This document shows, one piece after another, positions 1-64,000 of a DNA stretch of 64,000 bases (the stretch's first letter is position 1; every line of letters begins with the position of its first letter). The notes beneath the pieces are model-generated. The model was not told the DNA's origin. It did no database searches and was given only the letters and a program-made list of their open reading frames with translations. The position numbers were made by a program, and so were the translations under genes. The stretch covers positions 20,900,501-20,964,500 of the forward strand of contig CM027385.1 in the NCBI GenBank assembly GCA_015680905.1, read 5' to 3'. Source of the stretch: Coptis chinensis. Its lineage: Eukaryota > Streptophyta > Magnoliopsida > Ranunculales > Ranunculaceae.

Positions 1-59
1 TGTAATCTTTTTTTGTTACATTAGTATATTTTCTTTAACATATTAAAAAAACTAAAAAT

Positions 60-1150
60 TGTTTAGGTTGTATATTGAGCCGCGTGGTCTCCTTCCAAAT
101 GTATATAAGTTACCTATTCATAATACCTCTAGAGAGTCTGATTGTGGAGGAGGAGGTTTGGACGGGTATTCTTAATTTTGGTAATGATGGATCTCCTGGT
201 TTCCATATGAAATTCTTTCATACATTTTTCGACATTGTGGCTAGTTGACTTCACAGGAATGTTTAATGAGTTCTAGGTGACAACTTATGGATAGTAGTTT
301 GAATATGGCATTCATAAATCTTATCCCAACGGATAGAGGAGCGGAAAATATTACTGGTCCTATGCCCCTGTTAGGTGAGATTGCCAAGCTGTAGCAGAGG
401 AACAAAGTTCTTATTAGTGACTAAAAGATCTTGTATGGAATGCTTATAGCCAATGAAATGGTTGTTGATAAACGGGTCAGTGGCATATTGGGGTTGGTTT
501 ACAGTAAAGATTTGACTTGAACCTATGACCATGTTAGCTAGTACTTTCTAGAGTATGTGATGATACACATTGGGTTTTGTTGGGACTTGAGATGGATTAG
601 GAGATGTGTTTTTGGCCTTTCCAACAATGCATGTCCCTCCTCCCACCAACCACACACACACACACAATTTCCAATTGGCTGTGGAGGTGTTACTTAGTTT
701 GATTAGCACTGCTTATACTCTTGTTATTTTATTTGAGGGTTTTATGATAGGCTCAGAGCGAGCATTAGTGACACCATTGGATAGAGATCTAACTCAGGTC
801 AGTTTTTTTCACGGGAATCTCTTTTGTTTTGTGGTGGTATTGGGTTTACTGTGAACCCTGCAAAAGGTCAAGTCTTTGGTGTGGGTGACACATGTAATCT
901 TGATAATCTTGCAGGTGGATCCAGCCATTGAGAGTTTTGTGAAATATTAGTTGCAAGGATATTTTCTCTCAAAAGGAGCGTGAGTTATTATAGCTAGAAG
1001 TATTATGATTGAGACTTTCAGTCAACTTTGTCCTCCCTATGTCCTGACGTGTAGCCAGGAGTGTCTAAAGAAATATTAAGAACTTCGTATGGTAATGATG
1101 CTAGGCGCATCCTATTGACGAAAAAAGCCTGATGACAGCCTTATGTAGGC
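60..1150 (+). mobile_element. Degenerate L1-type LINE, reverse transcriptase part
   Basis: Translating across frames gives pieces that match the order of a plant L1-type LINE reverse transcriptase. There is a GSPGFHMKFF-like 'PGPDG..FF' block near 190-220, then 'AFINLIPTDRGAE' near 310-345, 'KVLISD..ILYGMLIANE' near 405-460, a 'YDHVSWYFLEYVM' block near 525-560 and 'NPAKGQVFGVG' near 855-890. No single frame stays open, so it is a dead copy. Its 5' part probably lies before the window, and a 3' end was not identified. The assignment rests on motif order, which is typical of the family. Confidence 0.6.
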
Positions 1151-2435
1151 CGTACCACACCTTTTAGAAACCGGCAAGTATTATATATATATATATATTT
1201 TTTATTTTGTAATTATTTTAGTCTATTTTGTTTGTAGAAGTATTTTTTATTTAGTATTTCCTTATTGGCATAGGATTCGTGTTTGTTTGGTTTTTTTTTG
1301 TTATGTTATTATTATTATTATTATTATTTTATTTTATTTTTCTTTAATTTTATTATTAATTTATTTTATTTTTTCCAATTTTTAAAAGATAAGGTATTGA
1401 TGATCAAACTTTTATATCAAAAGTAGGGATTGATAGCAAAAGCTTTTTAATCCAGGGCCAAGCCCCAGACCGTAAGTCGGTTCCAAGGAAACCCTAAAAG
1501 AAACTCTTGAGTTGATAAGTCGGTTCAGTGTAGATTGCATAGGAACAAATCCCTTGTTTTGAGTATTTTTTGTTCTGCTTGGTACAAAGGTTCGTTGGAT
1601 CCAACCGATTTAATTCCTGACCAACGGTGTTCCCTTTCAGACATTGGTCTATTATCTATCTAATCTTCTTACTCGGCTTAGGTTGGAATGGATTAAAACT
1701 GGTTTTCTTCCATATTTTTAATACTGCTTGATCCAAAGATTCCTTGCATATATTTAATCGTATTCCGGGTTTATGGGTTTCCCATTCGGACATGGTGTAC
1801 TGCTTATCCTTTTTACTTGTTTGCTATTCTAGTGTTTTCGTCCCTTTTCTCAGACTGCTCCACTGCTTTTGTATATTTCTCCACATGGATGCCCACATGG
1901 TGCCACTTCTGTATATGTGGCAACTGGCACGTCTTAATATACGACATACATGTGGCAATCCGCTTAAAGGGCATTGCAGTGACTAGTAACTAGATGTAGG
2001 AACAAGATTTGTTCAATTGGCGATAAACGATTAGGTCTAGTTCTCTGCTCTTTTAATTCTTTTGCCCCTCCCCTTGCTCTCGTTTCCTCTTGTGTGCCTG
2101 TGTTGGGTTGGTGCACACGTGTGTTGTGGGAGGTGTGCTCGGGTGCATGCCTTGAGTAATTCTCTTTGGATCTACAACAAAGTACCTATGGTTATTTGCT
2201 ATGTTACATGGAAACTATATTTCAAAAATAATCCGTGTTGGATACGTATCCACGTGTCTGTGTGTTAGAAACACATGGACACATTGTATGTGATATACCT
2301 CAATTTTTTATTATTCGCTGTGTTAGACACTTCGTATTCGTGTCGGATACGAGCACACATATTCCTGTCAATGTAACTTAGGTTACTTGGAGTGCTTCTT
2401 CAATACACCACCACCATCACCACCGATTATCCCTG
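1151..2435. other. AT-rich DNA without recognisable gene
   Basis: Contains low-complexity AT stretches (about 1180-1380, including an ATT run near 1300-1326) and no open frame that resembles a known protein. The short open frames near 1744-1986 and 2062-2268 have no family signature and are treated as chance. Confidence 0.5.
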
Positions 2436-2439
2436 CACT

Positions 2440-2960
2440 CCACGATGATCACTTATGGGAAATTCAACCAAGGAATTTCCTAACATTCATTCATAATCAT
2501 AGTACCAATATATTTATATATCGAACAATATAAGATATGATAAAGTGCAAACAATTAAATGAGTTATGGAAAGTGAGTCATGGAAAGAATACTCAGCCTT
2601 TGTCCACAATGGCCGCTCATTATTCACATTGCCAGCCTACCCAAATAACATTGGGTCTCCTCTCATGTAGGGCAACCATTCCAGTGTACACTGATGGCTA
2701 GAGGTCATGAAGACAGTCACTCCAATGTACACTAAATGGCTAGAGGCATATAAGTGCTGCATAATAAACAAACAATCCAGCCGGTTCACCCCGGTTATCA
2801 GAATAATGCATTCGTCCTCGAGAGAGGAGAAGGAATTGGGTCCTCTCACGGCCTCTTCATACACGGGTAATATAACCATCGAAAGACCTTTCTCCACCTG
2901 GGTATAAATCATCCAGTCGTGGGTGACAAAACAATATCAATAATCCTCGGGAGTTGTGGA
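2440..2960 (+). repeat. Direct repeat, copy 1 (pair with 6950-7465)
   Basis: About 0.5 kb is repeated in the same orientation at 6950-7465 with scattered substitutions and small indels. Shared landmarks include GGAATTTCCTAACATTCAT, TGTCCACAATGGCCGCTCA and CACCTGGGTAT. The two copies bracket the 3.0-6.15 kb fold-back. Terminal repeats of an old element are possible, but no coding domains were recognised between them, so the family is left open. Confidence 0.7.
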
Positions 2961-2999
2961 AGAAGGCTAGGTTTTCTACACAAACAATAACAATCAACA

Positions 3000-4700
3000 T
3001 ATCTGAAACAAATATGAAAACATGCATTCATATGCCCATTCCAGCCTTAGGGGCCCCCTCACAAGAAATCATATCAATATTAAGGGAAGTTGTGACAGGC
3101 TAGGTACTTAAGTCTTTTATTTATTTTTCGCTTTATAAAATAGTACGTTCCCATACAAAAGACATTGTGCCATCAATATAATTCAGTTCTCCATAAACAT
3201 ATGATAGTAAAGACATGTTAAGACAACCAGAAATAAAATCAGCCCGGGCAACTGTCACGTGTTTCAACCAAGAACACAATAAATAGAGTCATGCTCACAG
3301 TAACCATTATTCAATTTGAATATAACTTTCATTCATTTCATTTCACTTGTCCTCTTTGGTACCCTCTAGGTATCATCACCAATAATACGTAATCTAAACA
3401 CTCCTAACAAGTCCAATAAACAATCATTATGAATCATTTATCTTATTTCAATAAGAATAGTTATCTAGAGGTCACAACAGAACCATAGGATACAAAACAA
3501 CCTCCACGTCCTAAATATCCATATCCGAGCATAAAATTCATCAAGAAGTACAATGAACGAAATCTAATATGTATTAATGTCATAGTATTTACAATTAAAG
3601 AAACCAACGAGTTAGTTCATCTAAAAACAGGTACAATAAGTTCCAAATACACTCATTATAAAGTATGTAAAGATTCAGCTCCAGAGATACACTATAACAT
3701 AAAAGTCAAATTTGTTTAAAATTGGATTTTTCGATAATTTTGGGTCTCCAAAAACTCCAAAAACTATCATAGGAACCATGTTTGTTCCAAACAAAATGAC
3801 CAACTAAAAGTAGGTTACAAATAGTATACAAAATACCCAAGTTCAAAACCTCTTAGTTCATTACAAGAAATATTTTCCAAAATAGGTTTGTGCACCTAAA
3901 AAGAGAACATGGTAGGTTATCTAGCCAACAAGTTGATGTTGCAACTTTCCCTACATCCAAACGACTCGCGACTTGATTATTTCGAAACTGGGATGTGCAC
4001 ATTTACTTTTTTCATGTAAACTCAAAGTCAATCTCAGCTAGCACGAACTGGGTAAAAATCCTGTAGAAAATTTATGAAGGCTAGTATTTAACGGGATACC
4101 TTTCGGATAGCATAACTCTTCCCACATTTATCCAAAAGTTATGAGGCTTTTCGTAGAAAAGCTAACACACAAACCTTACTTTTTTGTGTTTTCCCGAAAA
4201 TCTAACTGTCATCCAAACTATATGAAAACTAGGATCGAACATAGTGCGCAGAAACTGATTTTAACGCACTGTTTTTCTGTCAGCCAACTTCTAGAAGCGA
4301 TAATAACTATTTCTACAAGCCTCAGAATGCGACGAGGCCAATTGGGTTTGAAAGCAGGCATGCAAAACTTACTTTTTCATGTTTCACCAAAAACTTAAAT
4401 CTCAGTTTATCCATGTGAAATTGTGGACCCAATCCAGTGCACATCACCTGATTTTGACAGCCAGAAAATTCTGACAGCAGCCGAAGTTTCCAAATCCATA
4501 CCTCTCTCCTCACACATCCAAATAGAGTGTGGCTTGCTGCGTTGGATAGAAGAATAAACGAACTTTCATTTAGAGTTGCATTTGATAAAAAGACTAAGAG
4601 CTCAACTTTATACGAAATTTCAAATATCACCGCAGAACCAGAAAATTTGCACTTTTTACACTATTTGTCTGAAACCTCATGCTATAAAACTCAAATTCAA
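3000..4700 (+). repeat. Left arm of a large fold-back
   Basis: Reverse-complement matches to 4720-6150 occur in mirrored order. The 'TTTACAATTAAAGAAACCAA' block near 3590 pairs with one near 5755. The ATCCATATCCGAGC region near 3520 pairs with 5830. The 'AACATGGTAGGTTATCTAGCC' region near 3907 pairs with 5470. The CCAATTGGGTTTGAAAG region near 4340 pairs with 5040. Identity is clearly below 100%, so the structure is old. No protein domain was recognised. Confidence 0.7.
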
Positions 4701-4719
4701 TCTGAGTTGATGTCTTGGT

Positions 4720-6150
4720 GTTAAGGATGAATAGTGTAAAAACTGTAAATTTTATGTTTCTGCCGTTGATATTACGTATAATATTGAAAGTTTTATATTT
4801 TTGACTTAATCCAACTCTAAATGACACTTTAGTGAGTCTTCTATCCAACGCCAGCATGCCCCACTCCATTTAGATGTGTGTGGAGAAATATATGCACTTG
4901 ATAATTTTGCGCGTCAGAAAATTCTACTCGTCAGAAAACTGTTTCTGCAGTGTTAGAGCCCAGTTTTCATATATATAGTTAGGACGGGAGTTATGCTTTC
5001 GGTAAAACACCAAAAAGTAAAACCCGTGAGTCTTCTTTCTAACCCAATTGGCCTCATTGCAATCCGAGGCCTGTGGAGATAGTTATGGCGTCTAAAAGTT
5101 AGTTGGCAGAAATACAGTACGTCAGAAATCAGCTTTTGCGCACTGTGTTTGAGTTCAGTTTTCATATAGTTAGAAAAAGAGTTAGATTTTTGGCAAAACA
5201 TAAAAAACTAAGGTCTCAGAGTCTTTTTTTCCTCCCAAAAGCAACGAGGGCCTCGTTGCTTTTGGATACCGGTGGAAAGAGTTATGCTATCCAAAAGATA
5301 ACCCGTTAGATATCTAATTTTCTGAAATTTGGATTTTTACTAAGTTTGAGCTATATTTACTCGTAGGTAGATTGTTATTAGGACTTTGTATTCTATATGA
5401 AAAAGTAAGAGTACATATCCTAGTTTCTAAATAATCAAATCGCGTGTGGTTTGGATGACAAGCTGGCTAGATAACCTACCATGTTCTCTTTTTAGTTGTG
5501 CGGACCTATTTTGGGAAATATTTTTATTGTTGATTTAAGAGTTTCTTGAACCTTTCTTGGATGTTTTGTATACTATTTGTTGCATTCTTTTAGATGGTAA
5601 TGTTGTATGGAACCTACATTATTCCTCAGATAGTTTTTGGAGACCTGAAAGTATCAAAAAATCTATTTTTGAGCAAATTTGACTTACTAGGGCTGAAACT
5701 TAATGTATTTTGTAGTGGAACTTATTGTAATTGTTTTAAAATGATGTAAGCCGTTGGTTTCTTTAATTGTAAATACAATGATTTTAGTATTTATTAGTTT
5801 TGGATCACTTTATTACCCGATGAGTTTTATACTTGGATATGGACATTTATGTCATGGATGATGTTTTGTATCCTATGGGTCGGAGGTGAGCTCCAGATAA
5901 CTTTTCTTTTTGAAATGAGATAAATGATTGATAATGATTGTTCATTGGACTTGTTGGGAATGTTTTAACTGTGTTGTGCTTGTGGCGGATATGCTCTAGG
6001 GTACATATGAGGTTCCTAATATGACATGCAAAAAAAAAATGGAAATAATGATTATTTTGAGCGTGGCTCTGCCTGGTAATTATGTTTTTGGTTTAGAAGC
6101 AAAGATGTAGCCTTGAGGGCTGATTGTTATTCTGTAAATCGTGTAGTATA
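4720..6150 (-). repeat. Right arm of the large fold-back
   Basis: Mirror partner of 3000-4700, with the turn near 4.71 kb. The innermost pairing is visible as a CCGCAGAA/TTCTGCCG match around 4628 and 4760. Open frames here are antisense echoes of those in the left arm, a by-product of the symmetry. Confidence 0.7.
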
Positions 6151-6159
6151 CATTTACTT

Positions 6160-6945
6160 TCACTTTTGTATGATATGATTCCTTGTGAAGTCTTGAGGGT
6201 TAACAAAATATTTACTAACAACAAAATATCCCAACTTAATTCTGTATTTCTTATTACATATACAAAAGATAATATATATACATCACTTTATACAAAACAA
6301 ATTACCATCCTTCTCCATATTACTAAACAAAAATTCAAACATATACATCTTTGCATCACACAAGTTTTATATATTCATCTCATCTTTAAACCACCAGAAA
6401 AATAAGAAAAGAAACATTGAGCATTAAATAGCACCCAATCCTAGTTCTCCTCCTGCAATTGGAGCTCCATCTCTACTCTACGTTCCAAGCAAGAAATACC
6501 CATGCGTGCTCAAAAACACGAATGGGTCAGCACGAAGTTGGTATGAGTAACTCTTACGGCTTGGGACAATTTAGTTCCTTCCCTTGGAAGGCATTAGTGT
6601 TCCTAGCGCGTCTAAAGTCCACTAAAGGCTTTAATACAAATACACAAAGACGGTTAGTTTCTCTCTACAGCGAGATGCGCCCATTTTAATAAGTTTACTC
6701 TAAACAAATATATATATATATATACACTTATGCTGCTCAAAGTTCTATCAATGGTAAGCGAGTCCTTCAGAAAAGTTAGTTGCTAGGCTTACCATCCTGC
6801 AATGAAACGTTAGAGGACTTTGATATCAACAAAGGTTAACATATTAAGTGATTCATATGAACCATGTGAATAATACAACACCACAGGTTATCCAAAGAAC
6901 ATACAAGATTCCTTTTAATCTTGCACACAATTATTAGATAGTTTC
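6160..6945. other. Repeat-like DNA without recognised gene
   Basis: AT-rich stretch (6190-6400) followed by a less AT-rich stretch (6430-6690) with no recognisable protein. It lies between the fold-back and the second direct-repeat copy. A TA run is present near 6711-6725. Confidence 0.45.
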
Positions 6946-6949
6946 CTTA

Positions 6950-7465
6950 GCTGCATTCCACAATAATCACTTCTGGGAAATTCAACCAAGGAATTTCCTA
7001 ACATTCATCATAATCATAGTACCAATATACCTATAAATTGAAAAATATAAGATATGATAAAATGCAAACAATTAAATGAGTCATGGAAAGAATCCTCAAC
7101 TTTTGTCCACAATGGCCGCTCACTCCTCACATTGCGAGCCTACCCAAATAACATTGGGCATCCTCTCATATACATGGCAACCACTTCAATCAGTTCAATT
7201 TACACTGATGACCAGAGGTCATAAACATGACAGCCGTTCCAATGTACACTAAATGGCCAGAAGCATGTGAGTGCGCCCATAATAAACAAACAATCCAGCC
7301 AGTTCTCCCCGGTTATCGGAATAATACATTTGTCCTCGAGAGAGTCAAACTCCTCGTATGAAGGTATTGGGTCCCCTCACGGCCTCCTCATACGAAGGTA
7401 ATATGACCATCGAAAGACCTACTCCCACCTGGGTATTAATCATCCAGCCGTGGGTAAATAACAAG
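6950..7465 (+). repeat. Direct repeat, copy 2 (pair with 2440-2960)
   Basis: Same-orientation partner of 2440-2960, with a similar start (ACTTCTGGGAAATTCAACC) and end (CACCTGGGTATTAATCATCC). It ends about 280 bp before the first visible ADA2 exon, so the whole repeat complex sits in what would be an upstream ADA2 intron or a breakpoint in that gene. Confidence 0.7.
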
Positions 7466-7747
7466 AACAATATTCCCACATTACGTTTGACTTCTACAGT
7501 TATGCGAACTGGTGTCAACAATTGTCCTGAGCTTGTCTGGTTTGATTTTGTCATGTATGTAAATTGCATGAATAGTTGTAATTTAATATACCTGATTGTA
7601 ATTATGCATATAGACGTAATTTATGCTTCCTTTTGCCCCGAACTCTCCTGTTTTGAAATCTTATTGATTTTTAATCGATCATTTAATCGGTTGACTTGCT
7701 TTCAGAATTTGCTTATCTTTTCTTTTTCTTCTGTAAACTGTTAGCAG

Positions 7748-10700
7748 AGTCTCATGTCGACAGGAGCATTGGAATAAAGAAACCCAAACCTTTGGGTGAT
7801 GAGGGGCCATCAATGACTGAGCTAAGTGGTTATAATTCTAAGAGGCATGAGTTTGATCCCGAGTATGACAATGACGCTGAGCAATCACTCGCTGATATGG
7901 AATTCAAAGATACTGACACTGATGCGGAGCATGAGCTCAAGCTGCGAATGTTGCATATTTATTCAAGAAGGTAAAATGGTCACCATCTTTGTTTTTCACA
8001 CACACACACATACATACACAACTATGTATGTAATCCATACATCCATACATACATAACTATGTATGTAATCCATACATCCATACATACATGTTTATGTAGC
8101 AGTGAACCAATTGTATTATCCAGCGGCAAGTAAAATTACAAATGACAACATACGAAGTATCTGATATGGACAAAACATGACTTGCTGCCAAGTGGTTGTG
8201 GAAACAGTTGATTTACATTGGAAAATGTCAATATTTTTCATTTCCATAGTAACTGGCAAAGTGGCAATAAATATTTATTCAGTTTATTTGGCTGTGGTAT
8301 AAAATGTACTTTACAAGTATCATATTACATAGGCTAACTTATGATGACACAGTATGCTACAAGAAAATTGATGCTTTTTTTTTAATATTAGTGTTGTCAG
8401 TAAAGTTCACTTTTTAAAAAGACAACGATAAGAAGGATTAGAATGTTCAAGGGTCCAAGTAGCAAGGAGCTACTTTGACCACACTCAACTTCCCCAAATT
8501 TCCCAATTACAACAGGTCCCTCATCTCATTCCAATTGCACATAAACAGTGGAGTAGCACATGCCCAATTAATTAGAAGCTCCTTGACTTTCCCTACGAAC
8601 TTATGCACCTCCATTTCCTTTTGTTCAAAAATATTGATCCTTCTTTTCCATAGTGTCCACACAATAGCATTTGGTAGATATTCCGCTAACCATTTTGGCT
8701 TTATTAGAGAGTTGACCCCCCAAGGCCTCCTTAATATTAGAAGGCTGCACCCAAGCAATACTTGAAGATGCAAAGAACAGTACCTATTGAGGAAAAGTTG
8801 GTCCACATCGTCCTCCAACTTGCAAGTTGCAATACACACATTCTCAATGCTTTGAATCCTACATTCCCACCAAAGAAGCACCCCAACAAAAGAAAGCAAC
8901 TCTACGTGAGATAAGAGTTCTTCCAAATCCGTGTAAAAAGCAACTCTATGTGTAAATTGATGTCTAAGAAGGTGATTGTAACAAGTTCTGTCACACGCTT
9001 CTTATAATAACTATCTTATACCGCAATCTGCATGTCTAAACTCATGTAATTGAGATTATTCAGCTTGGTTTAAGATATGTTTTTAAAGCACTAAGCAGCT
9101 TTTATATTTGACAATACCAGATGGGGTTGGGTTTTCTCCTTTGATTAATCATTTCTTTTTAATATTGACTAGCAGGCTTGACGAGAGGAAATGCAGGAAG
9201 GATTTTATTTTGGAAAGAAATTTGCTTTATCTTGATCCACTGGTAAAGGACCTCTCTCCAGAAGAACGGGACATATACCAACGTTATAATGTCTTCATGC
9301 GTTACCATTCGAAAGAAGAGCACGAGGAGTTGATCAGGACTGTTGTTGAGGAGCACAGAATACGAAAAAGAATTCGGGATCTTCAGGTATGCTTATCGTC
9401 TGTAATTTGTTTTTGTTCTTCATATTTATTTTGCTTTGTTTGTTGTGCTGTTTGGAGAAAACTTGTACAATTGCTATTTTGAATGGTAACTGAAGATTAA
9501 CACACTGATCTCTGTATGGTGCTATCTTATTTCATGCTCTCCCTGATAATCAATTGTGGAATATATGCAGTCGCTTTGTCATGGTGACTTTTACCAGTAA
9601 AGAGAACAATAAAAAAATCAGGCCAATCTTTGTGATATGAGGTTCTCTTTTTTGTCAATAAACTTGATATAGGAAATGGTCATTAGTACAATGCGGTCAA
9701 CGTAGAGGGGGTGAATAGGCATCCATATGTTTGGATCCCCTTAGCCCAGTCATGATTTTCCATCCCACCTTAATGGTCCCTTGCAAGGCCTACTTAAGTG
9801 AGTGATGAAATCTAGTTACAAATTCAGTGTAGTCAAGGCGCGCGCCTAAAGCGCAAGGCGCACTTTTAGTGCCTTGCCTTGACCAAGGCGCGATAGGTAA
9901 TATAAGGCGTGCGTTTTTTGCGCTTTTTGTCAAGGCGCGAGGCGCACAAGGCGCGCGCCTTATCAACTTTTACAGTTTTTTCGTTTTTTTTACAATTTTT
10001 GCTATTCGTGACACATTTACACTCGATCCAATTGTTATATGATATAAGAAATTGTACAAATTTAGTAAGTTTCATTGTAGAGTACACTTTAAACTTAATT
10101 TTGACTAGTTTTTGTTAAGTTGTATGGATTGAGAGAAGACACAAAGATGGATTAAATTTTAAATGAAGTTTTACGGGATTCTAAAATTGAATCACGTGTT
10201 CTATTTTATGAAGAACTCATTTGATTCAATTCTATCGGTTTATTATTTTAGTTTATTGAAGTTGAGCTAGATTGTATTGATATATACGAGTTTTATTTTG
10301 CTCTTTACTTATTGCTTAAGATTTTTCTTTTAAATGACTACAATGGTTTTATGTTTACAATCACATATAATTAATTTTAAAATTTGGCTAAGCAAATCAG
10401 TGATAATTCATGTCATATTTAATATTTATTTTATTTTTTATTTGATATATCTATTTTTTTATTACTACACGCCTCACTTCGATCAGGCGTGCGCCACGCC
10501 TCGCGCCTTGCGCCTAAGGCACAAGAGGGTGTTGCGCCTTAGGTGCGCTTTAACGCCTTTACTACACTGGTTATATTATAATCCCAAATTCCCAATGGCA
10601 ACAGTGGTTGTGTGTAGGCTGGCTTAATGGCTAGTTTTTTTGCTCGGAAATGAAAGGAAAATGTCTTTTTGCGAAACTTTTAAGAGTCAGTTGTTTTATG

Positions 10701-13485
10701 CGTACTTGCATACTTGTGGAGTGGACCACTCCATGTAAATTTTTTCCTAATGTATCAAAGTTTTAAGAAACTTTTCCTTTTAAAATGAAGGCAAATACTT
10801 GCATACTTTGCCTTACGTAAGAGTTAGTAACTTTTTGGTACCCCGAACATAGTGAACGTTTCCTAATTGGTACATGAATTTCTTTTTTGGCCTAGGTGTA
10901 TCATGAACTTCCAATTTAATACATTTGGACATCTCCGTCTTGTTAATTAACGGCTGACCGAGTAAAGAGTTACTTTTTACATGATCTGACCAAAATGCCC
11001 ATGTCAATTTCATTTCTGTTCCACTGAGTTCTGGTCCATCACACTTAAGTTAGTGGACACGTGTTGTCATCAAACCCGTCCCAATAGTAACTGAACTTGA
11101 ACAATACATACCCATTGCTCCTTGTTTTAAAGAACATCCCATTGTTGATGAGTTACAAAAAAATTTAAAAACGTTTGGGTGAAAAAGCTAATATTGAAAA
11201 GGCTAATAGTGAATAAACACTGACATGAATTGGGATTGTTATGTTAACTCTACTTCGTGGATGGAGGTGATGGGATGGGATTGAGGAAGAAGATAAGCAA
11301 CAGCCGTTGGATTCACTCTATTGGGACATGGGAACTAACGAAATATGTCCCTAACTTTTGTGTAATGGACCATAACATAATGGCAATTTAGAATAAAACA
11401 GATGGCCGTCATTGTCAGATTATATAAAAAGCTAACTCTTGACACAGTCAATTGTTTCAGATACAATCAGGCCGAAAACAAAAGGTTATGTACTAATTAG
11501 GAAACTTTCACTAAGTTTAGGGTAGTAATAAGTTATTAACTCTTTATGTAATATTAAGCACTTCGTCACAAAATCTCAATTCTTAATGTTCAATTAGTCT
11601 TTATGATTATTAGTTTTTTAATCTTCATGTCAATAGGGTTTCTCTATGACTTGAAAGGTTACCCAATTTTTTTTGTCAACAACTTCTTGGTATTAGAGCA
11701 ACCACCAAGAAGAGTTGGAGAGAAAAAGCCACCATCACCTGCTACTACAACCTTCGTTCTCCCGTGACTTTACTGTAAAATTTTATTGAAAAGATGACTT
11801 TGCAGTCTGATTTTCTGTCATTTTACATCAAACTGTTAGTTATGCAACTTTATTAAACTGTTAGTTACATCAAACTGTTAGTAGCTTCATTAAAAGGTAG
11901 AATTTTTCGGTTCAAAGTCAAAAACTTCCGCTCCAGAGTCTACACTTCAGTGTAGTTTCTTGTTGAGGCGCTCCTCATTTTGACTTTGCCATGTGGAAGC
12001 ACCTGATCTAAAGTTGCATAAAATCACTTAGTCTGGCCTAGATACTTATCCAACTTCCCTGAATGCGTCTCTATGTATAGCTTCAGTAAAATGACAAAAA
12101 TACCCTCAGAATGATCAAAGAACTTAGTTCTAACTAAAATTTGGCCGTTGGCGCTGTTTTATGTAAGTGTTTTACCCATTTACATGGATTTTAAACCAAA
12201 CTAAATAAGAGGAAGGGGTCTGAGTTTGTTTACATGTTATTTTGTTTTTTCCTAGACCCATGGCCCATGCTTGAGATTTCAAAATACATTTGGGCTGTTT
12301 CCTATAAATGCCTGACCCATTTACATGATTGTTAAACCACACCAAATAAGAGGAAGGGGTTTGAGTTCGTTTACATGTTTTATTGTTTTTTGCCACACCC
12401 ATGCTTGAGAGTTTAGAATACATCTGGGCATATTGTAAAACAGTAGACATTCATCTATAAATCGGGTTGAGTTTTAGTTAACAACGTAGGGAAGCAAATT
12501 CTTGGAAGTTATTATCACTTCAACTTTCTTCGGGTTTATATTAACTCTATGAATCTTGTTCAAGCTTTCTAACTTGGTTCATTGTGCAGGAAGCCCGAGA
12601 TGCTGGCTGTCAGACGACTACCGAGTCAGAGAGATATCTTGATCAGAAGAGGAAAAAGGAAGCTGAAGAAAATGCACGTAAAGCAAAGGAAAATGTTCTA
12701 CCTGGTCCAGGTGGTAAATTACAACAAAAGATGAATCGCACCAAAGGAGAACCTGATAACAGTCCTCGTGGAAGCGTGAAAGGATCCACGGGCATGGAGT
12801 TAAGTGTTAGAGATACTTTTTCAACAACTGCTGGTCATACCATTGCAAATCCCCTGGATGATTGGGATATGACTGGACTTCCAGGATCGGATCTACTTTC
12901 AACAATGGTGAGAATTCTGTATTTTATTTTTTTGTTTTTAATTTTTTATTATGTATAAAGTATAAACCCCATGTTACTTTTTTTTTGTAACGGGTAGTTA
13001 TAACTTGAGAAGGCAACTTCAAGCTTGGAAATGGCACTCAATAGTTGCTATGCATAGATTATGTTTACCTTTCAAATGCTTATGTCAAAGTTGGTTTTGT
13101 TTATAAAGGCTTGGCGTTTTTATGTGCAGTTGTTAATTAACCAATTACACTCGTAATGAACTGCCCAGATCTCCCCTTTAATGTTTATTTTGGAAGGATT
13201 CAGTTAACGGTTTATATATGCAGCATAGTGATTGTTTACTTATGGTTAAAATCTGTCCTAAACTGTTGACACATTCAATATGGTGTTTTGCAGGAACAAC
13301 AGCTATGCAGCGAGTCAAGGATGCTCCCTTCGCAGTATCTTAAGATACAGGAAGTCATTTCAATAAAGATATTTGAAGGCATTATCACCAAGAAATCTGA
13401 TGCCCACCGCTTTTTCAAAGTTGACTCAACTAAAGTAGATAAAGTATATGATATACTCACAAGGAAGGGAATTGCCCAACCTTAG
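7748..13485 (+). CDS. ADA2: Transcriptional adaptor ADA2 (ADA2a-like), C-terminal four exons
   Basis: ADA2 is the nuclear adaptor that binds GCN5 in SAGA/ADA histone acetyltransferase complexes. Four exons join in frame with AG/GT borders: 7748-7970, 9176-9386, 12590-12907 and 13294-13485 (stop TAG). They give about 314 residues. Recognisable ADA2 blocks are ELSGYNSKRHEFDPEYDND and ADMEFKDTDTDAE in exon 1, LDERKCRKDFILERNLLY and FMRYHSKEEHEEL in exon 2, RYLDQKRKKEAEENARKAK in exon 3, and a C-terminal SWIRM domain in exon 4 (LPSQYLKIQEV, KKSDAHRFFKVD, VYDILTRKGIAQ). Plant ADA2 is about 550 residues, so the N-terminal ZZ finger and SANT domain are missing here. They may lie upstream of the window across a repeat-filled intron, or be lost. 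There are no stops in the visible exons. The KEAEEN tail and ADMEFKD block favour the ADA2a branch over ADA2b. A possible AATAAA lies at 13609. Confidence 0.9.
7995..8095. repeat. CA/CATA microsatellite with internal duplication
   Basis: A (CA)n run is followed by CATA-rich DNA in which a ~38-bp unit containing ACTATGTATGTAATCCATAC occurs twice. It lies just inside ADA2 intron 7971-9175. Confidence 0.85.
8470..8960 (-). mobile_element. LINE 3' fragment inside ADA2 intron
   Basis: On the minus strand 8926-8507 is open for 139 codons. It resembles the C-terminal zinc-finger region that follows reverse transcriptase in plant L1-type LINEs: CKLEDDVDQLFLN (a 'D..DHLFL' block), then IVWTLWKRRINIFEQ (a 'iW.iWk.RN.iF' block), then a WACATPLF stretch. 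Only the 3' end of ORF2 is present, as expected for a 5'-truncated insertion, and it is antisense to ADA2. Confidence 0.6.
9825..10569. mobile_element. 745-bp TIR element with GGCGC-rich ends (MITE)
   Basis: The ends form an inverted repeat: CAGTGTAGTCAAGGCGCGCG at the left, and the reverse complement of the right end reads CAGTGTAGTAAAGGCGTTAA. GC-rich subterminal tracts of AAGGCGC-type words (9836-9960 and 10475-10555) flank an AT-rich core with no coding sequence. Termini starting CAGTG suit hAT-type non-autonomous elements, but no clean 8-bp target duplication is visible. It lies in the ADA2 intron 9387-12589. Confidence 0.75.
10821..11542. mobile_element. 722-bp MITE with ~70-bp imperfect TIRs
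   Basis: The left end GAGTTAGTAACTTTTTGGTA pairs with the reverse complement of the right end (GAGTTAATAACTTATTACTA). The match continues through GTTTCCTAATT about 45 bp in. The flanks CTTACGTAA and TTTATGTAA agree at 7 of 9 positions, which is compatible with an aged 9-bp Mutator-type target duplication. There is no coding sequence. It lies in the same ADA2 intron as the element at 9825. Confidence 0.7.
12172..12436. repeat. Two-copy tandem repeat of about 130 bp
   Basis: Unit one (about 12172-12305) and unit two (about 12312-12436) share AATAAGAGGAAGGGG, GTTTACATGTT and CCCATGCTTGAGA in the same order. It lies in the ADA2 intron just upstream of exon 12590. Confidence 0.8.
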
Positions 13486-13608
13486 ATGAGTATCCCATTT
13501 TTCACTTAGAATGTGTTAGTACAGTTAGGTTATGACATTATATTAAAGGTGGAAAAGATTAAGTTAACACGAGATAAGTTATCGAAAGGCACTCAAAATG
13601 TATCTTCT

Positions 13609-13614
13609 AATAAA
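13609..13614 (+). promoter_or_regulatory. Candidate poly(A) signal of ADA2
   Basis: AATAAA lies 124 nt after the ADA2 stop codon in AT-rich DNA. Plant signals are loose, so this is position-based inference only. Confidence 0.3.
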
Positions 13615-13619
13615 GCTTA

Positions 13620-14219
13620 TAGATTAGTTGTAGAGAACAAACTCATAGCATTGTAGCTGCTCTTGCTTCTTTTGGCTAATTGATTTTCCAATTTGAAAAG
13701 CTGGACAATCACTGGAGGTGAGGGTGCACACCTTGCAGAAGTTCAGATTAGGCGTAGAGGAAGAAAATTATAATACCTCAGCTGCTTGTGGTTATTTTGG
13801 CTGACTGATCTTCCAATGTGGTAGTTTCTGACAATTCCTGTTAAACACTTATTCCTGGCTGCTTGCCCCTGTAGTAGGTATTAAAGAGTTACTTCTGCTC
13901 AGCTTTTATTTTTTTCTCGATAGTCCAAATGCCACGGCACTGTTGCGTCCATTGGAGCTTTGTATCAATTAGTGTGCATGGATTTCTTGGTTGAGCTTCA
14001 ACATCCAAATCGATGGATTCTCCTTTACACATACACAAACGCCTGTGCGGTCTATCTCGTATTTGATGTATTACATCGACTAGTATTCTGGGCACAATTG
14101 ATGAGCGTGAAACCTATTATCGGGTTAATAAAAAACCTCGATTCTAAAATTCAAATTTGAATCGATCATTAAAAATTTAAATTTCCGACCCGATTTGTTG
14201 ATCTAGATGTAAAGAGGTC
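13620..14219. other. Downstream flank of ADA2
   Basis: Probable 3' UTR and intergenic DNA. No further exon, repeat or RNA gene was recognised. The short open frame at 13960-14160 has no family signature. Confidence 0.45.
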
Positions 14220-14227
14220 TCACTAAC

Positions 14228-14559
14228 CATAGTTAGCAATTCGGCGAATTATTCGTTTAATTCGGAAAACTTTTAAAAATGTTGTATTTATCAATGATAC
14301 GAAATAATTCGTTAATTCGGCAATAAATCATTAATTCGCGAATTATGCGTATTTTCACTATAAGTTTGCTGAGTATGTTGTCAAATTTTACCGTATTTTT
14401 TTTATTTTTAGCTTCGTATTATACTCAAATTACTTACGAATTCGAACTTTTGCCGTTTTTTTTAATCCGAATTGAAAAAACGAATTCTTATCGAAGTTCG
14501 AATTTTATTCGAATATTTTCCGTATCGAATTTTTGTCGTATTACGAATTGCTAACTATG
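14228..14559. mobile_element. hAT-type MITE, 332 bp, intact ends
   Basis: Perfect 16-bp terminal inverted repeats (CATAGTTAGCAATTCG) are flanked by a perfect 8-bp target duplication TCACTAAC at 14220-14227 and 14560-14567. Length, 8-bp duplication and a CA..G start identify a non-autonomous hAT-superfamily element. The interior is AT-rich with many GAATT/TTCG words and no coding sequence. Confidence 0.9.
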
Positions 14560-15140
14560 TCACTAACTCACTAATTTAGACTAAATATGTTAAATTTGTC
14601 GGGATAAAAAAAAATAAAAAAAAAAATTCTAAAAATTTGTCCAGAATTTCTGATGAAATTGTCGAAATTTTGGGTGGTATTGTCGAAATTTCGGATGGTA
14701 TAGGTTGTGGCATGGGTTGTAATAATAGTGTGAAAATTTATTCGGAATTTCCAATAAAATTGTCGAAATTTCGGTTGGTATTGTCAAAATTTCAGATGGC
14801 ATGGGTTGTGGCATGGATTGTAATAATAGTATTTGGCGAGAGCAAAATCGGAAAAACAAAAAACGACATATGAAAAAACTGTAGGTGGGGGCGCGTGTTC
14901 TTTAAAGGAGAGATATTTTTTGTATCGAATTTTTGTCGTATTACGAATTGCTAACTATGCCACTAACCCACTAATTTAGACTAAATATGTTAAATTTGTT
15001 GGGATAAAAAAAATAAAATAAAAATAATTTTTGAAAATTTGTCTGGAATTTCTGATTAAATTGTCGAAATTTCGGATGGTATTGTCAAAATTTTGGATGA
15101 CATGAATTGTAATAATAGTATTTGGTGAGGGAAAAATTGG

Positions 15141-15178
<38 letters not shown>

Positions 15179-15180
15179 AC
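14515..15180. repeat. Tandem duplication including right end of the hAT MITE
   Basis: About 14515-14880 recurs as 14917-15180 in shortened form. Both copies begin in the MITE right end (TATCGAATTTTTGTCGTATT), run through its flank (CACTAAC/CCAC) and a GTCGAAATTTCGG-type stretch. The duplication therefore post-dates the MITE insertion. The second copy ends in an A-run of over 30 bp near 15140-15176. Confidence 0.75.
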
Positions 15181-15184
15181 TGTA

Positions 15185-17130
15185 GGATGTGGATGTTAAA
15201 AAAACTAGCATCTTTATTTAAAACTAGCATTTAGTGCAGAGCATGTGGATGTTAAAAAAAACTTTCTAAAGGAAATGTGATCATATATAGTTCATTATTT
15301 AAAACTTAAGAAGACCGTTTTTTTATGATAACAAATGCTTTGGATTCCCTAATAGCAGTAATTATTACTTACATGTGTCCCATTAATGCATTTAATATGG
15401 AAATTACAAAAAGGGGTCTTATGAAAGAAGTAATTATTTCAATAACAAAACATATTGACTAAAAAATATAATGATATGGTTAAATGTTTTTATTGAATTT
15501 AAAACATTTATACGTTAAACAATTAACATATATGGTTAGGTCTAGACTCCTAAAGCCGCTTTCCATAGTAGTAGTAAAACACAAATAATTACTGCTAACA
15601 TCATAACTTTTATTGCATCTCTAATCTCGCTTTCATCAATGTCAAATGTATTGCTCATGGTTGTAATTGTTGTTAAAGATAAAAAATATACCAAAAGTTT
15701 AAATAAATTAATCATATGTCAGTCTGATGACAATACGAACAATTATGAAGTATAACAAATAAAAGAATCAGCAAATAATATTGTATAATAAGCAGTTTGA
15801 ATTGTAAGAAAATGAATTACATTAAGTGGTTGGAACAAATTCAACATATTTCCCATTGGTACGTAAATTTGAGCCCCGTGAGTCATAATAAATTGGTAGA
15901 TATATTGAAGGTTTTATTTTTTTTTTTAAAAAAATTTTAAAATTGCTTTTTTAATCGAAGATTTACTATTTTTTTTCTTGACCAGTACAAATATATATAA
16001 CTTTGTCATGATATATATTAGAAGAAGTTGTACATATTTCAACTACATATGGTTATCTTTTAAAAAAAAAACCCAAATAGTATTGGAAAGAATGTATAGA
16101 AAATCAAATTTATTTAAATATATATTAAAAAATAATATATATTGTGTTGTTAAAATGTTTCAATATATTAATTACGATGATTTCAGAATGTCATAAAAGA
16201 TATTACATTAAACGACTGGAACAAATAAGTCATCTGATTTGTTATTGTTATAATAATTAGTATTATTATAGTTATTATGAAAATTATTATTTTCTAAATT
16301 ACAATGTCTGTTTTTTTTTAAAATTTTTTTGTAGCTTTATCCTTTAAATCAGGTCACTATTAAGTCAAAAAAAAATCAAAGGTCGTGATGATCTGAAATG
16401 GAAAATGTATGAAGAAGACAATGGAACAGAAAGATAATATATTTAAGGAAAAAAGGATTAAAATAAGCATAAAAGTTTTAAGAGAAGAATTACTTGACGG
16501 GGGTTGGTGGTTGGAATCCATGAGATGCGAGAGAGATGAATAATGTTGTGGAGTCGTTTTTTTAAGAAATCAGAAAAGAAAGAGATAAGGTGAATATATA
16601 AAAGTTAGTCCGTGAGTTAGAGACAAAGGGACCCGTTTTTTTTTGTCTAAGTGTGTGCGGACTTTTTAATATGAGCTAGTCTTCAGTGCGCGTGATGTAT
16701 GGCTACGCACAATTCCTGACCACATATTTTCCAACCCGTAACCGGTAGCCGAAGTGCCCACCTAAGGGTAGCGTTGGCATTTCACATATTTTCATTCATC
16801 CCCAATTAATCGTATTTTCTATTCTTCTCAATTAGATTGCGCGCCCAAATCTTCTCACCCCTTTCACCTCTTCTTAAATTCATGGTCAATCATTTATTTC
16901 TTTCACTCTCTAAAGTTTACAGCAAGGAAGTAGAGCAAAAAAGAGTGACAGCAACCAACAACACTACACGGCTTGAATACGTTCGAACATTGAGGTTAGT
17001 TTATCATCCAATCACTGAAGTCGATTTAATCTTTCCTCTTCTCTTTAAGGTACATTAGAATTTTTCATATTTAGGTCGCTTTGTACTAAAAAAAGTTTTC
17101 TTTATTTAGGTAGGCTCCTATGACCGAATC
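15185..17130. other. AT-rich intergenic DNA
   Basis: Very AT-rich with homopolymer runs. No recognised gene apart from the 38-codon reading frame at 15542-15658. From about 16500 the base composition rises and becomes promoter/leader-like ahead of the first MULE gene. The outer end of the left arm of the giant inverted repeat should lie here, but its partner is beyond the window. Confidence 0.45.
15542..15658 (-). CDS. Possible 38-residue acidic/membrane peptide
   Basis: The minus-strand frame starts at ATG 15658 and ends at a TAG at 15544-15542. Residues 1-17 are acidic (MSNTFDIDESEIRDAIK) and residues 18-38 form one hydrophobic segment (VMMLAVIICVLLLLWKAALGV) long enough to span a membrane. 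No family was recognised. The clean acidic-then-hydrophobic pattern is the only reason to list it; it may be chance or the start of a spliced gene. Confidence 0.2.
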   Translation of the reverse strand: MSNTFDIDESEIRDAIKVMMLAVIICVLLLLWKAALGV

Positions 17131-17245
17131 GAATAAGGCTCGATGATGACGAAGAGTTTCTTAGAAGTCTATGTTTCAAAGTTTTAGCATGATGATGAAA
17201 GTGATTCTCCGGATGTGGAATCAACCTTGTTTCCCCTGATGGAGA

Positions 17246-20100
17246 ATGAAAATATTGATGATAGTGATAGCGATCTTTGAAGAGTCCGATACATATAGGG
17301 CTTATATAGAAGACAAAGCAACATTTTTATCTATGCAGTTCAAGACATCGGACGAGGCCTACACTATTTATAATGAGTATGCCAAATCAGTTGGCTTCGG
17401 TGTTCGTAAGGATGTTTATAGAATTCATCCAAATGGAGTTGCTATTAAGCGGAGATTTGTGTGTTCATCCGAAGGTCAACGACATGCAGATAAACTCCAA
17501 TCGATGACACCCAAAAGAACACCCAGACAGGTCACTAGGTTCAATTGTAAAGCCTGCATTGTTGTTGTTTTTGATTCTGAAGCAAAGTTGTGGACTGTGA
17601 AAGAGTTTATTGGGGAACACACACATCCACTTGTACCGTATCCGAGTTCAATGTTTCTTCGGTCACATAGAAATGTGAGTCGAGAAGCGTTGGAATTTGC
17701 TACATGCCTAAATGATGTCGGTGTTCGTAAATGCCAAGTGATGGGTCACTATGCACATATAGCTGGAGGTTTCCTTAATGTTGGTTTTACGAAAAAAGAC
17801 TTGTATAACAAAATGGGAAAAGAGAGGAGAAGTCGTTGTATTGATGGCGACGCCAACACACTGCTTGCCAACTTAGAGGACAAGGTGAAGTTAGATCCTT
17901 TATTTCATTACAACTATGAGTTAAATGCGAGTGGGCAGTTAGGTTTGGGCTGTTTTTTAGGCGGATTCCACCTCCCGCCTGGATTACTGTAGCTTTGGTG
18001 ATGTGTTGTTGTTTGATTCAACGTACAGGAGCAATCGGTACCAGATGCCGATCGTTGTGTTTGCTGGAATCAACAACCACCTACAGACTATAGTTTTTGG
18101 TTTTGCTTTGATCATAAGTGAGTGCGAATTTACACTTATAAGTGGGTATTGAAATCATTTATTGACGCAATGTGTGGTGAACACCCTAAATCGGGCCATT
18201 ACCGATGGTGACGCAAATGATTCGTAAAGCTTTGAAATCTATTCTTCCGTTCGAACACCGGGCCGCTGCTCTTGGCACGTATTGAAAAATTGCATCACCA
18301 ATGTCAAAATCCCTGATTTTGCAAATGAGTTCACTCTATTATGTTTATGAAATGTTCTCGGGGAGAGTTCAAGAAAGGTGGAGACAACTAGTGGAAAAAT
18401 ACAAAGTTAGTCATAACACATGGGTGATGAAGGTACGTAAGAAAAGGGCGAAAGGGCGAAATCGTATCTTCATGGTGAGTTCTTTGGCGGTTGCGTATAA
18501 ACCAACGCCATGAGTCTATTAACTCGTTATAAGACATCATGTTAAGCCCGGATGCGCTATTTGAGCTATTTGGGAAAATGGAATTGGCGGTTGCAAATAT
18601 CCGCCACCGAGAAACGGCGAAGAGGTAAGGACCGCAACGACGAAGCCTTTCATTGGTAGCCACTTGATTGAATATGCAAAGCGCGTAATCCATCTATACT
18701 CGAAATGCTTTTTTCTTGCTTTTAGAAGCAGATTCTGGGGAGGAATCGATGTACACCGCAGAAGATAAACGTGATGTGGGTGACAATATTCGTGTATACA
18801 CCATCAGCCGTCATCTGAACAGGCAAAAAAAGACGAGTGTGGAATACAACCTTTTAGAGCAGGATGCTAGATGTTCATGTGGGCTATTTCAGTCGTTTGG
18901 ATTTCCATGTAGACATATCATTTCAGTTTACAAACACGAGGACCTTCGTGAAATACCCCAGAGCTGTTTTTTAAGGAGATGGACACGAGTTGCTAAATCT
19001 GTCATTCCAAATAACAATCCAAGTTTTTCTTCGCAGGCTGCTTCCATTATTCGTCACAGTGAGCTTATAGGGAAATGCAAGAAGATATGTTTGTGGGCCT
19101 CTCAAACAGCCACAAAACAAGAAAGCTTTTAAATCCATGTTATCATCTTTTTCTAGAGCTTCAAGGCAGTCCACAAGTTCCCTTTGAAATGCCTTATATT
19201 CCACCGTAAAGTGGTACAATGGATGGCATTCCGCCTTCTAAAGGCACCGCACCGAGGTAGAGATGCCTTTCACCCCACCTAAAACCACCCATCGTCCATT
19301 TGTTAATGATCCACCACACGAAAATCGAAGGGTAGGCCGCATAAACGTAGTAGATTGAAAGGTCGAAATGAGACAAGAAAAAAAGAAGTGTGGCCACGTG
19401 GGTATCGTCGGGCACACAAGGCCCACATGTCCACTTTTGCATCCAAACGATGGGGGTAAGTTTCTTATACCGTTGCCATATTTCACTTGTCCCGTTAACA
19501 TTAAATAGTTACAAAAGTTTGTTGATTCTGATTTGTATTCGCAATATCTTTCTTGTGGTGCACCGCTTTACGTGTCCAAGTGCTAAAGCGCAACTATGTC
19601 GAAATGCTTTGCAGGAGTTGCCGATGTGAGTGAGGATGATGATGACAAAGTTAAATAGAGATACTTGGATGTAAGTGATAATTTTTCGCGCGTTATCTTC
19701 TTTTTATAAACGCAAGAAAATGTTTCTTGTTTGTTATTTTCATGGGGTTCAAAGTAATGTTGCTTGTTTGGTGGGCGAGTGGAAGTTGGTAATGAAGCGG
19801 AGGATCTCGAAAAGACCAAGCAATGTAGCAAGTGTCGATCTACACGAGCACACAAAGTGTAGGTGTCCCGATTTGGAAGGTATGACACAATTTTTTACCG
19901 ACGTAATTTTTCTAGTAGGAGTAAACTAAACTTAGAGTGTACCATTAGAGTGACTATTTTTCTCCTGTTGAACTTATAGCGTTTCCCGTGGATGAGGTTG
20001 GGAGGAAGGTTTCGGAGAAATTCAATGTTGGAAAGTTTTATAGTGACGACGGGAGAGTCTTTTTCCGTATTACAGATGGTTGACGTTAGGAAAGAGGAGT
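17246..20100 (+). pseudogene. FAR1/MULE transposase with SWIM and CCHC knuckles, left copy (gene 1)
   Basis: The first open part (17246-17992, 248 codons) holds a FAR1 DNA-binding domain at about residues 33-130: SDEAYTIYNEYAKSVGFGVRK, FVCSSEG, NCKAC and GEHTHPL supply the Cys2-His2 pattern. The MULE core follows in several frames: FGDVLLFDSTYRSN near 17998-18040, CSWHVLKN near 18270 and KYKVSHNTWVMKV near 18400-18435. A SWIM finger CSCGLFQSFGFPCRH lies near 18871-18915. After a splice-donor-like GTAAG near 19455 there are two CCHC-like pieces (CGH..GH near 19390; CSKCRSTRAHK near 19842) and a C-terminal stretch to about 20100. FAR1-type MULEs are transposases, some domesticated as light-signalling factors. 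Several frame breaks, absent at some of the same places in the right copy, make it non-functional as read. It is the outermost of three transposase genes in this arm. Confidence 0.82.
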
Positions 20101-20104
20101 ACAA

Positions 20105-22285
20105 TGGCGCTAAGCTTTAAGAGCAGTTGTTGCTAATCTTCTAACAAGATTTTTGTAAGCATTTTTGTAATATCGCACAATGGTGAAGATTTCAAGATTG
20201 GCTTCTAAATTATTTTGTAGCGGTATCTATGGTGTTATTTTCTTATTTTCTTTGGTTTAATCAATGAAATAGCACAATATTCTATACGCTATATTGACAA
20301 GCATTGTTTGTATATTCTGTTGTTTCTTATTGTTGGGATGTTGGGGTTGTCCCTCATCAGCAGACATATGTCAGTTAGTGTGACATTGATATGTTCATAA
20401 ATGGATCTGTTCGTTCTTACAACGCCGAACAGAGGAATATGCCATAAACAGTAACATAACATTCTGGTATGACATATATAGTGTCATATCTATCAGTGAG
20501 TATCTAAAATTATCTGACATAACTCCTAGGAGGTCGGAAGATCTAAAATTATTATTGTGAATATACCTGCTGGGTTCCTCCTCGTATGATGAGGACTTGC
20601 CCGATTAGTACTAATTACAAGAATGAGATTAAGAAACCAATTCTTGATTGTAATGCGGGGGAGAAAGGGACTATGAACATCTCATTATTCATAGCTACCT
20701 AACTATGAACAATTCTACTTTCCGGTATGTTTTAGATAATCGACGCGCATACTACTTAACAATCAATGTGGAAGTCATGAGCTATGAATATTCTTTGTTC
20801 ATACCACAATTCGACTATGAACAATGATTGTTCATAGTTCGGTAGCTATGAACACTCAATGCTATGAACAATGAGTGTTGAGCTAAGAACAATGAGTGTT
20901 CATACCACAATTGACTATGACAATGATTGTTCATAGTCATGAGCTATGAACATTCTTTGTTCATACCACAATTGGACTATGAACATACCGTAAGGTTGAG
21001 CGCTTTGCAGAGGAATATGTCATATGTTAATAACACATAACATTCTAGTATGACAACAAATATAGTGCTATATCTATCTGTGATTCTTATGATATACTAC
21101 CCGAACTAATATATTATAAAAACTCACATAACATTCGAAAGTATGACATATATAGTGTCATATCTATCAATTCTAGCTATTAATACTACCAAAAGTATAA
21201 AACTCTTATTAGCATATATTATAAATAGTGACATAAAATTGAGTATGACATATATAGTGTCATATCTATCGATGAGTATCTAAAATTATCCGACATAACT
21301 CCTAGGAGGTCGGAAGATCTAAAATTATTATTGTGAATATACTCCTCCTCGTATGATGAGGACTTGCCCGATTAGTACTAATTACAAAATGAGATTAAGA
21401 AACCAATTCTTGATTGTAATGCATGGGGAGAAAGGGACTATGAACATCTCATTATTCATAGCTACCTAACTATGAACAATTCTACTTTCCGGTATGTTTC
21501 TCAGATACATATATAGTGTCATATCTATCATATAAAACTCTTAGTAGCATATATTATAATATCATATATTAGTAACATAATATTCGAAAGTATGATATAT
21601 ATAGTGTCATATCTATCCGTGATTAGACCCAACATATAAAACTCTTATTGACATATCAAATAAAAAGTGAAATAACATTCGAAAGTATGACATTTATGAG
21701 TATAGTCATATCGATTGATTGTAAATTTATGACATACTACCAAACGTAAAACTCTTATATTGAATTAAACAATTGGACCACCCATAAAGTATGATATACT
21801 TTCTGTTTATAGAACATGAGTATGATATACCATAAAGTATGCTATACTACATCCTATATGACATTTTTTATAACATATATCCATGCTTTTACAATGCAAT
21901 ACCGGGTAGTAGGTCACGTACTCTATGTTACTCTTAACATTTGTAAAACTCGTCACACCCCCCGATTGTCTCTCTACACACGGCACGTTTATTCCAAAAA
22001 AAACTGGTGCTCTCTCCACACCCCATTGTTAATATGACAATTATAACCTTAAATAACTCTCTCCACACCCCATTTTTATTAATATGACCATTATAACCTT
22101 AAAAAACTCTCTCCACACCCCATTGTAATTCAAACGAGCTCTTCACCGCATTTTTACTACTCCACCTAACACTCCTACCACTCATGCTCTCTGAAATTTC
22201 TCCCCTCCCTCCTCGTTGTTCTCTTAGGTTAGTCTTGAGTCACCCACAAAATTGTTGTTATTCCCACCAAATTTTCACTTTAAGA
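20105..22285. repeat. Palindrome-rich spacer between genes 1 and 2 (left arm)
   Basis: AT-rich DNA built from repeated modules. One ~260-bp module (CTCCTAGGAGGTCGGAAGAT, TCCTCCTCGTATGATGAGGA, GAACATCTCATTATTCATAG) occurs twice in direct orientation, at 20468-20730 and 21244-21500. Two palindrome families are scattered through it: TATGAACA(4-5)TGTTCATA at 20780-20990, and TATGACA(7)TGTCATA at 20478, 21042, 21150, 21247, 21595 and others. Near 21898 a 'TACCGGGTAGTAG..CACGT' word recurs at 26873 before gene 3. No coding sequence was recognised. Confidence 0.75.
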
Positions 22286-25161
22286 ATGGACTCATGTGTT
22301 GGAAGCAACGCTCAAGATAAATTCTCCCTTCAAAATCAAAATGATAACTTTGATTAGTGTTAAAAGTGACATGGAGTCAGCTTTAACACTACTGCAATCA
22401 AATTATTATTCGATGATGAACTTTACAACAATGTTGAAATTAGCTATCCCGATATGACCAATCATTTACAACAATTGAGGTAATAATGTAATTTGAAAGC
22501 TTGTATTTTTATTTATTTTATCAATAACTTAGCAAAAACAATTTTCGTCAATAGTATCTAAGATCAAGGGTTTACGCAGGTCTTCAAGATCGCCACTCGT
22601 TGATCCGATGGTGTTCGACAAATGGTATGACTGTTGGAGTTGTGGTTGTGATATCAAAGGTCCGATAATTCGGGACTTGGGCTAAAGACCTAGAGTTTTC
22701 TTGAGTTGCGAAAGGAGGGAAAATTTAGACCATCCATAAAGCCGAAAATATTGAACAAAAAACCAAAGAATATAGGCAATCCAATTCAAGAAATGTGGTC
22801 ATCCATTTGTGTTGAAAGGGGAATTACTTAAACGAAGGTGGATGGATCTTGAAAGTGTTATGTGTGGAACTCATAATCATACTATTGGGGAGCATCTTAT
22901 TGGTCGTGCATTCGGCCGGAAGGTTAAAAGTCAAGAAAAATTGATTGTTCAGATTTGTCTTTGAGTGGTGTTAAACCGCGTGAAATTTTACCCCTCTTGA
23001 AACAGAGATGACAATAATTTGTCAAACAAAAGCACTTTATACAATTATCGTCACAAGAATCAGTTGGTTCGGTTGAGTGGAAGAAACCAAATGCAAGAAT
23101 TTCTAAGAAATTTAGAAGAATTTGGGTACCACGAGTTTCATAGGGGATAATCCAAAGAATGTGAATGTAGAGATTTGTTGTTTGCACATCCCCAATCAAT
23201 TCATTTGGCAAAGTGTTTTCCCCGAGGTCATTGTCATGGATTGCACGCATACAAGACGAATGTCTTCAAGATGCCATTGTTTGAAGTTGTTGGGTTCACA
23301 TCCACGATGAAGACATTCGTATTGCTTTTTTGGGTATTTGGAGAGTGAGAAAGAAGGTTCTTACCTATGGGTTTTGAAGAGGTTGCGTGATATTCTGGAC
23401 TACAAAGCTACTTCTGTAAAGATAATTACGACTGATTGTGAGTTGGCACTTATGGATGCGATAGCTATAGTGTTTCCTAAAGCTGCACACTTCTTGTGTC
23501 GAAGTTCACATCGAGGAACATCGAGACAAAGGCCAAAAAAACATTTGAGAAATTTGTTGAGTATGAACAATTTATGTTTATGTTCGAAACAGTGATAATA
23601 GCTCGTACTGAAGTTAAGTACTTGGAACACCTACGTTGTTTTAAACTTGAGTAACGGAGATCATTATGGTGTTGTGGAATACATAGAAGACCCGATGGCT
23701 TTCAAGTACAAAGAAAGGTTTGTCTCGGCTTGATAGATCTCCATATGCATTTTGGTACTTCGAAAGCAACCGAATTGAAAGTATGCATTCCTCTTTGAAG
23801 AGGCATTTGGCGTTCTAGCAATAATGGTAACTTCGCGAAACTTTAATTTGATTAATAATCTCGACAAACCAAGTGACAGAAATTGAAAGTTCTTTTAATA
23901 GGAGCTTGAATCTCTTTGATCATCGTTACAAACAAAACACATATGTGCAACTTAGAGGGTACATTTCTAGAGATGCATTGGATTTGATAGCAAAAGAGCT
24001 AATAAGGTCCATTAGAGTTGGGACAGATGAAATTCGTTGTCGCCAGTTTACAAGAGTATGTATGGGCTTCCTTGTGCGCATGAGTTATGTGAAATTGTTC
24101 TAATTGGTAGGGGAAGCATCCCCTTATCTTTGATACACCCTAGGTGGAGACAGCTTAGTAGCACTCCGATTGATCTTCCTAACTTTGATATTCAGCCCGA
24201 GATTGCTCAGATTCAGAAGAAGTTTCAGTCGCTCTCAGATGAACAAAAGGTTTTGATGCTGAAAAAGTCTGTAGAACTAGGTGATCCAAAGGCAACTTTC
24301 AGGCGAGAGCCTCGGGTCAACACCAATGTGAGGGGTAGGCCACTTGGAATAAAAATTGGTGTGAAGACTTGTAAAGATAAAAGGGACACAAAGAGAGAGC
24401 CTTCAGCTTTCGAGTATACACAAACAGTTGAGGAACAAATTGTAACTCAAGAAAGCAAGAATAGTAAAGCCAAGAAGTTGGTACCATGCAAAAGAAAACC
24501 AAGAAGAACTCATCTTCAAGTGTTTGTAGATTTACCTAAAATTGGGTCTAAATGGGATGATGGGCTACGTGACTTAAATCCATTGATACGAGACTTCATT
24601 GTGGATTGGCAAGATGTTGAACCGAATGGACATTGTGGATTTAGCGCGATTGCACGATGCTTAGGGTCTAATGGAGGTGATGCATGGATTACTGTGAGGG
24701 CTCTTATGTTGACAGAGTTGATTTCCCATGAGGCAGATTATACTTCAATGATGGGTGGAGAAGAACGAAAAGAAGCGATCAAGAAAATCTACGATGTACA
24801 GTTCCATATACGATGAACCCCAAAGAATGGTTTGAACTTCCTTCAATGGGATTTTTAGCCGCTAATACTTTTCAAAGTCCTTGTCGCCATTGGGAGAGAA
24901 AGAATGTATGTCATACTTTCCTTTGTGGATCGCTCCCCGATCCAACTTCGTGTCCGGATAAGCGCAATAGGCCACATTGGAGGAGGCACACATTTTGTGA
25001 AACTCGTGCTTGAAGATGATAGTCCTATTCCGCCACTTGCTCCAGGGTGGGAGTCATTTGCATGGACAGAAGCTTGGGATTGGGCAACTATAATGGAACC
25101 AAGGATCGTGAAGTGGTATAAAAGGGTTCCAAAAAATGTTATGGATTTAGACCTTTCGTAA
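22286..25161 (+). pseudogene. MULE transposase with C-terminal OTU protease domain, left copy (gene 2)
   Basis: A short first exon (ATG 22286, donor near 22481) precedes the main exon from about 22580. Order of domains: FAR1-like zinc cluster (around 22700-22910, frame-broken here, clean in the right copy); MULE transposase core (catalytic-type block TTDCELAL near 23430; ESMHSSLKRHL near 23790); a Cys-rich MYGLPCAHELC finger near 24060; a basic linker; and an OTU cysteine-protease domain with DWQDVEPNGHCGFSAIA near 24604-24655 (Cys nucleophile in GHC) and GGGTHFVKLV near 24980 (His). Open stretches are 24037-24816 and 24904-25161. The MULE part would cut and move DNA. OTU domains remove ubiquitin-like tags, and their role in a transposase protein is not established here. 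Several small indels break the frame, whereas the right copy is more continuous over the MULE core. Confidence 0.85.
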
Positions 25162-25164
25162 CTA

Positions 25165-25860
25165 TCCTTGTACTGACAGGGTTTTTTGGCATTAATATCT
25201 ATTTTGTGTATGTGTATATAGTATATATACTGTCATAAATTGCAGAATGTATTAGAATATGTCAGAAATGGTATTAACTAGTTTTTGTTAAGTGCTCTGT
25301 AAATAGCATTAAAATGCAAGAATATGGTAAGTGCTTTGTCGGTTTAAGGTAGGAACCAAAGGCGTATCGAGCTTCAGGCCGGTGAGCTTTATCACTTGTG
25401 TTGTCACAAAAGAACACCAGCTGCCTTTACAAAGACAAAGTGAACGAGGGACCCGATGGGTTCTAGAACAAGCTATCTTAATTCGTAATAAGAATTCAGG
25501 ACTGGCGAACTAGCAAGGATATTCCTGTCATACAGTAAATGCAAAGAGATTTTTTTTTCTCTTGTAAACACAAGTCAGAGTATGTTTATGATGCTCTGCA
25601 GTGTACTCTGAATCCTGTTTTTATAACTAATTTTGGCACTTGTTTGAACTTGCATTAATTTAGTGAATTGGCAATGGAACGAGCAACCCAGAGTCCAATA
25701 CACATCTTAATCTCTGACAAATGTTTCTTAATCACGTTTTGCACAAACTTTTGTTTTTCAAACATTTTTTATAAAGTTTGGGATATCATATGTAGCAATG
25801 ACTTCATGGAGATTACAATTATCATTAAACCCTAACTATCAATGTTCTAAACCGTCATTT
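25165..25860. other. Gene 2 downstream flank
   Basis: Short AT-rich 3' flank of gene 2 followed by DNA mirrored at 56290-56975. No protein or RNA gene was recognised. Confidence 0.5.
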
Positions 25861-25865
25861 TAAAC

Positions 25866-25994
25866 ATGCCTCCACGAACACGAGGAGGATCAAGCACCCA
25901 AACCCGAAAAAGAAAATGTAACGAAGTGCCACAAATTCCCATTGTTGACAACTCCTCCACTAGAAATTTCATTGCCAACCATCGTAGGCTTAGA
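25866..25994 (+). CDS. Orphan first exon, basic N-terminus (left copy)
   Basis: ATG 25866 opens 43 codons rich in Arg, Lys and Thr (PPRTRGGSSTQTRKRKCNE) that end at a donor-like GTAGGTTC at 25995. It is mirrored at 56152-56280, where a frame shift changes the start of the peptide. It precedes gene 3, which lacks an N-terminus, so it may be the surviving first exon of gene 3 with the FAR1-domain exon lost. The GTGAGCGGAG repeat sits directly after it. No family was recognised. Confidence 0.35.
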
Positions 25995-26039
25995 GTAGGT
26001 TCATCTCTCTTTCATTTTGATTTAGTTATGACATTTTTC

Positions 26040-26235
26040 ATGCTTGTCGAGTGAGCGGAGCGAACGATCTTGGCAGAAGGGGGGGTATGGACAAAAACAA
26101 AGTTGGTTGGTTTCTGTCTCTGTCCTCAACTTCTCTCTCATTTTTTCTTCGCCCCCAATACCCTTTCTCCTTCACCCAACTCTCTCTCTCCCAGTTCACT
26201 CCCCCCACCGCCATGCAGTATACTAGTTGAATGTT
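26040..26235 (+). repeat. GTGAGCGGAG short repeat, left-arm copy
   Basis: About 190 bp with short inverted ends GTGAGCGGAGCGAAC and, on the far side, GCAGTATACTAGT. The interior is pyrimidine-rich, with AAAGTTGGTTGGTTTCTGTC near 26090. Mirror copy at 55915-56100, and a third, diverged copy at 51866-52076 in the right arm only. It behaves as a small non-autonomous mobile repeat. Open frames across it reflect the CT-rich composition. Confidence 0.65.
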
Positions 26236-26369
26236 CTTAGAATTTGTTGTTCTCTGCCAAAATTTTATAACTGGTCGAAATATATTTTATACCCTTATCT
26301 TATCTTCACTCTCTTATCTTATCTTCAATGCTACTCTATTGTCCTCCATACTACATAGTGGACTTTAAG

Positions 26370-26560
26370 TGTTCATACTCCTAGTGGCTCAAACAGGGGG
26401 GTATCTCAAATTGACCCATGAACATTCAGTGTTCATACCATTGAATTATGAACAGTGAATGTTCATACTCTTGTTGGACTATGAACAATGAATGTTCATA
26501 CTCTTGTCGGACTATGAACAACGAATGTTCATACTCTTGTTGGACAGCTTATACATTGTC
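26370..26560. repeat. Cluster of TGAACA/TGTTCA palindromes (left arm)
   Basis: About five palindromes of the form TATGAACA-n-TGTTCATA spaced about 35 bp apart (for example near 26415, 26450, 26485 and 26515). Mirrored at 55590-55730. Confidence 0.8.
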
Positions 26561-26564
26561 GTAT

Positions 26565-27035
26565 ATAAACTTTCTTTGTTATATAGTGTTGTGCATAGCT
26601 TATTCAGTGTCGTCCATATAATGTCGTATATAAGCTCTGCGAGTAGATATGACACTATAACTGTCATACTTATATGTTATGTCACTTCTTACAAAACTGA
26701 CGGGTCGGTATGTCACTTACTTTAAGTGACATACTTTCGCAAGGTAAAAACTCCAATCATTGACATCTCACTGCATATGTCGCATGCTTCCACAATGCCA
26801 TTTCTAGTTGCATATATTTGGCATAAAGTATGATATACTTTCTGTTTATAAAACTATCCTTAATTCTTATGTACCGGGTAGTAGACCACGTGACTCTGTA
26901 CTCTATGAAATTTTGCATAACATACTATACTATGTATGTTAATTAAAAGCATATTTACAATTATTTTTACATAATACATTCGTACCGCGTTGGGTATGTA
27001 CTTTGTTATGTATGACGGTATGCTATGATATTTTC
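26565..27035. repeat. Palindrome-rich spacer before gene 3 (left arm)
   Basis: Short inverted words of the TGACATA/TATGTCA and ATACTATACTATGTATGTTA types, plus a 'TACCGGGTAGTAG..CACGT' word (26873) shared with the gene 1-2 spacer. No coding sequence. Confidence 0.6.
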
Positions 27036-27039
27036 CATG

Positions 27040-27240
27040 ACATACTATACTATGTATGTTATTTATAATAACATACATCGTTATTTTTACATAGTACCTT
27101 CGTAAGGTGTTACTTATGACATACTTTCTTGGCTATGGACTATTCGGATGACATACTATCATCAACATAATGATATAGACAATTATTTGTTTATACTAAT
27201 TTTTAGTGAAGCGTTTTTAATGACATACTTTACTACGTAT
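27040..27240 (+). repeat. Recurring ~190-bp block, copy before gene 3 (left arm)
   Basis: Contains ACATAGTACCTTCG, GGTGTTACTTATGACATACT, ATTCGGATGACATACTATCA and ACTAATTTTTAGTGAA in that order. The same ordered block is found at 30340-30530 and (first words missing) 35640-35780, and in reverse complement at 51480-51665 and 54890-55110. It abuts gene 3. Confidence 0.8.
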
Positions 27241-27242
27241 GA

Positions 27243-29064
27243 GCTAGGATTTTTGGTGAACACGGTTTACCTGTCGGTAAAGTTGCAGCTGTTTTTAGTG
27301 GGGAAGAAGTTGGGTTAGCATTACAAATAAGGATTGCTGGAACCATCATTATGGTTTGACTAGAAAGATGCCTAAAGAAGGTGATGCAACTGCCGTGCTT
27401 AAATATTTTATGCAAAAGAGTGCCGAGAATCCCCAGTTTTACTACGCTATTGATCTAGATCAAAATGGAACTGCAGTAAACTTTTTCTGGGTTGATGGGA
27501 GGTCTCGAAAGTGCGATATGAGTATTTCGGGGGATGTTGTCTCTTTTGATACCACATAACGCATTTAATGCATACTCTATGCCTTTTGCCCCTTTTCCCC
27601 GAGTCAATCAAAGATGCGCGGTCGATTCAGTTATTTGGTTGCGCTACCGTTACTTGATGAGACGTAAGATACATTCATATGGTTGTTTAAGGCCCGGCTT
27701 GCAGCCATGGGTGGTCAGGTCGTCAACCGCAATCATCACTTACCGGGATAGAGCGATGACTGCAGCCATTGCAAAAGTGTTCCCCCCGATACTGTCATCG
27801 CATCGCTTTTGGCATATTATGCAGAAATTTCAAGAGAAGCTATCCTTTACTAAAATTGAGACACTGGTAACTGACCTGAATAACACTATTTCTCTCCTCG
27901 TATTTTTTTTTTTCTAAAGGGTAATTGTATGTATTAGATAGCAAAGAAAAAACAAAGATACATTTTGTGAGGGGCCCTGGTAGACCACTCCAACATACAT
28001 TTCCTAAATTTTTAAGAAATAAATCTGAAATAAGTAGAGTGTTGATTCTCTAACCTATAAACAAAATTGGGTCTATTCTCCCACCATTGCTTCTAGCCTT
28101 TTGCTAGGGTCTCTCCTCGTATAAGATTGCTGGTTTTGAAAGAAGACGGTGTACAATAATAGAGAAGAATGAGTTGTCTGCAAATCCTTGGTTGACGAAA
28201 TGTATAATATCTTGGGAGAAATGGGTTCCTTGTTATCTCGGTGACACATTTTTTTTGGTATGCATAATGACCGGGAGGAGTGAATCGATGAATTCTCGTT
28301 TTACCAATTCAGAATTCGAAAGCACTATGCTGATGGAGTTTGTACATGGTAATGAGAGATCTTTGGCTTTGATTGCTAGGAATGAAAGAGATGCTGATTA
28401 CCGCACTGAGCATAGTTCACAAATTGTGGCTAAAGATGCTTTCCTCCTTATGCATGCTGCGAAGGTCTATACGATTAATGCATTCAATATATTTAAGGAG
28501 CAATTAGAGAAGGCAAAGATGGAGTACAAAATTGATGGGGACGAGATTGTCAACAATGGAACCGGAAGCTACATGGTGAAATTCAGAAACCCGCAGAAGA
28601 AGTCCGTTTGGAAAGTGAGTTTCAATAGAGGAACCTTAGAGGGAGACTGTGAATGTAAGTATTTTCAGTTTATGGGGTTACTTTGTGGTCACATGTTAAA
28701 GATTTTTCAGCGTTACGAAATCGAAGAGATTCCAAGGCATTTTCTTTTGAGCCGCGGTGGATGCAAAAGGCACACACGTATAAGAGCGGAGTTTCATAAT
28801 TTGGATTAGTGGCCCGTCGCCATGAAAACCATGAACTTTTGAGAGGGCTCATTGTATCAAGGTTGCTTCTCAAGTGGCTTACGATCGCGGGGAGTAGTGT
28901 TGAGGCTTATTCATATTTTATAGAAAAGATGGATGAAATGGCTAAGCGTGTCTCAACGTTGAATATAGCTTCGAACGAAGGAGACGGGCGAAGATAATGA
29001 AGTTGAAGAGTCTTTCTTTGATACCTCAGCTTATGACAGTTATGATTGTGATATTAATGTTTAA
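27243..29064 (+). pseudogene. FAR1-RELATED-type MULE/SWIM transposase, left copy (gene 3)
   Basis: Begins with a linker-like stretch (EHGLPVGKVAAVFSGEEVGLA, shown in part) and RKMPKEGDATAVLKYF, as found after the FAR1 domain in FAR1-RELATED proteins, but no FAR1 domain precedes it. The MULE core follows: YYAIDLDQNG, FWVDGRS, VVSFDTT, DRAMTAAIAKVFP, FWHIMQKFQ, then KWVPCYLGDTFF and ESMNSRFTNSEFES. The family usually reads TDQD before the second block; here it is TYRD (right copy TYQD). The SWIM finger CECKYFQFMGLLCGH (28652-28696) is intact. A SINE-like insertion at 27903-28109 splits the gene in both arms, and further small indels break the frame (for example near 28755 and 28990). The last open stretch, 28174-28809, is 211 codons. 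Confidence 0.82.
27903..28109 (-). mobile_element. SINE-like retroposon in gene 3 (left arm)
   Basis: 207 bp bounded by a perfect 12-13-bp target duplication TCTCTCCTCGTA(T) at 27891-27902 and 28110-28121. A T-run at its left end is an A-tail on the minus strand. Long target duplication plus A-tail is the mark of LINE-mobilised retroposition; the size suits a SINE. No clear pol III A/B boxes were confirmed. Removing it in thought rejoins the MULE core between the NNTI.. and IAGFERRR blocks. The same insertion is at 54041-54245. Confidence 0.8.
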
Positions 29065-29470
29065 TTTGATATAAGTTTAGTGTTTAATGTTATTTGATTT
29101 ATTATAATGTTTAATTTGATAAAAATATATATATAATATATATTTTGACTTCCAAATCTTTATTTCAGATATTGATTTTGAATCCCAACATTTCTCAAAC
29201 AAAAGGGAGGAAGAAGAAAGCGAGAGATGGAAAATCCCCGAGAAATAGCCCTAAACAATCCGGGAAGAATGTGTAGAAACTGTGGAAAATAAGACTCGAG
29301 AAATTGTCCAAGAGAAAAATAAGACGTAATTTGTGAAATGTAAGTATTTTTGGTTGCTAGGTTGCTTGGTTTGTAGGTTAATACATAATCTATGATATGT
29401 GTTAGAAGGGTGCACATGCTTTGTGCATTTTGGTATTTTTCCTCACCCTCTACTTGATATATGAAAGTGA
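29065..29470. other. Gene 3 downstream flank
   Basis: AT-rich 3' flank mirrored at 52680-53094. The antisense open frame 29160-29510 and its mirror frames have no family signature and look like symmetry by-products. Confidence 0.5.
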
Positions 29471-29720
29471 TTATCTTTGGGTTGTTCATACCTATTTGGG
29501 GTATGAACAATCACTGTTCAAACCCCAATATGAGCTATGAACACTCATTGTTCATATCTTAACATGACCTATGAACACTCATTGTTCATGTGAACAACCA
29601 TTGATGATGCATTAGCCAATGCATATGTCATTGAACTTGGCATATGTGATGCAGTAAAGGTTGCCAATGCATATGTCAATGAACTTGGCATATGTCAATG
29701 AACTGGAAAAAGCGGGCAAC
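29470..29720. repeat. Palindrome cluster after gene 3 (left arm)
   Basis: Three TGAACA/TGTTCA palindromes (29500-29590) are followed by a three-fold repeat of CAATGAACTTGGCATATG-like words (29630-29705). Mirrored at 52450-52680. Confidence 0.75.
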
Positions 29721-30339
29721 AAAGTCGGAAAGACATGGACGCCGCCATATTTGATCGAAACGTCAAAATAAGCATAACCCATTGCTTTGCTTGCCGTGGG
29801 CACCACCCTCTCGGCCTTAAATCCATCGTTTAGAAATTCTCATAAATCACGCTTTTGCCGCTTTTAGGAAAGTTTTGTTTTTGCTATATCTTTTGATAGG
29901 AGAGTCCGTTTTTATTTGGCCACCGTGTTTAGTTATATTTTGATTAGTAGTTTCTTAATATGTGGTTATCCCAAAACTTTCCATTTTGAAAATTTTTCAA
30001 GTTTTGTGGTAATCGGTATTTCGCCTATATAAAGGCTGGTAGTCCGTATTAGAGTTTTCAGTTTTGGTTTTGAGTTAATCATATTAAGAGTTACCACAAT
30101 TGGACTATGAACAGTGATATTAAGAGTTAATCATATTATGAGCTATGAACATTCTTTGTTCATATCACAATTGGACTATCAACGCTGATTGATCATAGTT
30201 CGAGTGTGACGAAAGTATTACTCTTATTTATAGGCCCATATAAACTACAGACAATTAAGATCTAACAATTAATTATCCTCTTAATTATCGCCCATTAATT
30301 ATTTTTACATAATACATTAAATGCAGCGTTGGGTATGTA

Positions 30340-30530
30340 GATACTATGTATGTTCTTTATAATCACATATAACGTTTTGAAACATAGTACCTTCGAAAGG
30401 TGTTACTTATGACATACTTTCTTGGATGACTATTCGGATGACATACTATCATGTATGTCAAACAAGAATGATATATATACATTTGTCTATACTAATTTTT
30501 AGTGAATTTTAATCACATACTTTACTACGA
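30340..30530 (+). repeat. Recurring ~190-bp block, second left-arm copy
   Basis: Same ordered words as 27040-27240 (ACATAGTACCTTCG, GGTGTTACTTATGACATACT, ATTCGGATGACATACTATCA, ACTAATTTTTAGTGAA), same orientation. Gene 3 thus lies between two direct copies. Confidence 0.8.
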
Positions 30531-30534
30531 TAAT

Positions 30535-31020
30535 GCTTTGTGAGTTTTGAGATTTTATGCTCCCTTGGAGCCTTGGAGGAATGAATGTTGCACGCGTCAA
30601 TGAATGGTACGAGTTAGGAAAATTTTCTAGTAGGGTGGAGTCCAATACAATAGCTAACACAATAGCATTTTGGATAGTGATGGATAAATATGATGATCTA
30701 TTTTGGATGATACTTAGGCACCTAGCTTTTTAGGATAAGTGTGTAACTTCGGAACTTATAAATAACTATAAATAATTCCAAAATATAGTATTTGGTTGAA
30801 TATGGATTTTGTTAGTTGGTTCAAATTTTCGTTTCATATGATTCTTAGGAAATTCGAAGAAAAGAGTGGAATCCGAAAAAGAGAAGCAATGAAATCTCAT
30901 GTAATGGCATCTAATTTAAGAGAGAGAGAGAGTGAAAAAATGACTTTTTCGTTGTGAGAGAGTTAGATATGACATTTTCTTTCCTTTGTGAGAGAGTTAG
31001 AGAAAACTTTTAGATGGTTT
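30535..31020 (+). repeat. Segment shared three times, with possible small reading frame
   Basis: GGAGCCTTGGAGGAATGAAT, GGTACGAGTTAGGAAAATTT and GATAAATATGATGATCTATT recur in order at 35830-36000 (direct) and 51250-51450 (inverted). In the right copy the frame is open for 68 codons; here it is interrupted. An AG microsatellite at about 30920 is short here and long in the right arm. Confidence 0.7.
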
Positions 31021-31229
31021 CTTTGAGGTTTTTTGAGAGAGAACATAACAACAAGAAGTACCAAATCCAAAATAAATTCTAACTTCATTAAGTCATGACC
31101 CAATAATTACATAGTCATAAAAACCAAAGCACCTAATGAGTAATCAAATCCTCATGAAATTATCCTTAACAAAATTGACATTTTCAGCAACATGGACAAA
31201 ATGGATCATCACTCTTGTCCCCACATTCT

Positions 31230-31620
31230 AAAATCTAAAGTATTTGTTACTTACGGACCCCAATTTGTGTTGGGCAGACTCCCACAAAAAAACTATTATT
31301 ACAAGTGTGCCATTGGTCTCAAAAAATCTTAAAAAAAACAATTATTACAAGTATGCCATTGGTCCCAAAAAAGTTGAATTCGAAAACCCCAAACTTAAAC
31401 GACCCGGATAGGTCGTTTGGGACTTAGTACAAACGACTTGGCCACACCGTTTGGGACTTAGCCCAAACGACCCGGCCACACCGGTCAAGAACCCAAAAAA
31501 CAGAACTTTAAATTTTTTTCAAAGTTCAAATCCCAAACGACATGGCCATACCATCTGGACTGAGTCCAAAACGATGTGGCCATGTTGTTTGGGATTTGGA
31601 CTTAGAAAGCCAAAATAAAG
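31230..31620 (+). repeat. Inner-end repeat with AAACGAC units, copy A
   Basis: Starts with ACCCCAATTTGTGTTGGGCA, passes two ATTATTACAAGT-type units and ends in inverted/direct GTCGTTTGGGACTTAG words. It recurs at 33885-34250 (direct) and 50340-50700 (inverted). The arms of the giant inverted repeat lose similarity inside this block, so it marks the inner junction. Confidence 0.8.
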
Positions 31621-31989
31621 TTTTGGAACACGTGTTGGACAGGTTTGTGGGCGAGTTATCATTTGCTGTCATGGGAATGCGAAAGGTTTTGTCAGTTTTC
31701 GAGGTTTGTGCAGGTAAGGGTTTTTGCCTTTTCGGTTTGTGAAAGGTTTTCGTCCCTTCATTCTTCAATCAAAGGAAAGGCAGAGCGCTAGAAAGAAAGA
31801 AATTTTTTCCATCCTTTGCTATCAGGTGCGTGCTTTTAATAAAAAATTGATCTTTCTTCTTCTTTTTATTTTGCAATGTCAATGACCAGTGATAGTTTGA
31901 GTGGGGAAGTTTATGTTGATCAGTGGATTGAGAGAACTTTGAGTGATGAAGATGTTAGGGTTAAGTAGTGGAGGTGAGGCTTCATCGCC

Positions 31990-32095
31990 TTTGCCATTGG
32001 TACTAATCAGGCAAGTCCTCATCCTACGAGGAGGAACCAGCAGGTATATTCAGAATAATTTTAGATCTTCCGAACTCCTGGGATTAAATCAAGAA
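31990..32095. repeat. Isolated fragment of the arm module in the spacer
   Basis: GTACTAATCAGGCAAGTCCT, ACGAGGAGGAACCAGCAGGT and TTTTAGATCTTCCG match the ~260-bp module of the arms (20530-20625 inverted; 61515-61605 direct). Only about 100 bp is present. Confidence 0.75.
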
Positions 32096-32310
32096 TCAAA
32101 AAATTCCAGGTAAATGGTCTTCCATTAACCAACGCAGATTTCCCCACTGACCCTCCGACAAAATGAATTTCAAAAAATTTCATTCCCCTGAAATCACTGA
32201 AATTTCACTCCTCTCTCACCAGTCTCCACCACATCACCAAACTTAAGTAATATATCATTTTGGAAATCATTTTATTTTGGAGCATTTGTACATCTTTATA
32301 GAGCTTTAGT

Positions 32311-32769
32311 CTGGGCTATTAAATCGTTGAGTACTCCCCGAGTAATCAATGAGTACTTCGCTACTCGCTGCTTAGCCGACCCGACTAACAATTTAATCCC
32401 CGATCACAATCGGGCTCAAAAACTCCCCAAGTACTCGGCCGATTAGGCTAATGGCTCGATTAGCCGAGTAATTGTGTTCACTATTTCAATGTTAAACATT
32501 GAACTCAACATTTTGCTGATTCGACCAACCCTCGATTCTGTAAAGTTCTACACTTTAATCATATTTATTTTAGTTGATTGAGTGTTTTAATTGTTTATTG
32601 ATTGATTGGGTTCTTAATTGGCTTCATTATGTTGGTATTTCAAAGTTAAATATATTTAATAATTATTTGTAAAGAAATGTAGTGTTATGAAAAATCATCC
32701 AATTAATCCCCGACCGATTACACCTACTCACTACTCGCTCTTCAAGCGAGTAGCGATTTAACTGTACAG
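32311..32769. mobile_element. 459-bp MITE, probably hAT-type
   Basis: The left end CTGGGCTATTAAATCG and reverse complement of the right end CTGTACAGTTAAATCG form an imperfect inverted repeat that continues into CGAGTAGCG-type words. The flanks GCTTTAGT (32303-32310) and GCTTTAGC (32770-32777) fit an 8-bp target duplication with one change. There is no coding sequence. Confidence 0.65.
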
Positions 32770-33188
32770 GCTTTAGCAGAGGTAGGGTGGTTGATTGGTA
32801 CCTCAGAGAGTTATAAAAACTTTTTATTTCAGGTTTCATATGGCTCAGACAAATCGGCGGAAATGGTCCGAACTTTCAAGAAAGAAATCAACGTGATCGT
32901 GCGTATCATCGTCGTTCTAGGCAGTCTAGATGCAGGGCGCGGTTCTTCTTGAATCAATATATCGATAGAGGCAAGAAGAGCGGCCCGAAATGAAAGCAGA
33001 GGCACCTTGACTCCTCCCCAAATGCAAATCATCATGATCAACTTAGTAGATGAAGAATTAGGCTGCTTTGGGCCATGGTAAGGATCAAAATGGTCAAGTC
33101 CCCTTTTCAGTTGTCATTTTGGTTTATGGATTATGAATAGGATAAATGAACTATACAGACTTAGTTGGTAACTTGGTAAACACATGTA

Positions 33189-33677
33189 TTGTTGGCGTCA
33201 TTTTCTATGTCGTACTACTGTCAGGTATTAAGGTTATCAACTGATCGATTAAGTAAATATGTCTTTTATTTAGAACGAAGGCAAAAGGTGATGAACAATG
33301 TTCAAGTCCCATCAACTAATGCTAAGAGGAATCGATCAACGCGATCAAGCAATCAATCCAATGCTAGGAAACTGCGAAAAAAATCAATTGGAGAGGGTAT
33401 GGAAGAGGTAATTCATGGCATGGAAACTGTTGCGGTTTCTGAAAATTCAAATATGAAGAAACAAATTACTGGGTTCTAGTGTTGAACATCTGAAGAAGCA
33501 AAGATCATTGCTGAATTAGAAAATGTGCCTGACCTAGATAGCATTACTTTCATTAAAGCTTTAGAGCTCCTTGATGATGACAAAAAAGCAAGGGTGTTCA
33601 TGGTGTTAAGGCTAGAGAGGCGTAGGGAATGGTTGCTATATCATCTAGCCAAAAATGATTTGGAATGTAGGAACTAA
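33189..33677 (+). pseudogene. Remnant of a Myb/SANT-like DNA-binding protein (C-terminal part)
   Basis: Open for 96 codons from 33189 with a basic region (AKRNRSTRSSNQSNARKLRKK), then continuing in a shifted frame as EEAKIIAELENVPDLDS, FIKALELLDDDKKARVFMVL and RRREWLLYHL to a stop at 33677. The '..ALELL.D..KA..FM.L...RR.WL' ending resembles the C-terminal helix of plant Myb/SANT-like proteins linked to Harbinger-type elements. The Myb domain itself was not seen, and a frame change separates the two parts. A short N-terminus-like frame (31878-31962) and an AG border at 32833 suggest a spliced gene cut by the MITE at 32311. Identification is tentative. Confidence 0.35.
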
Positions 33678-33884
33678 AGTGGTGATCCATTTTGTGTTTG
33701 TTGCTTGAAACTAAATATCTTTTCAAAATCATTCGGTTAGCTTTAGTTAGTTTTTGCCTATAAATTTAGAATGTGGATCTTTGGATGCTAATGTGATTAT
33801 CCATTGTATATGGTGCTGAAAATGTATATTTTGTTCGGTTCATTAGTTGCTTTGGTTGTTTATGAGTCCCATTTAGATGACTGC

Positions 33885-34250
33885 CGGACCCCAATTTGTG
33901 TTGGGCAGACTCCCACAAAAAAACAATTATTACAAGTGTGCCATTGGTTTCAAAAAATCTAAAAAAAAACCATTATTACAAGTATGCCATTGGTCCCCAA
34001 AAAATTGAATTCGAAACCCCAAACTTAAACGACCGGATAGGTCGTTTGGGACTTAGTACAAACGACTTGACCACACCGTCTAAGTCCCAAACGACCTAAG
34101 AGCCCAAAAAACATAACTTTATATTTTTTCAAAGTTCAAATCCCAAATGACATGGCCACATCGTTTTGGACTAAGTCCAAATGGTGTGGCCATATCGTTG
34201 GAGACTTAGTCCAAACGGTGTGGCCATATCGTTGGGGATTTTTAGGATAG
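33885..34250 (+). repeat. Inner-end repeat with AAACGAC units, copy B in the spacer
   Basis: Direct copy of 31230-31620 about 2.65 kb downstream, with the same order (ACCCCAATTTGTGTTGGGCA, two ATTATTACAAGT units, GTCGTTTGGGACTTAG, AAAGTTCAAATCCCAAA, then GGTGTGGCCATATCGTTG twice). It sits alone, without the rest of the arm. Confidence 0.8.
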
Positions 34251-34433
34251 AACTAAAACGCATGACCCAGCACAAAAAAAACGTCCGAAGTCGACTGTGA
34301 TTGGTTGGTAGAAATAAAATAACAAGTTAAACTCTCTCTCTATCTCCTCTCTCCTGTTTTCTCTCTCTACACCAGCCAATCACAGCCGACTTCGGATGGT
34401 TTTTTTGTGCTGGTCCATGTGGTGTAGTCGCCA

Positions 34434-34672
34434 GGCTAAATCTACTGTGCGCGAGATGTATCGTGCGCCCTCACATCTGGGCCACTCACACACAAGGAGT
34501 GAGCGTGTATTGCATCACGAAGTACTGCATCTGTGGTCTCTAAGATGTATCGTGCGCAGGATGTGGGGCCTTTGGATCAAGATTGCGCGGATGCAATACA
34601 CACACAACCCCGTGGATGAGTGGCCCGGATGTGAGGGCGTACCATACATCTCGCCGCGCCGATGGATTTAGC
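34434..34672. mobile_element. Fold-back copy of the GGCTAAATC short element
   Basis: Both ends read GGCTAAATC (right end as GATTTAGCC). The left and right halves are near reverse complements: CTCACATCTGGGCCACTCAC against GTGGCCCGGATGTGAGGGCG, and GCGTGTATTGCATC against GATGCAATACACAC. It is a head-to-head pair of the ~140-bp element best delimited at 41318-41472. The arms could form a hairpin of over 100 bp. No exact target duplication is visible. Confidence 0.75.
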
Positions 34673-34679
34673 CCAAAAA

Positions 34680-35235
34680 AATAAAGGGAGCTTGTGTAAG
34701 TACTCTCCGTTCTACACCCGATTACGTGTCCACACATCATCGGTTCCACCACCGTTAAGTACCAAGTCATCGTCGTTGTCCCCTAAACACCAAACCTCTA
34801 CAATTGATTAGGCTATTTCATTATGACTGCTATTTGATTAGGACTGCTACAAACAAACAAATTGATTATGTTCTCGTTTAATTGCAGTATAACCGTACTA
34901 CATTGGCGATAAATCGAAACTACATTGTTTATTTAAAGAACAAGCATAATAAACCAGAATCGATAATAAACTAGAAAGATTGATGTCTGACATGAATGGG
35001 AGAATGGAGTGATTGCCGATGGTTGGGATTCTTTTGACAAATAATAACTTCTCTTCACTGAAATCATTACCCCAAGGATCTTGTCATTGCATTCAAAACT
35101 GCAATATTTTTACGTGGGAAGGTCAACGAAAAACGGGTGACGGTAATGTAGTGAATAGTGAATACAATTTGTCCAACGAATACGTCCTCGGTTCACTCCA
35201 CAACCTGTTGTCGTAATCATGTAAAACCCTAAATT
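34680..35235. other. No recognised gene
   Basis: Unremarkable AT-rich DNA between the fold-back element and the minus-strand reading frame at 35236. No repeats or domains recognised. Confidence 0.4.
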
Positions 35236-35640
35236 CTAATTTCTCAGTAGCATTGTTCTCCTCACCTCGAACACGAACATAATAGCAATAGTACCATTAA
35301 ACCGAAGCGGTTTATGCGACTTTGGTGGGGATTTAGTCTGCCATCCTCGCCCAAGATTCAAGGGCAATGTTAAATACCAATATGCCTTCCTCATAAAGAG
35401 ACCAGTGAAGATATCCTTTTGCAGCCACCGCGGGCTGCTTCCTGATGCGTTCAACCTTCTCCATTCCAAACTTCGGGAATCAAACAATTCAACATACTTG
35501 ATGCGAGATAGCTTCATTTTATCTGCTCGGGTAGGCCTTACAGAGTTGAATTTGGGATCTGACAGTCGAAACATAATGGTTCCATTGAATTCACCAACAA
35601 CATTCCATGGGATTTTGCAAAGAATCTAACCCTAGGAGTA
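35236..35640 (-). CDS. Unidentified minus-strand reading frame, possible gene fragment
   Basis: Open for 112 codons from ATG 35574, and the frame is open further upstream to about 35640 (a VGEFNGT-like stretch). The peptide has gene-like composition (KYVELFDSRSLEWRRLNASG; RKAYWYLTLPLNLGRGWQ) but no family was recognised. Similar GEFNGT and RFNGTIAI words suggest an internal repeat. It lies in the spacer just before a partial arm copy (35640-36105), so it could be host sequence carried with the elements. Confidence 0.25.
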
Positions 35641-36105
35641 TGATTTGATACTCATGACATACTTTCTTGGATATGACTATTCATATGGCATACTATCATG
35701 TATGTCAAACATATTGATATAGACAATTATTTGTATATACTAATTTTTAGCGAAGAGTTTTTAATGGCATACTTTACTACGTATAATGCTTTGTGAGTTT
35801 TGAGTGTTAATGAAGTGAGCTAGGATTTTGCAGCTTCCATGGAGCCTTGGAGGAATGAATGTTGCACACAGCACACATAATGAATGGTACGAGTTAGGAA
35901 AATTTTCTAGTAGGGTGGAGTCCAATAGCTACACAATAGCAGTTTGGATAGTGATGGACAAATATGATGATCTATTTTAGATGATACTTAGGCACCAAGC
36001 TTTTTGGATAAGTGTGTAACTTCGGAACATAAATAATTCCAAAATATAAATAATTTCGAAAAAGAGAAGCAATGAAATCCCAAGTAATGGCATCTAATCT
36101 CGAGT
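35640..36105 (+). repeat. Partial arm copy in the spacer
   Basis: Direct copy of the inner arm (30395-30900): most of the ~190-bp block (GACATACTTTCTTGGATATG, CATACTATCATGTATGTCAA), then ATAATGCTTTGTGAGTTTTG, then GGAGCCTTGGAGGAATGAAT and GGTACGAGTTAGGAAAATTT, ending in TTCGAAAAAGAGAAGCAATG with internal deletions relative to the arms. Confidence 0.8.
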
Positions 36106-38400
36106 CCAAGTAAACAATTAGTAGTTAATCTTACTTATCGATTTTGTTTACAATCATTATCTCACTGTTTTTATTGCTCTACCTATCACTAGTCTGCAAC
36201 GTTTTGCAACATATTAATTCTTGAACATGAACTATAAGTAAAATACTTTACTCCATGTAACTAATTGAAGTCATAACCATGGAAATTCCTGCTTCTGAAG
36301 AGTCTTGAGCTAGACCTAATGCCCTAGTAGGTCTACGGTTTAGCGAATCAACATTTAGAAGAACATATGAAATGTGCATGTTTAGAATCAATAGTAAGAG
36401 CTCACCAACACCTGATGCAAAGACAATAGTGTTAAGGTATTACAAATCTAAAGGCTACATTCTATTGACTTGTTCAATAACCCTAGAAACCTAATACAAA
36501 TATATACATACCCCAAATATATGCCCTGCAGTTGATTACAATACCCTTACAGAATGACCTAAATATCCTTATTATCGTAACAAAGGTAATGCAAGGAAAG
36601 ATGCAAGCAATAAGCGTTTCAAGTTTTTCTGATTCCATAGAGATGGAGGTAATCAGTACAATGCTATGATGCAAAGAACACTTTCGTGCAAGCAATTATA
36701 TTACGTTGAGAGCGTAAATGGGAAAGGCTTAGTCAAATGCAAGTGTTAAGAGATCGACCTCTTATTTTCTTATAGTTAACTAAACTGCAAGAAAAATCGA
36801 GCACCACAAACAGCTCCAACAGGCTTGTTTAAGAAGTGTGAATGCAGTAAATGTAATGTTTTTGTTCTTTTTGTTATGAAAATGTTAGGGGTTTGGGCTG
36901 ACCCAAACCTGCATTCAATGAGTTGTATCCCAAGACAGTCTTTTTTCCACAATACAATCAGTAGGCTTTCATTCAATTGGAGAGTAGAGTACAAAATTGC
37001 ATCCCCAGGCATACTCAAATACATTACAAATTGAAAAAGAGATGAATGATATGGAAGATAATATTTATAAGCAATATTGAGTATTTGATAGTTTAGTACG
37101 CATGACAATAGAGCATTAAAGCTTATTGTTTTTAATACCCATTTTCTACCAATGTAGTATCACTTGCCTTTAGTTAGAGCTATACCAAGCAAAAGCCCTG
37201 ACCTAGCATTGTTCCCAAAACACTATCCTCCAATATCATCAATTTACCTTTTAAGTCTGTTTGAAACCCTAACTACTCTAGTAAGTTAGCCACATATCCC
37301 AAATGATGGGTATGAGATACTAGGAACTGCCCAAGGATTAAAAAAGAAAAGAAAAAAGGTAACTTAAGTTAAAGAGAATGTACATCAAAATCAAGAAATT
37401 TAGATACAATTCAAACAAATGGGGATATTATATCCAACCATAATTGGGTCAACCATCCCAGGTCTGTCTCCAATTGTCTCGCCTACCACATTATTTTCTT
37501 TCTCTCAAAAGAGACAACTCACTAACAAGACAAGTAAACAAACCTAATCTCACCTTCACAAACTTGAGACGTGGCTATATGCAATGCAACACATCCCGTG
37601 CACCTAGTATAAAATGTTTGGTGCGAGAGTGGTATTGTATCCTGACATGGATATAACACCATGACATAACCGATGTGTACCAGTCCGGTCAACATATGGG
37701 GATTGGGTTAGCTGTAGCAATGAAATCACATAACATGGAACAATCTATTTATTTTCCGTGACTCTTAAGCCTAAGCAATTTATGCATCATTTATATAGAA
37801 AAAGTTATCAGGGTCCCCTTTGGGGCATACTGGTTGTGGAACGCACCTGTGGTGACTCGATGACGCGAGTCCTCCGAACAAGCCAAGTTGCCACCCACAA
37901 CACAAAAGATAACACAAGTGCGAAAGCTTTGTAACAAAACTAAACACCACTGCTTCATCGTGTGGTGCCATTTACACAAGTTAATATATATAACAAACTT
38001 AAAGAAACTACAAATTGTCCAAAATACATGATGAACAACAACAAAATTATACACGACCAGGAATATTTAATGTAGTCCTACTCTAATTACGAAAGTATGG
38101 TCGGACATAGAATGAACACCTAAGTGTAAACACACTAAGCAAACATAGATGACCAAGTGAAGTAGTCCTAGTCTGCATCGGACTCGTCCTGCATATATAT
38201 AGCGTTTTTTAATTATTGGCTAAATATTGTAGATATTTTTGGTAGTACCCTATCGGGTTGCATATTTATTTTTTCTATGTATACTTTGGACAAATTTATC
38301 TAGTTTTCATGGAATTTAAACCTTTGTACCATATATGTAGAATGTATATGACATGATTTGGTCGATGGTGAATTTTAACTAACTTAAATACGACACATTT
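36106..38400. other. No recognised gene
   Basis: Mixed AT-rich sequence. Short open frames (for example 36776-37108 minus and 37444-37656 plus) lack family signatures. No MITE ends, palindrome arrays or RNA genes recognised. Confidence 0.4.
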
Positions 38401-38403
38401 TAA

Positions 38404-38645
38404 TATGGCTAAATCCATCAGTACATTTTCTTTACCATGGGTTGCAAGTGAATAAGTATCTTGTCTTGCGAGATGTATGGTACGCCTCACATCTCGCCCA
38501 CTCATCACGAGGGAGGTGTGTGTGTATTGCATCAATGGTCTTGATCCAAAGGCCCTCACATCTCACAAGACTACTTCTTAATATATGGCTAAATCTATCA
38601 GACATTTTCTTTACCATGGGTTGCAAGTGAATAAGTATTTGGTTC
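38404..38645. repeat. GGCTAAATC short element copy with 55-bp flanking duplication
   Basis: A ~55-bp word beginning GGCTAAATC and running through TTTACCATGGGTTGCAAGTG occurs at 38406-38460 and 38586-38640. Between them is a copy of the short element (GCGAGATGTATGGTACGCC, GTGTGTATTGCATC, CTTGATCCAAAGGCCC). Confidence 0.7.
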
Positions 38646-38649
38646 TACT

Positions 38650-39980
38650 ATCTTGAGGCCTCGTTCTTGTGAGTGAATAGGTCCGTTCCAGTACCAATGC
38701 TTCAAAGTGGGTCGCTTGAGGACGGACAGAAACCAACCAAACTCCCTTTTGTCCCCGTAACCCCAAAGCCTAGATCGTTACATCTCGCTCACTTGAAAAT
38801 ACGTCCAATTTACTCAAGAAACAAGACTTTTTTTTTTTTCGCTCTATTATTTTTTAGAGTTTATGAGGAAATTGGAACACCCCCATAATTTCAAGCGAAA
38901 TAAAATCATTGTGAAGTAAACACCCTTGAACCAACCAAAATTATAACAGTATGAAGATACTAATTTCAAACAAATAAGATGAAAATAAAGTATCTTCAAA
39001 CCAAGCAAAACCGAACAATGTCGATATATTAAATTCACATCAATAACTAACAAAATATAAAACATCCTCGTAAAACATACCTTTGAAGCAAGAAAATCAA
39101 AGCGTAATCAATGCAAGCAAAATCTAAGCAAATGTAAAACGAAAAACCATAAATTAAGAGAGAGATGAAAAACAATTTGTTAACAATTAATGGAGAGATG
39201 AGTGGAGTATTCTACTTACCCTAGCTAGTTTAGAATATCGCATTGCAGCCAGTTAAAAAAGAGTGTACTACTAGCCCGAGTGAGGCGTTGAGGGAGAGAG
39301 GAGAGAAAGGGAGGTTTTGTTTCCTCATATATGAGCGATTGAGCGGGGATATTGAGGTTTCAAAAGGATTCAAAATAATGATAGAGCGGGATTTTTTGGT
39401 TTCCAAATTTCGCCAAATTTTTAGGGTTGCTTTGGTTTCCTTCTTTTCAAAAAATTTTGAAATTTGCATTGACCAGTATGACCCTATGAAATTTGAGTAT
39501 CATAAGTTAGAACCGATGGAAATTTGACTAAATTTCATTCAACCTTACCCGATATGGGTCAAAGTCAGAACTAGTTTTTTGACCGGATCAGGTTAGACCA
39601 CTAGTTCAAATAAAACCGTGAGCGGTTCTTTGTTAGAGAAAAATCGCTAGCCATTAGTTTTGGTACAGTACGCACTCCAAAGACATCGTAGATTTAGCGA
39701 TATGATTATAACCTGTAATTATAATGGCTCAATTATAATTGAGGCAACTAAAGGAAGTATTTGGTTGAATCAACATGGCCAGGTTAATTGAAAACTCCAA
39801 AGTTAAACACGTTTTTTAACATTTGAACAACCGAGTTGACCGGTTCATCAGTTCAAAACTTGAATCGGGCAGTTCAAACTTCAAACCATAGTACAAAATA
39901 TCAGGATATGAGTGTTTATCGATACTCAATTTCTTGATATGTATCATGGATATATCCCCATCTTTGGGGACATTTTACAT
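38650..39980. other. No recognised gene
   Basis: Includes a GGACAGAAACCAACCAAACT stretch (near 38730) like part of the GTGAGCGGAG repeat, and a purine-rich leader-like stretch (39280-39330). No protein family recognised. Confidence 0.4.
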
Positions 39981-39988
39981 TGTTTGAT

Positions 39989-40396
39989 GGGAGGGGTTCA
40001 AGGTACATATCTTATCTTAACACTTAAACAAACTCAAAATTGTTAGGGCATTTATAAGTTTTGGATTAGGCTAATTTTTTGTGGATATGATTTTCTAACT
40101 ATTTTAAACATTGTCACAAATATTTTAAAAAATATATGCTCATATATTATAAACTTGCTAAATACAATATCAACAATGGTGAAAATGAACGGTCTACAAT
40201 TAGCCAAATTTTGTAAATTGTTAACTACATTAAACAAGTTTTGAATTTTTGGATATTTTTATTATTTGTGAGAATGTTTAGAATAGTTAGGAGATCATAT
40301 CAACAAAAAATTGGCCTAATTCAAAACTTATAAATGCCCTAACGATTTTGAGTTTGTTTACGTGTTAAGCTAAAATATGTCCCTAGAACCCCTCCC
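39989..40396. mobile_element. Mutator-type MITE, 408 bp, perfect 9-bp TSD
   Basis: The 9-bp target duplication TTGTTTGAT is perfect at 39980-39988 and 40397-40405. The terminal inverted repeats start GGGAGGGGTTC and pair for about 130 bp (for example AAACAAACTCAAAA, TTAGGGCATTTATAAGTTTT). Nine-bp duplications and long TIRs are the mark of the Mutator superfamily. With no coding capacity, it depends on a transposase in trans. Confidence 0.9.
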
Positions 40397-40442
40397 TTGT
40401 TTGATATGGAAATATCGTAGATATATCTAAAGCAATCTACTA

Positions 40443-40880
40443 TCTATATACTAAAGCAGAGACCTATTGTATTTTATATCCTACAATCCCACGTACATGG
40501 GATCTCTTTGGAAGGTTTGAGTATATTTCCAATTCTTATATTTGGAGAGTTTGAGTGTATTTCCAATTCTTATCTATTTGATTAAATAAAAATAAAAAAA
40601 GATACTAGAAAATATGTGATTTGTAGAAGGTAATTTCCTATTACGAATCAAACACTTTTAGTGTTCCAATTCTTATATATTTGATCAAATAAAAAAAATA
40701 CTGTAAATTAGGTGATTTGTAGAAACTAATTCCCTATTACAAATCATACAATTTTAGTGTCTATGATAAAGCACCGACATATTTTTTTGAATATATCCTT
40801 AACATGGCCTCAAAACACAGTTATTATACAAAAAATAACATCACAAAATAACAGCAAAACAATAATGACAAATATTTTAA
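40443..40880 (+). mobile_element. Helitron-type 5' end
   Basis: TCTATATACTAAAGCAGAGA preceded by TA at 40441 matches the usual plant Helitron 5' terminus (TCTMTAYTA followed by AAAGCAGAG-like words). Two ~130-bp internal copies of 'CCAATTCTTAT..TTTGAT' follow. No helicase or Rep domain was seen, so it is non-autonomous. The 3' hairpin/CTRR end was not located, so the right border is open. Confidence 0.6.
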
Positions 40881-41317
40881 AATATGTATTCTAAATGAAA
40901 CTAACGTCAAAAAACAATTAATGGGGAATCAAAAACTGGATGCAAATGTATCGAACTAACCTCAAATAATATTTAACAATAAATTGGAAACTGGATGCAA
41001 GTGCAAGCATCGAACTAATCTTAAAAAGTAATTAATATAAAATCGGAATATGGATACAACTACATTAAACTAACCTCAAAGAATAATTAACAAGAAATCA
41101 AAACTTGGATGGAAATACATCAAACTAACATGAAAAAATAATTGTTGGAAAATCGAAAATTGGATGCAAATGCATTGAGCTAACTGCTAACCCTCGAAGA
41201 TTAAATTAACGGGAAATCGGAAATTTGTTGCAACTGCATTGAACTAACCTCAAAGAAAAATTAATTATAAATTGGAAACATATAATGCAAATGTGTGGAA
41301 CTAATCTTATAAAATAA

Positions 41318-41472
41318 GAGTTAGTCTTGGTCATCTTTGTATGGTATGCATGCAGTATGGGCCTTTGGATCAAGATACTTCTTTGATGAAATACACCCAC
41401 CCTCTGTGTGTGATCGAGTGGCCCGAGATGTATCTCACAAGACGATACATCTCAAGCACCATAGATTTAGCC
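41318..41472. mobile_element. 155-bp MITE with perfect 9-bp TSD
   Basis: Inserted in the minisatellite. The target duplication ATAAAATAA is perfect at 41309-41317 and 41473-41481. The right end reads GGCTAAATCTATGG in reverse complement and the left GAGTTAGTCTTGG, a weak inverted repeat. The 9-bp duplication points to Mutator-type mobilisation. It contains GGGCCTTTGGATCAAG and GAGTGGCCCGAGATGTAT. Confidence 0.8.
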
Positions 41473-43000
41473 ATAAAATAATTAACGGAAATCAGAAACC
41501 GGATGCAACCTTTTTGAACTAATCTAAAAAAATACACTAGATGCAAAACCTCAATAAGTAATTAATGGGAAATCGAACCGGTTGCAAATTAATTGAACTA
41601 ACCTCAAACAATAACTAACCTCAAATAATAATTTACATTTATTGAATTTGGATTAATACAATAATTATCTGAATGCAAGTGCATGGAACTGACCTCGAAG
41701 AACAATTAACAAGAAATTGAAAATTGGATGCAAATGTATTAAACTAACCGAAAAAAGAATAATTAATGAGAAATCATAAATTTGATGCAATTGCATTGAA
41801 CTGCTCTCAAAAAATAAATAACGGGAATTGGAAATTGGATGCAACTGCATTGAACTAACATCAAAATATAAATAACGGAAAATCATAAACTGGATGCAAA
41901 TACATTGAACTAACCTCAAAACATAGTTGGGTTATATGTTGTGGGAATATCTCGATAAGTATAGTTTTGCATTTAAAATGGTGTTTATCTTATCTCTTTC
42001 CGTATGATTGGGATATCCTTGCTATTCAAGTAGCTTCAATATATATGAACTTCGCCTTATTAGGTAATCTCACAAAACTTCAATCAAACTTCTATTATTA
42101 AACAACAAAATGAAGTTGAGGGGTTTTATCAAAGGTGAGGTTTTTTTTTTTTTAATGGAGAGTGAGATTTTCACGTTATAAGAAATTTGGTCGAGTAATC
42201 AATATAATATTAATATATAATAGTTATGCATATTTGCAAATATTTTTTAGAATAATTAATATAACAACACCCGTTTGTAGATAATATTTGAAGATTCCAC
42301 ATAGCGAGCCATGCATAATTTAAAGAATAATTAACGGAAAATCGGGAACTGGATAATCTTCGATGATCCCACATAGAAAATTAAGCATAATTTATTTTTT
42401 ATGTCATGTTTGCAAGGGCATGTACTACAAATGGATTAGTAGAAGTTGGTATTACACACCACATTGGATAATTATAAGAAAGTCGGAAACTCGATTCAAA
42501 TACATAACTAAGCTCAAAGAGTAATTAACGGGAAATCGGAAACTTTATGCAAATGCAATAAACTAAACTCAAAAAGTAATTAACTATAAATCGGAAACTG
42601 GATGCAATTGCATTAAACTAACGTCAGAGAATAACTAACGGGAAATCATAAATTGGATGCAAATCCTTGAAAATATATTTAACGGGAAATCGGAAACGGT
42701 ATGCAAATACATCAAACAAACTTCAAATAATAATTAATGGGAAACTGGAAATTGGATACAAATGTATTAAACTTAACTCAAAAAATAATTAATAGAAAAT
42801 TAAAAACTGAATGCAACTGCATTGAACTAACCTCATAGAATAATTAGTGGGGAATCAGAAACTAAATGCAAATGCATTTAAATAACCTCAAAGAATAGTT
42901 AACGGGAAATCAAAAACCGGATATAATTGTATCGAACTAATCTCAAATCATAAATAATCAGAAACTAGATGCAGATCTATTGAACTAACCTTAAAAAGTT

Positions 43001-43142
43001 GAGCATGTCTTTAGTGCTGCTTGGTCGTATGGGCCTTTGGATCAAGTACTTTTGCATTGCAATACACACTCACCCCGCACTGTGTATGAGTGGCCCGGAT
43101 GTGATGGCACACCATACATCACAGCACCATATAGATTTAGCC
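43001..43142. mobile_element. 142-bp MITE of the same family, perfect 9-bp TSD
   Basis: Target duplication TAAAAAGTT at 42992-43000 and 43143-43151. Left end GAGCATGTCTTTAG, right end ATAGATTTAGCC. Same interior as the 41318 copy (GGGCCTTTGGATCAAG, GAGTGGCCCGGATGTGATGG). It is also in the minisatellite. Confidence 0.82.
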
Positions 43143-43674
43143 TAAAAAGTTATTAACGGAAATCTGAAACGATCCAAATGCAATGAACTAATCTCAAAGA
43201 CTAATTAGCGAAACATTGAAAAATGGATGAAACTGCATTGAACTAACCTAAATGAATAATTAACGGAATTTTATAAATTTGATGTAACTACATTGAACTA
43301 ACCTCAAAAATAATTAACGGAAATCGGAAACTTGATGCAAATGCATTAAACTAACCTCAAAAGAACAATTAACATTAAATCGAAATGGATGCAACTGCAT
43401 TGAACTAGCCTCAAAGAATAATTAACAGAAAATAAAAAAACTGGATGCAATCAGTACTAAACTAAAATCGAGATTAACTAACGGAAATCAGAAATTGGAT
43501 GCAAATGCATTGAAATAACCTCAAAAAATAATTAACTAGAAATCGGAAGCTAGTCGGATGTAATTGCATCATGACCTCAAAACATAAATGTCTACCTTTT
43601 TAGCCTTCTCCGTGAGTAATTAGGAACCCAAAATGAAAGTGAGTTTATGTAGCACTGCATATTTAAAATGGCTA

Positions 43675-43773
43675 AATCTACTTGTCTTGTGAGATGTATG
43701 GTATGCCCTCACATCTGGGCCACTCACACCTGAGAGGTGAGGGTGTATTGCATCAAAGAAGTCTTGATCCAAA
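43675..43773. mobile_element. Partial copy of the GGCTAAATC short element
   Basis: Starts GGCTAAATCTACTTGTCTTG and runs to TCTTGATCCAAA in the opposite orientation to the two minisatellite copies. It ends early, so one terminus is missing. Confidence 0.7.
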
Positions 43774-44067
43774 AATATGTATTTATTTATTAATTAATTA
43801 ATTTAATTATTTATTTAAAAATTCAACTGGATTGGATTTGGGATATGTGGGCCCTTGATTTATGGGCCCGAAGTGCATGTTGGGCTTGGGTTTCAAACCC
43901 AAATATATATTCATACTTTTCCAGATAATAGGGTTCTTAGAAAAATAAAATAAAATAAAAAGAGAAGGGGAGATAAAAGCTTGTTGGCTAGAGCATTGGA
44001 GTGCGACGATTCGGATTAGGAGGGATTCATCGAGCTTTTAATACAGGTGAGTGGTTATATTGATGGT

Positions 44068-44263
44068 GCGTAGGTAATGTGGGCCTTTGGATCACTACTT
44101 TTGCCATGCAATACACACGCACCCCTTGGTATGAGTGGCCCAGATTTGTTAGCATACCATACGACTGCAACACCATAGATTTAGCCATATTTTTTAAGGC
44201 TAAATCTATGGTCTTGTGCGCCATCATCTCGCCACTCATACCAAAGGGGGTGCGTGTGTATTC
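44068..44263. mobile_element. Fold-back pair of the GGCTAAATC short element
   Basis: A forward half (GGGCCTTTGGATCAC through CCATAGATTTAGCC) is followed after ~11 bp by an inverted half (GGCTAAATCTATGG through GGGGGTGCGTGTGTATT). Here the GGCTAAATC ends face inward, the reverse of the 34434 pair. A ~15-bp word GTGAGTGGTTATATT flanks both sides (44047 and 44270). Confidence 0.75.
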
Positions 44264-44369
44264 TGAGGGTGAGTGGTTATATTTTAAATTGGACTCGAGA
44301 TCTCGAGATCTCTACAACCGGGTGCAGAGATCATCTCAGAATCGTGTTATCTCGCCGTTGATCGAATCC

Positions 44370-44458
44370 GAGATGTGTGTGTGTGCCTCGATATCCGTGT
44401 GTGTGCTCGAGATGTGTGTGTGTGTGCTCGAGATACGAGATGTGTGTGTGTGTGATAC
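44370..44458. repeat. TG microsatellite with GCTCGAGAT spacers
   Basis: Several (TG)5-8 runs are separated by CTCGAGATACGAGATG-type words. It makes a false Cys/Val-rich open frame in the 44079-44792 stretch. Confidence 0.85.
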
Positions 44459-44459
44459 G

Positions 44460-45555
44460 GACTCTGAGAGAGATCAATCTCGTACCGGTTATAGATTAAA
44501 TCTGAAACTATGTTGTATTATTGGTATCCGAAGCTTTATGGCGTTAATGGCAATTAAAGCCCAACATAAAGAAATCGGCATGTTTGTCTGTTTGAACTTT
44601 TTCTTTGCTGTGGTTTGGAATTTATTGATTGATGTCGGGGGGAGTAAGGGTTTTATGTTTGGTTATGGAGGTTTGAATGGGTGGGCTGTTGAAGCTTTAA
44701 AAGGGTCAAATGGCGTCGCAAGATCGAAACCGTCCGGATTATTGTTTGAACTCTCCTTTTTGTTGTGGTATGGTTGGTTGATGTATGATTGAAATGCGGG
44801 ATTGGGTGTGGGCTGTCGAAGCCTGTGGAAGTCGTTAATGGCGGCGCGAATTCTAGATCTAGTTTTGATGAAGTATATGAATTGAATGATTTGAGGTTTT
44901 GGTTTTGTTAAAGTTGTAGGGGTTTTTATGGGGGGTTAAAATCGGTTGGTTGAAATGGGTGGGCGATTGGAACTTGATGGTGGTCGATTTGGTGGTTGCC
45001 TGGTTGGTGGTTGGTGGAGGGAGCTGGTGGTAGCTGATGGAGAAGATGACAGTTGGGCCTTGGGCGAGTTTCAGTTTTGGACTTTAGTTTTTAGTTGTTT
45101 GGGCCAACATTAGATTGTTTTGTTTGGGCCGGTCCACATTAGTTTAAGTTGTTGGGCGATTAGTTTAAGTGTTTGGGGCCAATTTATAATATTGTTTGGG
45201 GCCAGTCCATAGGACTTAATAGAGATCCAAATGGGTCTTTCAACATTTAGACTTTTGGGTTATAAGGTTTGGGGTTTGGGCTTGGCTAGTGGGTCCAACC
45301 ATGACCTTAACCATGACCTTAGCCATGAGCCCATGAACCATGCACCTTTGCCCTTAGCCATGAACCATGGCTATGACCACTGAACACTGTTGAACATGGA
45401 AACGATAGCAGTTTGACTTTGACAATGACGGGTTGACTTTGACCGTTGACTATAAAATGTTGACTTTTTATAGATTTTCACGTATTTAAGAATATGGACA
45501 AATGTAGTAATAAAATGTTGTCGAAATTGTATGGACTATGGACAAATCAATCTAT
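44460..45555. other. G-rich unidentified DNA
   Basis: GT-rich on the plus strand with many GGTTGG and TGGGCC words (45090-45290) and a short CCATGACCTTAGCCATGA repeat (45298-45380). No protein or RNA gene recognised. Confidence 0.4.
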
Positions 45556-45559
45556 ATCT

Positions 45560-45960
45560 TCTATCTATATTAACAATACTGAGGCGTGTAGGGCCCATGA
45601 GCCCCATCCTCAAATCTGTTCTCTCGGCTTATGGCGTGGAAAATCTAAGTGATAAAGGCCCGTATCTTTGCTTTACACGGCAACATCCGACCTCATTGGA
45701 TTTATCTCGGTATTTTTTGTTCTACCTCTCCCCGATCGTCTCTCTCTTATCTTTCTCTTAATAGTTTTTTGCTTGCTCGCCTCTTCACTTTCTCTCTCTA
45801 TTCACGCTCATCGTAAAGCTTTTCGATTTTTAAATAAAAACCCGGTAAGGGGTAGTCATTTTAATGGGTTTCTTTTGATATTTCGGTCGGTACTCGATTC
45901 GAATTTTTGTCTATGAAAACTATTTTATAAGTTTAGTGTTCCTTGACCCCCACAAGCTTG
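45560..45960 (+). repeat. ~0.4-kb direct repeat, copy 1
   Basis: Shares with 47900-48340, in order, GTATCTTTGCTTTACAC, CTCATTGGATTTATCTCG, CTCTCCCCGATCGTCTCTCT, AGCTTTTCGATTTTTAAATA, AAACCCGGTAAGG and GAATTTTTGTCTATGAAAAC. The pyrimidine-rich centre looks like a promoter/leader. The copies bracket ~1.9 kb of exon-like DNA. Family unidentified. Confidence 0.8.
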
Positions 45961-46080
45961 AAGCTTGTATCAATCAAAGTTAACGGGGAGGAACTTGAGG
46001 TAGGGCGTCGGAGGATGTTATAGTAGCACAAATAAGCTTTATAATAGATGTTAGTTGAATATGTTTGTCTATTTTTGCAG

Positions 46081-46965
46081 AAAAATTGTATTCACTTGGA
46101 TCTACATCATTTGACGCCTGCTAGCACCACCAGTGGAAAATTCACTTTGGAAATTGTTCTTGAAAACACATCTTTTCGAGGTAAAGCAAGAATTTCTAAT
46201 TTTGATATGCTCATCTGATTGTACCTGTTTCACTATGAGTGTGCATGTTTTGTTTTGTCCGCGGGGCTCGTCCTCTGCAGGAACTTTTATTCGAATATGA
46301 AGCAAGAGTTTCGAGAAAATCCGCGTTTTATCGGGTTTCTTCTATCATTGGTTCCGATTGCTAGCATTGTTGATCTATTCCAAATATATCAAGGTATGCA
46401 ATTTGTCTTGTTAGGATCATACGATATCATGGCAGCATATAGTTGTCGAATTGAAGGCGATAAAAATCTGTATACGATTACGTTATCGGATGGGAAGGAG
46501 AACTTGAGGTATTTTTAACTTATTCGGAATCGAATTTGGAACTTGAACTAAATCATCTTCATGTTAGTTTTTCACTTTAATTGTTGTCTCATTCGTTGAA
46601 AGGTGGTAGACATTATGTTCTCTGGGAGGACCCATTCAAGAAACCTTGCTACTTATGCGTTTGCATTAGTTCTTTGGAAAGCTAGAAAGCCTGATGAAAC
46701 ATTTGTCACTCACTCAGTCGGAAGGTTTCCACGAGGATCCGGACACCGCACAAAGATCTGCCAACAACATGTCATGCCATGTATTCACTCAAAGCGTGAT
46801 GAGATGGGATGAAGATGTCGATACTTTTTATCTATTTTCTCGAAATACTTTTTAAAACATTTTTAAAGCTTGTTGTGCTACATTTCACCATTGGAGCAGT
46901 GTTTGGTCTTGAGTATGAGACGGATATCTTTAATATTGTTCTTTGTTCAGATTATGACATGTAAG
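46081..46965 (+). other. Exon-like fragments of an unidentified gene
   Basis: Frame 46081-46182 follows a TTTTTGCAG border and ends at a GTAAAG donor (CIHLDLHHLTPASTTSGKFT, LEIVLENTSFRG). 46279-46508 contains YSNMKQEFRENPRFIGFLL and LLGSYDIMAAYSCRIEGDKN up to a GAACTTGAGGTATTTT donor-like end. 46845-46962 gives FTIGAVFGLEYETDIFNIVL and CSDYDM before GTAAG. The borders look spliced, but no family was recognised and the frames between do not join. It may be captured gene pieces or an old gene. Confidence 0.3.
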
Positions 46966-47899
46966 TTGTTGTTTTCTTGTGAATGGTGTTGTTGTCCCAA
47001 CATACAGATTGTATAATGCATTTGTTTTCTGGCTGAAATTCCCTTGGCACGATCATAATGGCCGTTAACATGATTTTTGCTTCCACTACGAATGATATAT
47101 TTTTTTTCCTTGCCGGGGAGCCATGGAAAACAAGAGTCTGAATGTGCATTAGTTCTTCAATAAAAAAAGTGTTTGCCATTTATCTTACCTGTCTCAATCT
47201 TCTACTTGGTCACTAAATATTCCATTCGAAATATGTCTTGGCATCGCCGAAACGCATCGATCCGATTATCTTGACATTCTCGAAGTAATTGGTCATGAGG
47301 TAGGATTTTTATGTTTCATAATATGATGGTAAGATTCGTAAGTCAGTTGTCATGAAATTACATTCAGACTTTCATATATTTTGATATTTTGCAGTATTTC
47401 CACAATTGGACTGGCAACAGGTTGGCACATTTCCTTCATTTCACACAGCATACTTGAAATTATTCTTATTAAGCATTAATACATGTTATCTTTACTGCCC
47501 CTATTTTATATTTGCAATTAAAAATTTCCTGTGTACGCATTTTACGAATAGTATTCATCTGCATATTACGGTTAAGCTGTACTAATAATATCAATATTTT
47601 GTTTAGGCCAAAGTGAACACCCCCCTCCCTGCCCTCCACTACTAGGTTTCAAGGCATTAAGAGAGATTTCATTCTCATTATACGCCAAGTTTTAGTCTTT
47701 ATTATTATATTGTCATATTATTTTTTTTCTCATTCTTATTATTTTTTCTTATTCTTCTTATTCTTATATGCTATATGCTTGGATATACTTGGATGTATGA
47801 TTAAGAGTTAACTTACAACTTATTTCAGAGTAACGATGTCGCGATTGGTTCCAAATCGGCCCTAAAGGAAGGTCTAACAGATCTTTCTTGCTCGGTATA

Positions 47900-48340
47900 A
47901 TACTTAGAGTTGAGTTATATACTTAGTGTGAAAGCCCCTATCCTATCTTGCTCTAACCCTGTTTTTTTCGGCTTGTGGCGTGGACAATCTAACTCATACC
48001 GGACCGTGTCTTTGCTTTACACATCAACATCCGCCCTCATTGGATTTATCTCGTATTTTTTGTTCCACCTCTCCCCGATCGTCTCTCTTATCTTTCTCTT
48101 AATAGCTTTTAGTTGCTCTCGCTCTTCATTTTCTCTCTCTATTCCTCATCGGGTAAGAAGCTTTTGATGTTCCCCAAGCTTTTCGATTTTTAAATAAAAA
48201 CCCGGTAAGGGTAGTCATTTTAATGGTTTTCTTTTGATGAAATATCTGATTTGGTTCGGTTACTCTGATTCGAATTTTTGTCTATGAAAACTATTTTATC
48301 ATTTTAGTGTTCCTTTACCCCCACAAGCTTGAATTTTTAA
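47900..48340 (+). repeat. ~0.4-kb direct repeat, copy 2
   Basis: Partner of 45560-45960, about 2.34 kb downstream, same orientation, moderately diverged with an extra GAAGCTTTTGATGTTCCCC stretch. It is followed by TTCCACGGGGTTGCTTCGTG. Confidence 0.8.
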
Positions 48341-48699
48341 TTTCCACGGGGTTGCTTCGTGGAGTCTACACATTCGGCGCCAACCATAAGGTTTGTCATT
48401 TTTCACATTCTTGAAATACGCCTTGGTCCTTCGTCCGTGTATGATTCAAGAATTCACTCGTTAACATCCACAATTGCTTTGTGCTAAATTGCTAAGCTCA
48501 GTATGACAAAGGCATCACACCTAAGTTATATTGTTTCAGCTGTTCATGAACAGTAGTTAGCATGATTGCTTATGAGGAGTCTTTAGAGCATCCCAGGGAC
48601 TTGGGTGGTAATTGGGGAGTGAGAATGAGAACCATCATACATAGTGAGCATGACTTAGGCCATACTAAGTTCAATGAAATGTTTAAATGCATTCTGACG

Positions 48700-48925
48700 T
48701 TTAGTCCCTCATCCTCTATCGTAAGAATCAATGACGGCTGGATAGGCGTCAAGATGTGTCTTTGAACCTTTTGACGTTTAGTCGTCCCTCATCCTCTATC
48801 GTAAGAATCAATGACTTTGGACTGTGTTTAGGTTCTCATTTCATGTACATATGATTGCTTTTCTATTGTAATTGTTTACTCTATAATTTGTAATTCCTCT
48901 ATCGTAAGAATCAATCCTCTATCAT
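48700..48925. repeat. Short direct repeats (CCTCTATCGTAAGAATCAAT)
   Basis: The 20-bp word CCTCTATCGTAAGAATCAAT occurs at about 48713, 48793 and 48897, the first two within a longer shared GACGTTTAGTC..CCTCATCC context. Confidence 0.8.
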
Positions 48926-48929
48926 ATTT

Positions 48930-49605
48930 TTAGAGGCTTTTTCACATATTTGTGTCTTCCATTCGTCTCTATCAGAAAGCGTTACTACACATTTGGACCC
49001 ACAAGAATTAGATTTCAATGAGGAAAGGTGAATAAGATAGGCCATTGTTTCACTTCGTTTTTTTTTCATCTTCTTTTTAAGTATATATTCGTACTCACTC
49101 TATTTAACAACGTTAAAACAGACAATTACATTCTTCTTCAATAAAGTTTCCTCAAGGCCTGCGATTTACAAGGAGGACGCTGACATTGGGAACTGAGATT
49201 AAGATCTTCTTATGGGGTTTGTGGAGGACTTATGATGTTCTCTGTACTCTTGCTATTTTATTTTTTGTACTTGACATACTTTTGTGGGTGGTCTTACAAT
49301 GTTACCCCACGTTTTTGGAATTATTTTGATGCATGTCCTCATTGAAACCCCACTTTGGTGGAAATCTTTTAATTTATCTGTTTCTCATATTGTTCTTAAT
49401 CCATTTGGTTGAATTGGTGGTGTTCTATTTTTAAGTCCATTTAGATGAATGCTATAGTAGGGAGGTTCTGCCCAAGTGACTACCAAATTTAATGCATGTA
49501 AACTGCCTTTGTAGCCTTATGACAGGATCCAAAATTGTGTAAAGTCATAAATAGTGGGGAGGTTCTGTCCACATTGCCCACACAATCCTTTTTTCTCAGG
49601 TGGTT
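48930..49605. other. No recognised gene
   Basis: AT-rich flank with no family signature. The minus-strand frame 49489-49728 enters the GC-rich block and has no recognised domain. Confidence 0.4.
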
Positions 49606-49609
49606 AAAA

Positions 49610-49815
49610 TTATTGCCAAAGGCGCGTCGGGCGTTTATCTGTGTCGGGAGGCATGGGCATAAGTAGTATAGTTTTACCCGAAGGCGCGGCTGATCTTTAC
49701 TAGCGCCCGAAGGCGAGAGGTGTTTCAAAAAACACGCGTAAGCCTTGCACCGAAAGTGTGACGAGTTGTCGGGATAGCGCCGCAGGCGCGTCGAGGTCTC
49801 GTGGGCTGTAGGGAC
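49610..49815. repeat. GC-rich block with GGCGCG words
   Basis: Rich in AAGGCGCG, CCGAAGGCG and GCGCCGCAGGCGCGTCG words in an otherwise AT-rich region, and able to form small hairpins. Similar GC-rich hairpins occur near Helitron 3' ends, but a clear CTRR terminus with a preceding hairpin could not be fixed. It abuts the palindrome array. Confidence 0.45.
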
Positions 49816-49824
49816 GGGCAGCTA

Positions 49825-50335
49825 TGAACATTGATTGTGGCTATAAAAACATGAACCCAAAACAGATATGAACAATAACTGTTCATACCCCAAATTATGA
49901 ATATTAGCTATGAACAATAGGTATGAACAAAACAGATATGAACGATAAAATGTTCACACCCAAAACAGATATGAACATTGATTGTTCATACCCAAAATAT
50001 ATATGAACAATAAATGTTCATACCCAAAACAACATGAACATTGATTGTTTATACCCAAAACATATATGAACAATAAATGTTCATACCCAAAACAGATATG
50101 AACATTGATTGTTCATACCCAATTAAAACAATAATATATTTTAGAATTTAGAGGATGTAACTACATTCAATCAACTAATTAAAACACTGTATTGGCCTTA
50201 ATATTGTGCACAAATATGAACATTGATTGTTGATACCCAAAACATGTATGAACAATAAATGTTCATACCCAAAACATATATGAACAATAAATGTTCATAC
50301 CCAAAACAGACATGAACATTGATTGTTCATACCCA
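49825..50335. repeat. Array of ~10 short palindromes (TGAACA..TGTTCA)
   Basis: Units of about 33-37 bp, each an inverted repeat ATGAACA(4-5)TGTTCAT separated by ACCCAAAACA-type linkers. Two loop versions alternate (TTGAT and ATAAA). A ~90-bp unrelated stretch interrupts it at 50125-50215. The array abuts the inner end of the right arm and has no counterpart at the left arm's inner end. Confidence 0.88.
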
Positions 50336-50339
50336 AAAC

Positions 50340-50700
50340 ATACAACTTAGTCCAAACGACATGCGGATCGTTTTATCTTGAGTCTCAAAACGACTTGACC
50401 ACACCGTTTGGGACTTAGTCCAAAACGACTGGCGGGTCCTTTGTACTAAGTCTCGACGACTTGGCCAAGTCGTTTGTACTAAGTCCCAAACGACTTGGGC
50501 AAGTCGTTTGTACTGAATCCCAAACGACCTAGCCGGGTCGTTTAAGTTTGGGGTTTTCGAATTCAACTTTTTTGGGATAATAATAGTAATAATACTTTAT
50601 ACTTTTTTGAGATTTTTTGAGACCAATGGCACACTTGTAATAATAGTTTTTTTTGTGGGAGTCTGCCAACACAAATTGGGGTCCGTAAGTAACAAATACT
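50340..50700 (-). repeat. Inner-end repeat with AAACGAC units, copy C (right arm)
   Basis: Reverse complement of 31230-31620, with GTCGTTTGTACTAAGTCCCA, CAAGTCGTTTGTACT and GGCACACTTGTAATAATAG words. The AAACGAC tandem units differ in number and order from copies A and B, and similarity between the arms ends within it. Confidence 0.8.
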
Positions 50701-51017
50701 TTAGATTTTAGAATGTGGGGACAACTGGACAAGAGTGATGATCCATTTTGTCCATGTTGCTGAAAATGTCAATTTTGTTAAGGATAATTTCATGAGGATT
50801 TGATTACTCATTAGGTGCTTTGGTTTTTATGACTATGTAATTATTGGGAGATACTCATGACTTAATGAAGTTAGAATTTATTTTGGATTTGGTACTTCTT
50901 GTTGTTATGTTCTCTCTGAAAAGACCTCAAAGAAACCATCTAAAAGTTTTCTCTAACTCTCTCACAAAGGAAAGAAAATGTCATATCTAACTTTTTTTCA
51001 CAACTCTCTCTCTCTCA

Positions 51018-51074
<57 letters not shown>
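51018..51074. repeat. CT microsatellite, expanded in the right arm
   Basis: About 27 CT units. The matching AG tract in the left arm (about 30920-30932) has only about six units. Confidence 0.9.
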
Positions 51075-51078
<4 letters not shown>

Positions 51079-51246
51079 TTAGATGCCATTACATGAGATT
51101 TCATTGCTTCTCTTTTTCGGATTCCACTCTTTTCTTCGAATTTCCTAAGAATCATATGAAACGAAAATTTGAACCAACTAACAAAATCCATATTCAACCA
51201 AATACTATATTTTGGAATTATTTATAGTTATTTATAAGTTCTGAAG

Positions 51247-51453
51247 TTACACACTTATCCGAAAAGCTAGGTGCCTAAGTATCATCCAAAATAGATCATC
51301 ATATTTATCCATCACTATCCAAAATGCTATTGTGTTAGCTATTGTATTGGACTCCACCCTACTAGAAAATTTTCCTAACTCGTACCATTCATTGACGCGT
51401 GCAACATTCATTCCTCCAAGGCTCCAAAGGAGCCGCAAAATCTCAAAACTCAC
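51247..51453 (-). CDS. 68-codon unidentified reading frame in the right arm
   Basis: Starts at ATG 51453. The peptide includes RLLWSLGGMNVARVNEWYEL, GKFSSRVESNTIANTIAFW and MDKYDDLFWMILRHLAF, with gene-like composition. The same DNA is interrupted at 30541-30750 and appears altered at 35800-36020. No family recognised. It may be the end of a lost inner gene of the element. Confidence 0.3.
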   Translation of the reverse strand: MSFEILRLLWSLGGMNVARVNEWYELGKFSSRVESNTIANTIAFWIVMDKYDDLFWMILRHLAFRISV

Positions 51454-51479
51454 AAAGCATTATACGTAGTAAAATATGT

Positions 51480-51665
51480 GATTAAAATTCACTAAAAATT
51501 AGTATAGACAATGCAAATGTATATATATCATTCTGTTTGACATACATGATAGTATGTCATCCGAATAGTCATCCAAGAAAGTATGTCATAAGTAACACCT
51601 TCCGAAGGTACTATGTTTCATAACGTTATATGTGATTATAAAGAACATACATAGTATCTATATAC
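51480..51665 (-). repeat. Recurring ~190-bp block, right-arm inner copy
   Basis: Reverse complement of 30340-30530 (AGTATGTCATCCGAATAGTC, AAGTATGTCATAAGTAACAC, GAAGGTACTATGT). Confidence 0.8.
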
Positions 51666-51865
51666 CCAACGCGGTACGAATGTATTATGTAAAAATAATT
51701 AATGGAGCGATAATTAAGAGGATAATTAATTGTTAGATCTTAATTGTCTGTAGTTTATATGGGCTTATAAATAAGAGTAATACTCGTCACACTCCGAACT
51801 ATGATCAATCACTGTTCATAGTCCAATTGTGATGTGAACAAAGAATGTTCATAGCTCATAATATG

Positions 51866-52076
51866 ACTAGTATACTGCTAAGCAGTGGGGGTGAGCGGAG
51901 TGGGAGAGGAAGATGGAGGAGTGGAGATTTAGAGTGTCTGGATAGGGAGAGTGAGAGAGACGAAGAGAAAAAACAGAAGGGAAGAGATGAGGACAGACAG
52001 ACAGAAACCAACCAAGTTGGTTTTTGTCCGCATAACCCTCCCCCCTTCTCCCACAAAATGTTCGCTCCGCTCACGG
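51866..52076 (-). mobile_element. GTGAGCGGAG repeat inserted only in the right arm
   Basis: Starts ACTAGTATACTGC, has GTGAGCGGAGTGGGAG at one side and TTCGCTCCGCTCAC at the other, with AAACCAACCAAGTTGG inside. The left arm at the equivalent place (30080-30150) runs straight through TTGAGTTAATCATATTA-type sequence without it, though it carries a local duplication of that word. The insertion therefore happened after the arms formed, or was lost from the left. Confidence 0.75.
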
Positions 52077-52449
52077 ATTAACTCAAAACCAAAACTGAAA
52101 ACTCTAATACAGACTACCAGCCTTTATATAGGCGAAATACCCTGATTACCACAAAACTTGAAAATTTTCAAAAATGGAAAGTTTTGGGATAACAACATAT
52201 TAAGAAACTACTAATCAAAATATAACTAACATAGCTGGCCAAATAAAAAACGGACTCTCCTATCAAAAGATATAGCAAAAACAAAACTTTCCTAAAACGG
52301 CAAAAACGTGATTTATGAGAATTTCTAAACGATGGATTTAAGGCCCGAGAGGGTGGTGCCCACGGCAAAGCAGTGGGTTATGCTTATTTTGACGTTTCTG
52401 ATCAAATATGGCCGCGTCCATGTCTTTCCGACTTTGTTGCCCGCTTTTC

Positions 52450-52680
52450 CAGTTCATTGACATATGCCAAGTTCATTGACATATGCATTGGCAACCTGTA
52501 CTGCATCACATATGCCAAGTTCAATGACATATGCATTGGCTAATGCATCATCAATGGTTGTTCACATGAACAATGAGTGTTCATAGGTCATGTTAAGATA
52601 TGAACAATGAGTGTTCATAGCTCATATTGGGGTTTGAACAGTGATTGTTCATACCCCAAATAGGTATGAACAACCACAAC
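52450..52680. repeat. Palindrome cluster after gene 3 (right arm)
   Basis: Mirror of 29470-29720: CATATGCCAAGTTCATTGAC repeats followed by TGAACA/TGTTCA palindromes near 52562, 52600 and 52635. Confidence 0.75.
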
Positions 52681-53093
52681 ATAATCACTTTCATATATCA
52701 AGTAGAGGGTCAGAAAAATACCAAAATGCACAAAGCATGTGCACCCTTCTAACACATATCATAGATTATGTATTAACCTACAAACCAAGCAACCTAGCAA
52801 CCAAAAATACTTACATTTCACAAATTATGTCTTATTTTTCTCTTGGACAATTTCTCGAGTCTTATTTTCCACGGTTTCTACACATTCTTCCCGGGATTGT
52901 TTAGGGCTATTTCTCCTGGGGATTTCCATCTCTCTGCTTTCTTCTTCCTCCCTTTTGTTTGAGAAATGTTGGGATTCAAAATCAATATCTGAAATAAAGA
53001 TTTGGAAGTCAAAATATATATTATATATATATTTTTATCAAATTAAACATTATAATAAATCAAATAACATTAAACACTAAACCTATATCAAAT

Positions 53094-54900
53094 TAAACAT
53101 TAATATCACAATCATAACCTGTGAGCTGAGGTATCAAAGAAAGACTCTTCAACTTCATTATCTTCGTCTCCTTCGTTCGAAGCTATATTCAACGTTGAGA
53201 CACGCTTAGCCATTTCATCCATCTTTTCTATAAAATATGAATAAGCCTCAACACTACTCCCCGCATCGTAAGCCACTTGAGAAGCAACCTTGATACAATG
53301 AGCCACTCTGAAAAGTTCATGGTTTTCATGGCCGGCCACTAATCCAGTATGAAACTCCGCTCTATACGTGTGTGCCTTTTGCATCCACCGCTTCAAAAGA
53401 AAATGCCTTGGAATCTCTTCGATTTCGTAACGTTGAAAAATCTTTAACATGTGACCACAAAGTAACCCCATAAACTGAAAATACTTACATTCACAGTCTC
53501 CCTCTAAGGTTCCTCTATTGAAACTCACTTTCCAAATGGACTTCTTCTGCGGGTCTCTAAATTTCACCATGTAGCTTCCGGTTCCATTGTTGACAATCTC
53601 GTCCCCATCAATTTTGTACTCCATCTTTGCCTTCTCTAATTGCTCCTTAAATATATTGAATGCATTAATCGTATAGACCTTCGCAAATGCATAAGGAGGA
53701 AAGCATCTTTAGCCACAATTAAGTGAACTATGCTCGGTCGCGTAATCAAGCATCTCTTTCATTCCTAGCAATCAAAGCCAAAGATCTCTCATTACCATGT
53801 ACAAACTCCATCAGCATAGTGCTTTCGAATTTACTGAATTGGTCGTAAACGAGAATTCATCGATTCACTCCTCCCAAATCATTATGCATACCGCAAAAAT
53901 ATGTCACCGAGATAACAAGGAACCCATTTCTCCCGCATATTATACATTTTTCTGTCAACCAAGGATTTGCAGACAACTCATTCTTCTCTATTATTGTACA
54001 CCGTCTTCTTTCAAAACCAGCAATCTTATACGAGGAGAGACCCTAGCAAAAGGCCAGAAGCAATGGTGGGAGAATAGACCCAATTTTGTTTATAGGTTAG
54101 AGAATCAACACTCTACTTATTTCAGATTTATTTCTTAAAAATTTAGGAAATGTATGTTGGAGTGGTCTACCCAGGGCCCTCACAAAATATAATCTTGTTT
54201 TTCTTTGCTATCTAATACATACAATTACCCTTTAGCAAAAAAAAATACGAGGAGAGAAATAGTGTTATTCAGGTCAGTTACCAGTGTCTCAATTTTAGTA
54301 AAGGATAGCTTCTCTTGAAATTTCTGCATAATATGCCAAAGACAGTAACGATGACGAGTATCAGGGAACACTTTTGCAATGGCTGCAGTCATCGCTCTAT
54401 CCTGGTAAGTGATGATTGCGGTTAGCGACCTGACCACCCATAGCTGCAAGCCGGGCCTTAAACAACCATATGAATGTATCTTCGTCTCATCAAGTAACAA
54501 ATAGCGCAACCAAATAACTGAATCGACCGCATCATGCTGATTGACTCGATAAAAAGGGGCAAAGGCATAGAGTATGCATTCGATGCGTTATGTGGTATCA
54601 AAAGAGACAACATCCCCCAATACTCATCTTGCACTCGAAACCTCCCATCAACCCGAAAAAAGTTTATCGCAATCCCATTTTGATCTAGATCAATAGCGTA
54701 GTAAAACCGGGGATTCTCGCACTCTTCTCGCATAAAATATTTAAGCACGGCAGTTGCATCACCTTCTTTAGGCATCTTTCTAGTCAAACCATAATGATGG
54801 TTCCAAAGAATCCTTATTTGTAATGCTAACCCAACTTCTTCCCCACTAAAAACAGCTTTAACTTTTTACCGACAGTAAACCGTGTTCACCAAAAATCCTA
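53094..54900 (-). pseudogene. FAR1-RELATED-type MULE/SWIM transposase, right copy (gene 3)
   Basis: Reads leftward from about 54900. Visible blocks: RKMPKEGDATAVLKYFMREE (54787 onward), FYYAIDLDQNG, FFRVDGRFRVQDEY, RAMTAAIAKVFPDTRHRYCL with LWHIMQKFQ, then the SINE-like insertion, then EYKIDGDEIVNNG, the SWIM finger CECKYFQFMGLLCGH and a tail ending SNEGDEDNEVEESFFDTSAH. The last 170 codons (53112-53624) are open, more continuous than in the left copy. Frame breaks elsewhere differ from those in the left arm. No FAR1 domain precedes it. It is probably defective, since the SINE splits the MULE core in both copies. Confidence 0.82.
54041..54245 (+). mobile_element. SINE-like retroposon in gene 3 (right arm)
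   Basis: Begins CCCTAGCAAAAGGCCAGAAG, ends in an A-run, and is flanked by TACGAGGAGAGA at 54029-54040 and 54246-54257, the same target duplication as in the left arm. Being at the identical site, it was present before the arms were duplicated. Confidence 0.8.
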
Positions 54901-55110
54901 GCTCATAATGTAGTAAAGTATGTCATTAAAAACGCTTCACTAAAAATTAGTATAAACAAATAATTGTCTATATCATTATGTTGATGATAGTATGTCATCC
55001 GAATAGTCCATAGCCAAGAAAGTATGTCATAAGTAACACCTTACGAAGGTACTATGTAAAAATAACGATGTATGTAATAACATACATAGTATAGTATGTC
55101 ATGGAAAATA
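54890..55110 (-). repeat. Recurring ~190-bp block, right-arm copy beside gene 3
   Basis: Reverse complement of 27040-27240 (AGTATGTCATCCGAATAGTC, AAGTATGTCATAAGTAACAC, TACGAAGGTACTATGT). Confidence 0.8.
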
Positions 55111-55590
55111 TCATAGCATACCGTCATACATAACAAAGTACATACCCAACGCTGTGATGCAGATGTATTATGTAAAAATAATTGTAAATATGCTTTTAAT
55201 TAACATACATAGTATAGTATGTTATGCAAAATTTCATAGAGTACAGAGTAATGGTCTACTACCCGTACATAAGAATTAAGGATAGTTTTATAAACGTAAA
55301 GTATATAATACTTTATGCCAAATATATGCAACTAGAAATGGCATTGTGGAAGCATCGACATATGCAGTGAGATGTCAACGATTGGAGTTTTACCTTTAAA
55401 GTATGTCACTTAAAGTAAGTGACATACCGATTCGTCGATTTTGTAAGAAGTGACATAACATATAAGTATGACAGTTTATAGTGTCATATCTACTCATGAG
55501 AGCTTATATCACGACATTATATGGACGACACTCAATAAGCTATGCACAACACTATATAACAAAGAAAGTTTATATCTACGACAATGTATA
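55110..55590. repeat. Palindrome-rich spacer before gene 3 (right arm)
   Basis: Mirror of 26565-27035; TGACATA/TATGTCA words and CATAGTATAGTATG-type words, no coding sequence. Confidence 0.6.
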
Positions 55591-55735
55591 AGCTGTCCAA
55601 CAAGAGTATGAACATTCGTTGTTCATAGTCCGACAAGAGTATGAACATTCATTGTTCATAGTCCAACAAGAGTATGAACATTCACTGTTCATAATTTCAA
55701 TGGTATGAACACTGAATGTTCATGGGTCAATTTGA
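55590..55735. repeat. Cluster of TGAACA/TGTTCA palindromes (right arm)
   Basis: Mirror of 26370-26560, with four to five palindromes separated by AGTCC(A/G)ACAAGAGT linkers. Confidence 0.8.
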
Positions 55736-55914
55736 GATACCCCCCTGTTTGAGCCACTAGGAGTATGAACACTTAAAGTCCACTATGTAGTATGGAGGAC
55801 AATAGAGTAGCATTGAAGATAAGATAAGAGAGTGAAGATAAGATAAGGGTATAAAATATATTTCGACCAGTTATAAAATTTTGGCAGAGAACAACAAATT
55901 CTAAGAACATTCAA

Positions 55915-56100
55915 CTAGTATACTGCATGGCAGTGGGGAGTGAGCGGAGCTGCGGGGAGAGAGAGAGTTGGGTGAAGGAGAAAGGGTATTGGGGGCGAAG
56001 AAAAAATGAGAGAGAAGTTGAGGACAGAGACAGAAACCAACCAACTTGGTTTTGTCCATACCATACCCCTTCGCCAAGATCGTTCGCTCCGCTCACTCGA
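55915..56100 (-). repeat. GTGAGCGGAG short repeat, right-arm copy
   Basis: Mirror of 26040-26235: ACTAGTATACTGCATGGCAG, GTGAGCGGAG, AAACCAACCAACTTGG, TTCGCTCCGCTCACTCGAC. Confidence 0.65.
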
Positions 56101-56151
56101 CAAGCATGAAAAATGTCATAACTAAATCAAAATGAAAGAGAGATGAACCTA

Positions 56152-56280
56152 CTCTAAGCCTACGATGGTTGGCAATGAAATTTCTAGTGGAGGAGTTGTC
56201 AACAATGGGAATTTGTGGCACTTCGTTACATTTTCTTTTTCGGGTTTGGGTGCTTGATCCTCCTCGTGTTCGGGAGGCAT
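56152..56280 (-). CDS. Orphan first exon, right copy
   Basis: Mirror of 25866-25994. ATG at 56280; small differences from the left arm change the frame after the fourth codon (MPPEHEEDQAPKPEKENVTK instead of the basic version). Unknown family; possible lost start of gene 3. Confidence 0.3.
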
Positions 56281-56981
56281 GTTTAAAATGACGGTTTTAG
56301 AACATTGATAGTTAGGGTTTAATGATAATTGTAATCTCCATGAAGTCATTGCTACATATGATATCCCAAACTTTTATAAAAATGTTTGAAAAACAAAAGT
56401 TTGTGCAAAACGTGATTAAGAAACATTTGTCAGAGATTAAGATGTGTATTGGACTCTGGGTTGCTCGTTCCATTGCCAATTCACTAAATTAATGCAAGTT
56501 CAAACAAGTGCCAAAATTAGTTATAAAAAACAGATTCAGAGTACACATCGCAGAGCATCATAAACATACTCGACTTGTGTTTACAAGAGAAAAAAAAAAA
56601 TCTCTTTGCATTTCTTGTATGACAGAATATCCTTGCTAGTTCGCCAAATCCTGAATTCTTATTACTTAATTAAGATAGCTTGTTCTAGAACCCATCAGTC
56701 CCTCGTTCACTTTGTCTTTGTAAAAGGCAGGTGTTCTTTTGTGACAACACAAGTGATAAAGCTCACCGCCCGAAGCTCGATCGCCTTTGGTTCCTACCTT
56801 AAACCGACAAAGCACTTACCATATTCTTGCATTTTAATGCTATTTACAGAGCACTTAACAAAAACTAGTTAATACCATTTCTGACATATTCTAATACATT
56901 CTGCAATTTATGACAGTATATACTATATACACATACACAAAATAGATATTAATGCCAAAAACCCAATGGAGACAAGGATAG

Positions 56982-59847
56982 TTACGAAAGGTCTAAATCC
57001 ATAACATTTTTTGGAACCCTTTTATACCACTTCATGATCCTTGGTTCCATTATAGTTGCCCAATCCCAAGCTTCTGTCCATGCAAATGACTCCCACCCTG
57101 GAGCAAGTGGCGGAATAGGACTATCATCTTCAAGCACGAGTTTCACAAAATGTGTGCCTCCTCCAATGTGGCCTATTGCCGCTATCCGACACGAAGTTGG
57201 ATCGGGGAGCAGTCCACAAAGGAAAGTATGACATACATTCTTTCTCTCCAATGACGACAAGGACACACTGAAAAGTATTAGCGGCTAAAAATCCCATTGA
57301 AGGAAGTTCAAACCATTCTTTGGGGTTCATCGTTAGATTTGTCTTGATCGCTTCTTTTCGTTCTTCTCCACCCATCATTGAAGTATAATCTGCCTCATGG
57401 GAAATCAACTCTGTTAACATAAGAGCCCTCACAGTAATCCATGCATCACCTCCATTAGTCCCTAAGCATCGTGCAATCGCGCTAAATCCACAATGTCCAT
57501 TCGGTTCAACATCTTGCCAATCCACAATGAAGTCTCAGATCAATGGATTTAAGTCACGAGCCCATCATCCCATTTAGACCCAATTTTAGGTAAATCTACA
57601 AACACTTGAAGATGAGTTCTTCTTGGTTTTCTTTTGCATGGTACCAACTTCTTGGCTTTACTATTCTTGCTTTCTTGAGTTACAATTTGTTCCTCAACTG
57701 TTTGTGCATACTCGAAAGTGAAGGCTCTCTTTGTGTCCCTTTTATCTTTACAAGTCTTCACACCAATTTTTATTCCAGGTGGCCTACCCTCACATTGGTG
57801 TTGACCCGAGGCTCTCGCCTGAAAGTTGCCTTTGGATCACCTAGTTCTACAGACTTTTTCAGCATCAAAACCTTTTGTTCATCTGAGAGCGACTGAAACT
57901 TCTTCTGAATCTGAGCAATCTCGGGCTGAATATCAAAGTTAGGAAGATCAATCGGAGTGCTACTAAGCTGTCTCCACCTAGGGTGTATCAAAGATAAGGG
58001 GATGCTTCCCCTACCAATTAGAACAATTTCACATAACTCATGCGCACAAGGAAGCCCATACATACTCTTGTAAACACAACGACAACGAATTTCATCTGTC
58101 CCAACTCTAACAGACCTTATTAGCTCTTTTGCTATCAAATCCAATGCATCTCTAGAAATGTACCCTCTAAGTTGCACATATGTGTTTTGTTTGTAACGAT
58201 GATCCCAGAGATTCAAGCTCCTATTAAAAGAACTTTCAATTTCTGTCACTTGGTTTGTCAGGAGATTATTAATCAAATTAAAGTTTCGGCAGAAGTTACC
58301 ATTATTGCTAGAACGCAAATGCCTCTTCAAAGAGGAATGCATACTTTCAATTCGGTTAACTGCTCAAGTACCAAAATGCATATGGAGATCTATCCAAGCC
58401 GAGACAAACCTTTCTTTGTACTTCGAAAGCCACTGGTCTTCTATGTATTCCATAACACCATAATGATCTCCGTACTCAAGTTTAAAACAACGTAGGTGTT
58501 CCAAGTACTCAACTTCAGTACGAGCTGTTATCACTGTTTCGAACATAAACATAAATTGTTCATACTCAACAAATTTCTCAAATGTTTTTTTGGCCTTTGT
58601 CTCGATGTTCCTCCTGATGTGAACTCGACACAAGAAGTGTGCAGCTTTAGGAAACACTATAGCTATCGCATTCATAAGTGCCAACTCACAATCAGTCGTA
58701 ATTATCTTTACAGAAGTAGCTTTGTAGTCTAGAATATCACGCAACCTCTTCAAAACCCATAGGTAAGAACCTTCTTTCTCACTCTCCAAATACCCAAAAG
58801 CAATACAGAATGTCTTCATCGTGGATGTGAACCCAACAACTTCAAACAATGGCATCTTGAAGACATTCGTCTTGTACGTGCAATCCATGACAATGACCTC
58901 GGGAAAACACTTTGCCAAATGAATTGATTGGGGATATGCAAACAACAAATCTCTACATTCACCTGTTACTGGATTATCCCTATGAAACTCTGTGTACCCA
59001 AATTCTTCTAAATTTCTTAGAAATTCTTGCATTTGGTTTCTTCCACTCAACCGAACCAACTGATTCTTGTGACGATAATTGTATAAAGTGCTTTTGTTTG
59101 ACAAATTATTGTCATCTCTGCTTCAAGAGGGGTAAAATTTCACGCGGTTTAACACCACTCAAAGACAAATCCTGAACAATCAATTTTTCTTCAGCTTTTA
59201 ACCTTCCGACGAATGCACGACCAATAAGATGCTCCCCAATAGTATGATTATGAGTTCCACACATAACACTCAGTATCCATCCACCTTCGTTTCGTAATTC
59301 CCCTTTCAACACAAATGGACAGCCACATTTCTTCGAACTGGATTGCCTATATTCTTTGGTTTTTTTGTTCAATATTTTCGGCTTTATGGATGGTCTAAAT
59401 TTTCCACTCCTTTCGCAACTCAATAAAACTCTAGGTCTTAAGCCCAAGTCCCTAATTATCAGACCTTGATATCACAACCACAACTCCAACAAATCATACC
59501 AACCGCAGCCGAACACCATCGGATCAACGAGTGACGATCTTCGAAGACCTGCGTAAACCCTTGATCTTAGATACTATTGACGAAAATTGTTTTTTGCTAA
59601 GTTATTGATAAAATAAATAAAAAATACAAGCTTTCAAATTACATTATTACCTCAATTGTTGTAAATGATTCGGTCATATCGGGATAGCTAATTTCAACAT
59701 TGTTGTAAAGTTCATCATCGGAATAATAATTTGATTGCAGTAGTGTTAAAGCTGACTCCATGTCACTTTTAACACTAATCAAAGTTATCATTTTGATTTT
59801 GGCGGGAGAATTTATCTTGAACGTTGCTTCCAAAGACATGAGTCCAT
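56982..59847 (-). pseudogene. MULE transposase with C-terminal OTU protease domain, right copy (gene 2)
   Basis: The better preserved copy. First exon ATG near 59847; donor near 59650. The FAR1-like zinc cluster is open at 59447-59112 (CERSGKFR, KKCGCPFVLKGEL, VMCGTHNHTIGEHLIG, VKPREILPLLKQR). The MULE core is open for 246 codons at 59104-58364: SGRNQMQEFLRNLEEFGY, VMDCTYKTN (first Asp), TTDCELALMNAI (second Asp), FLCRVHIRRNIE, with NRIESMHSSLKRHL (Glu) after a break. 58342-57770 continues with CRCVYKSMYGLPCAHELC. OTU: NGHCGFSAIARCLG (57500) and GGGTHFVKLVLEDD (57130), ending at 56982. Breaks lie near 58360, 57770, 57545 and 57300-57230. The fragmentary left copy is broken at other places. 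Confidence 0.87.
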
Positions 59848-59849
59848 TT

Positions 59850-61990
59850 TTAAAGTGAAAATTTGGTGGGAATAACAACAATTTTGTGGGTGACTCAAGA
59901 CTAACCTAAGAGAACAACAGAGGGAGGGGGAGAAATTTCAGAGAGCATGAGTGGTAGGAGTGTTCGTGGAGTAGTAAGTACGGTGAAGAGCTCGTTTGAA
60001 TTACAATGGGGTGTGGAGAGAGTTTTTTAAGGTTATAATGGTCATATTAATAAAAATGGGGTGTGGAGAGAGTTATTTAAGGTTATAATTGTCATATTAA
60101 CAATGGGGTGTGGAGAGAGCACCAGTTTTTTTTGGAATAAACGTGCCGTGTGTAGAGAGACAATCGGGGGGTGTGACGAGTTTTACAAATGTTAAGAGTA
60201 ACATAGGGTACGTGACCTACTACCCGGTATTGCATTGTAAAAGCATGGATATATGTTATAAAAAATGTCATATAGGATGTAGTATAGCATACTTTATGGT
60301 ATATCATACTCATGTTCTATAAACAGAAAGTATATCATACTTTATGGGTGGTCCAATTGTTTAATTCAATATAAGAGTTTTACGTTTGGTAGTATGTCAT
60401 AAGCGCTACAATCACTGATATGACTATACTCATAAATGTCATACTCGAATGTTATTTCACTTTTTATTTGATATGTCAATAAGAGTTTTATATGTTGGGT
60501 CTAATCACAGATAGATATGACACTATATATATCATACTCGAATATTATGTTACTAATATATGATATTATAATATATGCTACTAAGAGTTTTATATGATAG
60601 ATATGACACTATATATGTATACAGAAACATACCGGAAAGTAGAATTGTTCATAGTTCGGTAGCTATGAATAATGAGATGTTCATAGTCCCTTTCTCCCCA
60701 CGCATTACAATCAAGAATTGGTTTCTTAATCTCATTACTGTAATTAGTACTAATCAGGCAAGTCCTCATCATACGAGGAGGAGTATATTCACAATAATAA
60801 TTTTAGATCTTCCGACCTCCTAGGAGTTATGTCAGATAATTTTAGATACTCACTGATAGATATGACACTATATATGTCATACTCAATTTTTATGTCACTA
60901 TTTATAATATATGCTAATAAGAGTTTTATACTTTTGGTAGTATTAATAGCGCTAGAATCGCTGATAGATATGACACTATATATGTCATACTCGAATGTTA
61001 TGTGAGTTTTTATAATATATTCGCTTGGTAGTATATCATAAGAATCACAGATAGATATAGCACTATATTTGTTGTCATACTAGAATGTTATGTGTTATTA
61101 ACATATGACATATTCCTCTGCAAAGCTCCAACCTTACATATGTTCATAGTCCAATTGTGGTATGAACAAAGAATGTTCATAGCTCATGACTATGAACAAT
61201 CATTGTCATAGTCAATTGTGGTATGAACACTCATTGTTCTTAGCTCAACACTCATTGTTCATAGCATTGAGTGTTCATAGCTTCTGAACTATGAACAATC
61301 ATTGTTCATAGTCGAATTGTGGTATGAACAAAGAATATTCATAGCTCATGACTTCCACATTGATTGTTAGAGTAATGCGTCAAAGATATCTGAAAACATA
61401 CCGAAAGTAGAATTGTTCATAGTTCGGTAGCTATGAATAATGAGATGTTCATAGTCCCTTTCTCCCCACGATTACAATCAAGAATTGGTTTCTTAATCTC
61501 ATTACCGTAATTAGTACTAATCGTGGCAAGTCCTCATCATACGAGGAGGAACCAGCAGGTATATTCACAATAATAATTTTAGATCTTCCGACCTCCTAGG
61601 AGTTATGTCAGATAATTTTAGATACTCACTGATAGATATGACACTATATATGTCATACCAGAATGTTATGTTACTGTTTATGGCATATTCCTCGTTACTC
61701 TACCGTAAGAAATCGAACGAGATCCATTTATGAACATATCAATGTCACACTAACTGACATATGTCTGCTGATGAGGGACAACCCCAACATCCCAACAATA
61801 AGAAACAACAGAATATACAAACAATGCTTGTCAATATAGCGTATAGAATATTGTGCTATTTCATTGATTAAACCAAAGAAAATAAGAAAATAACACCATA
61901 GATACCGCTACAAAATAATTTAGAAGCCAATCTTGAAATCTTCACCATTGTGCGATATTACAAAAATGCTTACAAAAATCTTGTTAGAAG
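59850..61990. repeat. Palindrome-rich spacer between genes 2 and 1 (right arm)
   Basis: Mirror of 20105-22285. Two direct copies of the ~260-bp module (about 60650-60910 and 61410-61670), TGACA(7)TGTCA palindromes near 60510, 60605, 60860, 60975 and 61640, and a TGAACA/TGTTCA cluster at 61140-61340. GGGGTGTGGAGAGAG is repeated three times at 60008, 60058 and 60105. No coding sequence. Confidence 0.75.
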
Positions 61991-61994
61991 ATTA

Positions 61995-64000
61995 GCAACA
62001 ATCTGCTCTAAAGCTTAGCAGAGATTGTACTCCTCTTTCCTAACGCCAACCATCCGTAATAATGGAAAAAAAGACTCTCCCGTCGTCACTATAAAACTTT
62101 CCAACATTGAATTTCTCCTCAAACCTTCCTCCCAACCTCATCCACGGAAACGCTATAAGTTCAACAGAGAAAAAATAGTCACTCTAATGGTACACTCTAA
62201 GTTTAGTTTACTCCCTACTAGAAAAATTACGCCAAGAAAAATTGTGTCATACCTTCCAAATCGGGACACCTACACTTTGTGTGCTCCGTAGATCGACACT
62301 TGCTACATTGCTTGGTCTTTCGAGATCCCTCCCCGCTTCATTACCAACTTCCACTCACGCCACCAAACAAGCAACATTACTTTGAACCCCATGAAAATAA
62401 CAAACAAGAAACATTTTCTTGCGTTTATAAAAAGAAGATAACGCCAAAAAATTATCACTTACATCCAAGATCTCTATTTAACCCGTCATCATCCTCACTC
62501 ACATCGGCAACTCCTGCGCACGCTTTCGACATAGTTAAGCGCTTTTAGCACTTGGACACGTAAAGCGATTGCACCACAAGAAAGATATTGACGAATACAA
62601 ATCAGAATCAACAAACTTTTGTAACTATTTAATGTTAACGGACAAGTGAAATATGGCAACGGTATAAGAAACTTACCCCCATCGTTTGGATGCAAAAGTG
62701 GACATGTGGGCCTTGTGTGCCCGGACGATACCACAATGGCCACACTTTTTTCTTGTCTCATTCTGACCTTTCAATCTACTACGTTTATGCGGCCTACCCT
62801 TCGATTTTACGTGTGGTGGATCATTAACAAATGGACGATGGGTGGTTTTAGGTGGGGTGAAAGGCATCTCTACCTCGGCGGTGCCTTTAGAAGACGGAAT
62901 GCCATCCATTGTACCACTTTCTGGTGGAATATAAGGCATTTCAAAGGGAACTTGTGGACTGCCTTCAGAAGCTCTAGAAAAAGATGATAACATGGATTTA
63001 AAAGCTTCACTGTTTGTGGCTGTTTGAGAGGCCCACAAACATATCTTCTTGCATTTCCCTATAAGCTCACTGTGACGAATAATGGAAGCAGCCTGCGAAG
63101 AAAAACTTGGATTGTTATTTGGAATGACAGATTTAGCAACTCGTGTCCATCTCCTTAAAAACAGCTCACGGGGTATTTCCACGAAGGTCCTCGTGTTTGT
63201 AAACTGAAATGATATGTCTACATGGAAATCCAAACGAACTGAAATAGCCCACATGAACATCTAGCATCCTGCGCTTCTAAAAGGTTGTATTCCACACTCG
63301 CCTTTTTGCCTGTTCAGATGACGGCTGATGGTGTATACACGAATATTGTCACCCACATCACGTTTATCTTCTGCAGTGTACATCGATTCCTCCTGTAACT
63401 GCTTCCTAAAAGCAAGAAAAGCAGCTCGAGTATAGATGGATTCTGCCTGCTTTGCATATTCAATCAAGTGGCTACCAATGAAAGGCTTCGTCGTTGCAGT
63501 CCTTACCTCTTCTTCGTGCTCTCGGTGACGGATATTTGCAACTGCCAATTCCATTTTCCCAAATAGCTCAAACAGCTGCATCCCGGGCTTAACATGATGT
63601 CTTATAACAGAGTTAATAGACTCGCAACGTGGGTTGCTTCTGCAACCGCCAAAGAACTCACCATGAAGATACGATTCTGCCCACCTCGCCCGTTTCTTCT
63701 GTACCTTCATCACCCATGTGTTATGACTAACTTTGTATTTTTCCACTAGCTGTCTCCACCTTTCTTCGAACTCTCCCCGAGAACATTTCATAAACATAAT
63801 AGAGCTGAACTCTGTTGCAAATCCGAGGATTTTTGACATTGGTGATGCAATTTTTCAATACGTGCCAAGAGCACGCGGCCGGTGTTTCAATCTGGAAGAA
63901 TAGATTTCAAAGCTTTACGAATCGGCCGCTATCACCATCAGTAATGACTGATTTAGGGTGTTCACCACACATTGCGTCATAAATGATTTCAATACCCACT
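61995..64000 (-). pseudogene. FAR1/MULE transposase with SWIM and CCHC knuckles, right copy (gene 1, partial)
   Basis: Reads leftward from beyond the window end, so the FAR1 domain is outside. 63839-63261 is open for 192 codons: RGEFEERWRQLVEKYKVSHN, ESYLHGEFFGGC, CESINSVIRHHVKPGMQLFE. 63260-62673 is open for 195 codons and runs from FLRRWTRVAKSVIPNNN through a basic KSKGRPHKRSRLKGQNETRK and CGHCGIVRAHKAHMS, a knuckle-like motif. The SWIM region (about 63270-63200) is frame-broken here, while it is intact in the left copy. Further exon-like pieces reach about 62025. Confidence 0.82.

Follow-up and report, generated by a model that had tools for sequence, protein, structure and literature searches.

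The window analysed here, 64,000 bases of a Coptis chinensis contig read without any N, holds two long arms that are reverse complements of each other in a blastn search of the 64-kb window against itself, separated by a spacer (Table 1). Each arm is at least 13.3 kb long, and the match starts exactly at base 64,000, which means that the right arm is truncated by the limit of the window. The three inverted blocks are collinear: the sum of paired coordinates goes from 82,141 for the outermost pair to 81,940 for the innermost, and the right arm is about 159 bases longer than the left at 51867-52075. The mirroring covers genes, intergenic DNA, and minisatellites, and such long collinear copies including intergenic DNA are what marks an inverted segmental duplication. 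The preliminary description had proposed a giant inverted repeat with arms of more than 13 kb, a spacer of about 19 kb, coordinate sums of about 82.0–82.14 kb, small repeats mirrored along with the genes, and a match still going at the final base, and all of these are borne out. ARAGORN identified no tRNA in the window, and Rfam gave nothing there at gathering scores.

Table 1. Features of the window, with positions counted from its first base
Feature	Position	Strand	Details	Evidence
Left arm, visible part	18141..31478	+		self-blastn, global alignment
Right arm, cut by window end	50462..64000	-		self-blastn, global alignment
Inverted block 1	18141-30080 / 64000-52076		12,100 columns, 95.0% identity, E printed 0.0	self-blastn
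Inverted block 2	30131-30935 / 51866-51058		95.9% identity, E printed 0.0	self-blastn
Inverted block 3	30961-31478 / 50992-50462		92.0% identity, E printed 0.0	self-blastn
Right-arm extra stretch between blocks 1 and 2	51867..52075	-	209 bases vs 50 in left arm (30081-30130)	self-blastn, gap-event list
Spacer	31479..50461	.	18,983 bases; short dispersed repeats and 55-bp satellite-like array
Dispersed-repeat copy, left-arm inner end	31254..31583	+		self-blastn, tandem-repeat analysis
Array of same kind as left-end dispersed repeat, right-arm inner end	50345..50543	-
Third copy of inner-end repeat, in spacer	33885..34193	+	direct to left-arm copy; 86.7% to 31254-31583	self-blastn
Mirrored minisatellite pair	22010-22124 / 60005-60119
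Mirrored minisatellite pair	26447-26545 / 55595-55693
Mirrored minisatellite pair	29502-29589 / 52566-52653
MULE gene 1, left copy	17246..19480	+	straddles visible arm start
MULE gene 1, right copy, cut by window end	62650..64000	-		alignment to left copy; shared frame
MULE gene 2, left copy	22900..25161	+	many frame switches up to ~24.06 kb
MULE gene 2, right copy	57130..59471	-
MULE gene 3, left copy	28108..29090	+	SWIM finger 28174-28809, E 8.9e-06	Pfam
MULE gene 3, right copy	53112..54587	-	MULE domain 54228-54587, E 1.9e-11; SWIM finger 53115-53708, E 8.7e-06

Each arm carries three different, related MULE/FAR1-type genes, with frames broken at sites specific to that arm, and the genes are convergent, the left and right copies pointing towards each other. 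In the left copy of gene 1, Pfam identified a FAR1 domain (frame 17246-17992, E 2.9e-19) followed by a SWIM finger (18716-19132, E 2.2e-08); two long frames of its right copy (63261-63854 and 62673-63260) had no Pfam match. For gene 2, neither of the left-copy frames scanned (24034-24816 and 24862-25161) had a significant match in Pfam, and the right copy has a MULE transposase domain (58364-59104, E 3.3e-24) and a FAR1 remnant (59115-59471) whose E of 8.4e-05 is below Pfam's cut-off. Reading by eye suggests a C-terminal OTU-like motif in this copy, at a place where Pfam is empty even at E = 10, and comparison of gene 2 with solved structures gave no significant match (best E 0.14 for the MULE-domain piece and 0.056 for the C-terminal piece). 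The FAR1, MULE, and SWIM domains are therefore present in pieces: FAR1 and SWIM in gene 1, FAR1 (below cut-off) and MULE in gene 2, and MULE and SWIM in gene 3, with all three together in none of the three genes by Pfam. An N-terminal FAR1, a MULE transposase domain, and a SWIM finger are the architecture described for Jittery/FAR1-type Mutator-like elements (PMC6446971), from which the locus differs in having several such genes per arm and arms about 20 times the longest terminal inverted repeat (TIR) tabled there, 640 bp.

When the two arms are read together, the shared reading frame is almost uninterrupted in the three MULE genes, which need 1, 0, and 2 shared frame breaks (genes 1–3) compared to 5–12 in 13 control runs; before gene ranges were trimmed, the counts were 1, 1, and 3, with one stop common to both arms in gene 3. 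When the arms are read singly, frame switches are about twice as many in the left as in the right (12 vs. 6, 11 vs. 6), while in the joint reading of the three genes the frame-affecting columns are near even (85 left vs. 83 right), so that an unequal quality of the two arms is not firm. Poisson chances of finding no frame break (~4e-4 for the FAR1 stretch and ~6e-4 for the Pfam-supported flank segments) were not relied on, because frame breaks are clumped. Substitutions fall at third codon positions in 23 of 43 cases in gene 1, 7 of 24 in gene 2, and 5 of 18 in gene 3; an excess there was rejected as a general sign of selection, being seen in gene 1 but not in genes 2 and 3.

Reading frames are clean to ~17.93 kb and broken beyond, and because the first frame switch, at 17927, lies midway through MULE gene 1, there are hints that the arm stops within this gene rather than at the end of a transposon, in which case the outer end of the left arm would lie between ~17.9 and 18.14 kb. 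At the inner side, the left-arm match ends within a 34-bp tandem array (31414-31483) of a dispersed-repeat copy, and the corresponding right-arm array continues into another minisatellite (49928-50340). Tandem arrays such as those at the inner ends are places where assembly misjoins would be easy. No long inverted match of the spacer was among the 80 longest self-blastn matches listed, and the sole spacer ORF scanned (33183-33476) had no Pfam match.

The apparent 95% identity of the arms misleads, since an unusually high proportion of the differences between them are small gaps. One global alignment of the arms has 249 substitutions and 312 gap events, and identity counting substitutions only is 97–98%. 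Gap counts vary with scoring: a first MAFFT alignment had more substitutions and fewer gaps (579 substitutions and 174 gap runs in the core), and therefore seven scorings were compared. Across these, the arms have 0.79–1.67 substitutions per gap, compared to 2.87–7.10 for six repeat pairs lying outside the arms, taken together (Fisher p < 1e-18 in each of the seven scorings). Some of the gap excess may lie outside the arms too, given that one of the seven pairs wholly outside them (45624-45962 / 47968-48333) has a ratio of just 1.46, and that three pairs made of one arm copy and one spacer copy have ratios of 1.4–1.85. For reference, counts given for untreated mutation-accumulation samples of Arabidopsis are 31 SNVs vs. 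8 indels and 60 vs. 10 (PMC8145854). Frame-breaking gaps are equally dense in coding (94 in 4255 aligned arm bases) and non-coding sequence (184 in 8618; p = 0.80). Error in homopolymers only was rejected, as the base concerned lies outside any run in 90 of the 191 one-base gaps. Most likely the arm sequence is unpolished long-read sequence, and most of its small gaps are probably residual long-read errors. On the other hand, transitions at CG/CHG sites account for 95 of 152 (background 26%), and because of this bias and the ~159 extra right-arm bases, the arms probably represent two genuinely distinct copies or alleles.

Inverted segmental duplication is a recognized kind of rearrangement, and we consider a fairly recent one, of a MULE cluster in the plant nuclear genome, to be the best explanation, with a probability of roughly 0.6. 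A block at least 13.3 kb long, with its three MULE/FAR1-type transposase genes, would have gained an inverted copy some 19 kb away, and because the inner junctions fall in dispersed-repeat tandem arrays, the likely route would be repeat-mediated template switching or break repair. The arms may be decaying, probably methylated transposon DNA, and the small gaps would persist since polishing reads lack unique placement in duplicated DNA. Poor polishing is expected of a false duplication as well, which is a point against favouring a real one, and so is the position of the outer junction beyond the window. The preliminary description had left the choice between an exceptional giant element and a MULE cluster caught up in a segmental inverted duplication. 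The latter fits, with three different MULE genes per arm and inner ends in dispersed-repeat arrays that have a third copy in the spacer; the former has the transposase genes as its sole positive support, and the arms of at least 13.3 kb contrast with the short TIRs of MULEs.

The main rival is that a second haplotype was falsely joined: a single locus, assembled as two haplotypes or as two incompletely collapsed copies, could have been misjoined in opposite orientation through a tandem array. The preliminary description had itself named an assembly artefact as a caveat, and the caveat still carries weight. We regard this as possible, though clearly less likely than a true duplication. Many of the arm differences resemble raw-read error, the inner ends would offer easy misjoin sites, and the left arm read singly has the doubled frame switches described above, although the near-even joint reading opposes that last point. 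The window has no N, and the 19 kb of unmirrored sequence between the arms demands a chimeric join and not just a retained haplotig. While the transitions at CG/CHG sites and the additional 159 bases oppose a pure copy of a single haplotype, they do not oppose a second allele. Compared to the heterotype and homotype false duplications described in PMC8081667, the locus is similar in being a duplicated block with copies that are seemingly under-polished, and differs in its inverted orientation, long unmirrored spacer, lack of N, and real differences between copies.

Readings that give the repeat a function or mobility of its own fare far worse. It is improbable that a very large natural inverted repeat of three convergent MULE genes would act as a multi-family silencer of FAR1-type MULEs, like a Mu killer directed at several families together, or be a giant composite element moving as a unit by means of its long arms. 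A locus of the Mu killer type, under selection for silencing, in which convergent transposase copies would give dsRNA and siRNAs that silence relatives in trans, has only a slim chance of being correct. The arm genes do point towards each other as inverted transposase sequence, and Mu killer of maize is itself a partial inverted duplication of mudrA, a Mutator-type transposase sequence (PMC3440606). Its inverted mudrA part is given as ~1.3 kb, with a centre described as unsequenced in that paper, whereas the arms here measure at least 13.3 kb and stand 19 kb apart. For Mu killer, a hairpin RNA of ~4 kb was proposed, with short antisense transcripts offered as an alternative route (PMC3440606); a 19-kb spacer makes one hairpin transcript improbable here. 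A true inverted duplication could silence as a side effect, with selection unneeded.

Least probable is a single giant Mutator-like element of ~46 kb or more overall with the arms as its TIRs: MULE transposase genes do lie inside the repeats (MULE domains at E 3.3e-24 and 1.9e-11), but the arms are outside the range of MULE TIRs in a broad survey (14–500 bp according to its text, with a maximum of 640 bp in its table, PMC6446971), three different genes per arm point to a cluster, and the frame switch at 17927 hints at a block ending within a gene rather than at a terminus. Termini of a single MULE were also sought in the left arm, around gene 2 and in two other stretches, and no clean TIR was found; inverted matches around gene 2 (20445-21615 vs. 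26406-26694) are largely short palindromic minisatellite units among the 25 of 110 pairs listed. Teratorn, the giant piggyBac/herpesvirus element of fish as portrayed in PMC6431247, differs in that no terminus, shared copy, or virus-like genes were seen here. Viral contigs scanned twice for relatives of the window's proteins gave no match in one scan and three stretches in the other, none encoding a relative.

The locus carries a caution, since the apparent 5% divergence between its copies is probably largely consensus error, and therefore dating, pseudogene calling, or reasoning about TIRs on the basis of such divergence would mislead; for the same locus, the base sequence is too error-laden to date the duplication. 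If the inverted segmental duplication is true, it would give Coptis chinensis a long, naturally occurring inverted repeat that carries transposase genes, and in maize a long inverted transposase-gene repeat is described as the kind of locus that starts Mutator silencing (PMC3440606).

Alignment of the window (64,000 bases, 36% G+C, N absent) against itself pairs 18141-31478 with 64000-50462 in three collinear inverted blocks, the longest of 12,100 columns at 95.0%. Together with minisatellites mirrored between the arms, which are consistent with an inverted repeat, these blocks confirm the mirrored arms of >13 kb around a ~19 kb spacer proposed in the preliminary description. The right-arm match starts at the last window base, so its outer end lies outside the window, and the 80 longest self-matches listed include no long mirror internal to the spacer (31479-50461). 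At the inner end, each arm sits in a tandem array whose 34-bp unit is part of a dispersed repeat with a third copy in the spacer, and the right-arm array continues into another minisatellite of a kind also present inside the arms. Our observations comprise the mirror, an excess of gaps, private frame breaks, a CG/CHG bias and these inner-end repeats, and we favor an inverted segmental duplication with its inner junctions in repeats (probability roughly 0.6), for which the repeats would probably have provided the route.

The arms carry three MULE/FAR1-type transposase genes (genes 1-3), each in two copies that are convergent, on the + strand in the left arm and the - strand in the right. MULE-gene frames without a Pfam match were placed via alignment to the opposite arm, and Pfam finds the SWIM domain of gene 3 in both. 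By eye, the C-terminal part of gene 2 shows a cysteine-protease motif, NGHCGFSAIA, which we take to be OTU-like and which is unsupported by Pfam or PDB matches. A host gene, presumably of ADA2 type judging partly by its motifs, lies some 4 kb to the left of the MULE genes, and inspection by eye reveals no frame break in its recognisable exons; the repeat structure beside it may be a foldback element, either composite or flanked by LTRs. A palindromic minisatellite family recurs across the arms and adjoins the right inner end. The direct duplication of 290 bp in the left arm probably predates the inverted one, because it is mirrored in the right arm.

Features in and around the arms (window positions)
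Feature	Position	Strand	Evidence or remark
Direct repeats	2433-2946, 6951-7476		82%; flank next feature
Imperfect inverted repeat	3396-5642 / 5965-3755		72%
ADA2-like gene, whole	7690-13482	+	
TADA2A-like domain	7690-7971	+	Pfam E 4.1e-19; left of arms
Weaker continuation of domain	9090-9479	+	Pfam E 0.0018, below cut-off
Piece between continuation and SWIRM	12548-12955		no Pfam match
SWIRM	13273-13482	+	Pfam E 0.00094, below cut-off
Gene 1 FAR1 domain	17246-17992	+	Pfam E 2.9e-19
Gene 1 SWIM	18716-19132	+	Pfam E 2.2e-08
Direct duplication, left arm	20444-20738, 21221-21507		92%
Its mirror, right arm	60625-60905 / 61394-61681		
Palindromic minisatellites, 31-34 bp	20782-20986, 26410-26545, 29502-29589, 49928-50340		TATGAACA...TGTTCATA
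Frame	24034-24813		no Pfam match at useful E
Other frames	24862-25161, 57133-57534, 57773-58363, 62676-63260, 63264-63854		no Pfam match
Inner-end dispersed repeat, third copy	33885-34193		
Satellite-like array, spacer	40898-43548		diverged 55-bp unit, several blocks
Minisatellite continuing right inner array	49928-50340		
Gene 3 MULE domain, right arm	54228-54587	-	Pfam E 1.9e-11
Gene 2 C-terminal part	57130-57534		motif by eye
Gene 2 MULE domain, right arm	58364-59104	-	Pfam E 3.3e-24
Gene 2 FAR1, right arm	59115-59471	-	Pfam, below cut-off

The arms differ in a way that does not resemble ordinary divergence. A single global alignment comprises 12,847 identical columns together with 249 substitutions and 312 gap events; 191 of the gaps span one base, and 286 have lengths that are not a multiple of three. 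As an external reference, counts for untreated Arabidopsis mutation-accumulation samples (PMC8145854) are 31 SNVs : 8 indels and 60 : 10. Seventeen repeat pairs were scored identically to the arm alignment, and the seven wholly outside the arms, chosen from the blast list and more diverged than the arms, gave 2.88, 3.0, 3.5, 6.5, 3.0, 3.33 and 1.46 substitutions per gap (two near 14.6 kb overlap). Six pooled outside pairs hold 257 substitutions and 83 gaps, and the arms, taken as far as position 31250, hold 233 and 303 (Fisher p = 3e-21); with the remaining outside pair, which lies in the spacer and has the ratio of 1.46, the pool rises to 276 and 96 (Fisher p = 2e-20). Under seven scorings, five arm segments (~12.1 kb) had 0.79-1.67 substitutions per gap vs 2.87-7.10 in six of the 7 outside pairs, a 34-base pair being omitted (p <1e-18 every time). 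The contrast is qualified by three pairs of one arm and one spacer copy, which gave 1.4-1.85, and by the short left-right pair 21221-21507 / 60905-60625, which gave 2.33, its neighbour giving 0.14.

Read jointly by dynamic programming, with every gap chargeable to either arm, genes 1, 2 and 3 need 1, 0 and 2 frame breaks that the two arms share, vs 5-8 in three antisense and 5-12 in ten non-coding control runs (codon tables excluded the gene tested in gene runs and were full in non-coding runs). Wider gene ranges, used in a first version, gave 1, 1 and 3 shared breaks, one both-arm stop in gene 3 and one right-arm stop in gene 2, the latter persisting after trimming. Private frame-affecting gap columns number 15 to 37 per gene per arm (totals of 85 left and 83 right, as columns rather than events and including an 18-base gap), and frame-breaking gaps are equally dense in coding (94 in 4255 aligned bases) and non-coding sequence (184 in 8618; Fisher p = 0.80). 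So a near-intact gene pattern is broken at different sites in each copy, irrespective of coding. The joint and single-sequence methods disagree about whether the left arm is of lower quality. The single-sequence method counts 12 and 11 frame switches in left genes 1 and 2 and 6 and 6 in the right; it is close to its limit at left gene 1, because 12 switches in 1340 bases approach shuffled sequence (6-16 in 961 bases).

We infer that the arms are unpolished long-read consensus and the gaps errors, polishing having presumably failed owing to the duplication. A falsely joined second haplotype is the main, less likely alternative. The Vertebrate Genomes paper (PMC8081667) reports that false duplications attract mapped reads and that one haplotype may remain of lower quality. 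The poor polishing could result from any duplication with near-identical copies, whether genuine or spurious.

The substitutions look partly real. CG or CHG sites, 597 of the 2302 left-arm cytosines, take 95 of 152 transitions (p = 3e-21), which is the pattern left by decaying methylated transposon DNA; Nanopore miscalls at methylated cytosines could mimic it, but should hit both copies equally. Because of this bias, the 209 bases at right-arm 51867-52075 facing 50 in the left, and a GA repeat longer in the right arm, the arms appear to derive from two distinct source sequences, either paralogous or allelic. Removing the CG/CHG transitions leaves 154 substitutions over 13,096 columns (~1.2%), some probably errors as well. 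Left C / right T occurs 57 times vs 23 for left T / right C, while left G / right A and the reverse are near equal (38 vs 34); stronger decay of the right arm, or more frequent miscalling of one strand, might account for this imbalance.

A Mu killer-type locus selected for silencing, like the partial inverted duplication of mudrA that starts Mutator silencing in maize, is very unlikely, and least probable is a giant Mutator element, for which the transposase genes in the arms are the one argument here. It is not absurd, because MULEs with tandem TIRs totalling >1 kb (PMC3310237) and Teratorn, a giant fish DNA transposon with long inverted repeats (PMC6431247), are described. MULE TIRs measure 14-500 bp in the text and <=640 bp in the table of a broad survey (PMC6446971), and we recognised no plant MULE with arms of such size among the titles and abstracts listed from literature on giant MULEs or long inverted repeats.

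The outer end of the arms may lie in gene 1. The frame of this gene is switch-free over 17240-17926, with switches at 17927, 17977 and 18123, and switch-free 720-base windows make up 1.7% of 1320 in left gene 2 and none in the other five gene-arm sets. Because the frame is clean before 17927 and such stretches are rare in the arms, this suggests that the low-quality duplicated block begins near 17.9 kb, within gene 1, in which case the mirror would stop soon after base 64000. If the block does start inside gene 1, the arm end is not a transposon terminus.
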